Shown: piece by piece, positions 1-64,000 of the stretch
Position numbering within the stretch: the first letter of the stretch is position 1
Layout: each line of letters starts with the position of its first letter
IMG/VR virus record: IMGVR_UViG_3300009158_000035
Location: 1-64,000 of that record
Length of the DNA stretch: 64,000 bases
Strand: one strand, 5' to 3'
DNA from: a virus
Notes under the pieces: generated by a model
What the model was told of the DNA's origin: nothing
Databases searched by the model: none
The model's input: only the letters and a program-made list of their open reading frames with translations
Translations under genes and position numbers: made by a program

Positions 1-1
1 A

Positions 2-1402
<1,401 letters not shown>

Positions 1403-1410
1403 ATATTTAA

Positions 1411-3240
<1,830 letters not shown>

Positions 3241-3241
3241 T

Positions 3242-4057
3242 ATGCCTGAGGACAACACAGACCTTATCGTACTCCGGTGGAGCCAGACGGGCAATGGTTA
3301 TGTACCATCTACACTAGTACGAAGTAAGAGTCATCTAAAGGCCAGGCACATACTTGGGCTGATGCGTAATAGGTTGGCTTCTCTCACGCCAACACAGTTA
3401 AGTGAGCTTACGCCTAACCAGATTGCCGCTATTCCTGTAGATCAAATCTCTGCTCTTCAGGGATCACAGATTAATTCGCTTACCCCTGAACAGGTGGCCG
3501 CTTTTACTGCAGCACAGCTACAAGGGCTCACGACAACACAGACGCAGTTTTTTACACCAGAACAGCTTCAAAGTTTTAGTGGTAATCAGGTCACTAGCCT
3601 TGCACCAGAACAGATAGCGGCAATTGATCCATTTGCTCTGGCGTCGATGCTTGCAGCAAACATGTCATTGTTGTCTGTAGAGGCTGTCGAGGCCATTACT
3701 CCTGAGCAGATAGCTTGGATGCCTCCAGCTACGTTCCCTTCCAGATTAACAATTCAGCAGATAGCAGCTATCGTTAGAGAGCAGCTAGCGGCTATGTCTA
3801 ACGAGCAGTCTGCTGCCCTAAGTCCAGAAAACTTGGCGGCTTTATCTCCTAGCCAGGTCTCTTTTTTATCGCCGCTACAATTAAGTGCACTTTCAGTAGA
3901 GCAAATTGCGGCACTTTCACCTGCGCAAAAAGCTGCACTAGGACCAGAACAGCTTGCTGCTCTTGAACGAGAGACATACACAAGTTCATCAACTTCGAGA
4001 AGTATAGGTAATTTTCCAAACTCTACAAACGCAGGCAGCACTACGATAGTGTTATGA
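3242..4057 (+). CDS. Protein with ~11-residue LTPEQ-type tandem repeats
   Basis: 271 aa, starting 1 nt after the stop of the preceding fibre gene. After ~50 residues (VLRWSQTGNGYVPSTL, which looks like a virion-attachment segment) there are about 17 units of roughly 11 residues with the pattern L-T/S-P-x-Q-I/L-A-A/x-L, for example LTPEQVAAF and LSPAQKAAL. The tail (TSSSTSRSIGNFPNSTNAG) is Ser/Thr/Asn-rich. Similar short Leu/Gln repeats occur in bacterial surface proteins, but I do not recognise a named family. Placed between fibres and glycosyltransferases, it is most likely a fibre or fibre-associated surface protein. Its stop overlaps the next start (ATGA). Confidence 0.6.
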   Translation: MPEDNTDLIVLRWSQTGNGYVPSTLVRSKSHLKARHILGLMRNRLASLTPTQLSELTPNQIAAIPVDQISALQGSQINSLTPEQVAAFTAAQLQGLTTTQTQFFTPEQLQSFSGNQVTSLAPEQIAAIDPFALASMLAANMSLLSVEAVEAITPEQIAWMPPATFPSRLTIQQIAAIVREQLAAMSNEQSAALSPENLAALSPSQVSFLSPLQLSALSVEQIAALSPAQKAALGPEQLAALERETYTSSSTSRSIGNFPNSTNAGSTTIVL

Positions 4058-5115
4058 TCTGTGAAGAAAAATTACTAAGTACTCTTTCTTATGCGATAGA
4101 CAATGTATCGACTGAATATGTAAAAATAGTCGATTCTTCTTTGTGGGGTAGCGGAGAGCCTGGAGAGTCTGAGTTACCTAGCGACCCTAGAATTATGTGG
4201 CTTGAGGCGGAAACCGGCGTGCACATAATCAATATAAATTCCATAAGACATTTTAACAAACAGCTGTCCTCTCTTGAGGAGCTGTTCAAGGACGCTGTAG
4301 ATGCGGGATATACAGTGAAATCTAAAACTTACAATACGCCGGAGTGTTCGAAGGCTTTTGAATTCACTAGTCTAGCCAAGACACATATAGCCTTGGTGAC
4401 AATGTTTTCTCCAAAAGCATTTAAAAGCAGCTGGAGTACTTTTGTGGAAGCTATGGATGTCCCTGAAGGGGTAACGGTGGATATTATTTTGGGAGACAAT
4501 AGCGGCAACGAGCAAGTTAGAGGACTGCACGACACACTAAACAGGAAGCTTGCTCAAAAATACCAAAAAATACACATTGTGGACCTTGGTGCGCCTTACT
4601 TTGTTAAGCCAGAAGATCATTATCTGGAGATGTACAAGCATGCACACATAGCCGTAAAATATTCAAAACTGCTTAGAGAGCCGGTTAAATATTACGACTA
4701 CATATTGAAAGTAGAGGACGATATAGAGCCTCCCAAAGACGGGCTTTTGAGCCTTTATAAAAGTATGAAAGATCTGGAGAGGCGGCGAGGTAAAGTGGCT
4801 TGCGTGGCCGGTTATTATAGACAAAAAATAGATCCAGCCATTCCATGTCTGTCTTTGCGTGCTGAACTGTGGGGAGATACGCCTAGAATAGAAGACTTGC
4901 CTGCGGAGCTTTTTCGCGTAGAGATGCAAGGAGGAGGGTTTTCATTATACAGCACTACCGCTCTAGCCGAAGCTTTACCATATAAACTTACATTTAAAAG
5001 ACCTAACGGAGCATATTATATGACAGGTTGGGATGGTACAGCAGGGGAGGTTTGGTGTAAACTAGGATGGGAACAATACTGCGACGGCAGGCTATACTGC
5101 AAACATCATTTTTAA
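4054..5115 (+). CDS. Glycosyltransferase-like protein (GT-A type)
   Basis: 353 aa, start overlapping the previous stop by 4 bp (ATGA), so the two are translationally coupled. The central segment has a Rossmann-like run (HIALVTMFSPK, VDIILGDNSG). Around residue 220 there is YILKVEDDIEPP, an acidic cluster that fits the metal/nucleotide-sugar binding site of GT-A enzymes. Later there is GGGFSLYS and a Trp/Gly-rich segment near the C-terminus (MTGWDGTAGEVW). It should transfer sugar from a nucleotide-sugar to a protein or glycan acceptor. It lies between fibre genes and a second glycosyltransferase, so a virion fibre is a plausible acceptor. The family assignment rests on motifs only. Confidence 0.6.
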   Translation: MICEEKLLSTLSYAIDNVSTEYVKIVDSSLWGSGEPGESELPSDPRIMWLEAETGVHIININSIRHFNKQLSSLEELFKDAVDAGYTVKSKTYNTPECSKAFEFTSLAKTHIALVTMFSPKAFKSSWSTFVEAMDVPEGVTVDIILGDNSGNEQVRGLHDTLNRKLAQKYQKIHIVDLGAPYFVKPEDHYLEMYKHAHIAVKYSKLLREPVKYYDYILKVEDDIEPPKDGLLSLYKSMKDLERRRGKVACVAGYYRQKIDPAIPCLSLRAELWGDTPRIEDLPAELFRVEMQGGGFSLYSTTALAEALPYKLTFKRPNGAYYMTGWDGTAGEVWCKLGWEQYCDGRLYCKHHF

Positions 5116-5119
5116 ACTT

Positions 5120-6862
5120 ATGAGCGATCTAGATGAACACAAATTACCTCAAGATTTCAGTAGCCAGGACTACTACTGGCTGAATCGTGGAAGCATTGAG
5201 CATGAGTTTGTATATTCTTCTAGTGATATGGACGCTGTGCTTAAACGGCACTATTTAGACTACGGCCAAGCTAAAAACTTAAGCTACAAGCTGGTTGTGC
5301 CTGACGATTTCAGTATATCGAAATTTATTGAACTGAATAGCGATCTACATACGCTTAAGATTCAAAACTATTTTAGTAGCCCTATAGGAGACATTAATGC
5401 AGAAGAAGCCTACATGTATTCCGCAGGACTACAAAACAGAATATACAAGCTAGAGCTGCCTGAAGATTTTTGCGTAAATGATTACAAGAAATATAATAAA
5501 GATCTAGTGGATCTTCCTGACGATTATGTCAAAGCGCACTATGTCCGGCATGCAGAAAAAGAAGGACGCGTGTATAAGCTAGATCTTCCTACAGGATTTG
5601 ATGTTACCGAGTACAAACATCTCAACCCAGACTTATTGGTTTTTACCGATCCTGAGGCTGAAAAACACTACGTGCAGCACGGCTGTAGAGAAGGAAGACA
5701 ATATAGAGATGAGTATTTTGACCGAGATTATTTTTCAAGAACATATAGCGAAGAAGGGCTAAAGGACTATAAGGATTATTTGAGCGACCCAAGGCGGTTA
5801 AAAAGTGCAAGTATTGCTGAAAAAGTAGAAAGTATTCAAGCGTGTGAACTGGACTTGCTTCTTGTAAGCCACGAAACATCTCTGTACGGCGCAACACATT
5901 ATTTATACACGCTGTACACATACATTAAGAAAAATTATCCTAACGTAAAAGTAAAAATAGCTGAAAAATACATAAACGCCGAGCTGCTAGCCAAGTACGA
6001 GCTAAATGAGCTAGACATGTATTATTATCTCAATGACTGCACACTACTGTATCATATAATTAAAAAATCGAACCCAACTAAAGTACTGGTGAACTCAACA
6101 CCTACAGCAATTAATGCAATTGCTGGGTTTTTCCCAGGCAAACTCATATACCATAGCCACGAGGTTAAAGAGCATTTTGATGTGGTTATGCCTGGAGTTA
6201 CACCAGACTATGTAGTGTCACACAGAATAGCTGATCAGTGGGCAGGCACACCAAAAGTACAACCACCATTTTTTAGTGAGGCAGTACTAAAGGCGCTCGA
6301 GCGTGCCCCTCAGTTTACAGTAGAGGTAGCTAATCGATTTGGTGTGTTGGACACATCCAAGCTAACTATAGGTATGTGTGGAAATCTTTCAGAACGGAAG
6401 AATCCTGATTTGTTTATGCAACTGGCTGAAGAGCTACCTGATTACAATTTCTTATGGGTTGGAGGGTATGATGAAATTACAAATAAAGAAATAAATAACC
6501 TGTATCATGTCAAGAACGTTGCAGAGCCTTACAGCTATTTTCAAGTTTTTGATTATTTCTCGCTAACCGCCAAAATTGACCCTTGTCCTTATGTAGTCGT
6601 GGAGGCGTTGTACTACAATATTCCGGTGTTGGTATTTAAAGAAAACATATACACTACACATAACCTAGACTCATCTTCCGAGATGTATTTTGAGCTGCCC
6701 GGAAGTATCAGCCTTGAAACGGCAAAACAAGCAATACTGTCGCTGTGTGTAAAACATAAAGATAAGTATAATGCAAAAGGACGAGAATATGTACTGGAGC
6801 ATTTTACAAAACCAACAAATCAGTACATAGCGGATGTTTTGAATAGTTCAATTAATCTGTAA
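5120..6862 (+). CDS. Glycosyltransferase family 4-like protein with N-terminal repeat domain
   Basis: 580 aa. Residues ~1-230 contain about four copies of a ~45-residue repeat (LNPDL ... HYVQHGCREGRQY), a module I recall from bacterial and phage surface-polysaccharide and glycosyltransferase proteins. Residues ~240-575 look like a GT-B enzyme. There is an N-terminal Rossmann half (LDLLLVSHETSLYGATHYL) and a nucleotide-sugar half starting near 420 (GMCGNLSERKNP). The GT4-like signature FDYFSLTAKIDPCPYVVVEAL follows near residue 480. It begins 4 nt after the preceding glycosyltransferase. Probable role: glycosylation of virion fibres or of host surface glycans. The acceptor is unknown. Confidence 0.75.
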   Translation: MSDLDEHKLPQDFSSQDYYWLNRGSIEHEFVYSSSDMDAVLKRHYLDYGQAKNLSYKLVVPDDFSISKFIELNSDLHTLKIQNYFSSPIGDINAEEAYMYSAGLQNRIYKLELPEDFCVNDYKKYNKDLVDLPDDYVKAHYVRHAEKEGRVYKLDLPTGFDVTEYKHLNPDLLVFTDPEAEKHYVQHGCREGRQYRDEYFDRDYFSRTYSEEGLKDYKDYLSDPRRLKSASIAEKVESIQACELDLLLVSHETSLYGATHYLYTLYTYIKKNYPNVKVKIAEKYINAELLAKYELNELDMYYYLNDCTLLYHIIKKSNPTKVLVNSTPTAINAIAGFFPGKLIYHSHEVKEHFDVVMPGVTPDYVVSHRIADQWAGTPKVQPPFFSEAVLKALERAPQFTVEVANRFGVLDTSKLTIGMCGNLSERKNPDLFMQLAEELPDYNFLWVGGYDEITNKEINNLYHVKNVAEPYSYFQVFDYFSLTAKIDPCPYVVVEALYYNIPVLVFKENIYTTHNLDSSSEMYFELPGSISLETAKQAILSLCVKHKDKYNAKGREYVLEHFTKPTNQYIADVLNSSINL

Positions 6863-6875
6863 GAACTTTAACACA

Positions 6876-9800
6876 ATGAACAATTTAGCAGACAAACTAA
6901 CTGTAGTAATTACAGCGAACCTGATACCTTCGCACCCAAGCATCAGCTTGATTAAGACCGTAATAGACTCGCTCGATCTATTGTCTCTGGACCTTAATAC
7001 CAAGATTGTTTTGGCTCATGATGAAATTAAGCCGGACATTAAAGCTACATTAACCAAAGCAGAGCAAAGATTTTCCGAATACTTTAAGAACCTGCATGAG
7101 TATTGTGTCAGTGAGTGTAAGTATAAAAACGTACAGATAGTTAAACGCGACGAATGGGGACATTTGACAAAGTCCGTACAGACAGGATTTTCTCATGTAA
7201 CTACAGACTATGTTTTACTCATTCAACACGACTTGCCGTTTATAGTGAACATAGACATATATGCTTTGTTGGCGATGATGATCAACAACAAAGAAGTAAA
7301 ACACCTGAGGTTTAACAGGTCTCCAAACTTACCAAAAGGTTGGGATGGAGGACAGACAGGCTACAAACCAGAAGAATATCTTGCAGCGTTTAGAGAACTA
7401 GAATTTGATGGGATCAAGGTATGTAAAACACTGGCCTGGTCTGATGAAAACCATCTAACCTCTAAAGAGTATTACAATACTGTGGTGTTCCCTGACTGTT
7501 CGGTTGAAACGTCGTATACGTACATGGAGGGAGTATTAAATCGTAAAAATCCTGATGACCCTGCACGTTACGGTACATACGTTTATGGTACGTACGGACA
7601 ACCGCAATCCACTAAGAATCTAGACGGTGCGAACACGTATTTGCAGGATTTTATATTTGACCCAGAGTACTGTCCTAGAGCTTATCCAGATTTAATAAAA
7701 TTCAATATTTCAGCTAAAGGTCTAAAGGAACTATATGTAGACCGTTATGGTTATGTAGACTGTGTAGACCCTGAGTTTGATGCGGTTTTTTACAGCAAGA
7801 GCCTAAACATAAAATTTAACGACGATAGAGCTGCTTACAAGCACTGGCTATCTTATCTAGGCAAAAGAACAGGTAGCTTTTATGCTCCAGATAAGCACAC
7901 AGCTTTAAAACTGGTACTCAAAACAAAAGACGAAGAGTTTTTATTAGAGCCTTGGCTACAGTACCACATAGCTCTTGTGGGTAACCATAACATCATAGTA
8001 ATAGACAACAACAGCACTAGTCAAAAGGTGCAGGATATCTATAAAAAATACAATGTACTTGTATATCCGTTCGACGGCTTCCACGAGCATTTGTGTAACT
8101 CTCGCAGGTTTTTAAACTTTTACGAAGACATACAAAAATGCAGTCTATTCCATGCAATTCTAGATACCGACGAGTATCTTTGTTTTTATGACTATGAAAG
8201 AGAGGTAATAGATAACTCTAAATTAGTGCCGTTCTTAAAACAGAATAAGAATAATCACACACTGACTACAAGCTGGATATTCAATAACTACTACGGGAAA
8301 GACTACGAGAATATAGTGGATGTAACTGACTTTTCTGTAACCAACCCTTGGTGGGATATTGTAAAAGGAAAAGCAATTTTCTTGAATAGTACGGAGAACA
8401 GTATGCGTACACACAACAGCATCAGCCGCGACCTTACTTATTGTCCGGAACTATTGATGTTACACCTCCATAAAACACAGATTGAAGATAGAATTAAAAG
8501 TAAGATAAATCACGTCATGTCCGAGAATCCTGAATGGAGTATCGCAGAGTTTTTTGATAAGAACGAATCTATCAAAGAGAACTGGAAGCATAACAACCGA
8601 GAAATTTCAGAGTATTACAAAAATCCTGCCGAGTATCTACTCAACCTCAGTACTCCAAAAGATCAACCTTTCTTATACACTGATGTCATTCAAGCCACTA
8701 TTGACGGAAGGTCTCCCACTACAAAGTTGAGAGGTTTTAGTTCTCCGTTTCCGAAGATATTCAATTCTTTTGTATCTGCAAAATTAAATGATCGAGTACA
8801 TACGAACAGGTTAAGTGGACTACTGGCAGAAGTATCAAAAATAAAAAATATTGAATACAGCAATATAGATGCTGCGATTCAGCAGGCGTTGAGAACAGTG
8901 AACAGTACACCTGCAGCAAAAGACGAGCGTTCATTGCTCAAGATAATACTCAAAACAAAAAATGAAGGTGCGTTACTTGATGCTTGGTTACAGTATCACG
9001 CAGCTTTGGTCGGCTGGCATAATATAGTGGTTGTAGATAATGGTAGCGACTGCCCATATACGCTGGCTGTGTATGAAAAGTACAAAGACAAGCCATATAC
9101 ACTATTTAATTTCGAAGGTAATCCCATTGTACTCCCCGACACCAAACTCAATCAAAGTTTTTATGACTTGGTGCGAGCTACCGCTAAGTTCTTGTGCTTT
9201 TTAGATACCGACGAATTTATAGCGTATTTTGATCCAGCACTAAACAGCTTCAGCTTCAACTCGTTTTTGGAGGTATTACAGAAACACGAAGGTAATTCTG
9301 CGTTGAGTGGTTTGTGGCTTAGTAATTCACCTAGATTAGAGGATCTGTTTGAGCCGAGCATCGAGAAGTTCAAGCATTTTAAATTAAATCCATACAATCT
9401 AAGCGAGTGTGTGCGTCACGGTAAAGTTGTAGTCAGTTCCAAAGCAAATGTATTCAATAGTGCTGGTGGTCCAGGAGTAAATCTTTGCCATAGTAAAGAT
9501 GTGCCCGGAGTAAAGGCACTACCAAATTTATTAATTCTTCATCTAGATAAAACAGACTTACGGAAAAGAATGACTGGCAACATGTCCATCATCAAAAAAC
9601 GTAGGCTTTCTAACTATGAGAAAATACTAACTCAGCTGTCTTTAGATGATCTGGACACTGTTGAGCTACATCTAGCTAAACTTGAACCACTACCTATGGA
9701 TGTTGCAGCTAGGTGTAAAAAAATAAATTACCATAAATTGAACGAAATTGTGGACTATCTCCAGGATCCTGTCAAATACATACAGATGAAAGCGGACTAT

Positions 9801-9944
9801 AACTCGCAGCATGTACTCGCCACAAACATCATCTCTGCAACAATTAATCAGGAAAAAGAGGTAACGTATTCTGCAGTATATAAGGGACGTAAAATAGAAA
9901 ATCTTCAAGAGCTTCGGTTCTTATGTTTACCTGCAGTAGTCTAG
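6876..9944 (+). CDS. Multidomain glycosyltransferase with duplicated GT92/GT2-like domains
   Basis: 1022 aa. The N-terminal ~270 residues form a GT2-like unit (LTVVITANLIPSHP; TTDYVLLIQHDLPF). A short repeat-type linker follows (CPRAYPDL; KHWLSYLGKRTG). Then come two copies of the same catalytic-type domain. Copy one starts near 348 (LKTKDEEFLLEPWLQYH) with DTDEYLCF near 430. Copy two starts near 694 (LKTKNEGALLDAWLQYH) with DTDEFIAY near 777. Both have the N-E/D-E...W-L-Q-Y-H...V-D-N sequence and an acidic D-x-D-E cluster as in GT92/GT2_4-type enzymes. The duplication suggests a bifunctional polymerising or sequential transferase. It follows the GT4-like gene by 13 nt. Donor and acceptor cannot be inferred. 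Confidence 0.75.
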   Translation: MNNLADKLTVVITANLIPSHPSISLIKTVIDSLDLLSLDLNTKIVLAHDEIKPDIKATLTKAEQRFSEYFKNLHEYCVSECKYKNVQIVKRDEWGHLTKSVQTGFSHVTTDYVLLIQHDLPFIVNIDIYALLAMMINNKEVKHLRFNRSPNLPKGWDGGQTGYKPEEYLAAFRELEFDGIKVCKTLAWSDENHLTSKEYYNTVVFPDCSVETSYTYMEGVLNRKNPDDPARYGTYVYGTYGQPQSTKNLDGANTYLQDFIFDPEYCPRAYPDLIKFNISAKGLKELYVDRYGYVDCVDPEFDAVFYSKSLNIKFNDDRAAYKHWLSYLGKRTGSFYAPDKHTALKLVLKTKDEEFLLEPWLQYHIALVGNHNIIVIDNNSTSQKVQDIYKKYNVLVYPFDGFHEHLCNSRRFLNFYEDIQKCSLFHAILDTDEYLCFYDYEREVIDNSKLVPFLKQNKNNHTLTTSWIFNNYYGKDYENIVDVTDFSVTNPWWDIVKGKAIFLNSTENSMRTHNSISRDLTYCPELLMLHLHKTQIEDRIKSKINHVMSENPEWSIAEFFDKNESIKENWKHNNREISEYYKNPAEYLLNLSTPKDQPFLYTDVIQATIDGRSPTTKLRGFSSPFPKIFNSFVSAKLNDRVHTNRLSGLLAEVSKIKNIEYSNIDAAIQQALRTVNSTPAAKDERSLLKIILKTKNEGALLDAWLQYHAALVGWHNIVVVDNGSDCPYTLAVYEKYKDKPYTLFNFEGNPIVLPDTKLNQSFYDLVRATAKFLCFLDTDEFIAYFDPALNSFSFNSFLEVLQKHEGNSALSGLWLSNSPRLEDLFEPSIEKFKHFKLNPYNLSECVRHGKVVVSSKANVFNSAGGPGVNLCHSKDVPGVKALPNLLILHLDKTDLRKRMTGNMSIIKKRRLSNYEKILTQLSLDDLDTVELHLAKLEPLPMDVAARCKKINYHKLNEIVDYLQDPVKYIQMKADYNSQHVLATNIISATINQEKEVTYSAVYKGRKIENLQELRFLCLPAVV

Positions 9945-9962
9945 AGACTGGCTAGTTTTCCA

Positions 9963-9991
9963 TTTCCATCCAGATAGGTGTGTGCTAGAAT
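9963..9991 (+). promoter_or_regulatory. Candidate sigma70-like promoter with extended -10
   Basis: TTTCCA (9963-9968), 17 bp, then TGC-TAGAAT (TAGAAT at 9986-9991), 13 nt before the start codon of the 1287-aa fibre gene. The -35 is weak; the extended -10 carries most of the support. Confidence 0.4.
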
Positions 9992-10004
9992 ATATTAAAT
10001 AGTT

Positions 10005-13000
10005 ATGTCAAACTCTCTAAATAAACCAACAGGATATATGCTTGATGCTGCAGGTACTGCGACGCCTTCAGAGGCAGGAACAGCTGCAGTAGGAACCTCT
10101 GTCAAGTATGCACGAGAAGATCACGTGCATCCCAACACTAATGCGAATGCATACTATCTACGAGGCAACCCAATCGCGTCTATTACACCTACAGCTGGAC
10201 AGTTACTTCAATGGAACGGGACTGCTTGGGTAGCTGCTACGGTTTCTGGAACTTCTGGCACAGTTTCGACATACCCATATCCACACAATAACTATTTTGC
10301 GGCTGTTGAAATTTTGGTGAATAATTCGATACTATATACTACGTCCTCTGGTCCTACAGTAGCCGCTTCAAAGTCATTCAGAGAGTATGAGCGAGATATT
10401 GATACTAACAGTGCCGGAGAAGTAACCATTACAGAATGGTGGCTATTAGCAAATACGGGTGTAAATCAATGGACAGGCGGCGGACCCAACAACAATAAGT
10501 GGGCGTATAACGCAACGTGGTACTCATCAGAACTCGCAGCCAGGGACGCCGCTACGGCTGTTTGGTTGGCGGCCAACATAAATGTGCATCAAAATCCCTA
10601 TGGTGGCACTCATGCAAATCAATGGGCATATGGTACCACTTGGTATGACTCAGAAGCCGACGCTAATGCAGCTGTTTGGTTAGCATCAAACACAGGAATA
10701 CATCAATTTACTGAAGGAGGAACACACGACAATCAGTGGGCGTATAATCAGGTCTGGTATGCGACAGAAACACTGGCGTTAGATGCGTATTCTGTGGCTT
10801 GGCTAGCAGCAAACACAGGGATAAATCAATTTACTGGAGGAGGAACCAACAACAATAAGTGGGCCTACGGCACAAGCTGGTACACTAGTCAGACGGCTGC
10901 GCAAGATGCAGCTGCAGCAGCTTGGCTGGCGACTAATACCGGCACAAACCAATGGACTGGAGGAGGAACACACAACAACCAGTATGCTTATAATAATGCC
11001 TGGATGTCTTCTGATGCAGAAGCTAATGCTGCCGAATGGCTAGCTGCAAATACAGGCGTGCATCAATATTCTGGAGCAGGTACACATAACGGGCAGTGGG
11101 CCTACAACAATACGTGGACGGCTTCTGAGTCAAATGCATATGACTACGCATCACTCTCTTGGCTTGCCAGCAATACAGGAGTACACAAAAATATTTATTC
11201 TGTAGGGATATACGCTAATAGATGGGCGTATAACAATGAATGGTATTCTCCTGAGAACGACCCAAATAATGGCGTTCCTGCCCTTTGGCTTATGTCGAAT
11301 GTAGGGTTAAATCAATGGACGGGTGGAGGTCCAGACAATAATAAGTGGGCGTTTAATTCAAATTTCTACAATTCGTATAATTTCGCTGCGGATGCAGCTG
11401 CACTCGACTGGCTATATAATGTAAATACAGGAGTACATCAGTGGACAGGTGGAGGAAACTACAACAATCAGTGGGCTATAGGTAATACAGGTTGGTATGA
11501 TAGCGAAGCTAATGCCAATAATTCAGCTTCAGATTATTCAAATTCATGGTTATCTCAAAACAGTGGAGTAAATCAGAACCCTTGGCAAGGGGGATCATAT
11601 GCTGGTCTGTGGGCTTGGGATACCCATGGGTGGTATAACTCTCAAGGGACCGCCGCAGCTGAGGCATGGCGTGCAATTAATACCGGCACAAACCAATGGA
11701 CTGGGGGAGGAGACTACAACAATAAATGGGCATACGATAATTATGGTTGGTATAATAGTGCGGAAGAAGCAAATAATTTTGCCCAGGATAGCTGGTTAAA
11801 TGCAAATGTGGGCGTAAATCAATGGACGGGAGGAGGAAGTCACAGTCAAGAATGGGCCTGGGGCACTCACGGCTGGTTTCAGGCTGCTGCCATGGCGGTG
11901 GCCGATGCCTATAGTAATTGGACACAGTATAATGTGGGACTTAACCATTTTCCTTACGATCCGAATAATGATATGGGCTATAATGCTACATGGGCCTACA
12001 ACAGTATAGCATATATCTCAGAGTTAGAGGCTAGAGATGCCGCATCTGAGGCATGGCTAACCACTAATACAGGAGTACATCAGAATCCTTACGGCGGAAC
12101 CAATAACAATAAATGGGCATGGGATAATCATGGATGGTTTGCAGAGCAAGCCGATACATTATTGGCTTATAATGATTATCACGCTGGGTTGTGGCTGGCT
12201 GCTAATGTAGGTGTTAACCAATGGCATGGTGGGGGAACAAATAGCGAGAAATGGGCTTGGGATAATCATGGATGGTTTGGCTATATGTGGGATGCTGTAT
12301 ACGACAGGGACATTAACCAAGAAGCTGCCGCAGCTTCTTGGTTAGCGGCAAATACAGGAGTCAATAAATTTACTGGAAGTGGAACGCACCAAAACCAATG
12401 GGCCTTTAATCAGTCTTGGTACGATAGTCAAGGAGCGGCACAAGACGCTTATGCTGACGCCTGGATAGGAAGCAATAACGGTGTCAATCAATTTTTGGGC
12501 AATGGGACCTATTATACTAAATGGGGATATATGCATGATTGGTATAATTCTTGGAACGACGCCAATGCTGCGGCATGGTTAGCCGCTAATACAGGTGTGC
12601 ATGAGTGGACTGGAGGAGGAACTCACAACAACCAGTATGCTTACAATCACGATTGGTATAATAGCTTAACGGATGCACAGGATGCGTATTCTGTGGCTTG
12701 GCTAGCAGCAAACACAGGGATAAATCAATTTACTGGAGGAGGAACCAACAACAATAAGTGGGCCTATAATGATAATGGTTGGTATGCTTCTCAAGCTGCA
12801 GCTACAGAAGCAGCTAGCGCAGGAGCTACGGCTTTTTTAGATGCTAATACAGGTATACATCAATTTACTGGAGGAGGAATATATGGAGATAAATGGGCTT
12901 GGGATACTCACGGCTGGTATGATTCTGAAGATGCTGCTAGAAATGCTGCATCTGCAGCGTGGCTAACTACAAATTCAGGTGTAGCGCAAACCCCTTGGGC

Positions 13001-13868
13001 AGGAAGTGTTGCTTACGCAGGTGCGAATGGTTGGGCATGGAACAATCATGGATGGTATTATTACGAGGGACTGGCTTATGATGCAGCATCTTCGGCCTGG
13101 TTAACCAGTAATACAGGAGTACATCAGAACCCTTGGACCGGGGGTACATACGGTTCGCAGTGGGCATGGAACAATCATGGATGGTATAGCACCGAAGAAG
13201 AAGCAAACGAAGCTTACTGGCTAGCTGCAAATACAGGTGTGCATCAATATTCTGGAGCAGGTACACATAACGGAAAGTGGGCGTACTCTAATCAAGGCTG
13301 GTTCGAGAATGAAACTGATGCGAATAACTATCGCGATGATGGTTTGGCAAGCGTTTGGAAAGATACTAATCTAGGCATCAATCAATGGATAGGTGGAGGA
13401 AGCTACAACAATAAATGGGTCTGGTTCAATAATGGCTGGTACGACACAGCAAACGATGCCGCTGACGCTTACGCAAACAGTTGGATAAATGATGCTATGG
13501 GTGGAGTACGCCAGTTTCCTTCGTCCTACGGCATTCACGCTAGTCAGTGGGCTTACAACAACAACTGGATGGGTTCTGAATTGGAGGCCAGGGACAACGC
13601 GGCAAGTGACTGGTTAGCCGGTAAAAATGGCTACACAATTGAGAAAAATCCTTATGGTGGGACATATACAGAACAGTGGGCTATAGGTAATACAGGTTGG
13701 TATGGTTCAGAGGGACTTGCATATGATTCAGCATCTTCGACTTGGGCAAATAATAACTCCGGAGTAAATCAGAATCCTTGGACCGGTGGAACGTATGGTT
13801 CGCTGTGGGCGTGCGGCGGCACATTTTATTCTAGCCAGGAAGAAGCTGTTGCAGCTTGTGGAGGATAG
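10005..13868 (+). CDS. Giant fibre/adhesin with 27 Trp-Ala-Tyr-Asn repeats
   Basis: 1287 aa. Residues 1-~75 contain KYAREDHVHP, a short motif common near the N-termini of phage tail-fibre proteins, followed by LLQWNGTAWVAA, another fibre-type motif. From about residue 145 to the C-terminus I count 27 consecutive units of 36-48 residues. The pattern is W-L-x-x-N-T-G-V-x-Q-[W/F/N]-T-G-G-G-T-x-N-N-x-W-A-Y-N-x-x-W-Y-x-S-x-x-x-A-x-D-A. No separate C-terminal tip is seen: the last unit ends in ACGG. The aromatic, Asn and Gly content suggests a sugar-binding repeat solenoid, but I do not recognise the family. It has its own candidate promoter and follows the glycosyltransferases. Confidence 0.7.
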   Translation: MSNSLNKPTGYMLDAAGTATPSEAGTAAVGTSVKYAREDHVHPNTNANAYYLRGNPIASITPTAGQLLQWNGTAWVAATVSGTSGTVSTYPYPHNNYFAAVEILVNNSILYTTSSGPTVAASKSFREYERDIDTNSAGEVTITEWWLLANTGVNQWTGGGPNNNKWAYNATWYSSELAARDAATAVWLAANINVHQNPYGGTHANQWAYGTTWYDSEADANAAVWLASNTGIHQFTEGGTHDNQWAYNQVWYATETLALDAYSVAWLAANTGINQFTGGGTNNNKWAYGTSWYTSQTAAQDAAAAAWLATNTGTNQWTGGGTHNNQYAYNNAWMSSDAEANAAEWLAANTGVHQYSGAGTHNGQWAYNNTWTASESNAYDYASLSWLASNTGVHKNIYSVGIYANRWAYNNEWYSPENDPNNGVPALWLMSNVGLNQWTGGGPDNNKWAFNSNFYNSYNFAADAAALDWLYNVNTGVHQWTGGGNYNNQWAIGNTGWYDSEANANNSASDYSNSWLSQNSGVNQNPWQGGSYAGLWAWDTHGWYNSQGTAAAEAWRAINTGTNQWTGGGDYNNKWAYDNYGWYNSAEEANNFAQDSWLNANVGVNQWTGGGSHSQEWAWGTHGWFQAAAMAVADAYSNWTQYNVGLNHFPYDPNNDMGYNATWAYNSIAYISELEARDAASEAWLTTNTGVHQNPYGGTNNNKWAWDNHGWFAEQADTLLAYNDYHAGLWLAANVGVNQWHGGGTNSEKWAWDNHGWFGYMWDAVYDRDINQEAAAASWLAANTGVNKFTGSGTHQNQWAFNQSWYDSQGAAQDAYADAWIGSNNGVNQFLGNGTYYTKWGYMHDWYNSWNDANAAAWLAANTGVHEWTGGGTHNNQYAYNHDWYNSLTDAQDAYSVAWLAANTGINQFTGGGTNNNKWAYNDNGWYASQAAATEAASAGATAFLDANTGIHQFTGGGIYGDKWAWDTHGWYDSEDAARNAASAAWLTTNSGVAQTPWAGSVAYAGANGWAWNNHGWYYYEGLAYDAASSAWLTSNTGVHQNPWTGGTYGSQWAWNNHGWYSTEEEANEAYWLAANTGVHQYSGAGTHNGKWAYSNQGWFENETDANNYRDDGLASVWKDTNLGINQWIGGGSYNNKWVWFNNGWYDTANDAADAYANSWINDAMGGVRQFPSSYGIHASQWAYNNNWMGSELEARDNAASDWLAGKNGYTIEKNPYGGTYTEQWAIGNTGWYGSEGLAYDSASSTWANNNSGVNQNPWTGGTYGSLWACGGTFYSSQEEAVAACGG
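10438..13862 (+). repeat. 27 tandem ~40-codon repeats (protein level)
   Basis: Units are counted from each WL(A/T/S)xNTG start. They diverge considerably at DNA level, but some distant pairs share almost identical stretches (units 3-4 and 18-19, near 10785-10870 and 12685-12770; units 5-6 and 22-23). This indicates segmental duplication or gene conversion inside the array. Confidence 0.75.
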
Positions 13869-13905
13869 GCTCCATACGCTCCAGAACATTATAACTATAA
13901 ATTGG

Positions 13906-13911
13906 TATAAT
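13906..13911 (+). promoter_or_regulatory. Candidate -10 box before Nudix gene
   Basis: TATAAT 22 nt before the ATG at 13934. A second, weaker box (TAAAAT, 13924-13929) with TTGGTA 16 bp upstream lies closer to the start. No ideal -35 is seen for the first box. Confidence 0.35.
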
Positions 13912-13933
13912 CTTACGGTAATGTAAAATACTT

Positions 13934-14581
13934 ATGCTAGTGTTCCCACTAAACCTAGTAAAGCTGGCTAAGTCATATGCATTAAAAAAGCTTATCGAGG
14001 CCAAGGAGCTTTCCGATAAAAACGATTATGGAGGTAAGCATGAGATTTTAGCTAGCCTCATGCAAAAATATCCGCAACAGTTCAAGGTGGACAGCACTGC
14101 AGCTGATGGTAAGTATGTAGGGCTTACACACAAACCTAGCGGGTTTAAAATACATGCCCCCAAGATGCTAATACCTATCGATGTTGAAAAACGTATGAGT
14201 AGTAAAACAGCAGCTCAGGAACGAGTTAGAGTTGTATTGCCTTATAAAGGGCAATATCTTCTTGAAAGATTGAACAATCCTCAATGGCCTACTAATATTG
14301 GTAAGGTTAGACATATCGGGGGAGGAATCGAAAAAGGCGAAACACCTATCGAGGCAGCTACCAGAGAGCTGCATGAGGAGATTGGAGCCAAAGTAAATCC
14401 CAGTGCTTTTAGATACCTAGGCAAACACGACGGGCAGCATTATCTAGAGCTTACTGATCACGATATACATCCAGGTAGCTATAAATCTACGTTCGGATCT
14501 GACCCAGTGATAACTCTAGAACATACGTCGATGCATGGACCAGACTATATGGGTCCTGCAGCACACAAACTAATCAAATGA
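13934..14581 (+). CDS. Nudix hydrolase
   Basis: 215 aa. The Nudix box G-x5-E-x7-REUxEExGU is complete at about residues 128-150 (GGIEKGE ... RELHEEIGA), so the metal-binding glutamates are present. The ~75 residues before it (KHEILASLMQKYPQQF, KPSGFKIHAP) are a separate N-terminal extension seen in phage Nudix proteins rather than in MutT. It would hydrolyse a nucleoside diphosphate linked to another group; phage members act on (d)NTPs, ADP-ribose or capped/dinucleotide substrates, and the substrate here is not determinable. Its stop overlaps the start of the next gene (ATGA). Confidence 0.85.
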   Translation: MLVFPLNLVKLAKSYALKKLIEAKELSDKNDYGGKHEILASLMQKYPQQFKVDSTAADGKYVGLTHKPSGFKIHAPKMLIPIDVEKRMSSKTAAQERVRVVLPYKGQYLLERLNNPQWPTNIGKVRHIGGGIEKGETPIEAATRELHEEIGAKVNPSAFRYLGKHDGQHYLELTDHDIHPGSYKSTFGSDPVITLEHTSMHGPDYMGPAAHKLIK

Positions 14582-15039
14582 TTCCTTCTCGCAGAGCTTC
14601 CACTGTGTACAGGGATATTCTTGGCGGAAAAGAGCATACTGCAGATTATTACGTAAAGCATTGTGTGAAAGAAATATTTGAGGTGCTTGAAGCCTTGAGT
14701 AGGTTAGCACTAGCTGAAGCATATCTGGAGCTGCAGCAAGTAATATTCGGGATAGCTATGTGGATATATCAAAGCACAGGTAGAGACTTCTATCTGTGGG
14801 GGTGTATGGCGGCTGTGCAAGAGTTCTATAACCGTAGAAAAGTATGGCTAGAGATTTTTGCTCTATATGACCTAGAGTTTAAAAGTGAGTATCTAGACGA
14901 CGGAAGTAATTTCCGGAGACCATACAAAATTAAACAGGCTCTACAAAAAGCAGGCATGTACGTGAACATTATACTGGCTGAAAATCTAAGCCGTAAATAC
15001 ACAAAATATGTTACAAAAAGTCAAACAACAGATTCTTGA
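14578..15039 (+). CDS. Hypothetical alpha-helical protein
   Basis: 153 aa, not recognised. It is predicted mostly helical. A segment (VKEIFEVLEAL ... AYLELQQVIFGIAMW, about residues 30-60) loosely recalls the E-x-x-E / E-x-x-D helices of MazG-like all-alpha NTP pyrophosphohydrolases, which would suit its coupling to the Nudix gene, but the match is weak. The C-terminus is basic. The start codon overlaps the Nudix stop by 4 bp, and its own 3' end overlaps the next small gene by 32 bp. Confidence 0.6.
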   Translation: MIPSRRASTVYRDILGGKEHTADYYVKHCVKEIFEVLEALSRLALAEAYLELQQVIFGIAMWIYQSTGRDFYLWGCMAAVQEFYNRRKVWLEIFALYDLEFKSEYLDDGSNFRRPYKIKQALQKAGMYVNIILAENLSRKYTKYVTKSQTTDS

Positions 15040-15256
15040 TAATATTGTTTTAATTATTGTTTTGACGGCAGGAGCAATAGGATCCTTCAAATCTGTACAA
15101 GTAAACGTAAGATTAAAAGACCTCACAGAACTACAAACAAGACTAACACAACTTGAAAATACATGCACAGAACTGATGCATGTTCAGGACGATTTAGAGG
15201 ATCTGCGAATAGAGTTGGGTAAACATCTAGCAGGTCACCCTAGCAAGAAAAAATAA
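15008..15256 (+). CDS. Small membrane-anchored coiled-coil protein
   Basis: 82 aa. One hydrophobic segment near the N-terminus (residues ~12-28, IVLIIVLTAGAIG) is followed by a charged heptad-type helix (LTELQTRLTQLENTCTELM) and a Lys-rich end. This looks like an N-in membrane anchor with a coiled coil. Small phage proteins of this shape include holin- or spanin-like lysis proteins and virion proteins, and nothing in the sequence decides between them. It is the last gene before an intrinsic terminator. Confidence 0.6.
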   Translation: MLQKVKQQILDNIVLIIVLTAGAIGSFKSVQVNVRLKDLTELQTRLTQLENTCTELMHVQDDLEDLRIELGKHLAGHPSKKK

Positions 15257-15263
15257 TCATATG

Positions 15264-15296
15264 GGTCTGGGAACTTCGGTTCTCAGGCCTTTTTTT
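15264..15296 (+). terminator. Intrinsic terminator with TTCG loop
   Basis: An 11-bp stem (15264-15274 with 15279-15289, G-T pairs allowed) closes a TTCG tetraloop and is followed by seven T residues. It ends the operon carrying the Nudix gene. Confidence 0.9.
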
Positions 15297-15322
15297 AACT
15301 ATCAGACAAAGCAAAGATACCA

Positions 15323-15328
15323 TATAAT
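15323..15328 (+). promoter_or_regulatory. -10 box placed for a leaderless phoH transcript
   Basis: A perfect TATAAT ends 6 nt before the ATG at 15335, directly downstream of a terminator. Transcription would start at or next to the A of the start codon. No consensus -35 is visible. Confidence 0.55.
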
Positions 15329-15334
15329 CAACTT

Positions 15335-16090
15335 ATGCCTAAACCTAAAACACCAAAACCAGATAACAGTCCTAAAGTATATCAGAGGGAAAAAATAGAC
15401 TTTGATTTACATATCCGAGAGCTGCCATGGACCGAAAAGCAGCAGGTCTTGATTGATCTGGGGGCAAACAAAGACAGTCGTATAATTTTTCTGTCTGGTC
15501 CTGCAGGGAGTAGTAAAACACTCACAGCTGTACGTATAGGTCTAGAGTTGCTAAATAAGAAGAAAGTCTCCGATCTTGTATTCGTAAGAGCAGCTGTAGA
15601 GTCTGCGGACTCTAAGCTCGGTTATTTGCCTGGCGACATTGCGGGAAAGTACGAACCCTATATGGGACCGTTTGAGGATAAGCTTGAAGAACTGCTGCCT
15701 GTAGGCGAAGTAAAGCGACTCAAGGGCGAAAATAGAGTAACGTACCAGCCTGTCAATTTCTGTCGAGGAGCGAGCTGGACTGCTAGGTTCATTTGTGTGG
15801 ATGAAGCACAGAATTTGACAATCAATGAAATTCAAACGCTGCTTACTCGTATAGGGAAGTTTACTAAAATGATCTTGTGTGCAGATAATGCTCAGTCTGA
15901 TCTACCTAAAGCCAAACAGGGAGGGTTTGAGAAGATCTCACACATGTTTAATACCGACGCAGCAGCAGCATTTGGTATCTACAGCCTAGCGTTCAATAAC
16001 GACGACATTATGAGGTCTGAACTATGTAAGTTCATTGTCAAAACGTTCGACGACAACGCTAATATGTTGCATCCAGCAGCTAAGCAGTAA
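15335..16090 (+). CDS. phoH: PhoH-like P-loop ATPase
   Basis: 251 aa, typical length for phage PhoH. Walker A is GPAGSSKT (residues 55-62) and Walker B is FICVDEAQN (about 150-160), with the PhoH-type segment VFVRAAVESADSKLGYLPGD between them. It is a cytoplasmic ATP-binding protein related to the helicase-like PhoH/PhoL family and is frequent in marine phages. Its role in infection is not settled. It is alone between a terminator and a convergent gene, whose 3' end overlaps by 11 bp. The start is preceded by TATAAT six bases upstream. Confidence 0.9.
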   Translation: MPKPKTPKPDNSPKVYQREKIDFDLHIRELPWTEKQQVLIDLGANKDSRIIFLSGPAGSSKTLTAVRIGLELLNKKKVSDLVFVRAAVESADSKLGYLPGDIAGKYEPYMGPFEDKLEELLPVGEVKRLKGENRVTYQPVNFCRGASWTARFICVDEAQNLTINEIQTLLTRIGKFTKMILCADNAQSDLPKAKQGGFEKISHMFNTDAAAAFGIYSLAFNNDDIMRSELCKFIVKTFDDNANMLHPAAKQ

Positions 16091-17261
16091 CTACCGAGTC
16101 GTTGTTGCCTGTTTTGACTCGTCTGCGGGCACGTTCAATATTCTTTTGCTCTTCAGTGAGCTTTAAGAAATTCGGGTCGTTTTCAAAATCTGTAGCAAAT
16201 ACTACAGGCGCTGTAGCTGATATAGGTTGCGCAACCTCTATTGCGGGTTCGATAGAGGCTGGTGCAATGCTAGGTAAAGTTAAAACCTCTTCAATTTTTA
16301 CGGCAGCTGACTCAACTTCATCTTGCGCCAATACATGTACATGGACGTCTTTTTGTACAGCCATATCAGCCAATTCTACTGCTGGAGACACAGGAGCTGA
16401 ACTGGCAACAACTATGGGGGCCGACACAGAAGCAGGTGCAACAGAGTCTATCACTGCACTGACCGAAACATTCCGTAGATTTGCCAGGTATTCCTCTTCT
16501 TCCTGTCTCTTTAGTACTTTTCTGTATTCCACTAGGTTATTCCATGCAAGGACGAGTGTAACTGCCAATGGATCAAATACAAATATAAGCAGGAATATGA
16601 AATATTGCACTGCCGTATCTACTGAGGTGTGTAAAGCATCAGCAATAAACTTAAACGACCCTATATCTGTTGTAGTGTTTAATGAAATCTTGAGAGTTGA
16701 GAGCTCTTTTTCAATAGCTATGCTGCGCTGTCTTCCTTGAGACATCTCAGCTTCTTTTTTCTGAATTTCCTGGTTGGCTTCAGCAATAGCTTTATAGGCC
16801 TGCTCTCTAGGAGCCTTGAGATTACCTGCAGCTTGCAGTCGTTCTTCTTGAGTTGTGCGTAAATCTGTCAGTGTTTTGACACGATTAGCGTATTCGAGAA
16901 TCTCAGCCTCTATGGTAGCTTTTTCACTAGCCAGAGCTGCGATCTGAGTATCAAAAGTTCCGACTTTTGCTGAGTGTACTTGGTAGGCCCCGGTCAAAAA
17001 CCCAAATATTCCTAGACTGGTAATACACATCAACACAAATACAGCCACACACAGATATGTTTTTAACAGATAGTTAATTCTGTGCCAGTGGGTGTGTAGA
17101 AAGGACGCAGCCACAAGCTTCCCTATCTCAAGCGAGCTGGCCATTATACCTATCGCTAGCGCACTGCCCGAAAAAAGGACGATTAGGCCCTTAATACTGA
17201 AAAAAGCTGCGCAACCTGCAACAAATAACGCTGAAAATGCTACGAGTATTGTAAATATCAT
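16080..17261 (-). CDS. Membrane protein with four TM segments and a long coiled coil
   Basis: 393 aa. Hydrophobic segments lie at about 1-25 (FTILVAFSALFVAGCAAFF), 26-48, 65-90 (YLCVAVFVLMCITSLGIFGFL) and 210-235 (YFIFLLIFVFDPLAVTLVL). Between the third and fourth is a ~110-residue charged helix (residues ~100-205, EKATIEAEILEYANRVKTL). The last ~140 residues are low-complexity Ala/Val/Pro. The layout resembles an uncharacterised membrane protein I recall from T4-like marine phages. Function unknown; it may act on the host envelope. A TATTAT box lies 6 nt before its ATG. Confidence 0.7.
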   Translation of the reverse strand: MIFTILVAFSALFVAGCAAFFSIKGLIVLFSGSALAIGIMASSLEIGKLVAASFLHTHWHRINYLLKTYLCVAVFVLMCITSLGIFGFLTGAYQVHSAKVGTFDTQIAALASEKATIEAEILEYANRVKTLTDLRTTQEERLQAAGNLKAPREQAYKAIAEANQEIQKKEAEMSQGRQRSIAIEKELSTLKISLNTTTDIGSFKFIADALHTSVDTAVQYFIFLLIFVFDPLAVTLVLAWNNLVEYRKVLKRQEEEEYLANLRNVSVSAVIDSVAPASVSAPIVVASSAPVSPAVELADMAVQKDVHVHVLAQDEVESAAVKIEEVLTLPSIAPASIEPAIEVAQPISATAPVVFATDFENDPNFLKLTEEQKNIERARRRVKTGNNDSVVTA

Positions 17262-17267
17262 TAAACT

Positions 17268-17273
17268 ATAATA
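17268..17273 (-). promoter_or_regulatory. -10 box placed for a leaderless transcript (minus strand)
   Basis: TATTAT on the minus strand ends 6 nt before the ATG of the membrane-protein gene, the same geometry as at 15323. No good -35 is seen. Confidence 0.4.
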
Positions 17274-17281
17274 CTATATAC

Positions 17282-17326
17282 GGCAACAAAAAACCAGCCC
17301 ATAATCACTAGGACTATGGGCTGGTT
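17282..17326 (-). terminator. Intrinsic terminator, minus strand
   Basis: A perfect 12-bp stem (17292-17303 with 17315-17326, AACCAGCCCATA) is followed on the minus strand by TTTTTTGTT. It ends the minus-strand operon that contains the cobalamin adenosyltransferase and precedes the membrane-protein gene. Confidence 0.85.
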
Positions 17327-17347
17327 GGGTTGGGAGGAATGCTTTAA

Positions 17348-17719
17348 CTAGAGGCGAACTTGTGGTGACACAATCTCGAGTTTGAGCACAGGAAGCCCAA
17401 ATTCAGGATCGTACTCTAGGGCGGCTTTAGTTACTCCTGTAATTTTAGTGTTATTGACAAAAACCTCCGCGTCTTCGACAGTGGCTCCCGCTGTAAACAT
17501 AACGTTGCTTACTTCAGAAATAGGGCTATTTTCAGATCGCACATCTTCGTTAACATACTGATCGTATTTGCTCCAGATACATGCAGGACTGCCGCATTCG
17601 CAGCATCCTTCTTGCTGTACGTCTTTTTTCTGAAGGAACTTTTTGATGGTGTTGAGACTTTCTTTAAAGTGCTGCAACTGCCTGGCTACTGTTTGTTTTT
17701 TGTTGTTTGTTGAATGCAT
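17348..17719 (-). CDS. Hypothetical phage protein with Cys cluster
   Basis: 123 aa. An N-terminal helix is followed by GCCECGSPAC (about residues 38-47), which may bind a metal. The C-terminal ~50 residues (VFVNNTKITGVTKAALEYD ... LPVLKLEIV) look like a small beta domain found in many phage hypothetical proteins. Function unknown. It is the last gene of the minus-strand operon before the terminator and begins 6 nt after the cobalamin adenosyltransferase. Confidence 0.6.
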   Translation of the reverse strand: MHSTNNKKQTVARQLQHFKESLNTIKKFLQKKDVQQEGCCECGSPACIWSKYDQYVNEDVRSENSPISEVSNVMFTAGATVEDAEVFVNNTKITGVTKAALEYDPEFGLPVLKLEIVSPQVRL

Positions 17720-17725
17720 ATTTTA

Positions 17726-18301
17726 CTAGTTGGTTGTTACAACGAAATCAAAATACCTAGCCATTACATATAGCAAATCACTCAACCTGTTCAAGTACAT
17801 TGTGAGCAAAGGTCTATACTGACAATCGACCGACTCTAGCTGTTCTGCTTCTTTGGCTGCAAGAAAAGTTCTTTCGGCTCTTCTGCAAACTTTAGAAGCG
17901 TAGTCGAGCGAGGCACCAATATCGCTGTTACCATACATAACCCAGTCTGTCTGTTTAGTGTTAGTACTATTTTCGTAATTGTGCAGAGCATCCTCCATTT
18001 CTTCTAGATGAGCTAGATTTACATAAGGATATTTGTTCACATACTCTGCACGCTTATCCGGCTCAGTAGCTACTTCACCCATAAGCCAGGTCAGTTGCCG
18101 TTGTATCTTATTGAGACGGTCAAGTGCCCAGGTCCAGGTATAGTTTTCATTACCAGATAATTGACGTTTAGCTAAACCTATAGCCGCGTTCAATTCATCG
18201 ATATCTCCCACAGCTGCAATGCGTTGATCGCACTTACTTACTCTTGCGCCGAACAACATTCCAGTTGTTCCTTTGTCTCCTGTTTTTGTTGCAATACTCA
18301 T
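17726..18301 (-). CDS. ATP:cob(I)alamin adenosyltransferase (PduO type)
   Basis: 191 aa, normal length for the PduO/MMAB-type enzyme. The N-terminal ATP-binding signature TKTGDKGTTG is at residues 5-14, with DIDELNAAIG near 33-42. The C-terminal signature with CRRAER (~155-160) carries the ATP-contacting arginine. The enzyme transfers the adenosyl group of ATP to cob(I)alamin and so makes adenosylcobalamin, the cofactor of the class II ribonucleotide reductase encoded 2 kb away on the same strand. It sits between a glutamine-amidotransferase-like gene (9 nt) and a small gene (6 nt). The assignment is firm; the link to the reductase is inferred from neighbourhood and biochemistry. Confidence 0.88.
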   Translation of the reverse strand: MSIATKTGDKGTTGMLFGARVSKCDQRIAAVGDIDELNAAIGLAKRQLSGNENYTWTWALDRLNKIQRQLTWLMGEVATEPDKRAEYVNKYPYVNLAHLEEMEDALHNYENSTNTKQTDWVMYGNSDIGASLDYASKVCRRAERTFLAAKEAEQLESVDCQYRPLLTMYLNRLSDLLYVMARYFDFVVTTN

Positions 18302-18310
18302 GCATACAAA

Positions 18311-19009
18311 CTACAGCAGCTTTTCTACGAAGTCTAGTAGAAGATGGTGTTTTACGCAATCTTGCCATCTGTCACGTATGTTTTTCTCTATATAGAACCA
18401 CCATTTGTGTGCTTCTGGGTGGGGCCCAATCACACCTACCTTTCCTTTCTTGTAGGCTTGAATTACGGCTGCAGGATCTCCATTAAGATAGCGGGCAACA
18501 ATATCTCCAGAGATAGATGCGTAGCCTTTTCTGGGTACAAAGGTAGCCCCATCAAAAAAATACATCGGTTCTATATTATCTCCCCACATCAATTCAACCA
18601 CATCAGGTTTCTCGTGGTTTATTGTGCGACCTTTACGTTGAACGTATTGCACCGCTCTAGTGTTCTTCTTGAGAATATCCAGGTAGTGATATCCCGCTAG
18701 ATAGCTTCCCATACATATACCCAGATACCTGCCGCCTGAAGCTACATAGCTTTTTATTAGTGCTGCGTGAGGTCTCAATTCCGAAGTGTCGTATTGGTCT
18801 GAATCTCCTAGTCCTCCTGGAATTACCAAACACGCTGTTTCAGCAAGTATATCTTCCGTAAGTTCCATGTACGGGAAGCTATGAGGACCTACCAGCAAAG
18901 CAGAGTATTCTCTCGAGCTTTCGAGCACATCGCGAACACCGTCCACGCAGTCTATGCTACACATCGGGTGCTCTGCATATATTAAAAACAGAGGCTTCGG
19001 CTTCGGCAT
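18311..19009 (-). CDS. Class I glutamine amidotransferase-like protein (BPL_N type)
   Basis: 232 aa from the ATG at 19009. An upstream in-frame TTG (19042) would add a G-rich, unlikely leader. The fold signature is LVIPGGLGD, then GGRYLGICMGSYLAG with the nucleophile Cys at ~99, then GVIGPHPEA near the C-terminus, which supplies the His and Glu. This resembles the BPL_N/GATase1-like family rather than a named synthase amidotransferase. No synthase domain is attached. It is first in the operon with cobalamin adenosyltransferase, so a role in cofactor or nucleotide metabolism is possible but unproven. A TATCAT box lies 10 nt before the ATG. Confidence 0.75.
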   Translation of the reverse strand: MPKPKPLFLIYAEHPMCSIDCVDGVRDVLESSREYSALLVGPHSFPYMELTEDILAETACLVIPGGLGDSDQYDTSELRPHAALIKSYVASGGRYLGICMGSYLAGYHYLDILKKNTRAVQYVQRKGRTINHEKPDVVELMWGDNIEPMYFFDGATFVPRKGYASISGDIVARYLNGDPAAVIQAYKKGKVGVIGPHPEAHKWWFYIEKNIRDRWQDCVKHHLLLDFVEKLL

Positions 19010-19060
19010 ATCTAAAAGAATGATACCCCTCCCCTCCCCCAATAACCAGTCGAAAAATGG

Positions 19061-19087
19061 GATAATAATTTGGCTAGCTAATTAGCT
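19061..19087 (+). promoter_or_regulatory. Candidate -10 with adjacent 12-bp palindrome
   Basis: GATAAT (19061-19066) is followed by the perfect palindrome AGCTAATTAGCT (19076-19087), in the short region between divergent genes. The palindrome sits where a repressor would block transcription start. This is a candidate operator, not proven. Confidence 0.35.
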
Positions 19088-19108
19088 GTTAACCAACCAA
19101 GCAATAAC

Positions 19109-19981
19109 ATGAACATGAAGACGGCAACCACAACAACCACCACAACCACAAACATGATCGAGATTAACAACTACGCTAAAAAACGTGAACATGCATTGAA
19201 CTGCACATGGAGCGACCTCCTGACCGAAGTGCAGTCTAACTGGGAAAAGGGGGTGAGCAAAGAGCCGGGAATATTGATTGTCCCAATCAACCCTGCTTTG
19301 GTCAAAGGAGAGCTGGTAACACTGAAAGGAGGCGAAACCTTGGTGGCTTCTTTTGAGCCCCGGAAAGGGGTTCAGGAAGATCCTAGGAAAAACATCCGGG
19401 GGCACCATTCGTTGACACCTGACCCGGTGGTGGCTGCAGATGTGATCCTGTACACCCATGAAAAGCTCAAGCAGGATGCTTCTACGGAGGCAGAGTGGGA
19501 GATTGTCACGTTCAGGGCGTTAAGTGATCCTAATCAGCCTCAGGCGCTAGACGGCTTACTCTACAACCTGTTTGGTGGTAGTGGAGGTACGCTGGTGGCT
19601 GAAAATAAGACTGCTGAGGAGAAGTTGGAGATGATCAGGGCGTCATGGGACGAGTGGAAGGATAAGGTGATCATTGCTCCTGCTCTGGCCCCTGCAACTG
19701 GAAAAGCCTCAGCCTCTGCCGTAACAAAGCTGATGGAGGCGACAGGGATGATGGATATGCTGAAGCCGATGCTCAGCATGCTGCCTGAGCAAGTTAAACT
19801 CAAAACGTGGGAATTGATCATGGAAGCGCATGAGATCTACACACCGCTGGAAATTGCGGAGATCACGGCGTTTTACGAGGGAGAGACAGGTAGAGCGATG
19901 GCTGCGAAAGCACCGTTGCTCTTGGAGCGCCTTGTCGCAATCCCGGGCGTGATCAAGAACACGTGTGACCCGTCAATGTAA
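19109..19981 (+). CDS. DUF3228-like protein with C-terminal DUF2059-like region
   Basis: 290 aa. Residues ~20-155 match my memory of DUF3228 (GILIVPINP, ASFEPRKGVQEDPRKN, DVILYTHEKL, EWEIVTFRA, NLFGGSGGT), an uncharacterised family of bacteria and plants. The C-terminal ~80 residues (LSMLPEQVKLKTWELI ... EITAFYEGETGRAMAAKAP) resemble DUF2059. Residues 5-14 are a Thr run encoded by an A/C-rich stretch that looks like an untranslated leader, so the true start may be the ATG at 19154. The gene looks more G/C-rich than its neighbours and stands alone with its own terminator, which suggests recent acquisition. Function unknown. Confidence 0.65.
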   Translation: MNMKTATTTTTTTTNMIEINNYAKKREHALNCTWSDLLTEVQSNWEKGVSKEPGILIVPINPALVKGELVTLKGGETLVASFEPRKGVQEDPRKNIRGHHSLTPDPVVAADVILYTHEKLKQDASTEAEWEIVTFRALSDPNQPQALDGLLYNLFGGSGGTLVAENKTAEEKLEMIRASWDEWKDKVIIAPALAPATGKASASAVTKLMEATGMMDMLKPMLSMLPEQVKLKTWELIMEAHEIYTPLEIAEITAFYEGETGRAMAAKAPLLLERLVAIPGVIKNTCDPSM

Positions 19982-19995
19982 CCCTTAACAAAACT

Positions 19996-20037
19996 AGAGC
20001 CGCCGCCCAGGGTATTGGGCAAGCGGCTCTTTTTTTT
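19996..20037 (+). terminator. Intrinsic terminator
   Basis: The outer stem AGAGCCGC/GCGGCTCT (19996-20003 with 20023-20030) encloses an inner GCCCA/TGGGC stem and is followed by eight T residues. It ends the DUF3228-like gene and lies between convergent genes. Confidence 0.9.
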
Positions 20038-20069
20038 AGCTATCAGCTAATCCCGTCGAATTAAACAGG

Positions 20070-21920
20070 CTAGATTTCTAGGGTACAAGCTCCACCGGCA
20101 CATGCAGCCTCTCCTTTAAAATCGGTGTTATCTTTACGTTCTTTGATGTCTTCGAAACGGAAGTCTTCTGTAATCAATGCAAAAGCTTTATCGAGGATCT
20201 CAAATACTTCAGGATGCGGAGGCTGGCTGTAAGGCAAATACTTATAGTCACCCCCATCATATGGAATAAGACTAATACCATAATAAGAATTTCTGTTATC
20301 CAACATCCATCTTCTGATGGCGTCTTTTTCATGTTCGTGATAGTTGATCGTTAGACTGATGTTATGCGTATTAGGTCCTTCTACATGGCCAGGAACAATC
20401 CAGTTGTCATATAGTGACTTAACACGCTCAAGACACTGTACAGCAGTTTCCTGATTGCGCAACAATGTTGTGTCATACAATTTAACAGGAACTTGCATGA
20501 TCATGTCGTTGTTGTTGAATGGGTCTTCGACAACAAAGGCAGGGAAACGCTTACTCAATGCTTTACCTAGTGCACTGCCTTTATCCATGCGTACCCTGCG
20601 GATATATCTAATTTCATGACCTGCGTGTACGCCTGCAGTTGTACCCAACCAACTACTGCTGGTGCCAGACGGTTTGGTTGTGGTAATTCTCTTGGCTGGA
20701 TTAATTCCTAGCTTCGATGCCCAGAGTTTGTTTACTTCGACAGCTGCCTTGGCTCCCTCGGACAGGTTTTCAGGAGTAAGGATAGCCTGAGCTTCAGCCT
20801 GACCAGTAATACTCACACCCAGCAAAGCCTCTTCATCCGCATTCTTTTTCCACTCAGGCTGCACATATTTAAAATCTGTGTAGGTAGCCTGAAGAGTGCC
20901 TATGATTGTCGCACTTACCACAGCTTTGAGCCAGTCGTCTTTGCTAAAGCACTGAGCAGCATTGATCTCTGTAAGATTACACACACCCATGCTTTTGAGT
21001 GCGATCTCATGACAGGGATTAAAGCCCATCTCATCATCGTTAGTTAAGCTTAGGCCAGGTTCAGCCTGCCCTCCAGCAAAACAAGCATCGATTACCTTAC
21101 CAGCCTTTTCCTTAAACGCTGGATCGTCTTTGCGTAGAACCGCCGAGTTGTTCGCTCTGGCGAGTTCAGGATATTTATCCCACCAATTGCCTGCCTTGCA
21201 GTTCAACAACTCTTCATCATCTACATCAAACAAACTGATTAGTGCTCCTCTACGTACACCACCCACAACAACGCAATCAGCAATCAGGCAAGAGATACGA
21301 TGACATTCAAAAGGTGTCAATTGTCGGCCTACAGCTTTTCTAAGGATAGCTCGAACGTTGGCGTGCATTTTGATCAGTGCCTTCGGCCCGCTGGCTGTGC
21401 CTCCTGTACTCAAAGCGGCACCCATAGGTCTGATTGCAGTATAATCAAACTGTAGGTCAGGATTACGGAAAAGCTCCATCAAGCTGTCGCACCAGCCTTC
21501 TGCAGAATCTGCAATTACATACGGAGCTTCTACAGCACCATCAGGAATAGCAGGCAGCTGCTTGATGTGAGCTTTTTTAACACTGAAACCCACACCTACA
21601 CCACTCATGCTCATATAGAACAAGTCTGCAAAATCTCTGAACTTGGTGATGTTGATGAAGCTGCAGTTAAACATTCTGTTGTTACGACGCTCGATAGCCT
21701 CTCCTGCGAACTGGAAACTACGCATACTAGGAACTACACGACCTGCATAAACCTGCTCGTAGGCTTTTTCGATAGCTTCAGCCAGGTGAGGAAACTTACG
21801 GATGTGCATATCCATGTTCCTCTTAATAGTTTCGTTCTTGCTCTCCCGCCTCATCTCCTCAGGGAGGTACTTTGCGTACGTTCTGTAATGCACCAATTTA
21901 CTTAAAAAGTCTTTGCTCAT
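20070..21920 (-). CDS. Adenosylcobalamin-dependent (class II) ribonucleotide reductase
   Basis: 616 aa, a monomeric RtpR-like enzyme somewhat shorter than bacterial homologues. Catalytic residues can be placed: Cys86 in RMFNCSF, the N301-P-C303-H-E305 loop with the radical cysteine and general-base glutamate, and Cys314 in VCNLTEINA (partner of Cys86). The C-terminal CAGGAC pair (607, 612) recharges the active-site disulfide. PSGTSSSWLGTTAG is also typical. It reduces ribonucleotides to deoxyribonucleotides using adenosylcobalamin, without oxygen or a second radical subunit. The amidase, dCMP deaminase and a small gene are upstream on the same strand, with a 114-nt leader region in between. 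The adenosyltransferase that makes its cofactor lies downstream. Confidence 0.93.
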   Translation of the reverse strand: MSKDFLSKLVHYRTYAKYLPEEMRRESKNETIKRNMDMHIRKFPHLAEAIEKAYEQVYAGRVVPSMRSFQFAGEAIERRNNRMFNCSFINITKFRDFADLFYMSMSGVGVGFSVKKAHIKQLPAIPDGAVEAPYVIADSAEGWCDSLMELFRNPDLQFDYTAIRPMGAALSTGGTASGPKALIKMHANVRAILRKAVGRQLTPFECHRISCLIADCVVVGGVRRGALISLFDVDDEELLNCKAGNWWDKYPELARANNSAVLRKDDPAFKEKAGKVIDACFAGGQAEPGLSLTNDDEMGFNPCHEIALKSMGVCNLTEINAAQCFSKDDWLKAVVSATIIGTLQATYTDFKYVQPEWKKNADEEALLGVSITGQAEAQAILTPENLSEGAKAAVEVNKLWASKLGINPAKRITTTKPSGTSSSWLGTTAGVHAGHEIRYIRRVRMDKGSALGKALSKRFPAFVVEDPFNNNDMIMQVPVKLYDTTLLRNQETAVQCLERVKSLYDNWIVPGHVEGPNTHNISLTINYHEHEKDAIRRWMLDNRNSYYGISLIPYDGGDYKYLPYSQPPHPEVFEILDKAFALITEDFRFEDIKERKDNTDFKGEAACAGGACTLEI

Positions 21921-21939
21921 ATGTGTACTATTTTTGGTT

Positions 21940-21961
21940 GTCTACTAGCCACCTAGTAGAC
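21940..21961 (-). promoter_or_regulatory. Perfect inverted repeat in the reductase leader
   Basis: GTCTACTAG-CCAC-CTAGTAGAC, 9-bp arms with a 4-nt loop, lies ~20 bp upstream of the reductase start. A TATATT -10-like box (21964-21969, minus strand) sits just before it. It could be an operator or an RNA hairpin that controls reductase expression. Confidence 0.45.
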
Positions 21962-22034
21962 CTAATATAGTAACAAAAATTAGGTTTTGCCTACAAGAAC
22001 TTAAATTTCTGGTGCGAAAATTTAAATCTTGCCT

Positions 22035-22694
22035 TTATCTCAATATCTGAATGCCTTCCATTTCAAGGCTTGAAATTGCCCATGAAGGTAGCGGCAAACT
22101 ATATGAAGATTTGTTCAGATTTGAACCCGAGACTATACCTGCTTTAAGGTCAGCGTCTTGCATATACCCTGCAGATTTACCCAGCATGGTCAGAGGGATG
22201 CTGTGCTCCCTAGACAGCTCTTTGAGTAATTGGGCAAGCGACTGTATCTGTGCTTCATCATAGTCTGCCCAGTATGTGTATCCTTTAAACGAGGACTCGA
22301 ACACCTTACCTTTGTATAAGCTGCTATGCAGGTCTTTAAAGCCGAAGGCATAATACTGACTGTTAGACTTCTCCAGAAAAAGCTCGTTAACCAGGAATAC
22401 AGCTATAGTACGTCTGTTGACTTGCTGAAAATATTTGCCTGCCCCTACATGACTCGACCAATATAGAGGATCAATGCACGAGTATATTGTACCGTCTCGT
22501 CCAATAACATAGTGGCCTCCGCAAGCATCAGCGGTAGTGTTCCACTTATCCATCAAGCAAGTTTCTGCCGACTGTACTGAATTGTAACTGTACTTGGTTC
22601 TAGAAAAAGAGCCATGCAGAACTATGTTCGTTTTTAACGAAACAGCACTGACATATGCCTTCGGACCTAGGCTATATTGTTTTTTCGTAATCAT
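22035..22694 (-). CDS. N-acetylmuramoyl-L-alanine amidase-like endolysin (Amidase_2)
   Basis: 219 aa. The Amidase_2 fold is recognisable: VLHGSF with the first zinc ligand His27, HYVIGRDGTIY (61-71), YWSSHVGAG (His82) and TIAVFLVNEL in place of the usual SIGIELVN. Members cut the bond between MurNAc and the stem peptide for lysis. The segment that normally carries the second zinc His (G-H-S/R-D) reads LGKSAG here, with Lys at 173, and no Asp/Cys ligand is obvious after it. The enzyme may therefore be degenerate, or bind zinc differently. The start overlaps the dCMP deaminase gene by 23 bp. Confidence 0.75.
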   Translation of the reverse strand: MITKKQYSLGPKAYVSAVSLKTNIVLHGSFSRTKYSYNSVQSAETCLMDKWNTTADACGGHYVIGRDGTIYSCIDPLYWSSHVGAGKYFQQVNRRTIAVFLVNELFLEKSNSQYYAFGFKDLHSSLYKGKVFESSFKGYTYWADYDEAQIQSLAQLLKELSREHSIPLTMLGKSAGYMQDADLKAGIVSGSNLNKSSYSLPLPSWAISSLEMEGIQILR

Positions 22695-23115
22695 CTGGTA
22701 GGGAGCAATGCCTTAGGAGTATGCCATACTCTTTAGCTTTTTCAAATGCAGCTGTATCTCTCTCGTACAGTTCGTCGTATATGACCTCTTGTACCCCGTG
22801 AGCTTTTATCAAGTCCATGCAGTTCGAGCAGGGAGAAAGTGTAACGTATAGGTAGTATATCTCTCCAGGCTTGGAATACTTCAAACAGTTGCACTCTGCA
22901 TGTATTACGAAAGGCCGGCGAGCATCTCTATCGCTCCAGTCTACTTCCACCCCGCTTTGTGCTCCGTTATAGCCTGTAGCCACAGTAGACCTATCTTTTC
23001 TAAATGCGGCTGCGCCTACCGCCACGTAAGGGTCTGGAGATCTAGTAGCTGCAGCATAAGCCAAAACCATACCGTACTGATCCCAGTTGGGACGAATCCT
23101 TTCTGTGTTATTCAT
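22672..23115 (-). CDS. Deoxycytidylate (dCMP) deaminase
   Basis: 147 aa, standard length. The zinc/catalytic motif HAECN (His72, Glu74) and PCSNC (Cys96, Cys99) are complete, and GYNGAQSGV precedes them as in dCMP deaminases. It converts dCMP to dUMP, feeding dTMP synthesis. Together with the class II reductase encoded downstream on the same strand it forms a dNTP-supply unit. A fully ligated zinc site argues for activity. A related ComE-type or tRNA deaminase is less likely given the context. Confidence 0.88.
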   Translation of the reverse strand: MNNTERIRPNWDQYGMVLAYAAATRSPDPYVAVGAAAFRKDRSTVATGYNGAQSGVEVDWSDRDARRPFVIHAECNCLKYSKPGEIYYLYVTLSPCSNCMDLIKAHGVQEVIYDELYERDTAAFEKAKEYGILLRHCSLPDDYEKTI

Positions 23116-23121
23116 ACGGTG

Positions 23122-23337
23122 CTAGGCTAGCACGTTGAACGCAGCACGGCAAAGGTTCTTTAGCATAGCTTCGATCTCTTCGTCTTTAACCTTTTCAAAA
23201 TTACGAAAAGTTGGACGCTCGCCATCAAACTCTGCCTTAAGAACGAATGAGCCTTCATAGACGATCGATATTTCGTCGGTGTCTAGGTTGTAGTCAAATT
23301 CGAACGTCATTTGTTTTGAGTTTATACTAATTTTCAT
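23122..23337 (-). CDS. Small hypothetical protein
   Basis: 71 aa, acidic. It has beta-type segments at the N-terminus (MTFEFDYNLDTDEISIVYEG) and a helix at the C-terminus (DEEIEAMLKNLCRAAFNVL). Not recognised. It is the first gene of the dCMP deaminase-amidase-reductase series, with a 6-nt gap to the next gene. Only 15 bp separate its start from the divergent RNA polymerase fragment. Confidence 0.6.
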   Translation of the reverse strand: MKISINSKQMTFEFDYNLDTDEISIVYEGSFVLKAEFDGERPTFRNFEKVKDEEIEAMLKNLCRAAFNVLA

Positions 23338-23352
23338 CTACTATAGCTAAAT

Positions 23353-24045
23353 ATGGCTATAAGTAAACAAGAAAAAATAAATGAGTTGAAAACCTACTTC
23401 AAGAACATGAAGCTTGATGCAGGGGTCATGGGACGCACACTAGGCAATAGTATCAGCTATGTAACTCCTCAACTGATACTAGATGCGTCAAAAAAGCTAT
23501 TAAAAGTCTTTGGACGTCATGTAGAAGCAGACGATCGAGACAATGTAATTTTTTCTAAATTTCTAGGAGCAGAAGACTATCTGAAAGAGCATATCGACCA
23601 TGATGCAGGTAAGGTACAGTTTAAAGCTAAGAGCAAACTTAGGCAGAAAAGAAATCTTTCTTGGTTACATGCAGGGTTTTTTTCTCCCCAAGTAAAGAGT
23701 GTTTTTGTAGGAAACTCACTGGCTCAAAACATCGAAGGGGTTAATCCTATGGAGCAATATATGCTAGCCCACAAAGTAACCAAGATGGGGGCTGGAGGCA
23801 TAGGATCTACTGAGGCAATTCCAGATAGCTCTAGAGAGGTTAATGAATCTCAATTTGGTTTGTTGGACCCTATTCAAACTGTAGAAGCCACCACAATCGG
23901 TGTAGTAAATTTCTTTGTGAATAACATCCGTAAAGGAGACGACGGTAAGTTATACAGACAAGTGATAGATAACTCTACAGGAAAACCTGTATGGATTGAT
24001 CATCAGGAATTTTTAAGCTCTACAGTGGACGTACCAGAGCATTAG
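23353..24045 (+). CDS. RNA polymerase beta subunit, central fork / Rif-region fragment
   Basis: 230 aa. Residues ~130-200 align by eye to the bacterial beta fork region. VNPMEQYMLAHKVTKMGAGGI corresponds to the NPLSE.THKRR...GPGGL segment, and ESQFGLLDPIQTVEATTIGVVN to the THYGR.CPIETPEGPNIGLIN segment. Residues ~58-80 (DDRDNVIFSKFLGAEDYL) fit the preceding D-x-D-x-x-G-N-(K/R) region. It is a free-standing piece, since neither beta-N nor beta-C is attached. In the rifampicin-binding loop two residues are missing between the conserved HK and GAGG. It should pair with the products at 30147, 37672 and 42253. A TATACT box lies 24 nt upstream, inside the divergent neighbour. Confidence 0.82.
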   Translation: MAISKQEKINELKTYFKNMKLDAGVMGRTLGNSISYVTPQLILDASKKLLKVFGRHVEADDRDNVIFSKFLGAEDYLKEHIDHDAGKVQFKAKSKLRQKRNLSWLHAGFFSPQVKSVFVGNSLAQNIEGVNPMEQYMLAHKVTKMGAGGIGSTEAIPDSSREVNESQFGLLDPIQTVEATTIGVVNFFVNNIRKGDDGKLYRQVIDNSTGKPVWIDHQEFLSSTVDVPEH

Positions 24046-25052
24046 CTCAATGTGTAAGTACTGTTCCAGGTATCTATTGAAAATGCGGCCGTATTGTTCC
24101 CGGAAAACGAAAAATTTCTGGCATATACAAAATAGTAACACCAGCTACCCTTTCCAGACCACCAACCTGAAGGTACACCGAAAGATTTTTCGGTACCTCT
24201 AATCCAACTGGCGGAAGCATTGGGCTGCCTAATTCCATTAGGGTTATCATAACCTGTTAATGGTGCCGCTGTATAAAAAGCAGACCATATATTAAAATTT
24301 CCTAGGCTTGGGTTCCCATAGTTTCCTGCGTCGTGGCGCCAAATACCAGGTATGGTACCGTTCATGAATTGAACAGTTGGGTTATATTGTCGCCATAAGG
24401 CTACGTTTATATCCCATAGATAAGAGCAGCTGTAATTTGGGTACCCGCCTAATTGTACCTCTTTGTAAAGAGCAGCATCAGCAGTAAAAGCAAGATTGCC
24501 TGAATAACGCTCTGAGTCATAAAAAGTGCGTCCGTTTAACCATGTTATTGTCCAGGCCGGTGTGTAACCTGTAAATTTAATATATGTAGAATTATTTAGA
24601 AGAGAAGTTTGCATACAATCGCGATAGCCGTTACTCACCGCTTCGGCACCAGCGTATTGTCCAGCTACACTACTCAGGCGCGCCATAGCTGATAAGCCGC
24701 CGAGGTCGAATGTAGCCTGGATGCGTAGCCAAGTCGCAGGTATTACGGCAGCAGCTACAGTCAGTGTAAGTGTTTTTGTTCCTGTACCTCCATCATTTTT
24801 TGCAGATATTGTTATAGTGTACGTACCTGCTGTTGTAGGTGTTCCGCTAATAACTCCATTGGATGTGTTGATGTTCAGCCCTGCCGGTAAGCCTGTAGCA
24901 TTATAAGAAGTCGGACTGTTTGTTGCAGTTATGGTGTAAGAAAAAGCTTTTTTAGCTTCACCAGATGCACTTCCTGCGCTAGTGATTACAGGCGGATCTA
25001 TTTTTTTGCAATCACACTTACAGGAATTTCCGACTGCCGGTAGCTGAGGCAT
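24042..25052 (-). CDS. Ig-like domain surface protein (putative adhesin)
   Basis: 336 aa. After a short N-terminus with CKCDC, residues ~18-100 form an Ig-like (He_PIG/cadherin-like) domain: PPVITSAGSASG, ATGLPAGLNINTSNGVISG and TTAGTYTITISA. The C-terminal ~230 residues are rich in Trp, Tyr, Asn and Gly (RTFYDSERYSGN, WSAFYTAAPLTG), as expected for a receptor- or sugar-binding tip, but no named family is recognised. It follows the 988-aa fibre gene by 12 nt on the same strand and probably forms part of the same appendage. Its 3' end overlaps the convergent polymerase fragment by 4 bp. Confidence 0.65.
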   Translation of the reverse strand: MPQLPAVGNSCKCDCKKIDPPVITSAGSASGEAKKAFSYTITATNSPTSYNATGLPAGLNINTSNGVISGTPTTAGTYTITISAKNDGGTGTKTLTLTVAAAVIPATWLRIQATFDLGGLSAMARLSSVAGQYAGAEAVSNGYRDCMQTSLLNNSTYIKFTGYTPAWTITWLNGRTFYDSERYSGNLAFTADAALYKEVQLGGYPNYSCSYLWDINVALWRQYNPTVQFMNGTIPGIWRHDAGNYGNPSLGNFNIWSAFYTAAPLTGYDNPNGIRQPNASASWIRGTEKSFGVPSGWWSGKGSWCYYFVYARNFSFSGNNTAAFSIDTWNSTYTLS

Positions 25053-25064
25053 AAGCTTATTGTT

Positions 25065-28031
25065 TTAGTCGTGAGCCAATACGTATATAGTGGCGGTTGC
25101 ACCAGTAGATACGTTTGTACATACAGTTAGAGCTCTGAAATAGGCGTTATTAGCATTTTTGGGCTCAAGATATACGTTTTTACCGTTAATAGTTATCGTG
25201 CCGTGGGTCATCTGCGTATACGATATGTTACTGGTTTCTAATTTTAGTGTGTCTTTAGTTAGGGTACCTTTAGTACTGTCCTTCCCTACTTGCACCCACG
25301 TGCGTCCTAGAGAACCGTAATCGGTAGAGTCGGTACTTGAGGCTTTGTGTTCCCAAGGATTTTGGTACGTATAACATACACCACTGACAGATTTTATTTC
25401 GCCCGAAGCGAGATAGGAATAGTTGCTAGTGTCCTGTTGTACATATACGCTGCCTTCAGATAAATTAGCATATCTAATGTTATTGGCTGCTGTAACTCTG
25501 AACTCCCAGGGGTTGTGGTATGCTTGATGTGTTCCATTACCGTCAATTTTAACCGCTTTTATGTCGTACGGAGAAACATAGGAATATGTATTGTTGTCAG
25601 CCTGGATATATAGCGTGGTTGGCGTAATGCTTGAATATTTAAGATCTGACTCATTGGCAGAAAAATAGTTGTCTGCCATATATGTGTACGGGTAGCCTCC
25701 AGAGTGACCTCCAACATATACATTAGTAGGTGTTATGTTGGCAGCAGATGCTGCACCTAAACTATTTAGCCCATATACAGCCACCTGGTAGGGATCAACT
25801 CTGGTCCAAGTTTCGTTAGACGCCTTTATACCCATATAGTCAGGTTGCATCCAGGCTCCATGATTTACATCCGTCTCCACATAAAACCCTGTAGGGCGGA
25901 CTTTTGCGATTTGACCTGTACCTATGGTGTTAGTCATTAAACCGTAACTATCCATGTAGTTGTAATACGTGGGTGTATAGAGGTACGAGTAGTTGGGTGC
26001 GTGATTTGCGTAGGTTGTACCACTCGACACTAGACTAAGAATACTGCTGGTTAACTGCATATAGGTGGCCGAACCAACAAAAGGAGCCATAGTGAGTGCA
26101 TTGTCCTGCATCGCGGCGTAGTTGCCTGCACAAGAGTTAGCATACACACCTTCCGTATTAACAATGACATTGCTCAAGTCCGGAGCAGTGAACGAGAGCT
26201 GCTGCGCAGTTAGATTAAACTCATCGTTAAGTGCATCAGAGTAGCTCAATGAATGAGCGGTAGCATACATGAACGAGTTGGGCAGAGATGTATCGTCTAG
26301 TGTGAGTGACCCAGACTCTAGCTGAGCATTACGGTAGGCGTCAGCTACACGAATATCTGATGGATAGATCTGCGTATAGTTGTATGCATCTGAAGATATC
26401 TGGATAGATTTGGACTCTATGTTTACCTGAGCGCCGTTAATATCTAGGAATTGAAAATACCCGTTACAGAGGTCTAGTAGATTATCTGCATTGATCGTGC
26501 AGCATTGCGGAGCAACAAGTTTATTAACGCTGAGAGTGTTCAGTTCTAGGTCAGTATAAACAAAAGGTCGAACCTGCCCATCTGCCTGCTTATAGCTGCT
26601 CGAATCGCATACAAAACAAGGTTTCGGTATAGCTCCAGCGATGTATAAAGCTTCGCTGTACGGATCTTGATATAGGTATATACCGTCCGTATTTTCCTCC
26701 CACATACATCCATCCAGAACACCCGGAGTATAGTCGATAACTGCAGGGTATCCAGGAAGCTGGAGGTCAATAGAGTCCATCGAGATGGATAAGGTCGTAT
26801 TGCATCCTTCCTGATAGACTGTGCTACTACGTAAAGACAATGGTGCTGAAGAATATATCAATCCGGCACTAGCTGGTTGCCCTTGAGGCACACCTATCCT
26901 TAAGTTTATAAAACCTAGCTGTTGAGGGTCTGGAATGATGCTTACGTTTGCACTAGCACAAGCGTCAATACTGACTTCACCGTTGAGAGTAAACCCGCAG
27001 TCTGGAGTACTTTGCGATACGATTGATATTGGTGTAATCGTATTCACTACACCACTAGATGAAGTGATTTTAAAGTTGTTTACTGCTGTGAACGTGGCGC
27101 AAGCATCAATGACTACATCTCCAGATAATACCAGTCCGCAGTTAGGTTGTTCTGCAGCAACAACTTTAACCGAACTAGATTTCACTGCGGCGCCTAAAAA
27201 GTTAATTCCTCCTGTCGCTGTAAAGTCTGTACAGGCGTCAATGACTACGTCACCGGTCAGCACAAATCCGCAATTTGGTGTAGACTGAGGAGATATTTCA
27301 AAAATACTTCTTTTGACTGCTGCCCCAGTGATGGCAATATTCGATTGAGCGTTAAACGTTTCACACGCATCAATATTGAATGCGCCGGTCAGGTCGAAAC
27401 CACAATCTGGGATACTTCGAGAAACAAAGTTCAGATACGAGCCTTGCAGTGCTCCTCCGTATGTAATTTTTGAGGTAGCTGTAAAACTTTCGCAAGCGCT
27501 AATATCTATGTTACCTATAAGAGTGACTCCACAATGAGGAGCACTAGCTGCAGTTACTGCTAGAGAAGAACCTGCAGCTGCATTGCTGAAAGAAACTATA
27601 GAGTTGGCTGAAAAGTCACTACAGGCGGAAATATCTAAAATACCCACCAACTTTATTGTACAGTCGGCTGTACCGGTTTCAGATATAATAGGACCACTGG
27701 CAACGAGGCTTAATGAAGAATTTTTGGTAGCCTCTGTGGTTATAATATTTGAAGTAGCTGTTAGCGACTCACAAGCTTTATATGGTACAGGATTAGGGGG
27801 AGGAGGAGTTGGGGGAATTCCCAACACATCAGCAAAATTGTATGTACAAGATGGTTGAAGCGGTATCAGTGTCGCGCTGCCTGGAGTGTAATTTAATGCA
27901 GGCGGAAGATTACATGTAATTGGTAACGTGGCAGGATCGGTGGGAACGTAACTGGCGACATAAACATTGTCTATAGCTCCTCCAGCGTTCTTACCTAGAT
28001 GTACCGACGTAGGATCAATTTTTAGCGACAT
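25065..28031 (-). CDS. Large tail fibre/appendage protein with paired-cysteine repeats
   Basis: 988 aa. Residues ~85-400 contain about seven units of ~43 residues, each with two cysteines: I-D-A-C-x-x-F-x-A ... P-x-C-G-F-x-L-x-G-x-V. The second half (about 480-960) has looser Tyr-rich repeats (TYMQLTSSILSL, YSYLASGEIKS, YSYVSPYDIKA) like the beta-helical shaft of phage fibres. The C-terminus (TITINGKNVYLEP ... ATIYVLAHD) shows no chaperone domain. It lies in one minus-strand run between a small membrane protein (1-bp overlap) and the Ig-like protein. Fibre or adhesin is the best guess. Confidence 0.65.
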   Translation of the reverse strand: MSLKIDPTSVHLGKNAGGAIDNVYVASYVPTDPATLPITCNLPPALNYTPGSATLIPLQPSCTYNFADVLGIPPTPPPPNPVPYKACESLTATSNIITTEATKNSSLSLVASGPIISETGTADCTIKLVGILDISACSDFSANSIVSFSNAAAGSSLAVTAASAPHCGVTLIGNIDISACESFTATSKITYGGALQGSYLNFVSRSIPDCGFDLTGAFNIDACETFNAQSNIAITGAAVKRSIFEISPQSTPNCGFVLTGDVVIDACTDFTATGGINFLGAAVKSSSVKVVAAEQPNCGLVLSGDVVIDACATFTAVNNFKITSSSGVVNTITPISIVSQSTPDCGFTLNGEVSIDACASANVSIIPDPQQLGFINLRIGVPQGQPASAGLIYSSAPLSLRSSTVYQEGCNTTLSISMDSIDLQLPGYPAVIDYTPGVLDGCMWEENTDGIYLYQDPYSEALYIAGAIPKPCFVCDSSSYKQADGQVRPFVYTDLELNTLSVNKLVAPQCCTINADNLLDLCNGYFQFLDINGAQVNIESKSIQISSDAYNYTQIYPSDIRVADAYRNAQLESGSLTLDDTSLPNSFMYATAHSLSYSDALNDEFNLTAQQLSFTAPDLSNVIVNTEGVYANSCAGNYAAMQDNALTMAPFVGSATYMQLTSSILSLVSSGTTYANHAPNYSYLYTPTYYNYMDSYGLMTNTIGTGQIAKVRPTGFYVETDVNHGAWMQPDYMGIKASNETWTRVDPYQVAVYGLNSLGAASAANITPTNVYVGGHSGGYPYTYMADNYFSANESDLKYSSITPTTLYIQADNNTYSYVSPYDIKAVKIDGNGTHQAYHNPWEFRVTAANNIRYANLSEGSVYVQQDTSNYSYLASGEIKSVSGVCYTYQNPWEHKASSTDSTDYGSLGRTWVQVGKDSTKGTLTKDTLKLETSNISYTQMTHGTITINGKNVYLEPKNANNAYFRALTVCTNVSTGATATIYVLAHD

Positions 28032-28369
28032 TAAAGCATCTTATTAAATAACAAGTAAGAAAACAAGATCAAAGGAGCGCACAGCAACCCACTGAATGAG
28101 TCTATGTATAGTGCTGAGATAATGCCTGTCCAGAAACTTAAGCACATGGGACAGGTAACCAATCTTACAAAAAACTTATCCTTGTAGTATTCGTACAAAA
28201 AATCAGGATAGTTGCCGCTGTAGCCTTCACGATGAAGTTGATTGTACTCATCCAGGTGCAACCAATCATTCAACCTTAAAAGGTTCATATACTCTGCAAA
28301 GGCATCTGTCTTGAGCCATAAGAGCATAAGATAACCTACGATGAAAGCTACAGCGACAATCGTAAACAT
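28031..28369 (-). CDS. Small membrane protein with CPxC motif
   Basis: 112 aa. Hydrophobic segments lie at about 2-18, and at 78-108 as two closely spaced helices. TCPMCLSFWTG just before the second region recalls the C-x-x-C-L-x-F-W motif of DUF1360-like phage membrane proteins. Function unknown. The stop codon overlaps the start of the large fibre gene, so the two may be translationally coupled. Confidence 0.6.
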   Translation of the reverse strand: MFTIVAVAFIVGYLMLLWLKTDAFAEYMNLLRLNDWLHLDEYNQLHREGYSGNYPDFLYEYYKDKFFVRLVTCPMCLSFWTGIISALYIDSFSGLLCAPLILFSYLLFNKML

Positions 28370-28372
28370 AAG

Positions 28373-28630
28373 CTATTTAGTAGGAGGCTGCGTGTTTGAC
28401 AGCTCTATAATTTTGTTTTGAAGATCAGATAATAGGTTTCTTTGTGCAGTAGTAGCAACACGTAGCTGCTGCAGCTGATTGAGCTGTTCTGACAATTTCC
28501 TTACATTCTCTTCCTGCTCTTTCAGATTTTGCTCAGCCTGACGCAATCCGTCCGCAATGAGCAGCAAAGATACATGCGTATTCTCCGGGGCAGTTTCTGT
28601 CACAATAGGTAGTTCTACTCGGTTACTCAT
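28373..28630 (-). CDS. Small coiled-coil protein
   Basis: 85 aa. A long amphipathic helix (residues ~25-78: AEQNLKEQEENVRKLSEQL ... LLSDLQNKI) strongly suggests a coiled coil. Not recognised. It sits between a small membrane protein gene (3 nt) and another short helical gene. Confidence 0.6.
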   Translation of the reverse strand: MSNRVELPIVTETAPENTHVSLLLIADGLRQAEQNLKEQEENVRKLSEQLNQLQQLRVATTAQRNLLSDLQNKIIELSNTQPPTK

Positions 28631-28631
28631 A

Positions 28632-28799
28632 TTAGTTTAGTTCTTGGTTGTCGGTTAAAAGTTCTTTGATCTCGGCTTGAATCCGTTTCACTTCTTCGTT
28701 GTGTGCTTTTACAACGTCACGCTTGTTGCGTTTGGCAATCTCAAGTTCGATCACCAGGTTGTAGATCTTTTCTTCTTTAGATGGTTCTTGCTCAGACAT
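28632..28799 (-). CDS. Short helical protein (55 aa)
   Basis: The ATG is at 28797-28799 on the minus strand and the TAA at 28632-28634. The product is a highly charged helix (KEEKIYNLVIELEIAKRNK ... IQAEIKELLTDNQ), similar in character to the coiled-coil gene that follows one base after its stop. It fills an otherwise empty 300-nt gap and fits the tight spacing of this operon, so it is probably real. Function unknown. Confidence 0.55.
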   Translation of the reverse strand: MSEQEPSKEEKIYNLVIELEIAKRNKRDVVKAHNEEVKRIQAEIKELLTDNQELN

Positions 28800-28880
28800 A
28801 TATAGGGTTTCTAAAGACGCTTGTTGGCGTCAGGTATCCAATATACGCTGCAACCAAGATAAGGTGCAACGAATTTTTGC

Positions 28881-28915
28881 AAAAAAAGAGACGCACCCGG
28901 TTAAGGATGCGTCTC
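28881..28915 (-). terminator. Intrinsic terminator, minus strand
   Basis: An 11-bp stem (28888-28898 with 28905-28915) has one pair that is G-U only on the minus-strand RNA, followed there by seven T residues. It ends the gene at 28937. Confidence 0.85.
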
Positions 28916-28936
28916 GATTTTTAAACTAACCACTAA

Positions 28937-29608
28937 TTATGCAGAAACCTGCTCTTCAGCGATAGCGTCTGAAGCGCCGCCGCCAGTATTGGCGATGATC
29001 ACTTTGAGGAGTTCACCTTCACCAGACTCATAGGTACTGGGACCTACTCTACCTGTACCACGCACATATTCAATGATATAGCTGATCTTCGGAGGAGTAG
29101 TGTTCGCTCCAGTGGCGTCAGTCAGCCCCAATGTGAATGTTCCAGAGTTATCTGAACCAGGGTAGATATCGAGCACGGCAGGACCAGCGGCACCAGCATG
29201 GGCGACGATAGTAGCCCTGACGATGTCTTGGCTGGGCACTTCAGAAAACACAAGTGTGTCTCCGAAAGCATAGGAGGTGCCGAAAATATTACCGAGGGCA
29301 GCAGTCTGGGTATCGGCAGTCACGATGTTATAGGTTCCAGCTCCACCGGTGCCTGTTCCAAAAGAAACGACACGGGTAGTAGGTGTGACGTTTGTGCCGG
29401 AGATTACCGTGCCGATCTGGATGGACCCTGATGTGACTGTGGCTACCGTGAGAACGGTGCCTGCGATAGAGCCTGTTCCCGAAAAGCCTCTTTCGATTGA
29501 GCCGTAGCTCACCTGAAGCTTTTCATAGCGAGTGCTTTTGAGTCCTGCAACATCGGAAGAGGATGCGGACATTTTCTTGACGTATTTTGTAGTTACTGCT
29601 GTAGGCAT
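28937..29608 (-). CDS. Probable virion surface/decoration protein
   Basis: 223 aa. It has a central insert of the type common in phage surface proteins (GTVLTVATVTSGSIQIG, VISGTNVTPTTRVVSFGTG, GGAGTYNIVT) inside a beta-rich protein with YAFGDTLVFSEVP and LDIYPGSDNSGTFTLG. The N-terminus is short and basic. It is monocistronic, with its own terminator and an unusually long A/C-rich leader, which suggests strong expression as for a structural protein. I cannot say whether it decorates the head or belongs to the tail. The 141-nt leader region (29609-29749) holds no gene. Confidence 0.55.
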   Translation of the reverse strand: MPTAVTTKYVKKMSASSSDVAGLKSTRYEKLQVSYGSIERGFSGTGSIAGTVLTVATVTSGSIQIGTVISGTNVTPTTRVVSFGTGTGGAGTYNIVTADTQTAALGNIFGTSYAFGDTLVFSEVPSQDIVRATIVAHAGAAGPAVLDIYPGSDNSGTFTLGLTDATGANTTPPKISYIIEYVRGTGRVGPSTYESGEGELLKVIIANTGGGASDAIAEEQVSA

Positions 29609-29749
29609 ACTTTTGTTTTGTTTTGTTGTTTACTAAGTTACAAGGAAAGCCTGGGATGCAACAGAGACTTTTTAGTAAGTCTCCAGAGGATCGCTGATCT
29701 ACTCCATTGCTAGGCTAATAATCGCATAAAGTCCCAGACAAGGCAAGCG

Positions 29750-30154
29750 TCAAATCCATTCTGGGTAACATACTCTGTTTGGTCTGGGCTCAAGCCGATA
29801 GTCAATAAATAGCTCTTCATCTTTCTTTATGTCCCTGTTAGCGATAATTTTGTGAATGCTCAGCACCCAAGCACAGTTTGGTTCTCTGGAGTGATTGATA
29901 TAGCTGAATTTGCTCCATTTATCGCTAGCGATACATTCCTCATCGCTCAGCATCACGTACCAGTTTTTTCTAATTTGCTCTTCTGAGAGTTCTGTGAACA
30001 ATTTTTTCTTCCAGTCTCTAGGAAAAAGCCTGTAGTCAATGACTAGCTCATGCTTGATAAAGTCTTTTGCAGCAAAAAGCCCATAGCCCTCAACTGTGCT
30101 CTCCTTCACATATGTGTGAGGGGCGTCATCGTTATCTATAATGATCTCATTCAT
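29750..30154 (-). CDS. SET-domain protein (putative lysine methyltransferase)
   Basis: 134 aa from the ATG at 30154; a TTG six bases upstream is less likely. The whole protein is a minimal SET domain: VEGYGLFAAKDF at ~20-31, SYINHSREPNC at ~82-93 (the NHS/C AdoMet and substrate site) and IANRDIKKDEELFIDYR at ~103-119 (ELxxDY, catalytic Tyr). There is no pre- or post-SET zinc cluster apart from a C-terminal Cys. It should transfer methyl from S-adenosylmethionine to lysine in a protein. Its start lies inside the last codons of the RNA polymerase beta-N gene, so the two are coupled. The substrate is unknown. Confidence 0.85.
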   Translation of the reverse strand: MNEIIIDNDDAPHTYVKESTVEGYGLFAAKDFIKHELVIDYRLFPRDWKKKLFTELSEEQIRKNWYVMLSDEECIASDKWSKFSYINHSREPNCAWVLSIHKIIANRDIKKDEELFIDYRLEPRPNRVCYPEWI

Positions 30155-30812
30155 CGCCAATTAGGATTGTGTAAAGTTTGTCGATCTCGTCTCCCTTGTA
30201 TTGTGTCCGATTAGCGTTCAGTATCTGCTCACCCCACGCGTCTTTTAATGCGGCATCAGTTATACCCATATCCCTAAGGATGCCATATAATCGAACCTGA
30301 GAGTTACGCACCATTAGTACAAAAAGTTGCTTGTCAGGTAAGAAAAGAATTCTGCCCGACTGCCCTGTACGTGCTTCAGGATTGATGTGCGCTTCAGGTA
30401 TACCGTCTTGACGAATTCTTGAATAGATGCCAGGTAAAAGCCGCTGCTGATTTACTGCCTCATATTCAGAACCATTATAGATAACAGTATTATGATTAGT
30501 AACATACGGAATGTGAGCTATCGTAGTGTGTTTAGATTCAACTACTTTACCTGAAGCCTTGTGTATTAGCTCTACTGTACCTTTCAGTGGAGCAGTCAAA
30601 TCCTTCTTCTCAAGCACCAGCTTTTTTTGCATTGTAGATGTGACATGAGGGATGTCCATCTTCAGGTTTTTGACACTGAGTTTATAGTCCTGAGTCTCGA
30701 TCGAATTGATCTTCTTACCGAAAGAATCGACAGCCGTATTGAATAGCATGTGCCGCAGTTTTTCAGGATCGAAAAACGCGCGAGTATTTTTAGGAGGCTC
30801 GGACTGATGCAT
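30147..30812 (-). CDS. RNA polymerase beta subunit, N-terminal fragment
   Basis: 221 aa. IPYVTNHNTVIYNGSEYEAV (about 108-127) followed by NQQRLLPGIYSRIRQDG matches the bacterial beta segment IPLMTDNGTFVINGTERV...QLxRSPGV. The preceding region (LEKKDLTAPLKG ... SKHTTIAHI) fits the protrusion, and the last ~60 residues (QVRLYGILRDMGITDAALKDAWG) fit the start of the lobe. The gene stops there; the next parts of beta are encoded at 23353 (+) and 37672 (+). It lies on the opposite strand to the other three pieces, in a cluster of small and virion-like genes. Its 3' end overlaps the SET-domain gene by 8 bp. Confidence 0.82.
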   Translation of the reverse strand: MHQSEPPKNTRAFFDPEKLRHMLFNTAVDSFGKKINSIETQDYKLSVKNLKMDIPHVTSTMQKKLVLEKKDLTAPLKGTVELIHKASGKVVESKHTTIAHIPYVTNHNTVIYNGSEYEAVNQQRLLPGIYSRIRQDGIPEAHINPEARTGQSGRILFLPDKQLFVLMVRNSQVRLYGILRDMGITDAALKDAWGEQILNANRTQYKGDEIDKLYTILIGDE

Positions 30813-31020
30813 TCTTGTTGAGTTTAGTTTTTACGGCTCTAGTGATGTTGATCCATGTGGTATGATATTCCTCTGCATTTGCAAAGTCGTCTGCAGATAA
30901 AGAAATGTCAAACGTAGGGCCTGGATACATAACTTTATCTTCAACGCTACCAATTTCTTCCATGAATGAGCCTTTGATACTGATCTCAGGGATGTAAATT
31001 TGTTTATTTGCGGCTGACAT
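30790..31020 (-). CDS. Small hypothetical protein
   Basis: 76 aa, not recognised. There is a short beta-type N-terminus (KQIYIPEISIKGSF) followed by an acidic segment and a basic helix (WINITRAVKTKLNKN). The stop lies 23 bp inside the RNA polymerase beta-N gene, so it is translated just ahead of it. It could be a partner of that subunit, but there is no sequence evidence for this. Confidence 0.55.
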   Translation of the reverse strand: MSAANKQIYIPEISIKGSFMEEIGSVEDKVMYPGPTFDISLSADDFANAEEYHTTWINITRAVKTKLNKNASVRAS

Positions 31021-31067
31021 AATTAGTCCTACCCTAATAGTCTACCGCTAGCAAAGCAAGCAAAGAT

Positions 31068-31856
31068 TTATGTGTTTAAAAGCTTTTGGAGGTAGGCTTT
31101 GTTCTGCTCGTCTTTAAGAAGCTCTGCAATCTCAGGGTACTGTGAAGTAATCTCGAGCTCTTTTTCTTTGTGCTCTGCTGGAGCAGGTTGCTCAGGCGTA
31201 ACAGCTGCATTGAAAACATTATCGACAGCTTTACGGGCAGCCGCGCCGGCAAATGCATCCATGACCCCGGATGTTTTCTCTACATAAGAAGCCAGCTTTC
31301 CTTGATATGGTTGTGGAGTACCTGCAAGACTTTCCTGGAACATTTGCGGTGCTGCGAGAGAGTGAGGGTCTGAGGACGGATTTATAATAGACTGAGGTCT
31401 GGGACCATTATACGGTAGAGCATACATCGGAGACTGTCGCGCTTTGTTGCCGCCGCCCAAAGCGGCTATGCCTGCCATAGCCAACGGCGCATATTTACCT
31501 ACAGTGTTACCTATAGCGTTACCTGCCCAGTTACCTGCACTACCCACCATCGATCTTCCAGCATTGGCAACATCCAGGCCGACAGATAATGGTGTAAGTC
31601 CTAGGCCTGAGGCTATACCTGACCCGGTATTCATTGCTGCGCCGGTCCAGTCTCCGTTCATAGCATCATTGACTGCGAGACCTCCATGTACAAGTCCACC
31701 TACAACTGGAGCATACTTGGCTACTGTTTTACCAGCTGTACCAGCAATTGAAGGAGCTGCAGCTCTGGCGGCGGCGGGAATACCTACAGACATCATCGAT
31801 GTCTTACTCATTTCAGCCTCAATACCCTTATTAAGTTGGTCTATATCTAGTTTCAT
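31068..31856 (-). CDS. Gly/Ala-rich probable virion protein
   Basis: 262 aa. Residues ~25-140 are Ala/Gly-rich with several weakly hydrophobic helices (AARAAAPSIAGTAG, LAMAGIAALGG). The C-terminus is charged and helical (YPEIAELLKDEQNKAYLQKL). The segment YVEKTSGVMDAFAGAAARKA recalls short Lys-x-Ala motifs found in other probable virion proteins here. Proteins of this type are often virion-internal or membrane-active (DNA-ejection) proteins, which is an inference. It is last in a run of seven similar minus-strand genes. Confidence 0.5.
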   Translation of the reverse strand: MKLDIDQLNKGIEAEMSKTSMMSVGIPAAARAAAPSIAGTAGKTVAKYAPVVGGLVHGGLAVNDAMNGDWTGAAMNTGSGIASGLGLTPLSVGLDVANAGRSMVGSAGNWAGNAIGNTVGKYAPLAMAGIAALGGGNKARQSPMYALPYNGPRPQSIINPSSDPHSLAAPQMFQESLAGTPQPYQGKLASYVEKTSGVMDAFAGAAARKAVDNVFNAAVTPEQPAPAEHKEKELEITSQYPEIAELLKDEQNKAYLQKLLNT

Positions 31857-31857
31857 G

Positions 31858-32958
31858 CTAGGTGTAGGGTTGAAGTTCGACGCGGGTAGGAAGACCTTCC
31901 TGCATGTATCTGTCTGGTTCCTCGCGCATAGATTTCCTCAACAGATATGTAAGGTATGCTGAACCTGTACCTGTACCTAGTAGCCCGCTAGCGGCGGTGT
32001 CTACCACAGGCTGAAAGGGTTTCTTGGCCTGATCAAGCACACCACCCATCAAGCGTTTCATGGAACCGTCGGAAATATCCACATCTTCAGCCTCAGCTTC
32101 TTTACCGAAAAGTGTAGCATATGCGATACCGTTACAAAAAGCGTCCGTATATGGTGTTTCTTCACTATCGTCCGAGCCCTTCTTGATCTTGCCGAGTAGA
32201 TCTACATACTCACGCTGAGCATTCTCTAGCTCTTGATTGATTAGGTGACGTTGACGCATATAATAGTCTTGCTTAGCGTCTCTGAATCCTGACTGCCCGC
32301 CTACAAGCAAGCGAATAGGATTCTGCTGCGCTTTGAAAGCTCTACCTAGAAGTCCTGGAGCAGGTTCGTCAGTTTCGCTACCTTGCTTATAGCCGTACAT
32401 GTTCTGCATCATGTCATGCTGTCTCTGCGCATTCACTAGATCTTCGCGATAGCTGTCTTTAACCGCATCATCCATCATAGATCCGGCTATCGTTCCTACT
32501 ACACCTCCTCTAACTCCAGACCTACCAGCACCTTTCAAAGCCTCGATCACACCTGCAGCAGGATTATTTTTCATAACCTTTCTAGCGCCTAGTCCTCCGC
32601 CGATTAGTGCGCCACCATAACTGCCGATGTACTTGCCTAGATTTCTTTTGATGTGTGCAAGTATGCCTGGATTTTTTACAGGTTCATATGGATCCTGCAA
32701 AGTAGTGTAAGGAGCATCCTCGTCCTGAGCTGTTTTGCTGCTAGGCATCATATGCTCAGGAATAGGAATTCTCAAAACCTTATCGTCTCCTCCCTGTCCC
32801 TCTGCGCCACTCATCAACATGTTTTTTCTTCTCTGCTGCTCTCTCACAAGCTGCAGAGCGCTGAACAAGCTTTTACCGAAAAGCTGAGAGGCTTCATACT
32901 GCTCGTCTGGAGACAGTGGAATAGGGGTGGCTGCTTTTTTGGTTAGGCTATAGCTCAT
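31858..32958 (-). CDS. Gly-rich probable virion protein
   Basis: 366 aa from the ATG at 32958, which follows the preceding stop by 4 nt; a longer upstream in-frame start would overlap that gene by ~100 bp and add a Lys-rich, unlikely leader. It has two Gly-rich membrane-like segments (SYGGALIGGGLGARKV at ~100, RGGVVGTIAGSMM at ~140). A long charged helical region follows (DYYMRQRHLINQELENAQREY). FCNGIAYATLFGKEA resembles the short Gly/Lys/Ala motif of other virion-like proteins. Function unknown. It is in series with the neighbouring Gly/Ala-rich genes. Confidence 0.5.
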   Translation of the reverse strand: MSYSLTKKAATPIPLSPDEQYEASQLFGKSLFSALQLVREQQRRKNMLMSGAEGQGGDDKVLRIPIPEHMMPSSKTAQDEDAPYTTLQDPYEPVKNPGILAHIKRNLGKYIGSYGGALIGGGLGARKVMKNNPAAGVIEALKGAGRSGVRGGVVGTIAGSMMDDAVKDSYREDLVNAQRQHDMMQNMYGYKQGSETDEPAPGLLGRAFKAQQNPIRLLVGGQSGFRDAKQDYYMRQRHLINQELENAQREYVDLLGKIKKGSDDSEETPYTDAFCNGIAYATLFGKEAEAEDVDISDGSMKRLMGGVLDQAKKPFQPVVDTAASGLLGTGTGSAYLTYLLRKSMREEPDRYMQEGLPTRVELQPYT

Positions 32959-32962
32959 TGCG

Positions 32963-33361
32963 TTATTTTGGTTGATTACTTTCTTCTTTTTCTTTCTTCG
33001 TACCGTAGACCACAAACACTCTGAAGTTGCCGTGTTGTGTCCATGTATCTTTCCATAGAGCAATCATGTACTTTTTGTTGTTCATGAGCTCGTTCAGCAT
33101 GTCTTGATCCATCTGTTTCTCAGGATCTAGGACGATGTTTTTGAATGTGTAGTCTGACAGGTCTGAGACTTTGGGTCTGCGCTTGATACCTTTGGCCTGC
33201 TCAAACGCATCGATTACCACTTCAGGATCAAAACCCTTGTTGGTGATCTCGCTGCGTACGTTGCGTTTTTTGCTGCCGGTAATCAAAAGATCGTTGGCGC
33301 TGGCGCCAAAATCAAAGTGCTCGGTAGCTTTAACGTCTCTGTCTGAATTAAATAAGTCCAT
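32963..33361 (-). CDS. Hypothetical protein
   Basis: 132 aa, soluble, mixed charge. The N-terminus is acidic (FNSDRDVKATEHFDFG), the middle is basic, and a C-terminal beta segment (NFRVFVVYGTKKEKEE) ends in Lys/Glu. Not recognised. Its start overlaps the upstream gene by 14 bp, consistent with one transcription unit. Confidence 0.55.
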   Translation of the reverse strand: MDLFNSDRDVKATEHFDFGASANDLLITGSKKRNVRSEITNKGFDPEVVIDAFEQAKGIKRRPKVSDLSDYTFKNIVLDPEKQMDQDMLNELMNNKKYMIALWKDTWTQHGNFRVFVVYGTKKEKEESNQPK

Positions 33362-33719
33362 GTTCTCTTCTTAGGTTGTTGGTAATCCTGCGAACAAGGT
33401 TAACCTTCTCCCTTTCTCTATCAAGAGATTTGTTGAGTACGTCTACAGATTTGTCTGCTTCATCCAGTGTAAGTCCTGCCAGTGCCCCGCCAGCCAGAGA
33501 ACCTTTGAGTGCTACTTCAGGTATGCTTCCGGCCATACCCATTCCTTTGTCTAGATAGGAGTTCAATATACTGCCTCCGTCTTTGGCAATCTTGTATACT
33601 CCTTCTCCAGTGTTGATGTTGGCTAGTCCCTCCTCGAATTCCCGAAGAGAAGATCCGGCTTTTTGCAGCTCGAGGATCAGCTCGTCTTTAATAGCTTGTG
33701 CACATTTTGAAAGTTCCAT
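33348..33719 (-). CDS. Hypothetical protein with one Gly/Ala-rich segment
   Basis: 123 aa. There is an amphipathic N-terminal helix (CAQAIKDELILELQKAGSSL), a small Gly/Ala hydrophobic stretch (ALKGSLAGGALAGL, about 70-83) and a charged C-terminal helix (NKSLDREREKVNLVRRI). Probably a minor virion or membrane-associated protein, by similarity of composition with its neighbours. Not recognised. Confidence 0.5.
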   Translation of the reverse strand: MELSKCAQAIKDELILELQKAGSSLREFEEGLANINTGEGVYKIAKDGGSILNSYLDKGMGMAGSIPEVALKGSLAGGALAGLTLDEADKSVDVLNKSLDREREKVNLVRRITNNLRREHGLI

Positions 33720-33720
33720 A

Positions 33721-34122
33721 TTAATACTTTATTCTAGATTTGCCTGAATGAGGATGATGCTCTGAAAATCTGTCTTCGTGAAATTCATTATAGATTATAT
33801 TACCTATTCCAAAACCAGCCAAGCTCAATAGTGTCTGTACTGGGCGGGGAAGCTTTGAATAGTGATGGATAGAGTGCATGAGCATTGTGCCTGTGCCTCC
33901 AGCCAAAAGATGCTCTACATACTCTGGACTGTTGAGCATTGTGGTCAGATGATGCTTTTGATGTTTGTCCAGCCCATGATCTTTTTGCACCAGGTTATGC
34001 AATATGTTGGTATGCTCATCTAGTACGTTTTGCTCATGCAGACTTATTCTAGGGTCATACATGTTCATACCTCTGCGCGAATAGGCAGCGATAGGTAGAG
34101 ATGTGAGCATTCCTTGATCCAT
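33721..34122 (-). CDS. Hypothetical His-rich protein with one hydrophobic segment
   Basis: 133 aa. Many histidines lie at ~45-90 and near the C-terminus (HEDRFSEHHPHSG). A hydrophobic stretch LLSLAGFGIGNII lies near 98-110. Not recognised. It is spaced 1 nt from both neighbours, so it is surely part of the same operon. Confidence 0.5.
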   Translation of the reverse strand: MDQGMLTSLPIAAYSRRGMNMYDPRISLHEQNVLDEHTNILHNLVQKDHGLDKHQKHHLTTMLNSPEYVEHLLAGGTGTMLMHSIHHYSKLPRPVQTLLSLAGFGIGNIIYNEFHEDRFSEHHPHSGKSRIKY

Positions 34123-34123
34123 A

Positions 34124-34936
34124 TTATTTCATGATTGCAGACGCTAGAGTAGCAGGAACTGCAGCAGCAGCTATAGGCAGCAGAGTATCTCTAGTTCTAT
34201 AATATTGCTCAGGATGAGAGAGTATGTTTTTCCTAAAGCTAGGAACAGCCGTTCTAGCCAGTCCATACATACCTAGCCCGCTAGCTACAGGATGCTTTCC
34301 CATCCATTGACCTGCCTGCAGTAGGTTTTGACCGATGTTGTTGAGTCCTAGCGCTGCAGTGTCTGCTGTAAGCATTCCTGCTCCTAGACCAGGAAGACTC
34401 AGCATAGAGGCCTGCTTGACTGTGTCCTGAGCTCCTTCGATCAGGGCAGTAGGATCTACACTCACTGGCTCTTCTGGAAGAGGAGTTTTTTCCTGAAGAG
34501 CTTTTAATTTTTGCACAAACTTTTTAGCAGGAGAATATCTCCAGTTTTTGCCTCCCTCGTGCTGAAGCATGAAAGTAGGGTTTTGACTGCCGTTGGCCAG
34601 AGTCATATAGATGTTATCTGGGCTGGCCCTGTGGATCTGTGCTGTGCCTTTAGAGACAGCGTCTTTGTCGAAGTTTAGAATGTTGTCGTCGGCATGTCTG
34701 CTGATTCTAGCGTCTTCAGCAGGAAACTCTTCAGGAAGTCCTCCGAAGCTGTATACCAGGTTTCCGTCAGTAAGCTTGAGTCCGTCTTTTGTGCGAACAT
34801 ACCGCCACTTGGTCTGCTTTGAGATAGTAGGAAGTATGTTCTCGTTCAAGGGCATGCTGTCAACCTGCATGCCTGCCTGCTTGGCTAGTTCTTCTGAAAC
34901 TCCGAGATAGAATGCAGGAAGGTATAGTTCAGTCAT
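34124..34936 (-). CDS. Probable virion protein with C-terminal hydrophobic region
   Basis: 270 aa. The N-terminal half is soluble and beta-rich (WRYVRTKDGLKLTDGNLVYSF, HEGGKNWRYSP). The C-terminal third has Gly/Ala-rich hydrophobic helices (MLSLPGLGAGMLTA, VASGLGMYGLA, AAAAVPATLASA). The N-terminus (FYLGVSEELAKQAG) carries the short Lys-x-Ala type motif shared by other virion-like genes here. Function unknown. Confidence 0.5.
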   Translation of the reverse strand: MTELYLPAFYLGVSEELAKQAGMQVDSMPLNENILPTISKQTKWRYVRTKDGLKLTDGNLVYSFGGLPEEFPAEDARISRHADDNILNFDKDAVSKGTAQIHRASPDNIYMTLANGSQNPTFMLQHEGGKNWRYSPAKKFVQKLKALQEKTPLPEEPVSVDPTALIEGAQDTVKQASMLSLPGLGAGMLTADTAALGLNNIGQNLLQAGQWMGKHPVASGLGMYGLARTAVPSFRKNILSHPEQYYRTRDTLLPIAAAAVPATLASAIMK

Positions 34937-34937
34937 A

Positions 34938-35777
34938 TTATTCTGTTAGTGGCATTGCTCTGTTCATACCTGCTGCACCAGCACCTATAGCGTTCACACC
35001 ATAGCCATATGGATCTTTCCATTTGTCCATCAGGTTAGGAAGATGATGATAGCCTGCAAGACCTCCAAGCACAGGCATCATCCATGCACCTGCACCGCTC
35101 ACACCCATTTCGTTGGCAAGCAGCGAACCCAGCAATGCTCCTCCTACTGCCCCAGTAGTTTTGTTTGATGCGAAAGGAAGAGCTCTGTTTCTGGATGCTT
35201 CTAGTCCTGTAGTGTCTTTTCCTGAATCTCCAAAAGCTCCTCTTCCTAGCATAGCTCCTCCAGCTAGCGCTCCTCCGGCAAGCAGACCTGCTTTGCCATA
35301 TCCTAGAGTTCCTCCAGCTAGTCCAGCAAGCCCGCCTACAGTGGTTCCTACTCCTGGAATCAAGCTTCCTACCATAGAACCATACATGCCGTGCTCTAGA
35401 CCTCTTCCTAGTGCAGGGCCTACCTTACCTAGTCCTCTTCCTATTGCTTTGCCTGCGGCAGGAATTAGTTTTCCTGCCCCCCTGAGCATAGCTCCTACGA
35501 AAGCTTCTTTCTTGAATCCGTCAATGAAGTCTTGATCTGCTCCCTCTTTGCGCAAGACGTCTTCGATTCCTGCCCAGACACACTGAGCCTCTTCCTGTGC
35601 AGCCTTCTCGAAGCTCTCGGCACTGCTGGTGATCTCGTCGATTCTTTCTTTGCTGTATGGGCAGTCTTCTCCAAGCTCTTGTGCCTGCTTGTGTAGTTCT
35701 AGGCGCAAGTAGTTCAGATACTCTTGAAGCGATGCAGATTTTTCCTGCTCTTGAGGCTCTTCGTTCAGTCTTTGCAT
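34938..35777 (-). CDS. Gly-rich probable virion membrane protein
   Basis: 279 aa. The acidic helical N-terminus contains FIDGFKKEAFVGAML (about 95-109), a clear copy of the F-x-x-G-F-x-K-x-A motif repeated across this genome. Then come Gly/Ala-rich hydrophobic segments (LIPGVGTTVGGLAGLAGGTLG, LLAGGALAGGAMLG). It is likely a virion protein with membrane activity, by composition only. The first 257 bp of the gene overlap the 3' part of the Rep-like reading frame in another frame; composition favours this gene as the genuine one in the overlap. Confidence 0.55.
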   Translation of the reverse strand: MQRLNEEPQEQEKSASLQEYLNYLRLELHKQAQELGEDCPYSKERIDEITSSAESFEKAAQEEAQCVWAGIEDVLRKEGADQDFIDGFKKEAFVGAMLRGAGKLIPAAGKAIGRGLGKVGPALGRGLEHGMYGSMVGSLIPGVGTTVGGLAGLAGGTLGYGKAGLLAGGALAGGAMLGRGAFGDSGKDTTGLEASRNRALPFASNKTTGAVGGALLGSLLANEMGVSGAGAWMMPVLGGLAGYHHLPNLMDKWKDPYGYGVNAIGAGAAGMNRAMPLTE

Positions 35778-37155
35778 AGCTAGGTAGAGTATTTTTAGCC
35801 TCTAGGATAGATGGTTCTACAACTGTAGAAGCAGCCACACTATGGGCATAGTTCTTGACTTTTAATTTTTCTTTCTTGATTGTAGTGGTTTTTTTAGCTT
35901 TTGACAATAGTGGATGTAGGTAATTGCTAGTCTCGTCCTTTCTAGGGATGTGACTTGATCTGAATCTGGCGATTCCTCTTCTTCCAGCTCCACCCTCCTC
36001 GCCCCTGAAGAACCAGATCAGGTTTCTATAGGCTTCTACTGTGGCTTTGTTGAGCTCTCGTACGTTGTCTTCTCTGATTTCACGCATATACTGGTCAGCT
36101 AGACTGTATGCGCGATGGAAGTACTCGAAGCTTCTTTCTATCTCAGAATACTTTCTGGCTACAGATGGAAGCATCTCTCCGTCTACAGACAGCTTGTGGG
36201 TGCTCCAGTTTCTGTCAGCTAGCTCTAGATTGATAGATTCCTCTAGACTCTCTACAAAGCGCTGGCTTTCCTCGATAGCATATCTGTCTGCTTTCACAAA
36301 GAAGAGTACATGGGTATGAGGCCGGTACACACTGTCGAGGATAGAATCTACACTGATTTCATGACTGTAGGCATAGCTCATGATCTTGCGCCTTTTGTTG
36401 GCTAGCTTGCTCAGGAACTCTGTGTTCTTGCGAAAGAAGCTGTGGATAGCTTCCTTGGTTTTGTGAGGGTCAATATCCAGAGCTAGAGAGTTCTTGGGAG
36501 TGATTACAGCCTGATAGGCAACAAAGCCTAGTTTGAAGAGATGAGCAGGAGAGAACTCTTTGTCGAACTTCTTGTATGCCCTGAGAGCTGTTTTAGCGTC
36601 TACAGTACGGTTGTGCAGGCAGGACCTTGAATAGCCCTTGTTGGGGCTTTTAGGATCTGGAGACTTGAGATTAGAGCGAACACTCTCACCGCCGTTGTTT
36701 ACAATGTTGTCCATGTCACAGCCTATATGAAGCAAGAGATGAGATTCTAGATTTCGTTTTTTCAGACCAAACCTGTTAGCGTTAGCATGGTCACTCAGAA
36801 CCAGAGAGCGAATAGAGACCTGAGACTCTTTATCTAGGAGATTCCAGTGCATCGTATAGTCTTCGATGCTAGTCCAGTTAATGTCATATCTAGAGACAAC
36901 CTTCCTAGAGGAGCGAACACTACAAGCAGCATTGTATAGGTCACTAGAGTGAGAGTTAAACTTCTCTATGAGACTGTCAGAGGGAGCAGGTACAGTTTTC
37001 GCATAGGTATAGTCGTAGTCAAAAGAGTCAGGAGTGAGAGAGACATCATGAGCCTCAGTTTCAGCAGAAGAGAAGCTATAGGAGTCGTCAATGCTTGCGC
37101 AGCTTATGAGAGCGTCTACATCTGCGCTGGAGATTCTAGCCTTTGGAATGATCAT
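35521..37155 (-). CDS. Putative HUH-type replication initiator (Rep_1-like), odd 3' end
   Basis: 544 aa as an open frame. Residues ~210-330 resemble Rep_1-type rolling-circle initiators. LGFVAYQAVITPKNS could be motif 1. MSYAYSHEIS ... YRPHTHVLFFV (about 265-290) fits the Y-H-P-H-x-H-V-L motif with the HUH metal-binding histidines. Candidate Tyr residues follow (FEYFHRAYSLADQYM, about 345-360). The last ~85 codons overlap the next gene and encode an Arg-rich, unnatural-looking tail. In another frame a TAG lies 2 nt before that gene's ATG, so a frameshift or lost stop is likely and the true end may be near 35780. A DNA-nicking or replication role is tentative. Confidence 0.5.
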   Translation of the reverse strand: MIIPKARISSADVDALISCASIDDSYSFSSAETEAHDVSLTPDSFDYDYTYAKTVPAPSDSLIEKFNSHSSDLYNAACSVRSSRKVVSRYDINWTSIEDYTMHWNLLDKESQVSIRSLVLSDHANANRFGLKKRNLESHLLLHIGCDMDNIVNNGGESVRSNLKSPDPKSPNKGYSRSCLHNRTVDAKTALRAYKKFDKEFSPAHLFKLGFVAYQAVITPKNSLALDIDPHKTKEAIHSFFRKNTEFLSKLANKRRKIMSYAYSHEISVDSILDSVYRPHTHVLFFVKADRYAIEESQRFVESLEESINLELADRNWSTHKLSVDGEMLPSVARKYSEIERSFEYFHRAYSLADQYMREIREDNVRELNKATVEAYRNLIWFFRGEEGGAGRRGIARFRSSHIPRKDETSNYLHPLLSKAKKTTTIKKEKLKVKNYAHSVAASTVVEPSILEAKNTLPSYAKTERRASRAGKICIASRVSELLAPRTTQAGTRAWRRLPIQQRKNRRDHQQCRELREGCTGRGSVCLGRNRRRLAQRGSRSRLH

Positions 37156-37281
37156 GAGAACTATCTAGAGATGTACGATGGGGTAGGGAATGTCACGAGT
37201 AAAGATGAGAATGAGTTGGGGAGTTTTGGAGGACTATCAACTAAATACAGGCCTAGCGCACCCCACCATCTCTGGGAGGTG

Positions 37282-37310
37282 TTGCCAAGCCTCTGAAACC
37301 CAGGTATAAT
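37282..37310 (+). promoter_or_regulatory. Sigma70-like promoter, predicted leaderless transcript
   Basis: TTGCCA (37282-37287), 17 bp, then TATAAT (37305-37310). The ATG at 37318 is 7 nt after the -10 box, the normal distance to the transcription start. Confidence 0.7.
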
Positions 37311-37317
37311 GTTTTTT

Positions 37318-37617
37318 ATGAGCGCAAAGGCCCTAAAGCAGATCAAGACCATTACCATCAGAGGAAAGAGGTATAACTTTGTGGTTACTCGCCTCAAAGG
37401 AGCGCGTGGGATGTGCGAGCATCCTGAAACCAAGAATAAGACCGTCTATATCGACGAGAGGGAAAAAGGCAAAGAGCTGCTATCTACCCTCATCGACGAG
37501 TTCATTCATTGCGCACTGTGGGAAATACAGAACGACGTCGTGGATGAGATCTCCGACGACATGGCTGAAGCTTTGTGGAGATGCGGGCTACGCTTCCAGG
37601 ATGAGTCAGACTCTTAA
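37318..37617 (+). CDS. Zincin-like protein with altered HExxH motif
   Basis: 99 aa from the ATG at 37318. The ATG at 37309 overlaps the promoter -10 box and is rejected as a start. LLSTLIDEFIHCALWEIQND (about 57-76) and MAEALWRCGLRF recall a small phage/bacterial family with (H)ExxH-A-x-x-W and A-x-x-L-W-R-x-G. Here the first His of HExxH is Asp, so classical zinc-protease activity is doubtful. It lies just upstream of the RNA polymerase fusion gene and divergent from the Rep-like gene. Function unknown. Confidence 0.6.
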   Translation: MSAKALKQIKTITIRGKRYNFVVTRLKGARGMCEHPETKNKTVYIDEREKGKELLSTLIDEFIHCALWEIQNDVVDEISDDMAEALWRCGLRFQDESDS

Positions 37618-37671
37618 CAGATCTGAATAAGCAGATTGATATTTTTTATCTCGTGCCGTACGATCACTTCT

Positions 37672-40665
37672 ATGTCTACCCAAGGTCACAAATATATACT
37701 TCAGCACGGTAAGCTGACCAAAGTCCCAGCATCTACAAAGGCTAAGTACAGAATTCCTGATCCTTCAGAGTTTTTCAGTCCTGTTACAAATCTAATCCCT
37801 GGGCTCAGCTCTGTGTCGGGTTCCCGTGTACTAATTGGCGACAAATCTTCATTGCAGGCCATGACTCTTGTGAACAGGGAGGCTCCACTTGTTCAGTCTT
37901 CTGCCAAAGGAAGCAAGCAGAGCTTCAACGAATCTTTCGGTAAGCTGGTCAGCCTTTCTGCCAAAACAACAGGTACAGTACATCACATTAGTGACGATTC
38001 GCTGATAATTAAGGATGCTGACGGAAAAGAGCATCATCACGATCTCTACAGTAACTACATTATTGGCAGAGAGAGTTATCTCCACCATACACCGACAGTA
38101 AAAGTAGGAGATAAGGTAAAGACAGGACAGTTGCTGGCTACTTCAAACTATTCAGACCACAAAGGTTCTTTAAGTCTTGGAATGAACCTCAAAACGGCGA
38201 TTATGCCTTTCAGATCTTTAAACTTTGAAGATTCTCTGGCAATTTCCGAATCTGCAGCAAAAAAGCTAGAGGGAGAGCAGTTGATACCTGTGAGAATGGA
38301 GGTTGCCCGTGGAGTGATTGTCGACAAGGATAAGTATGTATCACTGTTCCCAAACAAGTACTATAATGATCAGCTGGTCAGCGTAGATTCGGCAGGTGTA
38401 GCCAAAAAAGGAACTATTTTAAAGCACGGAGACCCTGTCATTCTGGCTTTTCAGCCAAAGACACTTAAATCGGTAGATATCCAGCTAGGTAAGCTGGCAA
38501 AGGTAATTCGTAATGCATTTTCGGATGTATCCATCCCCTGGGAGTATGAATATGATGGAGAGGTAACGGATGTATCTAACTCAGGTAAGCTGATTGCTGT
38601 TACTGTTAAAACAAAAAGACCGATGAGCTTCGGAGATAAGCTTAATATGCCTTTCGGTGCAAAAGGTGTCGTACATATCATTCCAGATACTCACATGCCT
38701 CAAGGAGAGGACGGTAAGCCCATAGATGTAATGCTTAATTCGATGAGTGTTACATCTCGTGTAGCTCCAGGATTGGTTAACACTATCGGACTAGGCAAAC
38801 TCGCTCAAAAGCTAGGCAAACCTCTTAAGATGACAGGGTTCACAGAAGGTTCAGCCGTACAGAAAGTCATAGATATTCTCGATAAGCACGGAGTCAAAGA
38901 TACAGAAAAACTCTATGACCCTCAATCAGGTAAGCATATCGATGTTTTGACAGGCCCTTTATATTTTAACCGGCTACATCATATAGCAGAAGACAAAGTA
39001 TCTACGAGGTCTGCAGCCACTACGTACGATATTAATATGCAGCCGAGCAAGGCAGGCTCTCACGAAAAAGCTAAGCGTGTCGGTAATCTAGCTACCACAG
39101 TGGCATTATCTAATGATGCTACAGCTGTGCTACGAGATATTGCCACAGTACGGGCTACAAAGAATGACGAGTATTGGACTGCTTTAAAACTAGGTCAGCC
39201 TCCTCCTCCCCCTAAAGTGCCGTTTATCTTTGGAAAATTTATAGGTCACCTTAAAGGGGCAGGTGTAAATGTGCAGCAAGAAGGTTCTAAATTCCATATT
39301 CTACCTCAGACAGACAAAGACATTGTAGCTATGTCTCGAGGAGAAATTAAAGAACCTCTCAGCTATAAAATCAAAAAAGATGAGCTAGTTCCAGAAGACA
39401 ACGGACTATTTGACCCTACCCTTGTAGGTATTCATGGCGACCATTACAATCATGTGGCATTACACCATAGGATCCCAAATCCTATGGTTGAAGATCATTT
39501 GCGTAAATTACTTAACATGACAAAAGTCGCTTTCGAGGAAGCTATTGCCTCAGGCAAACTTGAGAAAGAAATTAAACGTATAGATATCGATCATAAGATT
39601 ACAGAGCTTAAGAATTTGGTAAAATCTAAACGCAAGACAGGGAGAGACAACGCACTTAAAAGTCTGAGCTTCCTTACAATGCTTAAGAGCAATAATCTTA
39701 AGCTAGATGACATACTGTTGTCTAACATCCCGGTCATTCCTGCCCAATATCGCCCTGTCATGGTTCAGGGAGATCAGGCATTAACTGCAGATGTTAATGA
39801 GCTGTATAAAGATCTTATGCTTGTTAACAACTCGCTAGGACAGGCAAAAGACAATCCAGACACTGATCCGGAGCATTTACACACCGCAAGAAAACAAATC
39901 TATAACGGGCTTAAGGCTGTGTATGGTCTCGGCGGTCCCATCAAACAGAAAAGTATTGAGAAAAAATATAAAGGGTTGCTTGCTTCGGCTCTAGGCCTTC
40001 AAGGCGGATCAGCGAAAGAGTCTATGTTCCAGGCGAAGGTTGTTAACAAACCTATTGACCTGGTAGGTAGAGCTGTATTGTTACCTGACGCTAAACTAGA
40101 TCTTAATCAGGCAAGTATTCCTCAGCCGCTGGCCTGGAATATCTTTGGACCGTTCATTATTCGTCGACTTGTGCGCCAAGGAGTACCTGCCACAAAAGCT
40201 AGAGAATATCTCGAGAAAAAGCATCCGTTAGCCTTGACTGCTCTACATCTAGAGATGGAAGATCGGCCGGGTATCGTGACTAGAGATCCACAGCTATCAA
40301 AATACAATTTTCAGGGAATGTACCTGAAGATGAACCCAGATCCCAAGGACTTCTCTATAAAGATGAGTCCACTAGTGTTTAAAGGTTATGGAGCAGACTC
40401 TGACGGAGACCAGCTCAATGTGCAGCTCCCGGCTACGGATGAAGCCAAGGAGGAAATTAAAGAGAAATTGCTGCCCGAGAAAAACCTAATCTATCACAGG
40501 ACTTTTGGTCCGATGTATACCCCATCAAACGAATCTGCGACCGGATTGTTTGCAGCTAGTTTCGAAGACAAGAAAAATACTCCCAAGAAATATTCTTCGG
40601 CTCAAGAAGTTGTGAAAGATTTTTTAGCGGGAAAGCTTGATGTTGGCGATCGGGTGGATGTATAA
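37672..40665 (+). CDS. RNA polymerase beta (C-terminal part) - beta' (N-terminal part) fusion
   Basis: 997 aa from the ATG at 37672; an in-frame TTG 36 nt earlier is less likely. Beta part: NLIPGLSSVSGSRVLIG near the start, MNLKTAIMPFRSLNFEDSLA (~175), GDKLNMPFGAKGVVHIIPD (~321) and RLHHIAEDKVSTRS (~433). Beta' part: MSRGEIKEPLSYKIKK ... NGLFDPTLVG (~553), VIPAQYRPV (~688), GRAVLLPDAKL (~798) and the catalytic loop GADSDGDQLNV (~906) with the three Mg-binding aspartates of DxDGD. The N-terminal beta' zinc domain, expected right after FDPTLVG, is absent. The remaining pieces are at 30147, 23353 and 42253. It ends just after LIYHRTFGPMYTPSNES, the point where beta' resumes in the 42253 gene. 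Confidence 0.92.
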   Translation: MSTQGHKYILQHGKLTKVPASTKAKYRIPDPSEFFSPVTNLIPGLSSVSGSRVLIGDKSSLQAMTLVNREAPLVQSSAKGSKQSFNESFGKLVSLSAKTTGTVHHISDDSLIIKDADGKEHHHDLYSNYIIGRESYLHHTPTVKVGDKVKTGQLLATSNYSDHKGSLSLGMNLKTAIMPFRSLNFEDSLAISESAAKKLEGEQLIPVRMEVARGVIVDKDKYVSLFPNKYYNDQLVSVDSAGVAKKGTILKHGDPVILAFQPKTLKSVDIQLGKLAKVIRNAFSDVSIPWEYEYDGEVTDVSNSGKLIAVTVKTKRPMSFGDKLNMPFGAKGVVHIIPDTHMPQGEDGKPIDVMLNSMSVTSRVAPGLVNTIGLGKLAQKLGKPLKMTGFTEGSAVQKVIDILDKHGVKDTEKLYDPQSGKHIDVLTGPLYFNRLHHIAEDKVSTRSAATTYDINMQPSKAGSHEKAKRVGNLATTVALSNDATAVLRDIATVRATKNDEYWTALKLGQPPPPPKVPFIFGKFIGHLKGAGVNVQQEGSKFHILPQTDKDIVAMSRGEIKEPLSYKIKKDELVPEDNGLFDPTLVGIHGDHYNHVALHHRIPNPMVEDHLRKLLNMTKVAFEEAIASGKLEKEIKRIDIDHKITELKNLVKSKRKTGRDNALKSLSFLTMLKSNNLKLDDILLSNIPVIPAQYRPVMVQGDQALTADVNELYKDLMLVNNSLGQAKDNPDTDPEHLHTARKQIYNGLKAVYGLGGPIKQKSIEKKYKGLLASALGLQGGSAKESMFQAKVVNKPIDLVGRAVLLPDAKLDLNQASIPQPLAWNIFGPFIIRRLVRQGVPATKAREYLEKKHPLALTALHLEMEDRPGIVTRDPQLSKYNFQGMYLKMNPDPKDFSIKMSPLVFKGYGADSDGDQLNVQLPATDEAKEEIKEKLLPEKNLIYHRTFGPMYTPSNESATGLFAASFEDKKNTPKKYSSAQEVVKDFLAGKLDVGDRVDV

Positions 40666-40672
40666 GTATTAG

Positions 40673-40693
40673 TTGTGCGGAGCAGGCGCACAA
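40673..40693 (+). terminator. Short hairpin after the polymerase fusion gene
   Basis: TTGTGCG/CGCACAA (40673-40679 with 40687-40693) has a 7-nt loop and no strong T-run. It could be a weak terminator, an RNA-processing site or chance. Confidence 0.3.
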
Positions 40694-40725
40694 TAATAAT
40701 CTTTATTCTTACCTAGGTTTGCGTT

Positions 40726-40926
40726 ATGCTTGATGAAAATATATGGCTGCAGTTGAGTGAAAATGAAAAGCTTGATGAGTTGCAGATGTACTTAAATACG
40801 TTTATCGCTATTGAAAAAGGCCGTCATGAACTTAGTAACACCGCAGCACAAGGCAAACTGTCTACTATAAGAAAAGACTTACGTGAAAAAATTTTTAAGA
40901 TAATTGAACTGGAGAACGCTACATGA
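40726..40926 (+). CDS. Small helical protein
   Basis: 66 aa: WLQLSENEKLDELQMYLNTF, then a basic helix KLSTIRKDLREKIFKII. Not recognised. The stop overlaps the start of the Gln-rich gene (ATGA), so the two are coupled. It lies between two RNA polymerase genes; an accessory role is possible but there is no sequence evidence. Confidence 0.6.
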   Translation: MLDENIWLQLSENEKLDELQMYLNTFIAIEKGRHELSNTAAQGKLSTIRKDLREKIFKIIELENAT

Positions 40927-41813
40927 AAATTGCCGAACTAATCGAAAACTATAACAATATCACTAAAAAGGCTTCTAAGCCGGTGGTAAAAAAAGCATTT
41001 GTGCCTAATCCTGATGCCATGGCTCAACAGCAACAGGCTCAGCAACAGGGCGCACCTCAACAGCAGCAAGCTCAACCGCAAGCAGCAGCTGCACCAGCAC
41101 AACCGCCTCAAGCTGCACAGGCTCCGCAGCAAGCGCAGCAGCCTGCAGGTCAAGATCTGATGAGTCAAGTTATGGCTGAGGCGCAAAATCTTCCTCCTGA
41201 AGTTCAGCAGCAGATTGCTCCCACTCTGCAGCAGCTACAGAATCTGCCCCCTGACCAGCAGCAGCAGCAATTGATGGCCTTGATGCAGCAGATACAGGCA
41301 CAAGAAGCCCAAATGGCTCAGCAGGGAGGAGCACCGCAAGGACAACCTCAGCCGCAGCAGGGAATGCCTCAGCAAGGAGGGATGGTTGCGCAGGCATCTA
41401 CTGAAGAAGATTTATATGCAGCTTTACAGGGTGGAGGTGGAGGATATTCCCCAGAAATGATGGGCGGCGGAGAAGGTATGCCTCAGCAGCCACAGGAGTC
41501 TGCACAGCAGGGGCAAGACGCGACGCAAGAAGACGCTTCTCAAGCGGAAGCTTCGGCCATCGAAGCAAAGAATGAGCTGGATAACGTTAAGGTTACATTA
41601 ACTGTTCGCGAGCTGCTAGACCTTGTAGGTAAGGGCACAGCTACAGCCTCTTTGTTGAAGGTTAAACAATTAGCGGACACTCATAAGCAGAAAATGGATC
41701 AGAGTAAGCAGAAAGCAGACGCTGCCCAGCAGCAGGCGCAACAACAGCAGCAAACTGATCAGCAAGGCATGATGGGTGGAGGAGGCATATACCCTACCCC
41801 AATGGGCTCATAA
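40923..41813 (+). CDS. Gln/Pro-rich protein
   Basis: 296 aa. The N-terminal ~35 residues (IAELIENYNNITKKASKPV) are helical and basic. Residues ~35-205 are low-complexity Gln/Ala/Pro/Gly with short helices (LPPEVQQQIAPTLQQLQ; LPPDQQQQQLMALMQQ). Residues ~210-275 form a charged helix (VKVTLTVRELLDLVGKG, KVKQLADTHKQKMDQ), and the C-terminus is Gly-rich. Disordered Gln-rich proteins occur among phage scaffold and head-core proteins; here it is encoded between RNA polymerase genes. Function unknown. Confidence 0.6.
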   Translation: MKIAELIENYNNITKKASKPVVKKAFVPNPDAMAQQQQAQQQGAPQQQQAQPQAAAAPAQPPQAAQAPQQAQQPAGQDLMSQVMAEAQNLPPEVQQQIAPTLQQLQNLPPDQQQQQLMALMQQIQAQEAQMAQQGGAPQGQPQPQQGMPQQGGMVAQASTEEDLYAALQGGGGGYSPEMMGGGEGMPQQPQESAQQGQDATQEDASQAEASAIEAKNELDNVKVTLTVRELLDLVGKGTATASLLKVKQLADTHKQKMDQSKQKADAAQQQAQQQQQTDQQGMMGGGGIYPTPMGS

Positions 41814-41824
41814 TCTTTAATTGT

Positions 41825-42253
41825 ATGCCGGACTTTACAAAACTAGCATCCTACTTGGATTCCTTCGCTCGCGAGGATGAAAATTATGATCTTGCCTGTT
41901 TTATCAAATCAAAGATAGCTGAGGATTTTTCAGATCCCCGAACAATCAATAACTCCGAGGATGAGGAGCTTGGTGATAACGATATTACTATGGCTACCCC
42001 CGACCAACAAGCTGAGTCTAATACTGAGGGAGAATTGATGGGTGATGCGTTTAAGGAATTTGATGCACTGAATAAGATGCAGAAAGAAAAAGAAGAAATA
42101 GTCCTTCCTAACAAACAACAGGACACTAAGAAACTTTCTCTAGATGCCGCAGACTCTAAAGACTTTCCTGGAGTGGGCCAGGTGCATAACCAGGTAAGTA
42201 AGACTGCTCAAGTATCGTTGTTTGATGTACTTCAAAACCGGCTTAAAAGATAA
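41825..42253 (+). CDS. Acidic hypothetical protein
   Basis: 142 aa. The helical N-terminus (FTKLASYLDSFAREDENYDLA) resembles the start of other virion-like proteins here. An acidic, probably disordered middle and a basic C-terminus (VSKTAQVSLFDVLQNRLKR) follow. The stop and the next start share bases (TAATG), so it is coupled to the beta' C-terminal gene. It might be a small partner of the polymerase; this is inferred from position only. Confidence 0.55.
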   Translation: MPDFTKLASYLDSFAREDENYDLACFIKSKIAEDFSDPRTINNSEDEELGDNDITMATPDQQAESNTEGELMGDAFKEFDALNKMQKEKEEIVLPNKQQDTKKLSLDAADSKDFPGVGQVHNQVSKTAQVSLFDVLQNRLKR

Positions 42254-44103
42254 TGGCAACCACGACTGTTGGAAGAGTCTTATTGAAATTCTTCATACCT
42301 CATCAATTTCATGAGCTTGTTGATGGGGCTATGCTTGACGGGAAAGGCATATCCAAGTTGTTTGCCGAGCTGGCTGAAAAGGCTCCAAACGAATACAGTA
42401 AGATAGCATCTGATCTGACAAGGCTAGGTTTTGAAATATCCACCAGACAGGGTACATCTATAACGCTCAAGGATCTGATATCCCCGATAGACAAGAACAA
42501 GCTATGGGATAATTTTGAGAAATTTAAAACCACAGTAGAATCTTCCAACGATTCTCAGGCTCTAAAAGATAAGCAGATTTTTGATCATTACAATAACATG
42601 ATGTCTAGTATTGAACGAGACATCCTGGATAAAGGACTCAAGGATAATAAATCTTTGGCTAAGATTATTCTGGCAGGTTCCCGAGGCTCCCCTGCACAGT
42701 ATAGGGGCACTATAGCTACGCAAGGTATAGTTGTCGATGCGTCAGGTAAGCCCAAGATGGATATACCTATCAAGAGCTCTTTCGCAGAAGGCCTAACTCT
42801 TCCTGAATATTTGACTACAGCCTACGGTACTAGATCTGGAGAGGTACTGAAGAAAATTTCGGTAGCTCAAGGAGGTTACGGATCAAAACAGTTTGCTAGA
42901 GCGCTAATGCCTTTGCAGATCGTTGAAGCTGACTGCGAAACTTTGAACGGTATAGATATCCCTATAAGTGATCGTGAGTCTATAGGAGCGTATCTAGCCA
43001 AAACTGTGGGCGGACACAACCGTAACAATGAGGTTACCGCAAAGATGTTGGCAGACCTTAAAAACAAAGGAGTGTCCCACATATTCATACGTTCTCCGAT
43101 GACGTGTCAGTCAAATAAAAAGCATCATTCCGGCGGATTATGTCAGATGTGTGTAGGTAAGCGTGAAAAGGGTATGGCTGCGATGGACAGTTATATAGGT
43201 CTAGTTGCAGGTACGGCTGTGGCAGAACCTCTCACAGAAAGCGCCATGAAAGCTAGGCATTCTGGAGGGGCAGCAACCAGTCTAGGGGGTCAGCAGGGCT
43301 TTAAGCTTATTAATCAGCTTGCGAATGTACCCAAAACATTCATAGGTAGAGCGCCTCTAGCTCAGGAAGATGGTTTTGTCACCAAGCTTGCGCCAGCAGC
43401 TGCAGGTGGACATTTTATTTCGGTAAACGACCATGAACATTACATAGGTATAGATCAAACTCCTACTGTGAAACTGGGTGACCGTGTAGAGCAAGGACAA
43501 GTACTCAGTTCTGGTCTAGTAGACCCTAGAGAAGTGGTAAAGTACCGTGGAATTGGTGATGGAAGGAAGTATTATATGGAGGCTATGAAGAAAGCTTTCG
43601 ACGATAGCAAACTTCCAGTCAACAGGCGTAATTTTGAATTGATAGCTAAGGCAGCTATCGATCATGTAAAGATCACCGACCCTGAAGGAATGGGTGACTA
43701 TCTCCCCGACCAGGTAGTATCCTATTCAGCGATAGAAAAAGACTATGTACCTAGACCTGCGGCAAAGATGCTTAGGCTTGATCTGGCATATGGTAAATAT
43801 CTAGAAAAGCCCGAACTTCACTACACTATAGGTACAAAGGTCACCTCAGCCGTCATCTCGGAGCTTAAAAAGCATAATATCGAAGCTGTGCTTGTTCATG
43901 ACGAGCATCCTAATTTTGAGCCTGTGATGGTGCGTCTTGTAGATATTCCAGAGCACCATGACGATTGGATGCATGTTTTAAACAGCACCAATCTAGCCAA
44001 ACGTTTCGTTAATATGGTTAATAAAGGCGCTACATCAGACTTAAAAGGCGCCAGTCCCATTCCAGGACTAGCGTATGGTGTAGGTTTTGGAGAAAAGAGT
44101 TAA
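42253..44103 (+). CDS. RNA polymerase beta' subunit, C-terminal fragment
   Basis: 616 aa. It opens with TTVGRVLLKFFIP, matching the beta' TTxGRxxF segment just after the active-site domain. AGSRGSPAQYRG (~140) and SFAEGLTLPEYL (~178) are the bridge-helix region. The zinc site has DCETLNGI (Cys ~227) and C-x11-C-x2-C (~286, 298, 301), with a longer first loop than bacterial beta'. The trigger loop is PLTESAMKARHSGGAA (~327-342) with the conserved His. The C-terminal part (MVNKGATSDLKGASPIPGLAYGVG) corresponds to the end of beta'. With the three other fragments it would complete a catalytic core. No sigma or alpha is encoded nearby. Confidence 0.9.
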   Translation: MATTTVGRVLLKFFIPHQFHELVDGAMLDGKGISKLFAELAEKAPNEYSKIASDLTRLGFEISTRQGTSITLKDLISPIDKNKLWDNFEKFKTTVESSNDSQALKDKQIFDHYNNMMSSIERDILDKGLKDNKSLAKIILAGSRGSPAQYRGTIATQGIVVDASGKPKMDIPIKSSFAEGLTLPEYLTTAYGTRSGEVLKKISVAQGGYGSKQFARALMPLQIVEADCETLNGIDIPISDRESIGAYLAKTVGGHNRNNEVTAKMLADLKNKGVSHIFIRSPMTCQSNKKHHSGGLCQMCVGKREKGMAAMDSYIGLVAGTAVAEPLTESAMKARHSGGAATSLGGQQGFKLINQLANVPKTFIGRAPLAQEDGFVTKLAPAAAGGHFISVNDHEHYIGIDQTPTVKLGDRVEQGQVLSSGLVDPREVVKYRGIGDGRKYYMEAMKKAFDDSKLPVNRRNFELIAKAAIDHVKITDPEGMGDYLPDQVVSYSAIEKDYVPRPAAKMLRLDLAYGKYLEKPELHYTIGTKVTSAVISELKKHNIEAVLVHDEHPNFEPVMVRLVDIPEHHDDWMHVLNSTNLAKRFVNMVNKGATSDLKGASPIPGLAYGVGFGEKS

Positions 44104-44126
44104 CCTTTTTAAAAACGAGATGGTTC

Positions 44127-44155
44127 TTGATATACAAGGAGAAAATTCATAAAAT
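44127..44155 (+). promoter_or_regulatory. Sigma70-like promoter
   Basis: TTGATA (44127-44132), 17 bp, TAAAAT (44150-44155), predicting a leader of about 18 nt before the ATG at 44180. It lies in the 76-nt gap after the beta' C-terminal gene. Confidence 0.6.
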
Positions 44156-44179
44156 TAAGTAAATCTCAGATTACATACT

Positions 44180-46429
44180 ATGCGCAAACCTAATTTAACC
44201 AAGTACGCAGCGGACGACCAGATCGAGGGCGCGTTTTTTCAGCTCGCGTATCAGCGGTTGCAAGACACACTTAAAAACTTGATTCCTTACCTTGTAGGGT
44301 TTGAGATTGTTAAAAAGAACGAGGGCAATACTAAAGCTTTAGGAGTTTTTGGCTTTAGATCCAAGAATGGGCAAATTTTGTTTGTGCCGGCGTTTTTTAT
44401 TAACGGTAAGGTTAAAAATCTAGATTTGTTGTATAGTAAGAATAACGAGCAGTTCTACCCCTTAAATGAAGATTTTGCTGAGATGTTTATCAAGGATGAG
44501 CTCTTGGGTCTGGGTGAAAATTCTAAAGAGAACAGGACAGATATTATGCGAGACGCTACTCAGGGCGACTATCGCCAGATGAGTGTGCCTCCTAGAACAG
44601 GGCGTTACGCTATCGCTTCTGTGATTGATTATGTGAAAGATGTGGGTAATCCTACCAAAAAAGCTTTCACAGAGTTGATTGAGAAGGATGCCGAGTTCTG
44701 TGAAGCTCTTCTACGTTTCTATACACTGGAAAAAATTGCTGAAGCAATTGCTCTTGATGACGGAGATGACTATCGCAAATCTCCAGAAGCTACAAAAAAA
44801 CTCAAACTGGTTAAGACTACAGATACTGCCGAGGCTAAAAAACTCGGTAAAGAGGATAAGCAAAAACTCCTCACACAAGGGTATGTAATCATTGACGATC
44901 GCGACGCTGGGGAAAAATCTTCTTTTGGGGTAGTAGACTACGTTAAGAAGTTCGCCAATCCCACCGAATCAGGCTTCTATTCATATATCACTAGACTTGG
45001 AGGTTTACGTTACGGGTTGATTCTTGTACGTCCAAAACAACTGCAGCAGGATTTTTCTGTAGATGACGTGTTAGTGGTTGACCTTGAGGGTAACGAAGGC
45101 ACAACCTTCATCAAAGATCAGAAGCAGGTATTCATTAAAGATCAGATCAAGGTACAGGACTATTCTGCCATACATAAGATGATGGTTGATGCGGCCGAAG
45201 GACAGCCAGGGTATACAAACACCTACGTATTAATTAACGAGAACCTGAAGGTAACACAGCCTTTTAGAATTAATGCTAATTTTAAAGATGCTTCAGGAAT
45301 CCGTAGAATTTGTGTAGAGCCGTACTCAGAACATGCTGAAGGTAGAGATCGTGAGTATGCTGGTAAGACAGATCGCCCAGGCAGTGTGCATGCCCTTCCC
45401 AGAGGTAACTTCTACACTCACCCAAAAAAGGCGAGAGAGATTTGTTTGGTGATGACAAAGCGTCAGGGCGACCGGCTTGAATACAGAGACAATATGATCT
45501 ATGTCCCTGTAGGCTATAAGCTGCTTAAGCTTTCGCCTGTGGTCTCTGGTTGCTGCAGCATGCCCACGTATCCTTCGATGGATTTCGGCACATCCAAGAA
45601 AGAGAAAAAGGATCAGGACAAAGTTAAACGTGAGGCTGAGACAGCTAAAGAAAAAATCTTTAAAGCTGAACCAGGTTCTCCAGCATCGTTAAACGCTTTC
45701 CTTGCACACAAAAATGTGTTCCCTATGAGTGTGCATACAAACGGAAGCGAATATTTCGTAGATATCAACGGAGCTAAGAAAAGATACGACGATCCTCTAC
45801 AAGCCAAGATTGCAATGGTTATGGACCTTGGCTTGGATGAAAAAGTAGCTTCAGAGCTGGTCGACTCTCTTGTACCTAGCTTCACTAAAAAAGGACACAT
45901 CAAATTGGCATTTACTGGGGATGTATATCCTCAGCCGTTTGAAGAACAGCCCTACACTAACGAGTTCGGTCAACCTACTACAGTAGGAATTGGACAAGAA
46001 AACACGTTGTCTAACTTTGACAGTTATGTAGGCAACCCAACCCGTCAGGATTTAGGTACCATGTCTGAAGTAAAAGGCATTGACCCAAAAATTGTGCAGC
46101 AGGCTGTGGCGCTCGCACAGAACGGACAGAAAGAAATTTTCGATACGCACACTATTGGTGCTCTCGCAAAATATGTTTCTGTGGGCGACAAAATCTCAGA
46201 ATATCTCCCATCCCTGGTCGAGTCTATGGACCGCCTTGGACGCATCCTTTTCTTGCTGCATTGGGAAACCGACAAGTTTAAAGAAATGTATGGGCGCGGT
46301 GACTTGCCTGAACTAGTTGAGCTGGTTACAAACGTATTTAAAAACACCGGTGAGCTTATTATTTTCCTTAAACGCAAGTCTCCAGAGTTATCCATCAACA
46401 TGGCTAAATCTGACAGCTTAGACGTCTAA
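44180..46429 (+). CDS. Large hypothetical protein, probably virion-associated
   Basis: 749 aa, not recognised. The N-terminal ~120 residues look like a compact alpha/beta domain (GVFGFRSKNGQILFVPAFFI, KNLDLLYSKNNEQFYPL). The middle contains GLILVRPKQLQQD and VLVVDLEGNEGTTF. A Lys/Glu-rich linker lies at ~475-500, and the C-terminal region is helical (LIIFLKRKSPELSIN). QPTTVGIGQENTLSNFDSY is a conspicuous loop. It has its own promoter and follows the polymerase genes. It may be a structural or head-packaged protein, but nothing in the sequence proves this. Confidence 0.5.
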   Translation: MRKPNLTKYAADDQIEGAFFQLAYQRLQDTLKNLIPYLVGFEIVKKNEGNTKALGVFGFRSKNGQILFVPAFFINGKVKNLDLLYSKNNEQFYPLNEDFAEMFIKDELLGLGENSKENRTDIMRDATQGDYRQMSVPPRTGRYAIASVIDYVKDVGNPTKKAFTELIEKDAEFCEALLRFYTLEKIAEAIALDDGDDYRKSPEATKKLKLVKTTDTAEAKKLGKEDKQKLLTQGYVIIDDRDAGEKSSFGVVDYVKKFANPTESGFYSYITRLGGLRYGLILVRPKQLQQDFSVDDVLVVDLEGNEGTTFIKDQKQVFIKDQIKVQDYSAIHKMMVDAAEGQPGYTNTYVLINENLKVTQPFRINANFKDASGIRRICVEPYSEHAEGRDREYAGKTDRPGSVHALPRGNFYTHPKKAREICLVMTKRQGDRLEYRDNMIYVPVGYKLLKLSPVVSGCCSMPTYPSMDFGTSKKEKKDQDKVKREAETAKEKIFKAEPGSPASLNAFLAHKNVFPMSVHTNGSEYFVDINGAKKRYDDPLQAKIAMVMDLGLDEKVASELVDSLVPSFTKKGHIKLAFTGDVYPQPFEEQPYTNEFGQPTTVGIGQENTLSNFDSYVGNPTRQDLGTMSEVKGIDPKIVQQAVALAQNGQKEIFDTHTIGALAKYVSVGDKISEYLPSLVESMDRLGRILFLLHWETDKFKEMYGRGDLPELVELVTNVFKNTGELIIFLKRKSPELSINMAKSDSLDV

Positions 46430-46442
46430 CATATCTTAAGGT

Positions 46443-47561
46443 ATGCCTGAAGCACCACAGGGAACATCATATCAGGATAGGCTGGTAGCCTTGAAGCTGC
46501 TGCGGGAGAACATGTTTTATAGCGACCCTAAAAGGTACGCTTATACAGATATCGCAGAAGACTTACCAGGATCAGCCAGAGCTGTAGCTCCAATACTTAA
46601 AAACGTTCTTCCTACCGCAGCCATCATTTCAAAAGATCCAGAGGAAAGAGATAAGCAGATTGATGCAGCTATCGAAAGGATCAAAGCCTCCAAGAAGTCT
46701 AAATCTAAATTGCTTGGAGAGATGTGGCACAACGTTACACATCTTGTACCGGAATCTGCTAAAGCAGGATTAACTTTCGGTCTAGCTTCGGCACTGTTAG
46801 GTATTAGATCCCCCTTTAAAGAAAACTCATGGAAGCTGCAGTCCCCCGTTGCCCCGATTCAGGCAATTAAAAAGCTTATCTCCACAAAAGCGCACGCACT
46901 TCCAAATGCTGGAGGATACGGAAAAAACCAGCTGCCTGGTGCAAACCAGTGGTGGTTGGCTAAAGCAAGGCATAAAGCCCACCTTAAAAACACAGTAAAA
47001 GATGTAGCCAATAATGCCCTGGCCTCAGGTGTTTTGACAGGGGCAGCTGGTGTAGCTGTCCCTATGCTTGCAGGTAACTATGAGCTATCCGATGATGCCC
47101 TGCAGGAAGCAAAGCAGGTCATGCAAAAAGACCCATACATTACTAGTTTGCCTGCAGCCGAAATGTTGAGCGCTATTCGTCAGCGTAAAAGTGAAACACC
47201 TCTAACTAACACGCAAAGAATAAAGAACACTTTGTTAGGTACAGGCCTAGGAGCACTCACTGCATTACCAACAGCCATAATTCCTGCAGTTCTTTCAGGC
47301 GCAGGTAAGTTTTCCGCAAATGCCCTAGGACGATTAGCCTCCAAGATCCCGAACGTAGGCTCAGCTAGAATAAATAGCTTTTTGAAGGCTAACGCCAATA
47401 CTAATCCGTTAATGAATGGGGTAGGGAGCACGATACGTTCTCATATCAAAAAGGACGTTCCGATGGCTACGGCTTGGGGTGCAGGCTTTGGAGGATTAGC
47501 AGGAGCCTTGTCCTCAAATAACCCATTGGTAGACGAGTATGAAAACCTTGGCCCCCATTAG
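46443..47561 (+). CDS. Probable virion membrane protein
   Basis: 372 aa. Several Gly/Ala hydrophobic segments: AGLTFGLASALLGI (~117), ALASGVLTGAAGVAVPMLAG (~190), TGLGALTALPTAIIPAVLSG (~260) and WGAGFGGLAGALSS near the end. Basic linkers separate them. The pattern matches the minus-strand Gly/Ala-rich cluster at 31068-35777. Such proteins are candidates for virion-internal, membrane-penetrating components. Its 3' end overlaps the next gene by 23 bp. Not recognised as a family. Confidence 0.5.
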   Translation: MPEAPQGTSYQDRLVALKLLRENMFYSDPKRYAYTDIAEDLPGSARAVAPILKNVLPTAAIISKDPEERDKQIDAAIERIKASKKSKSKLLGEMWHNVTHLVPESAKAGLTFGLASALLGIRSPFKENSWKLQSPVAPIQAIKKLISTKAHALPNAGGYGKNQLPGANQWWLAKARHKAHLKNTVKDVANNALASGVLTGAAGVAVPMLAGNYELSDDALQEAKQVMQKDPYITSLPAAEMLSAIRQRKSETPLTNTQRIKNTLLGTGLGALTALPTAIIPAVLSGAGKFSANALGRLASKIPNVGSARINSFLKANANTNPLMNGVGSTIRSHIKKDVPMATAWGAGFGGLAGALSSNNPLVDEYENLGPH

Positions 47562-48621
47562 ACTTAATCAGGTAGGGTCATTTTACAACTTCCCTAATTG
47601 GCGCTATTTGATCTATCTGGAACCGCATAGAGCTAATCTAGCCTATTGCCGCAGAAAACCAGACAGTGGTGCAGGATGCTTGAAGCGTTACCTGCACGAT
47701 CATAAAGAACTGGCCGAAAGATCCACGGTGATATTCTCATTCACCCCTTTCTTTAAGAAGGCTCTTGAGAAAATGACCGCTGAGCAAAAGCACACCTTCT
47801 ACAAGCTATTTAATGACAAACTTCGTCAGCAGGGAGATAAAAAAATTTTCATTCCTACCTATAACGAAGATGTAGAAGTTTGGAACGAGAAACATATTGC
47901 ACTGATTACTGATAAGCCTCTGCAGAATTTTTTGCGTCACGTGATAAAGCTAGAGTATTCTCCTGAGTACGAGTTTGCAGTCAAATATAGAAATTCACCA
48001 GAACACCAGAGAACTTTTTGTGTTATAGGTTATTGCATATTTGCAGGTTTATCGGATGTTGCTATAGCTTACAGACACAAGCTTTACCCTACTCAAGTAA
48101 AAGCTATTCGTGAGCTGTTTTTTGACTTCTCTAGCGCTCCCACAGATGTGGTAGCGAGGTCGGCATATTTCACTCAGCTAGCCGACAATCAGATTATAAG
48201 TGATGTCGATAGGAGGTATTTCAAAATTATAGGCTCTCTAGGTGAGCTAGGTCTTAAGGCCGGGGTAGATCCCTCATGTCTGTCGATAGACGAGAAAGAT
48301 AAATTGAATGCGTATCTCGCGGACTCAATGGTTGATAATGTTGCCTCGTTGTATTTTGCAATAGAGGACAAGAAGGACGCTCTGGCATATAATGGTGTGA
48401 TAAACAACTTAGCCTCTTTCTTTATCAAGAGGGAAGAGATCAATTACTATAGGTCTAAAGTTAGAAATCTGGACGCTAGCACTGCCAGAATTGTGAATGA
48501 CCGTACCGACTACGACACAGGCCTGCAGGAAGAAGATCGAATTGCAATGGAGCTCATATCCAAACTTGCATTGAAGGATAACCCCACTCCGGAATATAAA
48601 TTAATTACAGAATTGAACTAG
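47539..48621 (+). CDS. Hypothetical protein
   Basis: 360 aa, soluble, mixed alpha/beta, no recognised motif. The N-terminus has FPNWRYLIYLEPHRANLAY. A central hydrophobic segment is TFCVIGYCIFAGLSDVAIAY (~155-175), and the C-terminal half is helical and charged. It starts 23 bp inside the preceding gene. Its 3' end carries the -35 of the next promoter. Function unknown. Confidence 0.5.
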   Translation: MKTLAPIRLNQVGSFYNFPNWRYLIYLEPHRANLAYCRRKPDSGAGCLKRYLHDHKELAERSTVIFSFTPFFKKALEKMTAEQKHTFYKLFNDKLRQQGDKKIFIPTYNEDVEVWNEKHIALITDKPLQNFLRHVIKLEYSPEYEFAVKYRNSPEHQRTFCVIGYCIFAGLSDVAIAYRHKLYPTQVKAIRELFFDFSSAPTDVVARSAYFTQLADNQIISDVDRRYFKIIGSLGELGLKAGVDPSCLSIDEKDKLNAYLADSMVDNVASLYFAIEDKKDALAYNGVINNLASFFIKREEINYYRSKVRNLDASTARIVNDRTDYDTGLQEEDRIAMELISKLALKDNPTPEYKLITELN

Positions 48622-48641
48622 TATCCGAAACGTGCTATAAA
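48613..48641 (+). promoter_or_regulatory. Sigma70-like promoter with extended -10
   Basis: TTGAAC (48613-48618), 17 bp, TGC-TATAAA (TATAAA at 48636-48641). Predicted transcription start is about 9 nt before the ATG at 48657. Confidence 0.65.
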
Positions 48642-48656
48642 TGGTAACAATAACTT

Positions 48657-50108
48657 ATGGAAGAGCCAAATATTCTCATTAAAACAGCACTGACCGAGGC
48701 AGTGCAGCAGGTAAATTCGGGGGTGTCTCCAACAGAGGCATTAAAGAAGGTGGCTAATGAACTAGATCTTAATCCGAACTATATTCAGCGCACTGGAGAA
48801 GCATTAAACGTTGCATTACACTACAAGCACTTTAAATCTGCTTCCGATCGTTCTGCTGAGTTTGAAATTGCTGATATCGGTAAAGCCATAGAAGATACTT
48901 TTGCATGCACAGAAAAGACAGCCGCAGAATATGCTGCAGAGAACTTTTCAGTCAGTGATTTGACAGATACGGTGTTTAACTACAACCGTATGTTGAGCAA
49001 CCCTGTATATAAGCGCGCTTTTTTGGAGATTGCTTCAGCTGAAGGAAACGATGAACCAAATAGCGTGACGCTCAACACAATCTATCAGAAATCTGCCAAC
49101 TACATTGATCGACTTCAAAAAACTGCAGCTCAGGCAGCTGTAGATAAAACAGCTGCGGAGATTTCTCTAAATGAGAAGTTTTGTAATTTGTCGGACACAT
49201 TTAGGAGAGATGAAGGGCACCGCACATCTTTTGAAGAATTTGAATCGCAGGTTTTTGCAAAGCACGGTTCTGCCTCAGAACCCTATCTCGACCTTCTTCA
49301 TAAGCTAGCCTGCCCTACCGAAGAGCGCGGCGTTCACGATTCAGGCTATATGATGTTTGATCAGTGCAAAGAAGCCGCAATGTTCGATGAATTGATGAAG
49401 GCTGGCGAGGCGCTTGTAACTACCGAAAAACAGGCTGCAGAAGCCGACGAAAATTTAGCGTTTGAGAATGCCTACCTGAAAGATTGCCACATAGCTATGG
49501 GTAAAGCTGCCTCTTTGTGCAACATTACAGCGACTAAAGCAAGCATGCCTGAGAAAGCTGCAGCTGTAGCGCAGGTCGACGAAGAATATACAGACCCTGT
49601 ATTAGTCGAGATGCAGAAAAAGGCAGCCGACTCGTCTTATGTTGTCGGAGGAAGCTATACTGAAGATCCTGTCGTTAAGCAGGCCATGGAAAAGGAGGCC
49701 TTTGGGGGATCACGTAGTTTATTGGGGGAGTTGTTACGGGAGCCTGTGACCGAGGCATTTAACGCCGGGTTTAAAAAAAAACAGGCTCCGTTCGGCGCAT
49801 CAACTAATCTAACCCTGGACAACATGGAGCGTAAGCTTCTGTTACAGGAATTGATGCACACCGATCCAATCCTCTCTAAAGTTAACCCAGTTAAAGTGGT
49901 TAGAGCTTTTGAGCAGATTCTTCGATTATCTCCAGAGATCTCTAAAGAGAAGGAAGTTGTTCGCGCTAACTTGCGAGCAATGGTGTCTGCACAGGCTCTT
50001 AGCACTTTTGAAGCAGATCAGTTGACCAAGCTGGATGTAGGTATGCTTAAACGCCGCATCGCAACTACCGAGTTTAACAAAGGCAACATCGAACAATTTA
50101 GAATTTAA
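48657..50108 (+). CDS. Probable virion protein, Ala-rich helical
   Basis: 483 aa, acidic and strongly helical, with many short K-x-A-A elements (EKTAAEYAAENF, LQKTAAQAAVDKTAAEI, EKQAAEADENLAFENA). Near residue 360 EAFNAGFKKKQAPFG resembles the F-x-x-G-F-x-K motif shared by several genes here. The C-terminal ~100 residues (LRLSPEISKEKEVVRANLRAM, LSTFEADQLTKL) form a separate helical domain. It heads the unit that leads into the prohead protease gene. A virion or head-core role is likely; the exact one is unknown. Confidence 0.5.
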   Translation: MEEPNILIKTALTEAVQQVNSGVSPTEALKKVANELDLNPNYIQRTGEALNVALHYKHFKSASDRSAEFEIADIGKAIEDTFACTEKTAAEYAAENFSVSDLTDTVFNYNRMLSNPVYKRAFLEIASAEGNDEPNSVTLNTIYQKSANYIDRLQKTAAQAAVDKTAAEISLNEKFCNLSDTFRRDEGHRTSFEEFESQVFAKHGSASEPYLDLLHKLACPTEERGVHDSGYMMFDQCKEAAMFDELMKAGEALVTTEKQAAEADENLAFENAYLKDCHIAMGKAASLCNITATKASMPEKAAAVAQVDEEYTDPVLVEMQKKAADSSYVVGGSYTEDPVVKQAMEKEAFGGSRSLLGELLREPVTEAFNAGFKKKQAPFGASTNLTLDNMERKLLLQELMHTDPILSKVNPVKVVRAFEQILRLSPEISKEKEVVRANLRAMVSAQALSTFEADQLTKLDVGMLKRRIATTEFNKGNIEQFRI

Positions 50109-50111
50109 TGT

Positions 50112-50498
50112 ATGGCTACGCTATTAAGAATCAAAAGATCTATAGTTAATGAAATCTGGAGCATCACCTTTTCGCTAGATCTGGCGGCTCTTCCCGAAAG
50201 CGATAAAGAGTTGATGCGTAAGTTCGGGGAACCTACAATCAATGTAGGTGGAACTTTTGCAGATCCTACCTACCCTACTGCTTTCTCTTATACATTACCT
50301 GAAGCATTTATTCTTGTACGTACAGACATGCCCTATACTCAGTTGTTTGATGCGAAGTCGGCTGACTTCATGACTAACACACAGGCCAAAGCATTACTGT
50401 ATGAAGATACCTTTATTTCCAGGTATCAAGCAGCATTCACTGCATTACGCTCCTTGACTGATACATTTTCCGGAGAAAGAGTAGTAACCCTGAATTAA
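50112..50498 (+). CDS. Hypothetical protein
   Basis: 128 aa. It has a beta-type N-terminal half (NEIWSITFSLDLAAL, GTFADPTYPTAFSYTLPEAF) and a helical C-terminal part (SRYQAAFTALRSL). Not recognised. Separated by 3 nt from the gene before and 4 nt from the gene after; probably a minor structural protein because of its place in the head operon. Confidence 0.5.
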   Translation: MATLLRIKRSIVNEIWSITFSLDLAALPESDKELMRKFGEPTINVGGTFADPTYPTAFSYTLPEAFILVRTDMPYTQLFDAKSADFMTNTQAKALLYEDTFISRYQAAFTALRSLTDTFSGERVVTLN

Positions 50499-50502
50499 GA
50501 GT

Positions 50503-50808
50503 ATGGATAACGAATTTGAACAAGCTTTTATGCGAGGCATGCGCAAGTGCGCTCTTGAGAAAGAAGCTTTCATTCCTCAATTAACTCAGATGGTTGCCCC
50601 TATGGTCGCTTCAAGCCTAGTCAGCTCTAGACTTTTACCTAGGCTTATGAAGAATAAAGGTCTTTTAGGGAATGTCGCAACAAAGGCGAACAATGTATTA
50701 GCTGCTCCTGGAGTTAAAGGAAATATTGCGCAGACAGGATTGCATATGGCTATGATGCCGGTTACAGATGCTGTGACTAGCAGGTTGCTTCCTAGCACAC
50801 AGCAGTAA
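50503..50808 (+). CDS. Small Gly/Met-rich protein
   Basis: 101 aa. The N-terminus FEQAFMRGMRKCALEKEAF carries the F-x-x-(G)-F/M-x-K-x-A element found repeatedly in this genome. The rest is weakly hydrophobic (MVAPMVASSLVSSRLLP, TGLHMAMMPVTDAV). Probably a minor virion protein; not recognised. Confidence 0.5.
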   Translation: MDNEFEQAFMRGMRKCALEKEAFIPQLTQMVAPMVASSLVSSRLLPRLMKNKGLLGNVATKANNVLAAPGVKGNIAQTGLHMAMMPVTDAVTSRLLPSTQQ

Positions 50809-50826
50809 CCCGCAATTTTAATAAAT

Positions 50827-52152
50827 ATGAATCTCAAAGATACTCAATTTAGGAAAGCATTAAACGACCCAGATTCAGGCACAAACTCAGACCTGTACAA
50901 GGCGGTCAAGCCCCTGATTTCTTCAGATATTGATGCTCAGGCTACAGGTGCAGACGCAGAAAATATAAAAGGTCTTAATGAAGATGTACGTAAGGGTTTG
51001 GTAGGTTTGGAGTATCTGACAGGGTTGAAGCAAAACTCTGGCGAAACCTTCTATGATGCTCATCCTGCCCAGGCTGTAATTACAGACGCATTGAAGAATT
51101 CTGCAGGTATTGGTGCAGGTGTCGCCGGTCTGGGAATAGCTTCTAATTTGCTTACTCAGCACAAAAACATGAAGAAAACCGAGCCGGCCAGTATGTCTCG
51201 GGAAAAGAATCCTGGTGTAGACCGCAAACATCCATTAGATGCGTTGCATGCTAAAAAAGACAGTCCAGTTGCTCCTGATATCGCTGATATTTTCGGCGAT
51301 ATGGAAAAGACTCCTGGAACCAGACTAAACTTGATTGACCGTCTAGAAAAACTAGACCCTGCTACTCCAGAAAGTTTCAGCGCCAAGTATAACGCAGCAG
51401 TCCAAGCTAAAAAAGATTTAGAGGAGCTACATAAAGGTAAGATGCAGGCTATCGACAGCGCTACCGAAGTATCGCACCTCGACCCTAAAGTTCAACAAGC
51501 TAGATCTGGCCATCTCAAAGAACAAAGAGCCTCTGCCGAAGCATTGCATAAAGTTCAGCTGGCTGAGCGCGAAGCAGCTATTAAAAAAATTGTAGATGAA
51601 GCGCATGCTAGTCAGGGTTTCCAGGGATTAGGTAAACATGTAGACCTACATCACTCGTTGCAGGACGCTAAGCAAAAAGGAGGGTTTGGAAAATATTGGG
51701 GAGAGAGCTTGAATACTGCAGGTAAGGAAGGAGGCCGCCTACAAAATTGGTTCCGTAAATATTTTGCACCTAGTCAAGACCAGGGAGCTATGGATCTTCT
51801 AGAGAAGAGACATATGTCATCCTCTGGACCGCTAGATAGAGAACTGACAAAAAATATTCTAGCTCACAATCTAGGTATAGATCCTAACAGTCCTCGTATG
51901 CGTGCCATCATGGATACAGGTTATGCCAGAGCCAATGACCTTAAACATCAGGCATCAGGATTGAGGAGATCTTTAGTTCGCCATAGAACACCTTTATTGG
52001 CGGGAGCTGGTATCGCCGCAGGAGGAGCAGGCCTCTACAAATTAATCAAAGCTATCCAGGACAAAGCCTATTCTGAGGATCAGATTAAGGACTGGAAAAA
52101 GACTCTGCTTCAGTCTGGAGGAGATTTTGAAGGAGCAGACAAGATACAATAA
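50827..52152 (+). CDS. Probable virion protein
   Basis: 441 aa. There is a short Gly/Ala hydrophobic stretch (SAGIGAGVAGLGIASNLL, about 90-108), a long charged helical middle (AAVQAKKDLEELHKGKM, EALHKVQLAEREAAIKKI) and a second Gly/Ala segment near the C-terminus (LLAGAGIAAGGAGLYKLI, about 395-412). This two-segment layout resembles other Gly/Ala proteins in the window. It directly precedes the prohead protease gene (2 nt), so a head-associated role is likely. Not recognised. Confidence 0.5.
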   Translation: MNLKDTQFRKALNDPDSGTNSDLYKAVKPLISSDIDAQATGADAENIKGLNEDVRKGLVGLEYLTGLKQNSGETFYDAHPAQAVITDALKNSAGIGAGVAGLGIASNLLTQHKNMKKTEPASMSREKNPGVDRKHPLDALHAKKDSPVAPDIADIFGDMEKTPGTRLNLIDRLEKLDPATPESFSAKYNAAVQAKKDLEELHKGKMQAIDSATEVSHLDPKVQQARSGHLKEQRASAEALHKVQLAEREAAIKKIVDEAHASQGFQGLGKHVDLHHSLQDAKQKGGFGKYWGESLNTAGKEGGRLQNWFRKYFAPSQDQGAMDLLEKRHMSSSGPLDRELTKNILAHNLGIDPNSPRMRAIMDTGYARANDLKHQASGLRRSLVRHRTPLLAGAGIAAGGAGLYKLIKAIQDKAYSEDQIKDWKKTLLQSGGDFEGADKIQ

Positions 52153-52154
52153 AT

Positions 52155-53594
52155 ATGTACAAAGGATTAATTAAATTCAGTGCCACACAAGACTGGAACT
52201 GGGATGTGGATCCTGTTCAGTTGATTCATAACGTCAACACCCTAACCAAGGCAGGCTCAGATAACTCCGAGCTTCGCGTCGAGAAGACTGCAGGCCAGAC
52301 AGATGCTTTGGTTATCGCTTTGGGGGCGTATGAGGGTACAGGAGCAAATAGAAATGGCGACATCTTCAAGGAAGCCGCCTGTATTCAGCACTACAAAACA
52401 TTCATCAAATCCGGAAGCAAGAAAGACGGTAAGTATGATGGTAGAGCTTTAAACCGCCACCACAAGAATAAGCCTGAAGACCCTAAGTACGGAAACATCA
52501 AGGCCGCCGCATATAATAGTAAGATGAAGCGCATTGAGTTGGTTATCGGAATGGATAACGACAAGTGTGCAGAAGAAATTCAAAAACTGGCTGAAGGTAA
52601 ACAGATTAATGTGAGTATGGCTGCTAAGGTAGCCTATGATAAGTGCACCTGGTGCGGACACGAAGCCAAGACAGACAATCATCGTTGTGAACATATCCCG
52701 AAAAGTCTTGGTGAGATAAACAAGCAGGGAGAGATGTGCAGTATGGATAACATTAATCCACGCTGGTTCGAATTGTCTATCGTAGGGCGTCCCGCAGATC
52801 GTATAGGTATGTCACTTAAACTGGCTTCAGACAATACATACATCAAAACAGCTAGCGACTATAAAACCCTATATCCAGGATTTGTAGTACCTGACGATGA
52901 TGAAGGTGTGCTGCGCATATCTAAGTATGCGGAAGAGAAACGTAACCTGGTTAAAAAACTTGCAGCTATTGAAAAGCATATCGACGGAATCGCTAAACAG
53001 GGACCTAAAGATTCTTCAGAGAAGTATATTGCTGAACAAAAATCGAAGCTGAAGCATTCTGATAATATATCGGAAGATACAATGAGTGAGTTGCGTAAAT
53101 TTGAACCCTCACAGTTGTTGAAGGCTCTTGCAGATCAAGGAATTATCTTCTCCCCTGAAGACTTTGTTAAGTACCTGTTTGGCGCTAAATCGATGGGTCA
53201 TAAATCTGAAGACATGTTTAGTAAAATACGCCAACATCTTCCTTCTATGTTTTCTGACATGGAAGAAGATGGTGATGAGGAAGTCAACGAAGATAAATAT
53301 GAACCCTCACACAGTCACAGTGTACCTAAAGATTTACTAAAAATAGTTCGCAATCTTTTCGATGATCATTCATTATTCGATAAGCCTGTTCACGGCCGTA
53401 TTATGAAGATCACTATCGTCAAGAGGCTCCCTCACGCTAAATTAGAGCGCAAGGACGAAATTTCTAAGGAGGCAGCAATCAAGCAATTAGCTAAACAATA
53501 CGCATCATATAAACTCGCTGCGTTACGCTATCTTGACGCTCAAGATAAGCTCGATTATGATACCATGTGTAATGCCCTGGTTCAAAATCGATAA
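52155..53594 (+). CDS. Prohead maturation protease (T4 gp21-like class)
   Basis: 479 aa. Residues ~50-220 fit the herpesvirus/T4-type prohead serine protease as found in large phages: EGTGANRNGDIFKEAACIQHY, a basic segment with LNRHHKNKP that probably carries the catalytic His (~98), AAYNSKMKRIELVI, and INVSMAAKV with the candidate catalytic Ser (~153). A Cys cluster C-x2-C-x10-C-x2-H follows (CTWCGHEAK ... RCEHI), then PRWFELSIVGRPADR, typical of this class. The C-terminal ~240 residues are a charged helical extension, perhaps a scaffold-type region. It cleaves scaffold and capsid precursors in the prohead. It sits just before the scaffold and capsid genes, as expected. Confidence 0.82.
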   Translation: MYKGLIKFSATQDWNWDVDPVQLIHNVNTLTKAGSDNSELRVEKTAGQTDALVIALGAYEGTGANRNGDIFKEAACIQHYKTFIKSGSKKDGKYDGRALNRHHKNKPEDPKYGNIKAAAYNSKMKRIELVIGMDNDKCAEEIQKLAEGKQINVSMAAKVAYDKCTWCGHEAKTDNHRCEHIPKSLGEINKQGEMCSMDNINPRWFELSIVGRPADRIGMSLKLASDNTYIKTASDYKTLYPGFVVPDDDEGVLRISKYAEEKRNLVKKLAAIEKHIDGIAKQGPKDSSEKYIAEQKSKLKHSDNISEDTMSELRKFEPSQLLKALADQGIIFSPEDFVKYLFGAKSMGHKSEDMFSKIRQHLPSMFSDMEEDGDEEVNEDKYEPSHSHSVPKDLLKIVRNLFDDHSLFDKPVHGRIMKITIVKRLPHAKLERKDEISKEAAIKQLAKQYASYKLAALRYLDAQDKLDYDTMCNALVQNR

Positions 53595-53601
53595 AAAACA
53601 C

Positions 53602-53630
53602 TTGGAATAGTCAGAAAATTCAGCTAACAT
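53602..53630 (+). promoter_or_regulatory. Sigma70-like promoter
   Basis: TTGGAA (53602-53607), 17 bp, TAACAT (53625-53630), about 22 nt before the ATG at 53653, in the only clear gap of this part of the operon. Confidence 0.55.
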
Positions 53631-53652
53631 TTAAACAATAACTCGACCCCAT

Positions 53653-55014
53653 ATGACAAAAGACCAAATCCAATCATTGATCGCTAACTACCTCTCCAAA
53701 CAGGCCGAAGAAGGTCCTGGGCATGAGGCCGCCGAAACCCCAAGCGCTGAAGAGCTTGAGCATGCTATGGGTGTGGGCGGCGAAGAACATCCCCATGGCG
53801 ATGGTCCTGGTGGTGTTGATGTTGAACAGCTTTTGTCTCAGCTTTCTCCTGAAGAACTGCAGGAATTGATTTCTCAGCTGTCTGCTGGCGGACATCCTAC
53901 AGAAGGCGCCCCTGACCATGGCGGCGATGATGTCGCCGGTCTTTCTCAAGACATTGAATCTCATTTGGCTCAGAACCCAGAAGCTCAGGTGCCTGGCGCA
54001 GAACCAGAAAAAGCTGCAGCTTTGGACTTTGTTAAGTCTGCGCATTACATCGAAGGTTTCATTAAGCAGGCTTTAGATTATGGTCTTGATGTAGATCAAG
54101 CAGTGGGTATGTACGATAACGCACTCACCACCACTGTCGACGCTATGAAGAAGGAAGCCGGTATTGGTGACGCATTCAGAGGAGCTAAAAATTATATTGC
54201 AGGTAAAGCCAGCACAGCAGGAAAATATGTCACGGATAAATCAAAAGCAGTAGGTAAGTCTATTACAGACAAGTCTAGAGCAGTAGGCAAAGCTGTTTCA
54301 GACAAAGCCAACTCAGCTGCTAAGTATGTTGGTGATAAGGCAAAAGATATTAGGGCTGGAGCAAAGAAGCGTTACGAAGATGCTGCCTTAAGTGCTGGTA
54401 CTCATCCAGGACGCACCGCAGCCGTTGCTCTAGGTGCAGCTGGAACTGCCGCCGGCGCAGGCTATCTTGCTGGAAAATCTTCCAATAATGAAAAAGAAGC
54501 AGCTTATTTTGAAGGTATGTTTAAACAAGCCTTGGCTTACGGTTTCTCAGAAGATGAAGCTGCAGCTATCGTTAAAGACGCAGCTAACAAAGGGCTCTAT
54601 GATAAAGGTAAGCAGTTAGCTAGAATCGCAGGCAAAAAGACTATGCGCGCTGCATCTAAAGCCACTGCAGGGGCAAAAGACTATATCGGCAAGAAAACTG
54701 AAGGTGCTAAAAATTACGTCAGTAATAAAGCTGAAGGTGCCAAAAACTACATCAGCAAGAAAACTGAAGGTGTTAGAAGAGGTGCAGCCAGTGCAGCCGC
54801 AGGAGCACAAGAGCACCTGAGATCAAATAAAGCTACTTACACCGGAATCGGTGCCGGGGCCGCAGGTCTAGCTATTGGACATGCTGCCGGAAAATCTTCC
54901 GACAAAGAAAAGAAGGCTGCATACCTTGAAGGTGTATTCAAGCGTGCAATGGATTACGGCTTTTCTGAAGAAGAAGCTGTTCAGTTCGCACAGCAAGCCG
55001 AAGCTAACTTATAA
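53653..55014 (+). CDS. LEA-like repeat protein with three virion-motif copies
   Basis: 453 aa. Residues 1-~115 are acidic and His/Gly-rich (HPHGDGPGGVDVEQLLSQL). Three copies of a ~28-residue helical element follow: YIEGFIKQALDYGLDVDQAV (~133), YFEGMFKQALAYGFSEDEAA (~290) and YLEGVFKRAMDYGFSEEEAV (~428). Between them are Lys/Ala 11-mer-like repeats (GKYVTDKSKAVGKSITDKS; GAKDYIGKKTEGAKNYVS) that look like LEA or apolipoprotein amphipathic helices, plus two Gly/Ala segments (AVALGAAGTAAGAGYLAG). It is probably packaged in or assembled with the head, given its place between protease and scaffold genes. Function not known. Confidence 0.55.
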   Translation: MTKDQIQSLIANYLSKQAEEGPGHEAAETPSAEELEHAMGVGGEEHPHGDGPGGVDVEQLLSQLSPEELQELISQLSAGGHPTEGAPDHGGDDVAGLSQDIESHLAQNPEAQVPGAEPEKAAALDFVKSAHYIEGFIKQALDYGLDVDQAVGMYDNALTTTVDAMKKEAGIGDAFRGAKNYIAGKASTAGKYVTDKSKAVGKSITDKSRAVGKAVSDKANSAAKYVGDKAKDIRAGAKKRYEDAALSAGTHPGRTAAVALGAAGTAAGAGYLAGKSSNNEKEAAYFEGMFKQALAYGFSEDEAAAIVKDAANKGLYDKGKQLARIAGKKTMRAASKATAGAKDYIGKKTEGAKNYVSNKAEGAKNYISKKTEGVRRGAASAAAGAQEHLRSNKATYTGIGAGAAGLAIGHAAGKSSDKEKKAAYLEGVFKRAMDYGFSEEEAVQFAQQAEANL

Positions 55015-55019
55015 AATAG

Positions 55020-55048
55020 TTTACAACAACACTAACCCAATATAAAAT
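55020..55048 (+). promoter_or_regulatory. Sigma70-like promoter
   Basis: TTTACA (55020-55025), 17 bp, TAAAAT (55043-55048), followed by a Shine-Dalgarno AGGAG 6 nt before the ATG at 55070. One of the few genes here with both a strong promoter and a strong ribosome site. Confidence 0.65.
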
Positions 55049-55069
55049 TCAAAAAATTAGGAGATAAAT

Positions 55070-56032
55070 ATGGCCAAATTAACTAAACATGCCGCAGTAC
55101 TCACACAGCTTCACAGTATGGTGAAGAAGCAAGCTGAAGAAGCCCAGAAAAACATTTCTGGTACTCCAGGCGCTGATACAAAACCTACCAGCGTGAGTGA
55201 CGAGCATGAAACCACTAACAAGAACTCTGTCGGTCCTGAGAATGTTGCCCAGGGATATCATCAGAAACCCTCCGACGACCCCTCTAAGCCTGTCTCCAGC
55301 ACCAAGTCTGCTGGCGATCTCGGTGCAGAGATTCTCGACTTGATCCGTAAGCAGGCCGAAGCTCAGTCTTCTGTCGACGGTGGACCTAACACAAACAACG
55401 CAGAAAGCGTTAGTGATGAACAGGAAAAGGTCGACAAAAATTCTGTGAAAGCCGACAAAAACAAGCAGGATTATGGACAGAAAGACTCCACTGATTCCTC
55501 GAAGCCTTTAGCTTCTGCTAAAAAGGCTTCTGAAGTTGAAGACCTTGCCGCCAAGGTTGCTTCTTATGAATTGGGTCGTCAATTCTGCGCCGCCTTACTT
55601 AAAGCCGCCGGAACACAGGAAGATTCTGAAGACATCGCGCTTATGAAGGAAGCAGGTCGTCGTGATTTTGACATCCTGATCGCTCAGGCTGCTGAAGATC
55701 TCGAAGGCACTGAAAAGCAGGCCGCTCTCGAAGAAGCCGAAGCCGCTGGTTATGCTTATTTTGACGAAATCGTTGAAAAGCAGGCTGCTCTTGAACAAGC
55801 CGAAGCCGCTGGTGCTTCCGATTTTGAAAACATCTTGAAGCAGGCCGCCCTCGAAGAAGCAGCCACAGAAAATGAGCAGCTCAAAGCTAAGCTCGCTGAA
55901 TACGAAAGCTTCTTCAAGCAGGCCGAAGCTGAGCAGGCTACTGAGGCCTATCAGGCCAAGTTGGCTTCTTCTGTTGCCGATACAGTCTTGGATAAGCTCA
56001 AGTCTGAAATCGCCGCAGGCGACGCTAAGTAA
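55070..56032 (+). CDS. Probable scaffold / prohead core protein
   Basis: 320 aa, acidic, helical and Ala/Glu/Lys-rich. The N-terminal half contains a duplicated segment (TSVSDEHETTNKNSV and ESVSDEQEKVDKNSV, each followed by Y-x-Q-K and SSKP/SKP). The C-terminal half has EKQAALEEAEAAGY-type repeats (at least three) ending in a helix YQAKLASSVADTVLDKLK. Composition, position between protease and capsid genes and the strong ribosome site fit a scaffold or core protein that is cleaved and removed during head maturation. There is no family match that I recognise. Confidence 0.6.
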   Translation: MAKLTKHAAVLTQLHSMVKKQAEEAQKNISGTPGADTKPTSVSDEHETTNKNSVGPENVAQGYHQKPSDDPSKPVSSTKSAGDLGAEILDLIRKQAEAQSSVDGGPNTNNAESVSDEQEKVDKNSVKADKNKQDYGQKDSTDSSKPLASAKKASEVEDLAAKVASYELGRQFCAALLKAAGTQEDSEDIALMKEAGRRDFDILIAQAAEDLEGTEKQAALEEAEAAGYAYFDEIVEKQAALEQAEAAGASDFENILKQAALEEAATENEQLKAKLAEYESFFKQAEAEQATEAYQAKLASSVADTVLDKLKSEIAAGDAK

Positions 56033-56057
56033 TTTGTATTGGTGTTTGTGTTAACCG

Positions 56058-56099
56058 CTGTTGCTCCATAGTTACTATATGCCTACTGTGGAGCAACAG
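56058..56099 (+). promoter_or_regulatory. 14-bp hairpin with a start codon in its loop
   Basis: CTGTTGCTCCATAG (56058-56071) pairs fully with CTGTGGAGCAACAG (56086-56099), with one G-U pair. The 14-nt loop contains the ATG of the small gene at 56079. No T-run follows, so it is not a classical terminator. It may be an mRNA processing or stability element, or a translation control element. Confidence 0.6.
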
Positions 56100-56219
56100 T
56101 CAGTTAAAGCACTAGCTCATCTTGATGATGAGGATAAACGTAAGGTGCTAGAATACATCGCCAGTTTAATAACTTTAGAGAACGCAAAAAATGACCAAAC
56201 AAGCACTACACAAGATTGA
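56079..56219 (+). CDS. Small protein (46 aa)
   Basis: The ATG at 56079 lies inside a hairpin loop and the TGA ends at 56219, overlapping the next gene by 29 bp. The product has a short helical core (KALAHLDDEDKRKVLEYI, ASLITLENAKN). Sequences of this type, L-x-x-E/D-D-K-R-K-V-L-x-Y-I, occur in small phage proteins. It is probably real because the frame is protein-like and fills the gap, but it may be poorly translated. Function unknown. Confidence 0.5.
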   Translation: MPTVEQQSVKALAHLDDEDKRKVLEYIASLITLENAKNDQTSTTQD

Positions 56220-56595
56220 AGAGTTTGTTAAAGTTGCTCTAGCAGAAATTACAGATCTGCAACACAAGCTAACTTCAATTCAAGTTAAACAAGCTGCAGA
56301 TTTGGCTCAAGAAGATCGTGAATTAGACGCTGTACTTAAAAAGGCTGCAGAAGCCATGTACAACTCAGACTTCATTAACGACGAAGAAGAAAAGTCGTTG
56401 TTTGTGAAGAAGGCCAAGGAAGATTCTAAATATTTGGCTCAGGTAGTTGAACGTGTATGTAATGCTGCCGATGTGGCTTATATGGGTAAAGTAGCTACCG
56501 TCAAATCTTCCACGCAGTCTGAGGACCCAGTCATGCGTCGAGCTTTCGGTCTTGGAGGTAACTACAATCTGCTGGATACAGATAATGAATTTTAA
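56191..56595 (+). CDS. Hypothetical helical protein in head operon
   Basis: 134 aa, mostly helical and charged (KIEEFVKVALAEITDLQHKL, ELDAVLKKAAEAMYNS, KYLAQVVERVCNAADVAYMG). The C-terminus is FGLGGNYNLLDTDNEF. Not recognised. Lying between the scaffold-like and decoration genes, it may be a minor head or core protein. Confidence 0.5.
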   Translation: MTKQALHKIEEFVKVALAEITDLQHKLTSIQVKQAADLAQEDRELDAVLKKAAEAMYNSDFINDEEEKSLFVKKAKEDSKYLAQVVERVCNAADVAYMGKVATVKSSTQSEDPVMRRAFGLGGNYNLLDTDNEF

Positions 56596-56603
56596 AAATA
56601 TTG

Positions 56604-56632
56604 TTGACTAAAGCAGCTTTTTTACCGACAAT
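56604..56632 (+). promoter_or_regulatory. Candidate promoter with long leader for head genes
   Basis: TTGACT (56604-56609), 17 bp, GACAAT (56627-56632). The leader to the ATG at 56738 is ~100 nt and contains a GTGCT/AGCAC inverted repeat and an A-rich stretch before AAGGAG. The -35 is strong and the -10 moderate. Confidence 0.4.
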
Positions 56633-56737
56633 ATTAATATAACTTTCGCAGAACATTTCCGAAACGACCTTGGCCGGTGCTCGGGGTGGGAAGCACAAAA
56701 ACAAAATCAACAACAAAACAATAAGGAGTAATTTAGT

Positions 56738-57274
56738 ATGATTAATTTCAAAAAAGGATCTGCCCTTAGTTTGCATCAGACAAACTACGTGGCACCTGTC
56801 GGCCCTGAGTCTATCACGGCTGGTATGGTAGTTAGAATTAGTGCAGCTGATGGTTTGGCCTATCGCGGATTCAGCAATGGTTCCGGCGGCACAATTACAT
56901 CAGGTTTAGGTAACTTGGCCTCTGGCGCTGTCTATGGTATCGCTATCAACAGCAGCACATCTGGCGATGTTATCGAATCTGGTAAAATCGGTATCTATGC
57001 CCTTGACGGCGCTACCGTGATCGAAACCGATCAGTACACTGGCACACCTACAGTAGGTCAGTATGTCACCACAAATGCTGCTGGTCAGCTTGTGGCTCTT
57101 ACAGATGCTAGTGCTTCTGTTGCTGACGCACAGACTGCAAACGACCCTACATCCAAAATCATTGGTCAGGTCGTGGAAGCTGCTCACGTCCTTGAAAACA
57201 AAGCAACCGCCGCATTCGGTACCGGTAACTTCCAGACCTCCGTCAGCGTCATCAGCATCAAATTGGCTATCTAA
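56738..57274 (+). CDS. Head decoration/stabilisation protein
   Basis: 178 aa, beta-rich and Gly/Ser/Thr-rich: QTNYVAPVGPESITAGMVVRI, GLGNLASGAVYGIAIN, KIGIYALDGATVIETDQYTG, VGQYVTTNAAGQLV. The pattern of short strands with TVGQYV and GQLV is common in phage head-decoration proteins. It is encoded directly before the major capsid gene (21 nt), with a strong Shine-Dalgarno site (AAGGAG) and a long leader, as expected for an abundant structural protein. Identification rests on fold-like pattern and position. Confidence 0.7.
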   Translation: MINFKKGSALSLHQTNYVAPVGPESITAGMVVRISAADGLAYRGFSNGSGGTITSGLGNLASGAVYGIAINSSTSGDVIESGKIGIYALDGATVIETDQYTGTPTVGQYVTTNAAGQLVALTDASASVADAQTANDPTSKIIGQVVEAAHVLENKATAAFGTGNFQTSVSVISIKLAI

Positions 57275-57295
57275 GTTTAAACAAGGAATAATTAT

Positions 57296-58270
57296 ATGGA
57301 AAAAATTGCAAATCAGAGAGTGTTTAATGATACCTTCCTTGAGATGGTAAAGGCTGGTGAAGAAAAGAAGGCCGCTGTCAGCGCGCAGTCTTTCACCCGC
57401 ATGAAGCTTCGTGAAGAAAGCTTCACTGAAAAAATCCTCACCCCTATCGACATCGCTAATGATGATCTCGACAAGGCTGAAAACCCTGAACTGCTCGTCA
57501 AGTGGAATGACCGTGAGCCTGATACTGCCCCTGCAGTAACTATCCCTCTCGGTGTTGTGCCTGATATGTATCAGTTCAATGGTACACGTTATCCTTCCTA
57601 CTTCACTCGCATCACGAGTCCGAAGTATAACAAGGATATCGATCAGCTCCGCAGCTATGACTATGATATCCGTGCGATCATGCTTGAGTTGTCCACCAAG
57701 GACATCGCAACTGAAATCGATACGCGTTTCATGGCCCGCGTCGACAGCATCGTCGGCACGAAGAACGCTGTAAATATGGCGAACGGTGTGTCCATCAACG
57801 GACTCAACCTTCCCCAGCACGTCGGCATCTCTGGCGGCATCACCCGCGAAAACGTCGCAGAAGCCTTTAAGGTTATCAAGCGCCTTAAGGTTCCCTTTGG
57901 TCCTTCTCAGCCTGATGGTGGAGAAACCAAAGGTGTGATGCTCATGAACAACGTTACTGCTGACGATTTCGTCAAGATGAGCCGTAGCGAAGTTGGTGGC
58001 GATCTCGCACAGGAAATGTGGGTAAACGGTCTTCCTTCCAAGACTCTCTTGGGTGTGAAGCCTATCTACACGATCAAGCGTGATCTCGTTCCTGACGGCG
58101 TGATCTACCTGTTCTCTTCCGAAGAATTCTTCGGCAAGTACTACAGACTGCAGCCGCTCACCGTGTTCATGAAGAATGAAGCCTACTTCCTGGAATACTT
58201 CCAGTACATGAACCTCTCACTTGCCATCGGTAACGTGAAGGGTGTCGTGAAGGTCGACTTCAACGGCTAA
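57296..58270 (+). CDS. Major capsid protein (HK97-fold type)
   Basis: 324 aa. The N-terminal arm is helical (FLEMVKAGEEKKAAV). The body shows the alternation seen in HK97-type capsid proteins: FTEKILTPIDIANDDLDK, VTIPLGVVPDMYQFNGTRY, LELSTKDIATEIDTRFMARVD (long spine helix), VIYLFSSEEFFGKYYRLQP and a C-terminal strand VKGVVKVDF. Position after protease, scaffold and decoration genes, an AAGGA ribosome site and codon choice richer in C-ending codons than its neighbours all fit the most abundant virion protein. It is followed by an intrinsic terminator. The family subclass cannot be told by eye. Confidence 0.82.
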   Translation: MEKIANQRVFNDTFLEMVKAGEEKKAAVSAQSFTRMKLREESFTEKILTPIDIANDDLDKAENPELLVKWNDREPDTAPAVTIPLGVVPDMYQFNGTRYPSYFTRITSPKYNKDIDQLRSYDYDIRAIMLELSTKDIATEIDTRFMARVDSIVGTKNAVNMANGVSINGLNLPQHVGISGGITRENVAEAFKVIKRLKVPFGPSQPDGGETKGVMLMNNVTADDFVKMSRSEVGGDLAQEMWVNGLPSKTLLGVKPIYTIKRDLVPDGVIYLFSSEEFFGKYYRLQPLTVFMKNEAYFLEYFQYMNLSLAIGNVKGVVKVDFNG

Positions 58271-58294
58271 GGTTTAAATAACTACTCAGATAAC

Positions 58295-58322
58295 AAAAAG
58301 GGGGCCTTCGGGTCCCCTTTTT
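58295..58322 (+). terminator. Intrinsic terminator after capsid gene
   Basis: A 12-bp stem (58295-58306 with 58311-58322), TTCG loop, with A and T runs at its ends. The T-run at its 3' end makes it a strong terminator. Confidence 0.9.
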
Positions 58323-58338
58323 ATTGCCTACATGGCTC

Positions 58339-58367
58339 TTGATATCGTAGAGTTTATTATTTATAAT
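58339..58367 (+). promoter_or_regulatory. Sigma70-like promoter, predicted leaderless transcript
   Basis: TTGATA (58339-58344), 17 bp, TATAAT (58362-58367), then 6 nt to the ATG at 58374. This is the clearest promoter in the window. Its start point falls on the start codon. Confidence 0.75.
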
Positions 58368-58373
58368 ATGAAC

Positions 58374-58745
58374 ATGAGTAGCGATAATATATTGGCGGAG
58401 TTTACAGCTTTTCTTGAGAAGTCTGCGGTAGTGGTGCAAGCTCCGGCACCCTCAGTAATGTCAGGAGCACAACAAACTCCAACAGCGGCAGCAATACCTA
58501 AGGTGCAGCAACCCCCAGCAGCCACAACCATAACTGCTGCACCTCAAATGCAGGCGCCCACTACCGCCACAAACCAAAATCAAACCTCATCGCTAGTATC
58601 TCCTACCGTAGTCTCCGCTAGTCCTCCTAGGATAGGTGGGTTACCGCAGGCTAATAATTACGCACCTACTCAGACTCCAAAACCTAGCACAAACACAAGC
58701 AAACCGATGAAGGCCACAAGCTTCAATCCTTCTACAAAAAAATAA
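58374..58745 (+). CDS. Pro/Thr/Ala-rich hypothetical protein
   Basis: 123 aa from the ATG at 58374. An upstream in-frame ATG at 58332 lies within the promoter and is rejected. A short helical N-terminus (NILAEFTAFLEKSAVVV) is followed by ~100 residues of low-complexity Pro/Ala/Thr/Gln and a basic end. The N-terminal L-x-K-S-A element resembles other virion-like genes. Its place between the capsid and neck genes suggests a minor structural protein. Confidence 0.5.
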   Translation: MSSDNILAEFTAFLEKSAVVVQAPAPSVMSGAQQTPTAAAIPKVQQPPAATTITAAPQMQAPTTATNQNQTSSLVSPTVVSASPPRIGGLPQANNYAPTQTPKPSTNTSKPMKATSFNPSTKK

Positions 58746-58748
58746 ATT

Positions 58749-59195
58749 ATGGCTAGCCCTATATTAACTAGTGAAGAGGTTAGGCTGTTTTTGCAGGACA
58801 GAGAAGAATTGAATACTTTGCTGTTAGGTATTAGGTTCACTCCAGAAATGATCGAGCAGGCAATGATCAATACTGTAGATTACTATAACTTGATGAATCC
58901 GCCTATAGGTACGATGTATAGTCTGGAAAACTTTCCATACCGCTCACTGCTACTTTTGGGTACAGCCGCCTATCTACTGCGCTCTAGCTCTATCAACGAG
59001 GCAGCCAATCAGCTTACATACGCAGCGGACGGGGTACAGGTAAACGACAAAGACAAGGCTCAGATATTCATGTCTCTTTCAAAAGATTTGCAGCAGGAAT
59101 TTAAAGAGCTTGGGCAGCAGATCAAAATGAATCAAAACATTGCCCAGATCTATGGAGTCAAGCACTCGGAATATATCTACAGACGTCGATACTAA
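58749..59195 (+). CDS. Probable head-tail connector / neck protein
   Basis: 148 aa, helical (FTPEMIEQAMINTVDYYNLM, SLLLLGTAAYLLRSSSINEA, SLSKDLQQEFKELGQQIKMNQ). It follows the capsid operon and precedes other neck-type genes and the sheath, the usual position of T4-like gp13/gp14-type connector proteins. The family is not confirmed. Its stop overlaps the next small gene (TAATG). Confidence 0.5.
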   Translation: MASPILTSEEVRLFLQDREELNTLLLGIRFTPEMIEQAMINTVDYYNLMNPPIGTMYSLENFPYRSLLLLGTAAYLLRSSSINEAANQLTYAADGVQVNDKDKAQIFMSLSKDLQQEFKELGQQIKMNQNIAQIYGVKHSEYIYRRRY

Positions 59196-59356
59196 TGAGT
59201 CAGCAACAACAATCATTAACGCAGCAGCTTAATACGCTAGGAGAGTTAATCTCTACCCTTAAGCATAAGACTACTTTTAAGTTGAAGAGAACTTTCTACA
59301 GACAACGTAGAAAGCTTAAAAAGCTGGTCAACTGGAACCAAGATGTACGATCCTAG
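59195..59356 (+). CDS. Small basic protein (53 aa)
   Basis: The ATG at 59195 shares bases with the preceding stop (TAATG) and the TAG at 59354-59356 overlaps the next gene by 14 bp. The product is Gln-rich then Lys/Arg-rich (SLTQQLNTLGELISTLK; FYRQRRKLKKLVNW). Both overlaps are typical of genuine coupled genes in this genome. Function unknown. Confidence 0.6.
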   Translation: MSQQQQSLTQQLNTLGELISTLKHKTTFKLKRTFYRQRRKLKKLVNWNQDVRS

Positions 59357-60161
59357 AAAAGTCTTTAGAAAAATTGATGTAATACCCGACTGGGTACGAG
59401 GGCATTTTATACAATGGCAGCTAGATCCTTTTTTTAGAGGAACTAGACCATATAACTTTGCGCTAGAAATATCTGAAACTATAGATTTTTCAGAAATAGC
59501 GGCAGTTAAAGACAATCTGGGCGATGTGTTTTTTGCTGTAGACGATACAAAAATCAAACAGTCTTGGACACCCAATTATCTGTACAGGATAAGGCTTACT
59601 ACAGCTAACGGTAAGAAATACTATTCCCAGCCTGTCCTGTTTGGTTCTACCAGACATGACGCCCGCAAATATGCGATGGCTGCAGAAATAACTAGGAAAG
59701 AAATACTTCTAGCTAGGTATGTAGGTACAGAAGGTTGGTTGTTACGCAGAAAGTCCTACGGCACAAGGAGCGCCTCTACTTCAAAATATGTAGATCCTGT
59801 CTCAGGCGTACCTATAGCAGATACAAAGAATGAAGACTATGGGGTGGGTGTAGACGGAGGATATTTCGCACCTGTTCCGTGTCTATTCTATGTAGATAAT
59901 TCTACACAAGACAAACAGCTCGACCCTCATGGTCTTGGAGTTAAAGAAAACTATGTATCTCAAATACGCCTGCCAGGCTATCCTATCATTGAAGTAAGAG
60001 ATATTATATGTGAAGCACGAGACGGCTATAGGTATAGCGTTCAGTCAAGAGGCGCCAAGCAGTTCCCAGGAACAAATATCACTCTAACGCAACGTGCAAC
60101 AATCAATCTGATACCTAACACAGATTCGACCTACAGCATACCCATCCCTATTCCAGTCTAG
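59343..60161 (+). CDS. Probable neck protein
   Basis: 272 aa, beta-rich. PDWVRGHFIQWQLDPFF near the N-terminus, LEISETIDFSEIAAVK, YLYRIRLTTANGKKYYSQP and LLRRKSYGTRS suggest two Ig-like or beta-sandwich parts of the kind found in phage neck proteins that present host-type beta domains. A C-terminal region follows (LPGYPIIEVRDIICEARDGY). By position, between a connector-like gene and a tail-terminator-like gene, it is a neck or head-completion protein. The family is not proven. Confidence 0.55.
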   Translation: MYDPRKVFRKIDVIPDWVRGHFIQWQLDPFFRGTRPYNFALEISETIDFSEIAAVKDNLGDVFFAVDDTKIKQSWTPNYLYRIRLTTANGKKYYSQPVLFGSTRHDARKYAMAAEITRKEILLARYVGTEGWLLRRKSYGTRSASTSKYVDPVSGVPIADTKNEDYGVGVDGGYFAPVPCLFYVDNSTQDKQLDPHGLGVKENYVSQIRLPGYPIIEVRDIICEARDGYRYSVQSRGAKQFPGTNITLTQRATINLIPNTDSTYSIPIPIPV

Positions 60162-60165
60162 CTAT

Positions 60166-60846
60166 ATGACTACGTTGCTTTGTACGCCAGGCATTGAACC
60201 TACACCTCAGGAAAGAGAATGGGATGCGAGAGATGCGCATGAAATGGTATTGACCCCTTGGACGGTGCAAAATATCTGTTATGAGGTTCTGAAGAACTAC
60301 ATGACCGCAAACCCTCCGCAAAACGAAGGGTATGCATTTACTCAGAAATATAATCCAGACGATTTAGAGTCAGATATTTCTTTAGAAATAGCTTATCATT
60401 ATAAAGATACAGTTATCCAGAAAAGACCAGGCATATACGTTTCTAGAGGCGAAACAACTTTCAGATTTCCCACTCTCAACCAGCTGATAGGTAGCAATCC
60501 CAAGGAGTCGGAGAAGTCAAGATATGCCATGCTGGAGATGCCTGTGAATCTTGCTGTTGTTGCTACCAACGTAGGCTTTACAGAACAGCTTGCAGAGTAT
60601 GTTTTCAAGGTCTTCTTACGCTATCAAGAAGTTATAAAAAATGACTTTTGTTTGCGCCAATTAAAGCTGGTATCGCTAAGCGAACCTACATTATACTTAG
60701 AGAGTAAAGATCACTTCGTAGTTAATGTCCTACTACAGTCAGTATTTGACATGGGGGCAGTGATTAAGGGGGATGATTTGAAGCTTAAGACTGTCTCGTA
60801 CGCAGTGTTCACAAACTGCATGACTAGTCAGTTGTTAGGTCAATAA
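60166..60846 (+). CDS. Probable tail-completion / terminator protein
   Basis: 226 aa, mixed alpha/beta: ISLEIAYHYKDTVIQKRPGIYVSRGETTF is a strand-loop-strand, with LAEYVFKVFLRYQEVI as a helix and VVNVLLQSVFDMGAVIKG near the end. It lies directly before the tail sheath gene, as tail terminator or neck genes do in many myoviruses. No signature that I can name. Confidence 0.5.
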   Translation: MTTLLCTPGIEPTPQEREWDARDAHEMVLTPWTVQNICYEVLKNYMTANPPQNEGYAFTQKYNPDDLESDISLEIAYHYKDTVIQKRPGIYVSRGETTFRFPTLNQLIGSNPKESEKSRYAMLEMPVNLAVVATNVGFTEQLAEYVFKVFLRYQEVIKNDFCLRQLKLVSLSEPTLYLESKDHFVVNVLLQSVFDMGAVIKGDDLKLKTVSYAVFTNCMTSQLLGQ

Positions 60847-60861
60847 ATGTTCTAAAAAGAA

Positions 60862-60890
60862 TTGCCATCAGTCAGAATTTCAACTAAACT
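60862..60890 (+). promoter_or_regulatory. Sigma70-like promoter for tail sheath
   Basis: TTGCCA (60862-60867), 17 bp, TAAACT (60885-60890). A GAGGAAT ribosome site precedes the ATG at 60919. The -35 sequence is identical to that of the promoter at 37282. Confidence 0.5.
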
Positions 60891-60918
60891 TAATACAAAT
60901 TAGAGGAATAATAACCAT

Positions 60919-63798
60919 ATGTCTTACATCACACCCAGAGTTCAGATTCAGCAGGAGTTCGAGCAGCTTCCAGTCTACAGCACACGCGCTTTGGCTGCGT
61001 TCATTATCGGGCCACATTATCATCTGGCTCGCTATAGTGTGGATGCAGAGAAGCTCACAACTGCCCCAACACTGTTCAACGGTGTGGCAATCACTACAGC
61101 CAATGCTTATCAATATGCTGTAGATACAAACTACGACATTCCTAACATTCCTCTTGGTGGTGCTGTAGATCCTACATATACTAAAGTTTACGTCGAAAAC
61201 GCCATCGCTCAGTATTTCCCGAACGCTGAACTTGGAGTTACTGTAGGTCACGATACAGTTACTCTTATCGAGACTTTCACGGGTTCTGGAGTCTATTACC
61301 CTAATCGTGTAAGATTCACCAACGCTGTTCTTAAGTCCACTTCAGGCTACTCTAGATCTACAGAGTTTTATGGTCGCGATGTGCAGGTGGGTGATTATAT
61401 CGATGTGCTCGGCGGATCTAGCACAGTTCGCGCTAGAATCACTGAACTGATTGCCGATGTAACTGCTTCTTCTATTGCCAACGCCACATCTGCATCTACC
61501 AACGTAGGCACCTTAACTTCTGCACATACAGGTCCTACCTATGTTGCGTCTTCTGGTAGCAACACCAATGTTACACCTACCTATGTCTCTGCAGCTAACG
61601 CTTATTATGGCTATGCCTCCAAAGGTATTACTGCGGATACATATACTGTTACAGTCACTACAGCTTCAGGGGCAGGAGATAAGACCACCTGCAGGTTCTC
61701 TATCAGTTCTGCGAATGGGGCCTTCGCCACAAAAACAGATCAGGCTCTGGTTTCGGGCGTATTGACTCTCGACAATTCTGTCGAAAGCGTTGGAACAAAT
61801 AGCGTCAAGATCGACTTCTCTTCAGCTACAGGAGCATTTGTTTATGGCTCTTCTTGGACAGTAACCGTAACTGCAGCTGTGGTACCTGTTACGTCCTCTA
61901 CGTTAGTTAAGTCCGGCACATTCACAGGACCCACAGACATGGTCTACAGTCTGGTTGTTGATCGTGGTGGTGCCCTTTACGACACCACAAACGCCGACAC
62001 CTGCGCCCGCCTTATCATCACAGGTTCTGCACTGGACACACAGACAGTTGTGCTTCCTCAGAAAGATACAGTGTTCAGCATTGGTAGCTTCGGTGTCAGT
62101 GCTAAGTTTACCGCAGGCAGCATTGTGAATGGTTCAAATAACGCCCTGATTAAGGGTGATGTTTATTATATTGCTGCTACCGCTTCTGCAGCAGGCGCAG
62201 TGAAGACAGTTGTGCTGGCAGAAACAATTACAAACGCTACAATTTTAGCGGCCAAGAATTCCTTGTCCTCTAAACTATATTTGCAGCAGACTTCTGTCAG
62301 TGTCCCAGCTGTGCGTAGTCAGCTCTACCAGACCAAGAACTGGGTACAGAACGCAAATCAAATCACTATTAAGGCAGGTATCACAACCTACGATTCTAAG
62401 TTGGTTGCGAGTGCGCTTCCTGCACGCTTGCCGATTGTTTCTGGTGATCTGTATGTTGAACATCGCGATTTGCTTCAGGACAACGTCAACGCTATTAATT
62501 ATGTTGATAGTGCTTCAGATGTTACATCTAAGCTGAATACTATTGATCCAGATAACCCTATCGCTCAGGGCGTATATGATGCAGTTTTAAACTCTACCAA
62601 TCAGCGCGTTTATTTCATTTCTGTAGCCACAGATGATCTGGATGGTTATTTAGCTGCTTTGAAGATCGCCGAAAAGAGTGATAAGGTTTATAGCTTTGTC
62701 CCCATGACTTTCGATAGAGAAATTCAGGAAGCTGTGGTGTCTCACGTAAATGCTTTCAGTACGCCTGAAGTGGCCCGCTGGAGAATTGCTTGGTTAGGAG
62801 TCAAAGACGAACCTACTGCCGTTACATACAACCTCAAAGCTAATGGCGCAGACTATACAGCTACAGTTGCAGCCAATCCTGCAGCTTTAGGTACGCAGCT
62901 AACTTACGTTACTGTCCCAGGTGCAGATTTCTTAGCAAGTGACGGGTTTGGTGGAACTAAACTCCGCCCTAACGACATGATGCGTATTAATTTCACCATC
63001 AACGCTGACGGTGTACCTGTTTATGATGAATATCTGGTCGATCATGTTGTAACCAACACTACTTTCGTTATCGCTACACCGACCCCGCAGACCTACACTT
63101 CTGTGAAGGTCCAGCTCGTGCGTAGCTACACCAAAGCTGAACGTGCGCGCAACATCGCAGGAATCGGTGGAGGATACAATAATCGCCGCGTTCGCGTGGT
63201 GTTTCCTGACTATTACAAGGACAGCAAGGGTGTGTCCAAGCCTGGCTATGTTGCAGCTGCAGCACTGGCCGGCCTCCGTTCGGGTGTCGTACCTCACCAG
63301 GGCTTAACTAACAGTGAGTTCCTTGGTGCCTACGACCTCAGCAAAGTGGTTATTGAGTTTGGTCAGGATGAGCTCGACACTATGGCCGCTGCAGGTATCT
63401 GGCTCATTACTCAGTCTGTTATCGGCAGTACTCCGTATGTTAGACATCAGCTCACTACAGATGAGTCTAGCTTGAATACCTCGGAAGATTCTATCACTAC
63501 GAATGTGGACAGTATGAGTTACGCTCTGCGTGACGTGTTGGCTCCTTTCGTAGGACGCTACAACATTAACGTAGAAAACCTCGCAGTGATTCGTGCAGCT
63601 ATTACAGAAGAGTTGAACTATAGAGCTACCAGTACAGCGACTGTGCGTGCAGGTAATCAGCTCACTAGCTTCAGTCCTTCAGACATCTTGAGCCTCGATA
63701 CTGACCCGGTCAGCAAAGATAAGGTGAATGTGTCGGTTAGATTGCATCTCCCTTACCCGCTGAATTACCTCACATTGAAGCTTATCGGTGGAGTCTAA
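60919..63798 (+). CDS. Tail sheath protein
   Basis: 959 aa. The C-terminal ~280 residues carry the sheath fold: YVAAAALAGLRSGVVPHQGLT, VVIEFGQDELDTMAAAGIWLI, YALRDVLAPFVGRYNINVENL and the end strand VNVSVRLHLPYPLNYL. The N-terminus (TPRVQIQQEFEQLP) is the usual sheath start, which threads into neighbouring subunits. The middle (~190-450) is a Ser/Thr/Ala-rich beta insertion, so the protein is much longer than simple myovirus sheaths and near the size of giant-phage ones. It forms the contractile cylinder of the tail. It has a strong ribosome site and its own candidate promoter. Confidence 0.85.
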   Translation: MSYITPRVQIQQEFEQLPVYSTRALAAFIIGPHYHLARYSVDAEKLTTAPTLFNGVAITTANAYQYAVDTNYDIPNIPLGGAVDPTYTKVYVENAIAQYFPNAELGVTVGHDTVTLIETFTGSGVYYPNRVRFTNAVLKSTSGYSRSTEFYGRDVQVGDYIDVLGGSSTVRARITELIADVTASSIANATSASTNVGTLTSAHTGPTYVASSGSNTNVTPTYVSAANAYYGYASKGITADTYTVTVTTASGAGDKTTCRFSISSANGAFATKTDQALVSGVLTLDNSVESVGTNSVKIDFSSATGAFVYGSSWTVTVTAAVVPVTSSTLVKSGTFTGPTDMVYSLVVDRGGALYDTTNADTCARLIITGSALDTQTVVLPQKDTVFSIGSFGVSAKFTAGSIVNGSNNALIKGDVYYIAATASAAGAVKTVVLAETITNATILAAKNSLSSKLYLQQTSVSVPAVRSQLYQTKNWVQNANQITIKAGITTYDSKLVASALPARLPIVSGDLYVEHRDLLQDNVNAINYVDSASDVTSKLNTIDPDNPIAQGVYDAVLNSTNQRVYFISVATDDLDGYLAALKIAEKSDKVYSFVPMTFDREIQEAVVSHVNAFSTPEVARWRIAWLGVKDEPTAVTYNLKANGADYTATVAANPAALGTQLTYVTVPGADFLASDGFGGTKLRPNDMMRINFTINADGVPVYDEYLVDHVVTNTTFVIATPTPQTYTSVKVQLVRSYTKAERARNIAGIGGGYNNRRVRVVFPDYYKDSKGVSKPGYVAAAALAGLRSGVVPHQGLTNSEFLGAYDLSKVVIEFGQDELDTMAAAGIWLITQSVIGSTPYVRHQLTTDESSLNTSEDSITTNVDSMSYALRDVLAPFVGRYNINVENLAVIRAAITEELNYRATSTATVRAGNQLTSFSPSDILSLDTDPVSKDKVNVSVRLHLPYPLNYLTLKLIGGV

Positions 63799-63800
63799 TT

Positions 63801-64000
63801 ATGAACTCTTTCGAGGCGGGTTTCATAAAATACGCTGAGGAATGTGGACTCTCCGAACAACAGGGAGTCCACATACTCAAGCGAGCTATGGAATATCCAG
63901 GAGCGCAAGCAATGTTTAAAGATCTGGATGAGGAGCAACATAACCAATCTCCTGATAACCTAGCTGCCTTGACGGACCTACTCAAACAGCACTTGGTTCA
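63801..64000 (+). CDS. Partial protein beginning with the recurrent virion motif
   Basis: The frame is open at the right edge; 66 residues are visible. The start FEAGFIKYAEECGLSEQQGV is the clearest single-copy form of the F-x-x-G-F-x-K-x-A-x-x-x-G-L/F-S-E motif also present in the proteins at 53653, 50503 and 34938. It begins 2 nt after the sheath stop, where a tail-tube gene could be expected, though nothing visible identifies a tube protein. Confidence 0.55.
   Translation, partial: MNSFEAGFIKYAEECGLSEQQGVHILKRAMEYPGAQAMFKDLDEEQHNQSPDNLAALTDLLKQHLV

Follow-up and report, generated by a model that had tools for sequence, protein, structure and literature searches.

A giant phage protein built of 27 tandem units of a new repeat family, a candidate tail fibre or adhesin

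Phage adhesins determine which bacteria can be infected, and most of them are unrecognisable by sequence. Two described kinds of protein encoded in the same gene cluster resemble the one reported here. Collagen-like phage tail fibres (PF01391; phrog_5073) are likewise long and repetitive, and ALTTAQ-repeat proteins (PF20080) are likewise built of short tandem repeats. The giant protein of the present locus differs from both: where the collagen-like fibres form a Gly-X-Y triple helix, its unit is a predicted beta/alpha repeat, and its array is unrelated in sequence to ALTTAQ repeats and contains no ALTTAQ match. The window analysed comprises the first 64,000 nucleotides of the IMG/VR record IMGVR_UViG_3300009158_000035 (167,754 bp). 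The record derives from a tailed phage and contains a terminase and a portal; a large protein homologous to a structural protein of Salmonella phage Arash is read as the tail sheath. Pieces of a multisubunit RNA-polymerase beta subunit are present in the window at 37636–40665 and 42253–44103; such polymerase genes are usually linked to jumbo phages.

Within the giant protein, tandem units fill residues 146 to 1284, with unit starts from residue 146 to residue 1247 at a spacing of 38–49 residues, mostly 41–42 (Table 1). A profile derived from the readily recognised units gives all 27 a domain E-value of 3e-11 or lower, and HMMER, run independently on the entire record, recovers these 27 units only. 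The autocorrelation of the protein peaks at lag 41 (0.161, against shuffle maxima that average 0.099 and reach at most 0.112). The initial annotation had reported 27 repeats at 10005–13868, and both the count and the coordinates are borne out by the open reading frame and the two HMM searches; its WLxxNTGVxQ... motif was essentially right, in agreement with the refined consensus WLaaNtGVnQy.g.GtynGqWAYNsteYsSeadAqaA, and the REDHVHP-type N-terminus it described is present as AREDHVHP at residues 36–43. The N-terminal region (residues 1–145) has no PHROG or Pfam match and yields weak tblastn matches only (E 0.2–0.4). The sequence TATATTAAATA lies at 9991–10001, 2 nt 5' of the ATG, where a clear ribosome-binding site is absent. 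It is a possible phage-specific promoter, but the window shows no enrichment of the motif (5 sites versus 2.25 expected).

Table 1. Features of the giant repeat gene and its neighbours in the window
Feature	Coordinates	Strand	Basis or remarks
Two collagen-like fibre genes, upstream in cluster	32..3240	+	Pfam Collagen E 3.5e-20 and 9e-32; second also PHROG tail fibre E 1.1e-66
ALTTAQ-repeat protein, upstream in cluster	3242..4057	+	PF20080 E 2.4e-23
DxD-containing glycosyltransferase-like protein	4054-5115		By eye (DxD motif, context)
Glycosyltransferase-family genes	5120-6862 and 6876-9944		Pfam
Giant repeat protein gene	10005..13868	+	ORF, ATG start; 1,287 aa, 141 kDa, pI 4.47
Non-repeat N-terminal region, aa 1-145	10005..10439	+	Contains AREDHVHP and GQLLQWNGTAWV
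27-unit array, ~41 aa each, predicted beta - beta-hairpin - alpha	10440..13856	+	Profile/HMMER searches; AlphaFold2 on aa 210-355
86-nt exact repeat, copy 1, spans start of unit 4	10782..10867	+	
86-nt exact repeat, copy 2, spans start of unit 19	12681..12766	+	
NUDIX gene directly downstream	13934..14581	+	Syntenic in L002, L003 and L004

Searches of Pfam, PHROGs, NCBIfam and PDB sequences gave no match to the unit above cut-off, to described lectin families or to any other, and no description of the repeat was found in the literature. Comparison of the giant protein and one short relative with 50,697 annotated phages by tblastn returned no match. A query with the unit consensus peptide likewise had no hits. 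At the level of structure, Foldseek against PDB and BFVD found nothing at E ≤ 0.001 for three units of the window protein (best PDB E 4.0), and nothing at this threshold for a short relative (best PDB E 0.76, an ice-binding beta-helix protein). Two matches to known families were rejected, Sigma70_r2 to the giant protein (E 0.042) as chance and ThreeFoil/beta-trefoil (E 1.7). The initial annotation had described the repeat family as unknown and had proposed Foldseek on the units as a check; the sequence and structure searches both agree with it, and the family appears to be new, being absent from the current libraries searched. A DNA pattern for the unit matched 23 stretches in 84,980 prokaryote species genomes. 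No array of units is present in any of them, the best E-value being 0.004 and no unit falling below 1e-3, and they were therefore treated as chance matches. Within the sensitivity of the DNA pattern used, the unit is restricted to phages.

AlphaFold2 was applied to two inputs with independent alignments. The first comprised three units of the window protein (residues 210–355) alongside 10 further segments taken from the same protein and from its giant relative L002, and the second the short protein L021 with 17 orthologs. The three units are predicted with a pLDDT of 91.1 and a pTM of 0.75, and L021 with a pLDDT of 91.3, all four of its units having the same order of elements as those of the window protein. 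In each predicted unit, a short strand (HQF) is followed by a glycine loop, then by a two-strand hairpin (QWAY / WY) and finally by a ~15-residue helix, which terminates in the WL of the next unit; in L021 the units are preceded by a strand-rich, beta-helix-like N-terminus. The initial annotation had envisaged a solenoid, and AlphaFold2 predicts an ordered array; the pTM of the three-unit model suggests that the units pack against each other in a defined way rather than as loose beads. Across 128 distinct units from giant and short proteins, W1, N5, G7, Q10, G15, W21, A22, Y28, A34 and A37 are near-fixed or strongly preferred, and W1, N5, G7, W21, A22 and Y28 are near-invariant in all members. 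The variable positions (12–14, 16–19, 25–27, 29, 31–33 and 35) fall in the loops and hairpin turn and on the outer face of the helix of the predicted unit. The giant protein contains 7.8% W, 12.7% N, 11.2% G and 15.2% A, and judging from the conserved positions much of the aromatic content of the unit looks structural. Because the six near-invariant residues fit a structural core, the argument from Trp, Asn and Gly to glycan binding is weak, and composition alone would be poor evidence for it.

The predicted element order also bears on whether the unit could belong, as a remote relative, to a known beta-beta-beta-alpha family, such as AP2/Arm-DNA-binding, DUF1508/YegP or LPD22, with a role in intracellular nucleic-acid or other binding. 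We consider this highly improbable. The order of secondary structure is alike, and an artificial unit consensus scores against LPD22, a domain termed potentially enzymatic (PMC5512222), at E 6e-4. However, this score (20.5 bits) lies below the cut-off of 28.6 bits and is obtained with the artificial consensus only; real unit proteins reach at best E 0.38–0.46 (11.2–11.5 bits), and identity with LPD22 was rejected. No AP2, Arm-DNA-binding or DUF1508 match appears in Pfam scans or in unit scans up to E 10, the array is strongly acidic (92 D+E versus 25 K+R), and the Foldseek searches are negative.

Relatives carrying the unit were collected from IMG/VR with a degenerate DNA pattern for WLxxNTG[VIM][HN]Q, an alignment search and an iterated profile. 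The set, with the window protein included, numbers 26 distinct proteins, of which two are giants and 24 are short; two overlapping copies of the window gene (L060 and L061) are not counted. The second giant, L002, lacks its 5' end and is followed by the same NUDIX-unknown-PhoH gene order as in the window. The short proteins (~220–360 residues) place their units after a beta-helix-like N-terminus, which scores below cut-off against Bactofilin (PF04519, E 0.0016–0.2), has weak Foldseek matches to bactofilin and ice-binding beta-helices, and was not found in the window protein. Compared between these genomes, unit number is variable, as the initial annotation had expected: 27 units in the window protein, at least 16 in L002 and 3–5 in the short relatives. 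In one relative (L033, 1–978, minus strand) the array is followed by a CBM5/12-like module (PF02839, E 1.7e-5, 25.1 bits versus a cut-off of 26.2). This module, which is separate from the units, is the sole hint of sugar binding. Seven other phage proteins (L099, L100, L101, L104, L106, L107 and L108) consist almost wholly of a beta-helix-like GTVTGNATFNDxSxN repeat without Trp units; L106 has a clear Bactofilin score (9e-13), and several of the seven terminate in GINGSSILG[IV][IV].

Tail-fibre-type genes flank the genes for the short proteins, which belong to a podovirus-like lineage and, in one instance, to a P2-like cluster for a contractile tail. A conserved fibre-type gene (PHROG tail protein, 2.9e-14) lies just upstream in 29 of 31 records, with 81–100% amino acid identity, or 54% in the P2-like contig, and the other two records start at most 56 nt from the gene; a related fibre gene lies just downstream, again in 29 of 31. 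The P2-like cassette (L024/L083) belongs to a cluster of collar fibre, tail fibre, sheath and baseplate genes; in L024 the unit gene is directly 5' of the tail collar fibre gene (phrog_523, 1.6e-43), and the sheath gene scores 1e-120. The unit occurs in two or more unrelated tail types, and a tail-fibre context for it is supported, by analogy, through these relatives.

The giant gene is likewise located among tail-fibre genes, with collagen-like fibre genes upstream. Three glycosyltransferase-like genes (4054–9944) separate it from the ALTTAQ gene, such that its immediate upstream neighbours are glycosyltransferase-like and not fibre genes; NUDIX and PhoH genes follow downstream. This arrangement raises the possibility that the three adjacent proteins glycosylate the array, which would then serve as a scaffold for a sugar coat on the virion, and the array is indeed rich in Asn, Ser and Thr. 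We regard this as improbable. Inspection of the ORFs surrounding the short relatives (by eye, partly with PHROGs) revealed no recognisable glycosyltransferase, none was seen in the homologous cluster of L003, and the enzymes could equally modify host polysaccharide. Ahead of the NUDIX gene, the related phages L003 and L004 both have a collagen-like gene and a gene for a giant protein that combines ALTTAQ with other repeats. The L003 protein (1653–8591) has 2,312 residues, with 47 ALTTAQ matches followed by a second, unannotated repeat of the type YYxGGxxxTGxNxxGTG-WY, and that of L004 (3–1523) is near-identical with more copies of this second repeat. The NUDIX-adjacent slot therefore hosts alternative giant repeat proteins. 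The 167,754 bp record itself begins within a collagen-like gene and ends within a Pro/Ala/Glu repeat gene, EVTPEPVAAPAPAA (L067:3494-3754); its assembly therefore probably breaks at repeats.

Comparisons within and between arrays provide evidence that the units are copied and exchanged. First, the two exact 86-nt copies in the window gene are 1.9 kb apart, although the median nucleotide identity between units is 64%, and L002 contains an exact internal repeat of 125 nt. The near-identity of distant units claimed in the initial annotation hence holds at the DNA level, and the unit copying that it had proposed is recent. Between the window and L002 arrays, no exact match of at least 24 nt remains, and the flanking genes are 72–73% identical. 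Second, the short-protein genes of two phages, L018 (IMGVR_UViG_3300042470_000503) and L031 (3300043803_000386), are 99.8% identical over the 1,000 nt upstream, 100% over the first 240 nt of the gene, 65% in the units and 93% over the next 450 nt; identity falls ~240–360 nt into the gene and returns within the last unit. Third, units 2–4 of L018 match units 1–3 of L007 at 87–100%, its unit 1 best matches L072, and units 3–4 of L031 match units 3–4 of L089. Between phages the units form mosaics, in which some matches are shifted in position, and together with the exact internal repeats this implies that the array evolves by unit copying and exchange. Among the short relatives, units share 48–89% nucleotide identity compared with 74–99.8% upstream, and the unit region is by far the most variable part of the tail-fibre cassettes. 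A unit region more variable than the neighbouring structural genes, a trait of the recognition part of phage receptor-binding proteins, is thus found in the short relatives, to which this comparison applies, the window phage having one giant relative that is truncated at its 5' end.

On a different reading of the same data, the array would act as a mechanical spacer or decorate the virion: unit number would set its reach, ligand specificity would be slight, and the exchange of units would be a side effect of the repetitive DNA. One chain holds 27 units, unit number varies freely, the neighbouring collagen-like and ALTTAQ genes likewise encode repetitive rods, and L003 and L004 fill the slot with another giant repeat protein, as though a long rod of any kind would suffice. 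Against this, the short relatives with 3–5 units show wholesale replacement of the unit region while the flanking fibre genes remain ~80–100% identical. Such replacement beside conserved flanks is typical of a recognition tip and not of a spacer, and we consider the spacer reading unlikely. The unit array is probably a swappable surface-recognition module.

On balance we favour, with some reserve, the reading that the giant protein is a tail fibre or adhesin whose stacked units, shuffled by recombination, would serve host-surface recognition. Its short N-terminal region would attach it to the virion, and the remainder is predicted to form 27 stacked beta-betabeta-alpha repeats of ~41 residues, each with a core of near-invariant Trp, Tyr, Gly and Asn. 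Judging by the conservation pattern, the variable parts, namely the loops, the turn of the hairpin and the outer face of the helix, may provide the surface through which the array would contact host-surface molecules; a surface polysaccharide is a plausible ligand. Recombination that copies, deletes or exchanges whole units could let phages alter both the length and the specificity of the array. The copying and exchange are recorded in the DNA, and it is their effect on host recognition that we infer. More speculatively, the new beta-betabeta-alpha fold might act as a recognition 'alphabet', each unit contributing its own contact surface and specificity changing through the gain, loss or swap of units, from 3 in small phages to 27 in a large one; we put this forward only as a tentative possibility. 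Transfer of function from the short proteins could be wrong, because the window protein is without their beta-helix-like N-terminus. The family adds an adhesin candidate that is absent from libraries, with a confident predicted fold that has no match among solved structures. As near-identical phages differ only in their units, the role of the units in host choice becomes directly testable, and the L018/L031 pair represents a natural experiment on host recognition.

Beyond the collagen-like fibres and the ALTTAQ-repeat proteins, three further kinds of described protein invite comparison. Similar to the unit, CBM5/12 modules (PF02839) are rich in Trp, Tyr and Gly, and L033 has a CBM5/12-like module right after its units; however, the unit itself does not match PF02839, Pfam finds no such module in the window protein, and the element order differs. 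Bactofilin-like beta-helices (PF04519) resemble the N-termini of the short relatives but were not found in the window protein. The likeness to AP2/Arm-DNA-binding and DUF1508 domains lies in the order of strands and helix and in an aromatic/Ser-Thr cap before an Ala-rich helix, whereas there is no sequence or structure match and the units form an acidic, tandem array. The units define a new repeat family in what is probably a known kind of protein, the phage fibre or adhesin.

Follow-up and report, generated by a model that had tools for sequence, protein, structure and literature searches.

Do four separate ORFs of a phage genome, lying at four loci and on both strands, encode a single multisubunit RNA polymerase (RNAP), and if so, how did that enzyme come to be divided? 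We addressed this in a stretch of 64,000 nucleotides, hereafter the window, which comprises bases 1–64000 of the linear virus record IMGVR_UViG_3300009158_000035 (167,754 bp). The initial annotation had read the four ORFs as one RNAP split into four polypeptides, with a beta–beta' fusion. On the evidence of sequence comparison we agree, and with good confidence: the ORFs very probably make up, as complementary parts, the core of a single DNA-dependent RNA polymerase from a large tailed phage, and the best explanation as a whole, developed below, is held at the same strength.

Four complementary pieces of an RNAP core

All four ORFs are present in the ORF list of the window. The beta-fork chain (230 aa; 23353..24045, + strand) matches Rpb2_3 (1.6e-5) and aligns to E. 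coli beta ~375–621, that is, the second half of the lobe/protrusion and the fork. The betaN chain (221 aa; 30147..30812, − strand) comprises the protrusion and the first part of the lobe and is coded on the strand opposite to the other three pieces. It found no RNAP match in Pfam; a family profile made from betaN and its relatives matched the RNAP beta chains of the PDB at 1.7e-11. The largest piece is a fused betaC–beta'N chain (997 aa; 37672..40665, + strand), the two big subunits joined end to end, with matches to Rpb2_6 (1.4e-43), Rpb1_1 (2.7e-10) and Rpb1_2 (1.6e-12). Its beta part occupies ~37672–39288 (+) and its beta' part ~39289–40662 (+). The chain starts at ATG 37672, its frame opening upstream with TTG 37636, and the fused chains of relatives begin at the position matching this ATG. 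Against the PDB, residues 13–534 of its profile matched beta and residues 541–996 then matched beta', which bears out the fusion first noticed by eye; the joint, at residue ~539/540, corresponds to the end of E. coli beta and the start of beta'. An AlphaFold2 model of the chain (pLDDT 86.9, pTM 0.77) found RNAP beta chains as its best Foldseek matches, in a listing that covers the beta half, with Thermus RNAP beta at 4.7e-37. The catalytic DxDGD motif (40396..40410, +; D909, D911 and D913, in the context GADSDGD) does not vary across the family alignment. Between beta'N and beta'C lie three short ORFs (66, 296 and 142 aa; 40726..42253, + strand in the ORF list), and the 296-aa and 142-aa ORFs had no match in Pfam or PHROG. 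The beta'C chain itself (616 aa; 42253..44103, + strand) matches Rpb1_5 (2.4e-13) and phrog_25354 (1.8e-32) and comprises the funnel, bridge helix, trigger loop, zinc site and C-terminal clamp.

Overlapping RpoB/RpoC coverage had been named at the outset as the observation that would speak against a single split enzyme. It was looked for and not found. On the uncut gp206 of Salmonella phage Arash (1525 aa), betaN covers residues 36–222, the fork 231–469 and the fused chain 483–1517. Likewise, the window pieces align to the PHROG beta profile at 84–147, 461–535 and 618–1139 and to the PHROG beta' profile at 151–539 and 617–1104, in neither case with overlap. PHROG, the Arash alignment, the PDB profile matches and residue mapping agree that betaN, beta-fork, betaC–beta'N and beta'C cover the RNAP core once.

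A joint alignment places the cut points near E. coli beta 229–375, which we take to be a region of lineage-specific insertion, at beta 621/622 and at beta' 550/551. The three aspartates of the window motif align with E. coli beta' D460, D462 and D464. Also conserved are E813, D814, K1065, K1073 and R1106 (E. coli beta numbering) and R425, P427, M932 and H936 (beta' numbering). The second zinc site is kept (beta' C814, C888, C895 and C898) and the first is missing from all phage forms aligned. Two motifs deviate: N458 of NADFDGD is replaced by G, giving GADSDGD, and NRAPTL reads TRDPQL. RNAP activity is thus likely, not certain.

Of the hallmarks of a cell-type RNAP, both double-psi barrels, DxDGD, the two lysines, the bridge helix and the trigger loop were all found; alpha as an assembly platform was not. 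A search for the alpha D-domain (PF01193) found it in 0/9 phage records, with the control positive in 13/14 genomes, and since the record of the window is incomplete, the absence of alpha there is provisional. An Rpb1_2 search gave a single RNAP active-site locus per genome in 9/9 records, including the incomplete record of the window. The fused betaC–beta'N chain holds both catalytic barrels, and beta'C supplies the bridge helix and trigger loop. We propose that the four chains would come together with neither alpha nor omega, and that the fusion may replace part of the role of alpha in holding beta and beta' together.

A sigma factor and probable carriage in the virion

The same RNAP family occurs in Arash (gp206 and gp216; OQ632216; PMC10585845) and in Vibrio phages D69, D181 and D148, with fused chains 31–33% identical to that of the window over 91–97%. 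In the cultured phages Arash and D69, beta–beta'N is one ORF and beta'C lies apart. The window phage shares with the Arash/D69 type the beta–beta'N fusion, the separate beta'C, an ortholog of the sigma protein gp10 and virion genes (capsid, terminase, portal and tail). Among these is a homolog of the Arash major capsid protein gp226 (57296..58270, + strand; phmmer 8e-31); PF07068, the capsid family associated with the mReC lineage discussed below, had no match in 19 records, and control genomes were equally silent. Directly after beta'C, in the window as in relatives, lies a homolog of the Arash virion protein gp218 (44180..46429, + strand; phmmer 3e-15 to Arash and 5e-61 to the two-chain relative L192). 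There are also differences. In Arash, beta is one piece joined to beta'N, whereas in the window it is in three pieces; Arash has Shine-Dalgarno starts, whereas the clade of the window is mostly without them. The window RNAP is a fragmented member of this fused-RNAP phage family.

The gp10 ortholog is a sigma70-family protein of 210 aa, coded in the virion-gene cluster at record positions 74260–74892, outside the window. It matches Sigma70_r3 above the Pfam curated cut-off, and its family profile matches solved PDB sigma chains at 4.4e-10. Foldseek matches of its model were at the top mostly sigma chains of RNAP entries; the model is of low confidence (pLDDT 69.5) and the sigma call therefore rests on the sequence profiles. 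Promoter recognition would most likely be directed by this dedicated protein.

Mass spectrometry detected gp218 in Arash virions, and with it gp206, gp216 and the sigma gp10, whose presence may, as the Arash authors note, be carry-over (PMC10585845). By analogy, virions of the window phage probably contain its RNAP and sigma, which would start early transcription. We also weighed an unlikely but serious alternative, that the RNAP is made after infection for late genes and the sigma serves the host enzyme. Phage sigmas for the host RNAP are common (PMC7824862), and virion packaging is known from Arash only, at ~33% identity. Against this, the sigma gene sits in the virion-gene cluster, it accompanies the RNAP in 26/27 records spanning one-, two- and four-chain phages, and strong matches to gp10 in INPHARED are confined to phages with an Arash-type RNAP.

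Relatives with one, two and four chains

The whole RNAP core is a single ORF of ~2,000 aa at no fewer than 87 sampled IMG/VR loci, partly redundant; the scan for this form returned at least 536 relatives, of which the best 80 were kept. A further 49 sampled loci carry beta–beta'N with a separate beta'C, and at a few loci betaN stands apart. Judged from these sequences, the beta–beta' fusion is general in the RNAP family and not peculiar to the window phage. Given the fusion in cultured phages and at the 87 single-ORF loci, what counts as derived is the division of beta into three, found in one clade. The interpretation in the initial annotation is upheld in part and corrected on this point.

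In a 59-row tree, which leaves out the long-branched phiKZ/AR9 chains, the four-chain rows are monophyletic (SH-aLRT 100) and belong to a larger clade of 24 rows that also contains two- and three-chain forms (SH-aLRT 100). All multi-chain forms group together at a support of 92, with the single-chain forms outside. Four rows are labelled three-chain; for two of them (L215 and L220) the contig starts close to the match, so that these may be truncated two-chain forms. Two 'phage' records with adjacent full-length beta and beta' (OR844998 and OR846602), considered as mReC forms, have an ordinary bacterial RpoB-like beta and were rejected as contaminants; MT836236 was treated likewise, with less certainty.

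Comparison with the virion and non-virion RNAPs of phiKZ and AR9 (PMC7598289, PMC9209446) shows both likeness and difference. In all of them a cell-type RNAP is spread over several polypeptides without alpha, and beta' is split after the catalytic barrel (in the window at E. coli beta' ~550/551). However, phiKZ/AR9 keep beta and beta' unfused, encode two RNAP sets in each phage and have no sequence-recognisable sigma, whereas the window has the betaC–beta'N fusion, one set found (in an incomplete record) and a recognisable sigma70-family protein in its record. The initial annotation was thus right to set this layout apart from theirs. A beta in three parts is stated for the phiKZ-group virion RNAPs (PMC7824862), so that the three-way beta split by itself has a precedent.

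The deep-branching metagenomic lineage to which the window had been tentatively assigned is mReC (Weinheimer & Aylward 2020, PMC7481178), which, like the window family, consists of metagenomic tailed-phage RNAPs apart from the cellular clade. In our tree, too, the phage RNAP clade is well apart from cellular sequences (SH-aLRT 100, with two cellular rows). The mReC criteria are an NADxDGD motif and an RpoB/RpoC length of at least 800 aa (PMC7481178); with GADSDGD and beta pieces of 221, 230 and ~540 aa, the window falls outside these filters. The single-chain relatives appear to satisfy both, with NADFDGD present in 83/90 and lengths mostly above 800 aa. In the mReC paper beta and beta' are handled as separate subunits, and fused or fragmented mReC genes are not mentioned in the main text (PMC7481178). 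Both catalytic barrels lie in one polypeptide in the single-chain relatives, as in the crAss-like and YonO single-chain RNAPs. However, crAssphage RNAP has no recognisable similarity to RpoB/RpoC models (PMC7481178), whereas the single-ORF relative L060 (2026 aa) matches Rpb2_3, Rpb2_6, Rpb1_1, Rpb1_2 and Rpb1_5 directly.

Origin of the splits

In relatives this enzyme consists of two chains or of one giant chain, which suggests that the breaks are secondary. Because cells and other phages keep beta unsplit, a few betaN-apart forms excepted, and because all four-chain forms fall in a single clade, the simplest reading is that the beta splits are derived. We propose an ancestor in which beta and beta' were fused; beta'C would then have separated in the larger clade, and the front of beta would have broken twice in the clade of the window, its first piece becoming inverted. 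The broader claim, that a widespread, alpha-free tailed-phage RNAP, ancestrally one RpoB–RpoC chain of ~2,000 aa with a virion-borne sigma70-type factor, broke stepwise to two and, in the clade of the window, four chains while functional throughout, is one we hold with middling confidence. Homology, complementary coverage, conserved residues, conserved layout, the sigma gene and the failure to find an alpha-like domain are the computed part of our main explanation. What we infer is that the chains assemble and are active, that the sigma works with them, that they are packaged in the virion, and in which order fusion and fission took place.

The reverse order has been proposed for the phiKZ group, in which the split is primitive, a multi-piece enzyme from before LUCA, with fused or unsplit forms arising later (Iyer et al. 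2021, PMC7824862). Here, an AU test did not reject a four-chain clade outside all other phage rows (p-AU 0.19), and the root of the tree is uncertain. However, the four-chain state occurs in that one fully supported clade, the other phage forms keep betaC–beta'N joined, and beta is unsplit in cells and in nearly all of those forms; breaks on one branch are therefore the shorter account under any root. Moreover, the RNAP genes of relatives contain mobile insertions. In Vibrio phage D181 the beta–beta'N gene is interrupted by a group I intron (Rfam RF00028, 100.7 bits) that carries an endonuclease gene and is missing from D69, and intein-like insertions were seen by eye in four loci (L053, L069, L070 and L072). 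In the two of these that were scanned (L053 and L070), Intein_splicing was weak, below the Pfam curated cut-off, and LAGLIDADG was clear. We consider a primitive split improbable.

In T4-like phages, genes are split by endonuclease insertions and their products still function (PMC2988022); by this analogy, invasion by mobile elements is a plausible route to the RNAP splits. We considered the D181 intron site as the site of a window split and rejected it, as the intron lies roughly 40–45 residues inside the betaC piece. An Rfam scan of the window found neither an intron nor intron remnants, and Pfam found no intein domain in the four RNAP ORFs; what split the genes is therefore not visible there.

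The layout is conserved among relatives of the window phage. A separate fork ORF (69–87% identity) occurs in 11/13 IMG/VR relatives and a separate opposite-strand betaN ORF likewise in 11/13; taken together, the two ORFs are 57–87% identical across these relatives. More distant relatives (about 40–50% identity) also have both as separate ORFs. Pieces were missing in our searches of records G001, G013, G015 and G019; in the first three the RNAP locus is close to a contig end, and in G019, a 127-kb record, the fork was not found. The four pieces recur with the order and strand pattern of the window in RXKB01000001, a terminally redundant scaffold (226,528 bp, repeat of 86 bp) in which 76 ORFs of the window's record were matched. 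This scaffold is filed in a Dependentiae MAG; we rejected Dependentiae as the host of this sister phage, given that its GC content is 52% against 32% for the contig with rpoB in that bin, and that the start-site signals differ. Recurrence of the separate ORFs in independent contigs indicates that the pieces are not assembly breaks. The motif variants and the scatter of pieces over two strands could suggest remnants of a decaying, non-functional RNAP, or errors of assembly, yet the open frames, the retained catalytic residues, the identities across many independent contigs and the repeated pattern in the terminally redundant RXKB01000001 make this very improbable. Equally remote is a rejoining of the pieces into fewer chains by RNA or protein trans-splicing: a putative split intein falls precisely on DxDGD in L053, whose gene arrangement is shared by L054, L071 and L073, but every window piece has its own start and stop, and the window scans for introns and inteins were negative.

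It is disputed whether split phage RNAPs are pre-cellular relics (Iyer et al. 2021, PMC7824862) or arose by gene fission (a view discussed in PMC7598289). With a single family that has the enzyme in one, two or four chains, and relatives whose genes bear an intron and intein-like inserts, the question becomes testable, and Arash, a cultured two-chain relative, offers a laboratory entry point. The family also points to a cell-type RNAP that is a single chain and has its own sigma, of which we found no description in the literature searched. If true, stepwise breakage would document how one chain became four and show that split phage RNAPs can be secondary; this suggests that a split polymerase in a phage is not necessarily a primitive one.

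Putative split intein and other insertions in related polymerase genes

In L053, one of the related phage RNA polymerase (RNAP) loci, positions 9992-14540 encode a putative split intein at the RNAP catalytic motif, as judged from sequence. The first ORF reads GYGAD followed by SIVDYIIYREKIN and a stop codon, placing the junction inside the catalytic motif. The second gives Intein_splicing (weak, below the curated cut-off) and clear LAGLIDADG matches, and its intein-like stretch closes with GGYTKN/SDGDQL (slash, junction). The same gene arrangement is found in L054, L071 and L073. Further intein-like insertions, recognised by eye, lie within RNAP genes of L069, L070, L072 and L053 (beta'C); the sites are in the fork and betaC, around DFDGD, and in the bridge-helix/trigger-loop part. 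In Vibrio phage D181 (L077, 9048-9328) the RNAP gene is interrupted by a group I intron that carries an endonuclease gene; the near-identical phage D69 lacks this intron.

Single-ORF relatives and database records

In at least 87 sampled loci (partly redundant), for example L060 (8552-14632) and L059 (179-6265), a single RNAP ORF of about 2,000 aa includes every part of RpoB and RpoC. OR844998, OR846602 and MT836236, although phage-named in the phages collection, appear to bear ordinary bacterial rpoB/rpoC. A Candidatus Dependentiae MAG bin contains the 226-kb, terminally redundant scaffold of a four-chain sister phage, RXKB01000001.1.

Other genes, an intergenic motif and start sites

A SET-domain ORF (window 29750-30160, minus strand; SET match 8.8e-16) shares 14 bases with the end of the betaN gene, and an 897-aa protein (record 117687-120380) combines uracil-DNA-glycosylase and DNA polymerase A domains. 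In the four-chain genome G000, an intergenic, extended -10-like motif, TGGTATAAT, occurs five times (13902, 94207, 135892, 151360 and 162650) against 0.1 expected, having been picked post hoc. Shine-Dalgarno-like motifs precede 13% of its ATG starts, compared with 78% in the two-chain Salmonella phage Arash, and the -1 base is T in 66%. This pattern is alike in most four-chain loci and weaker in two- and one-chain loci; it is possibly a host signature.
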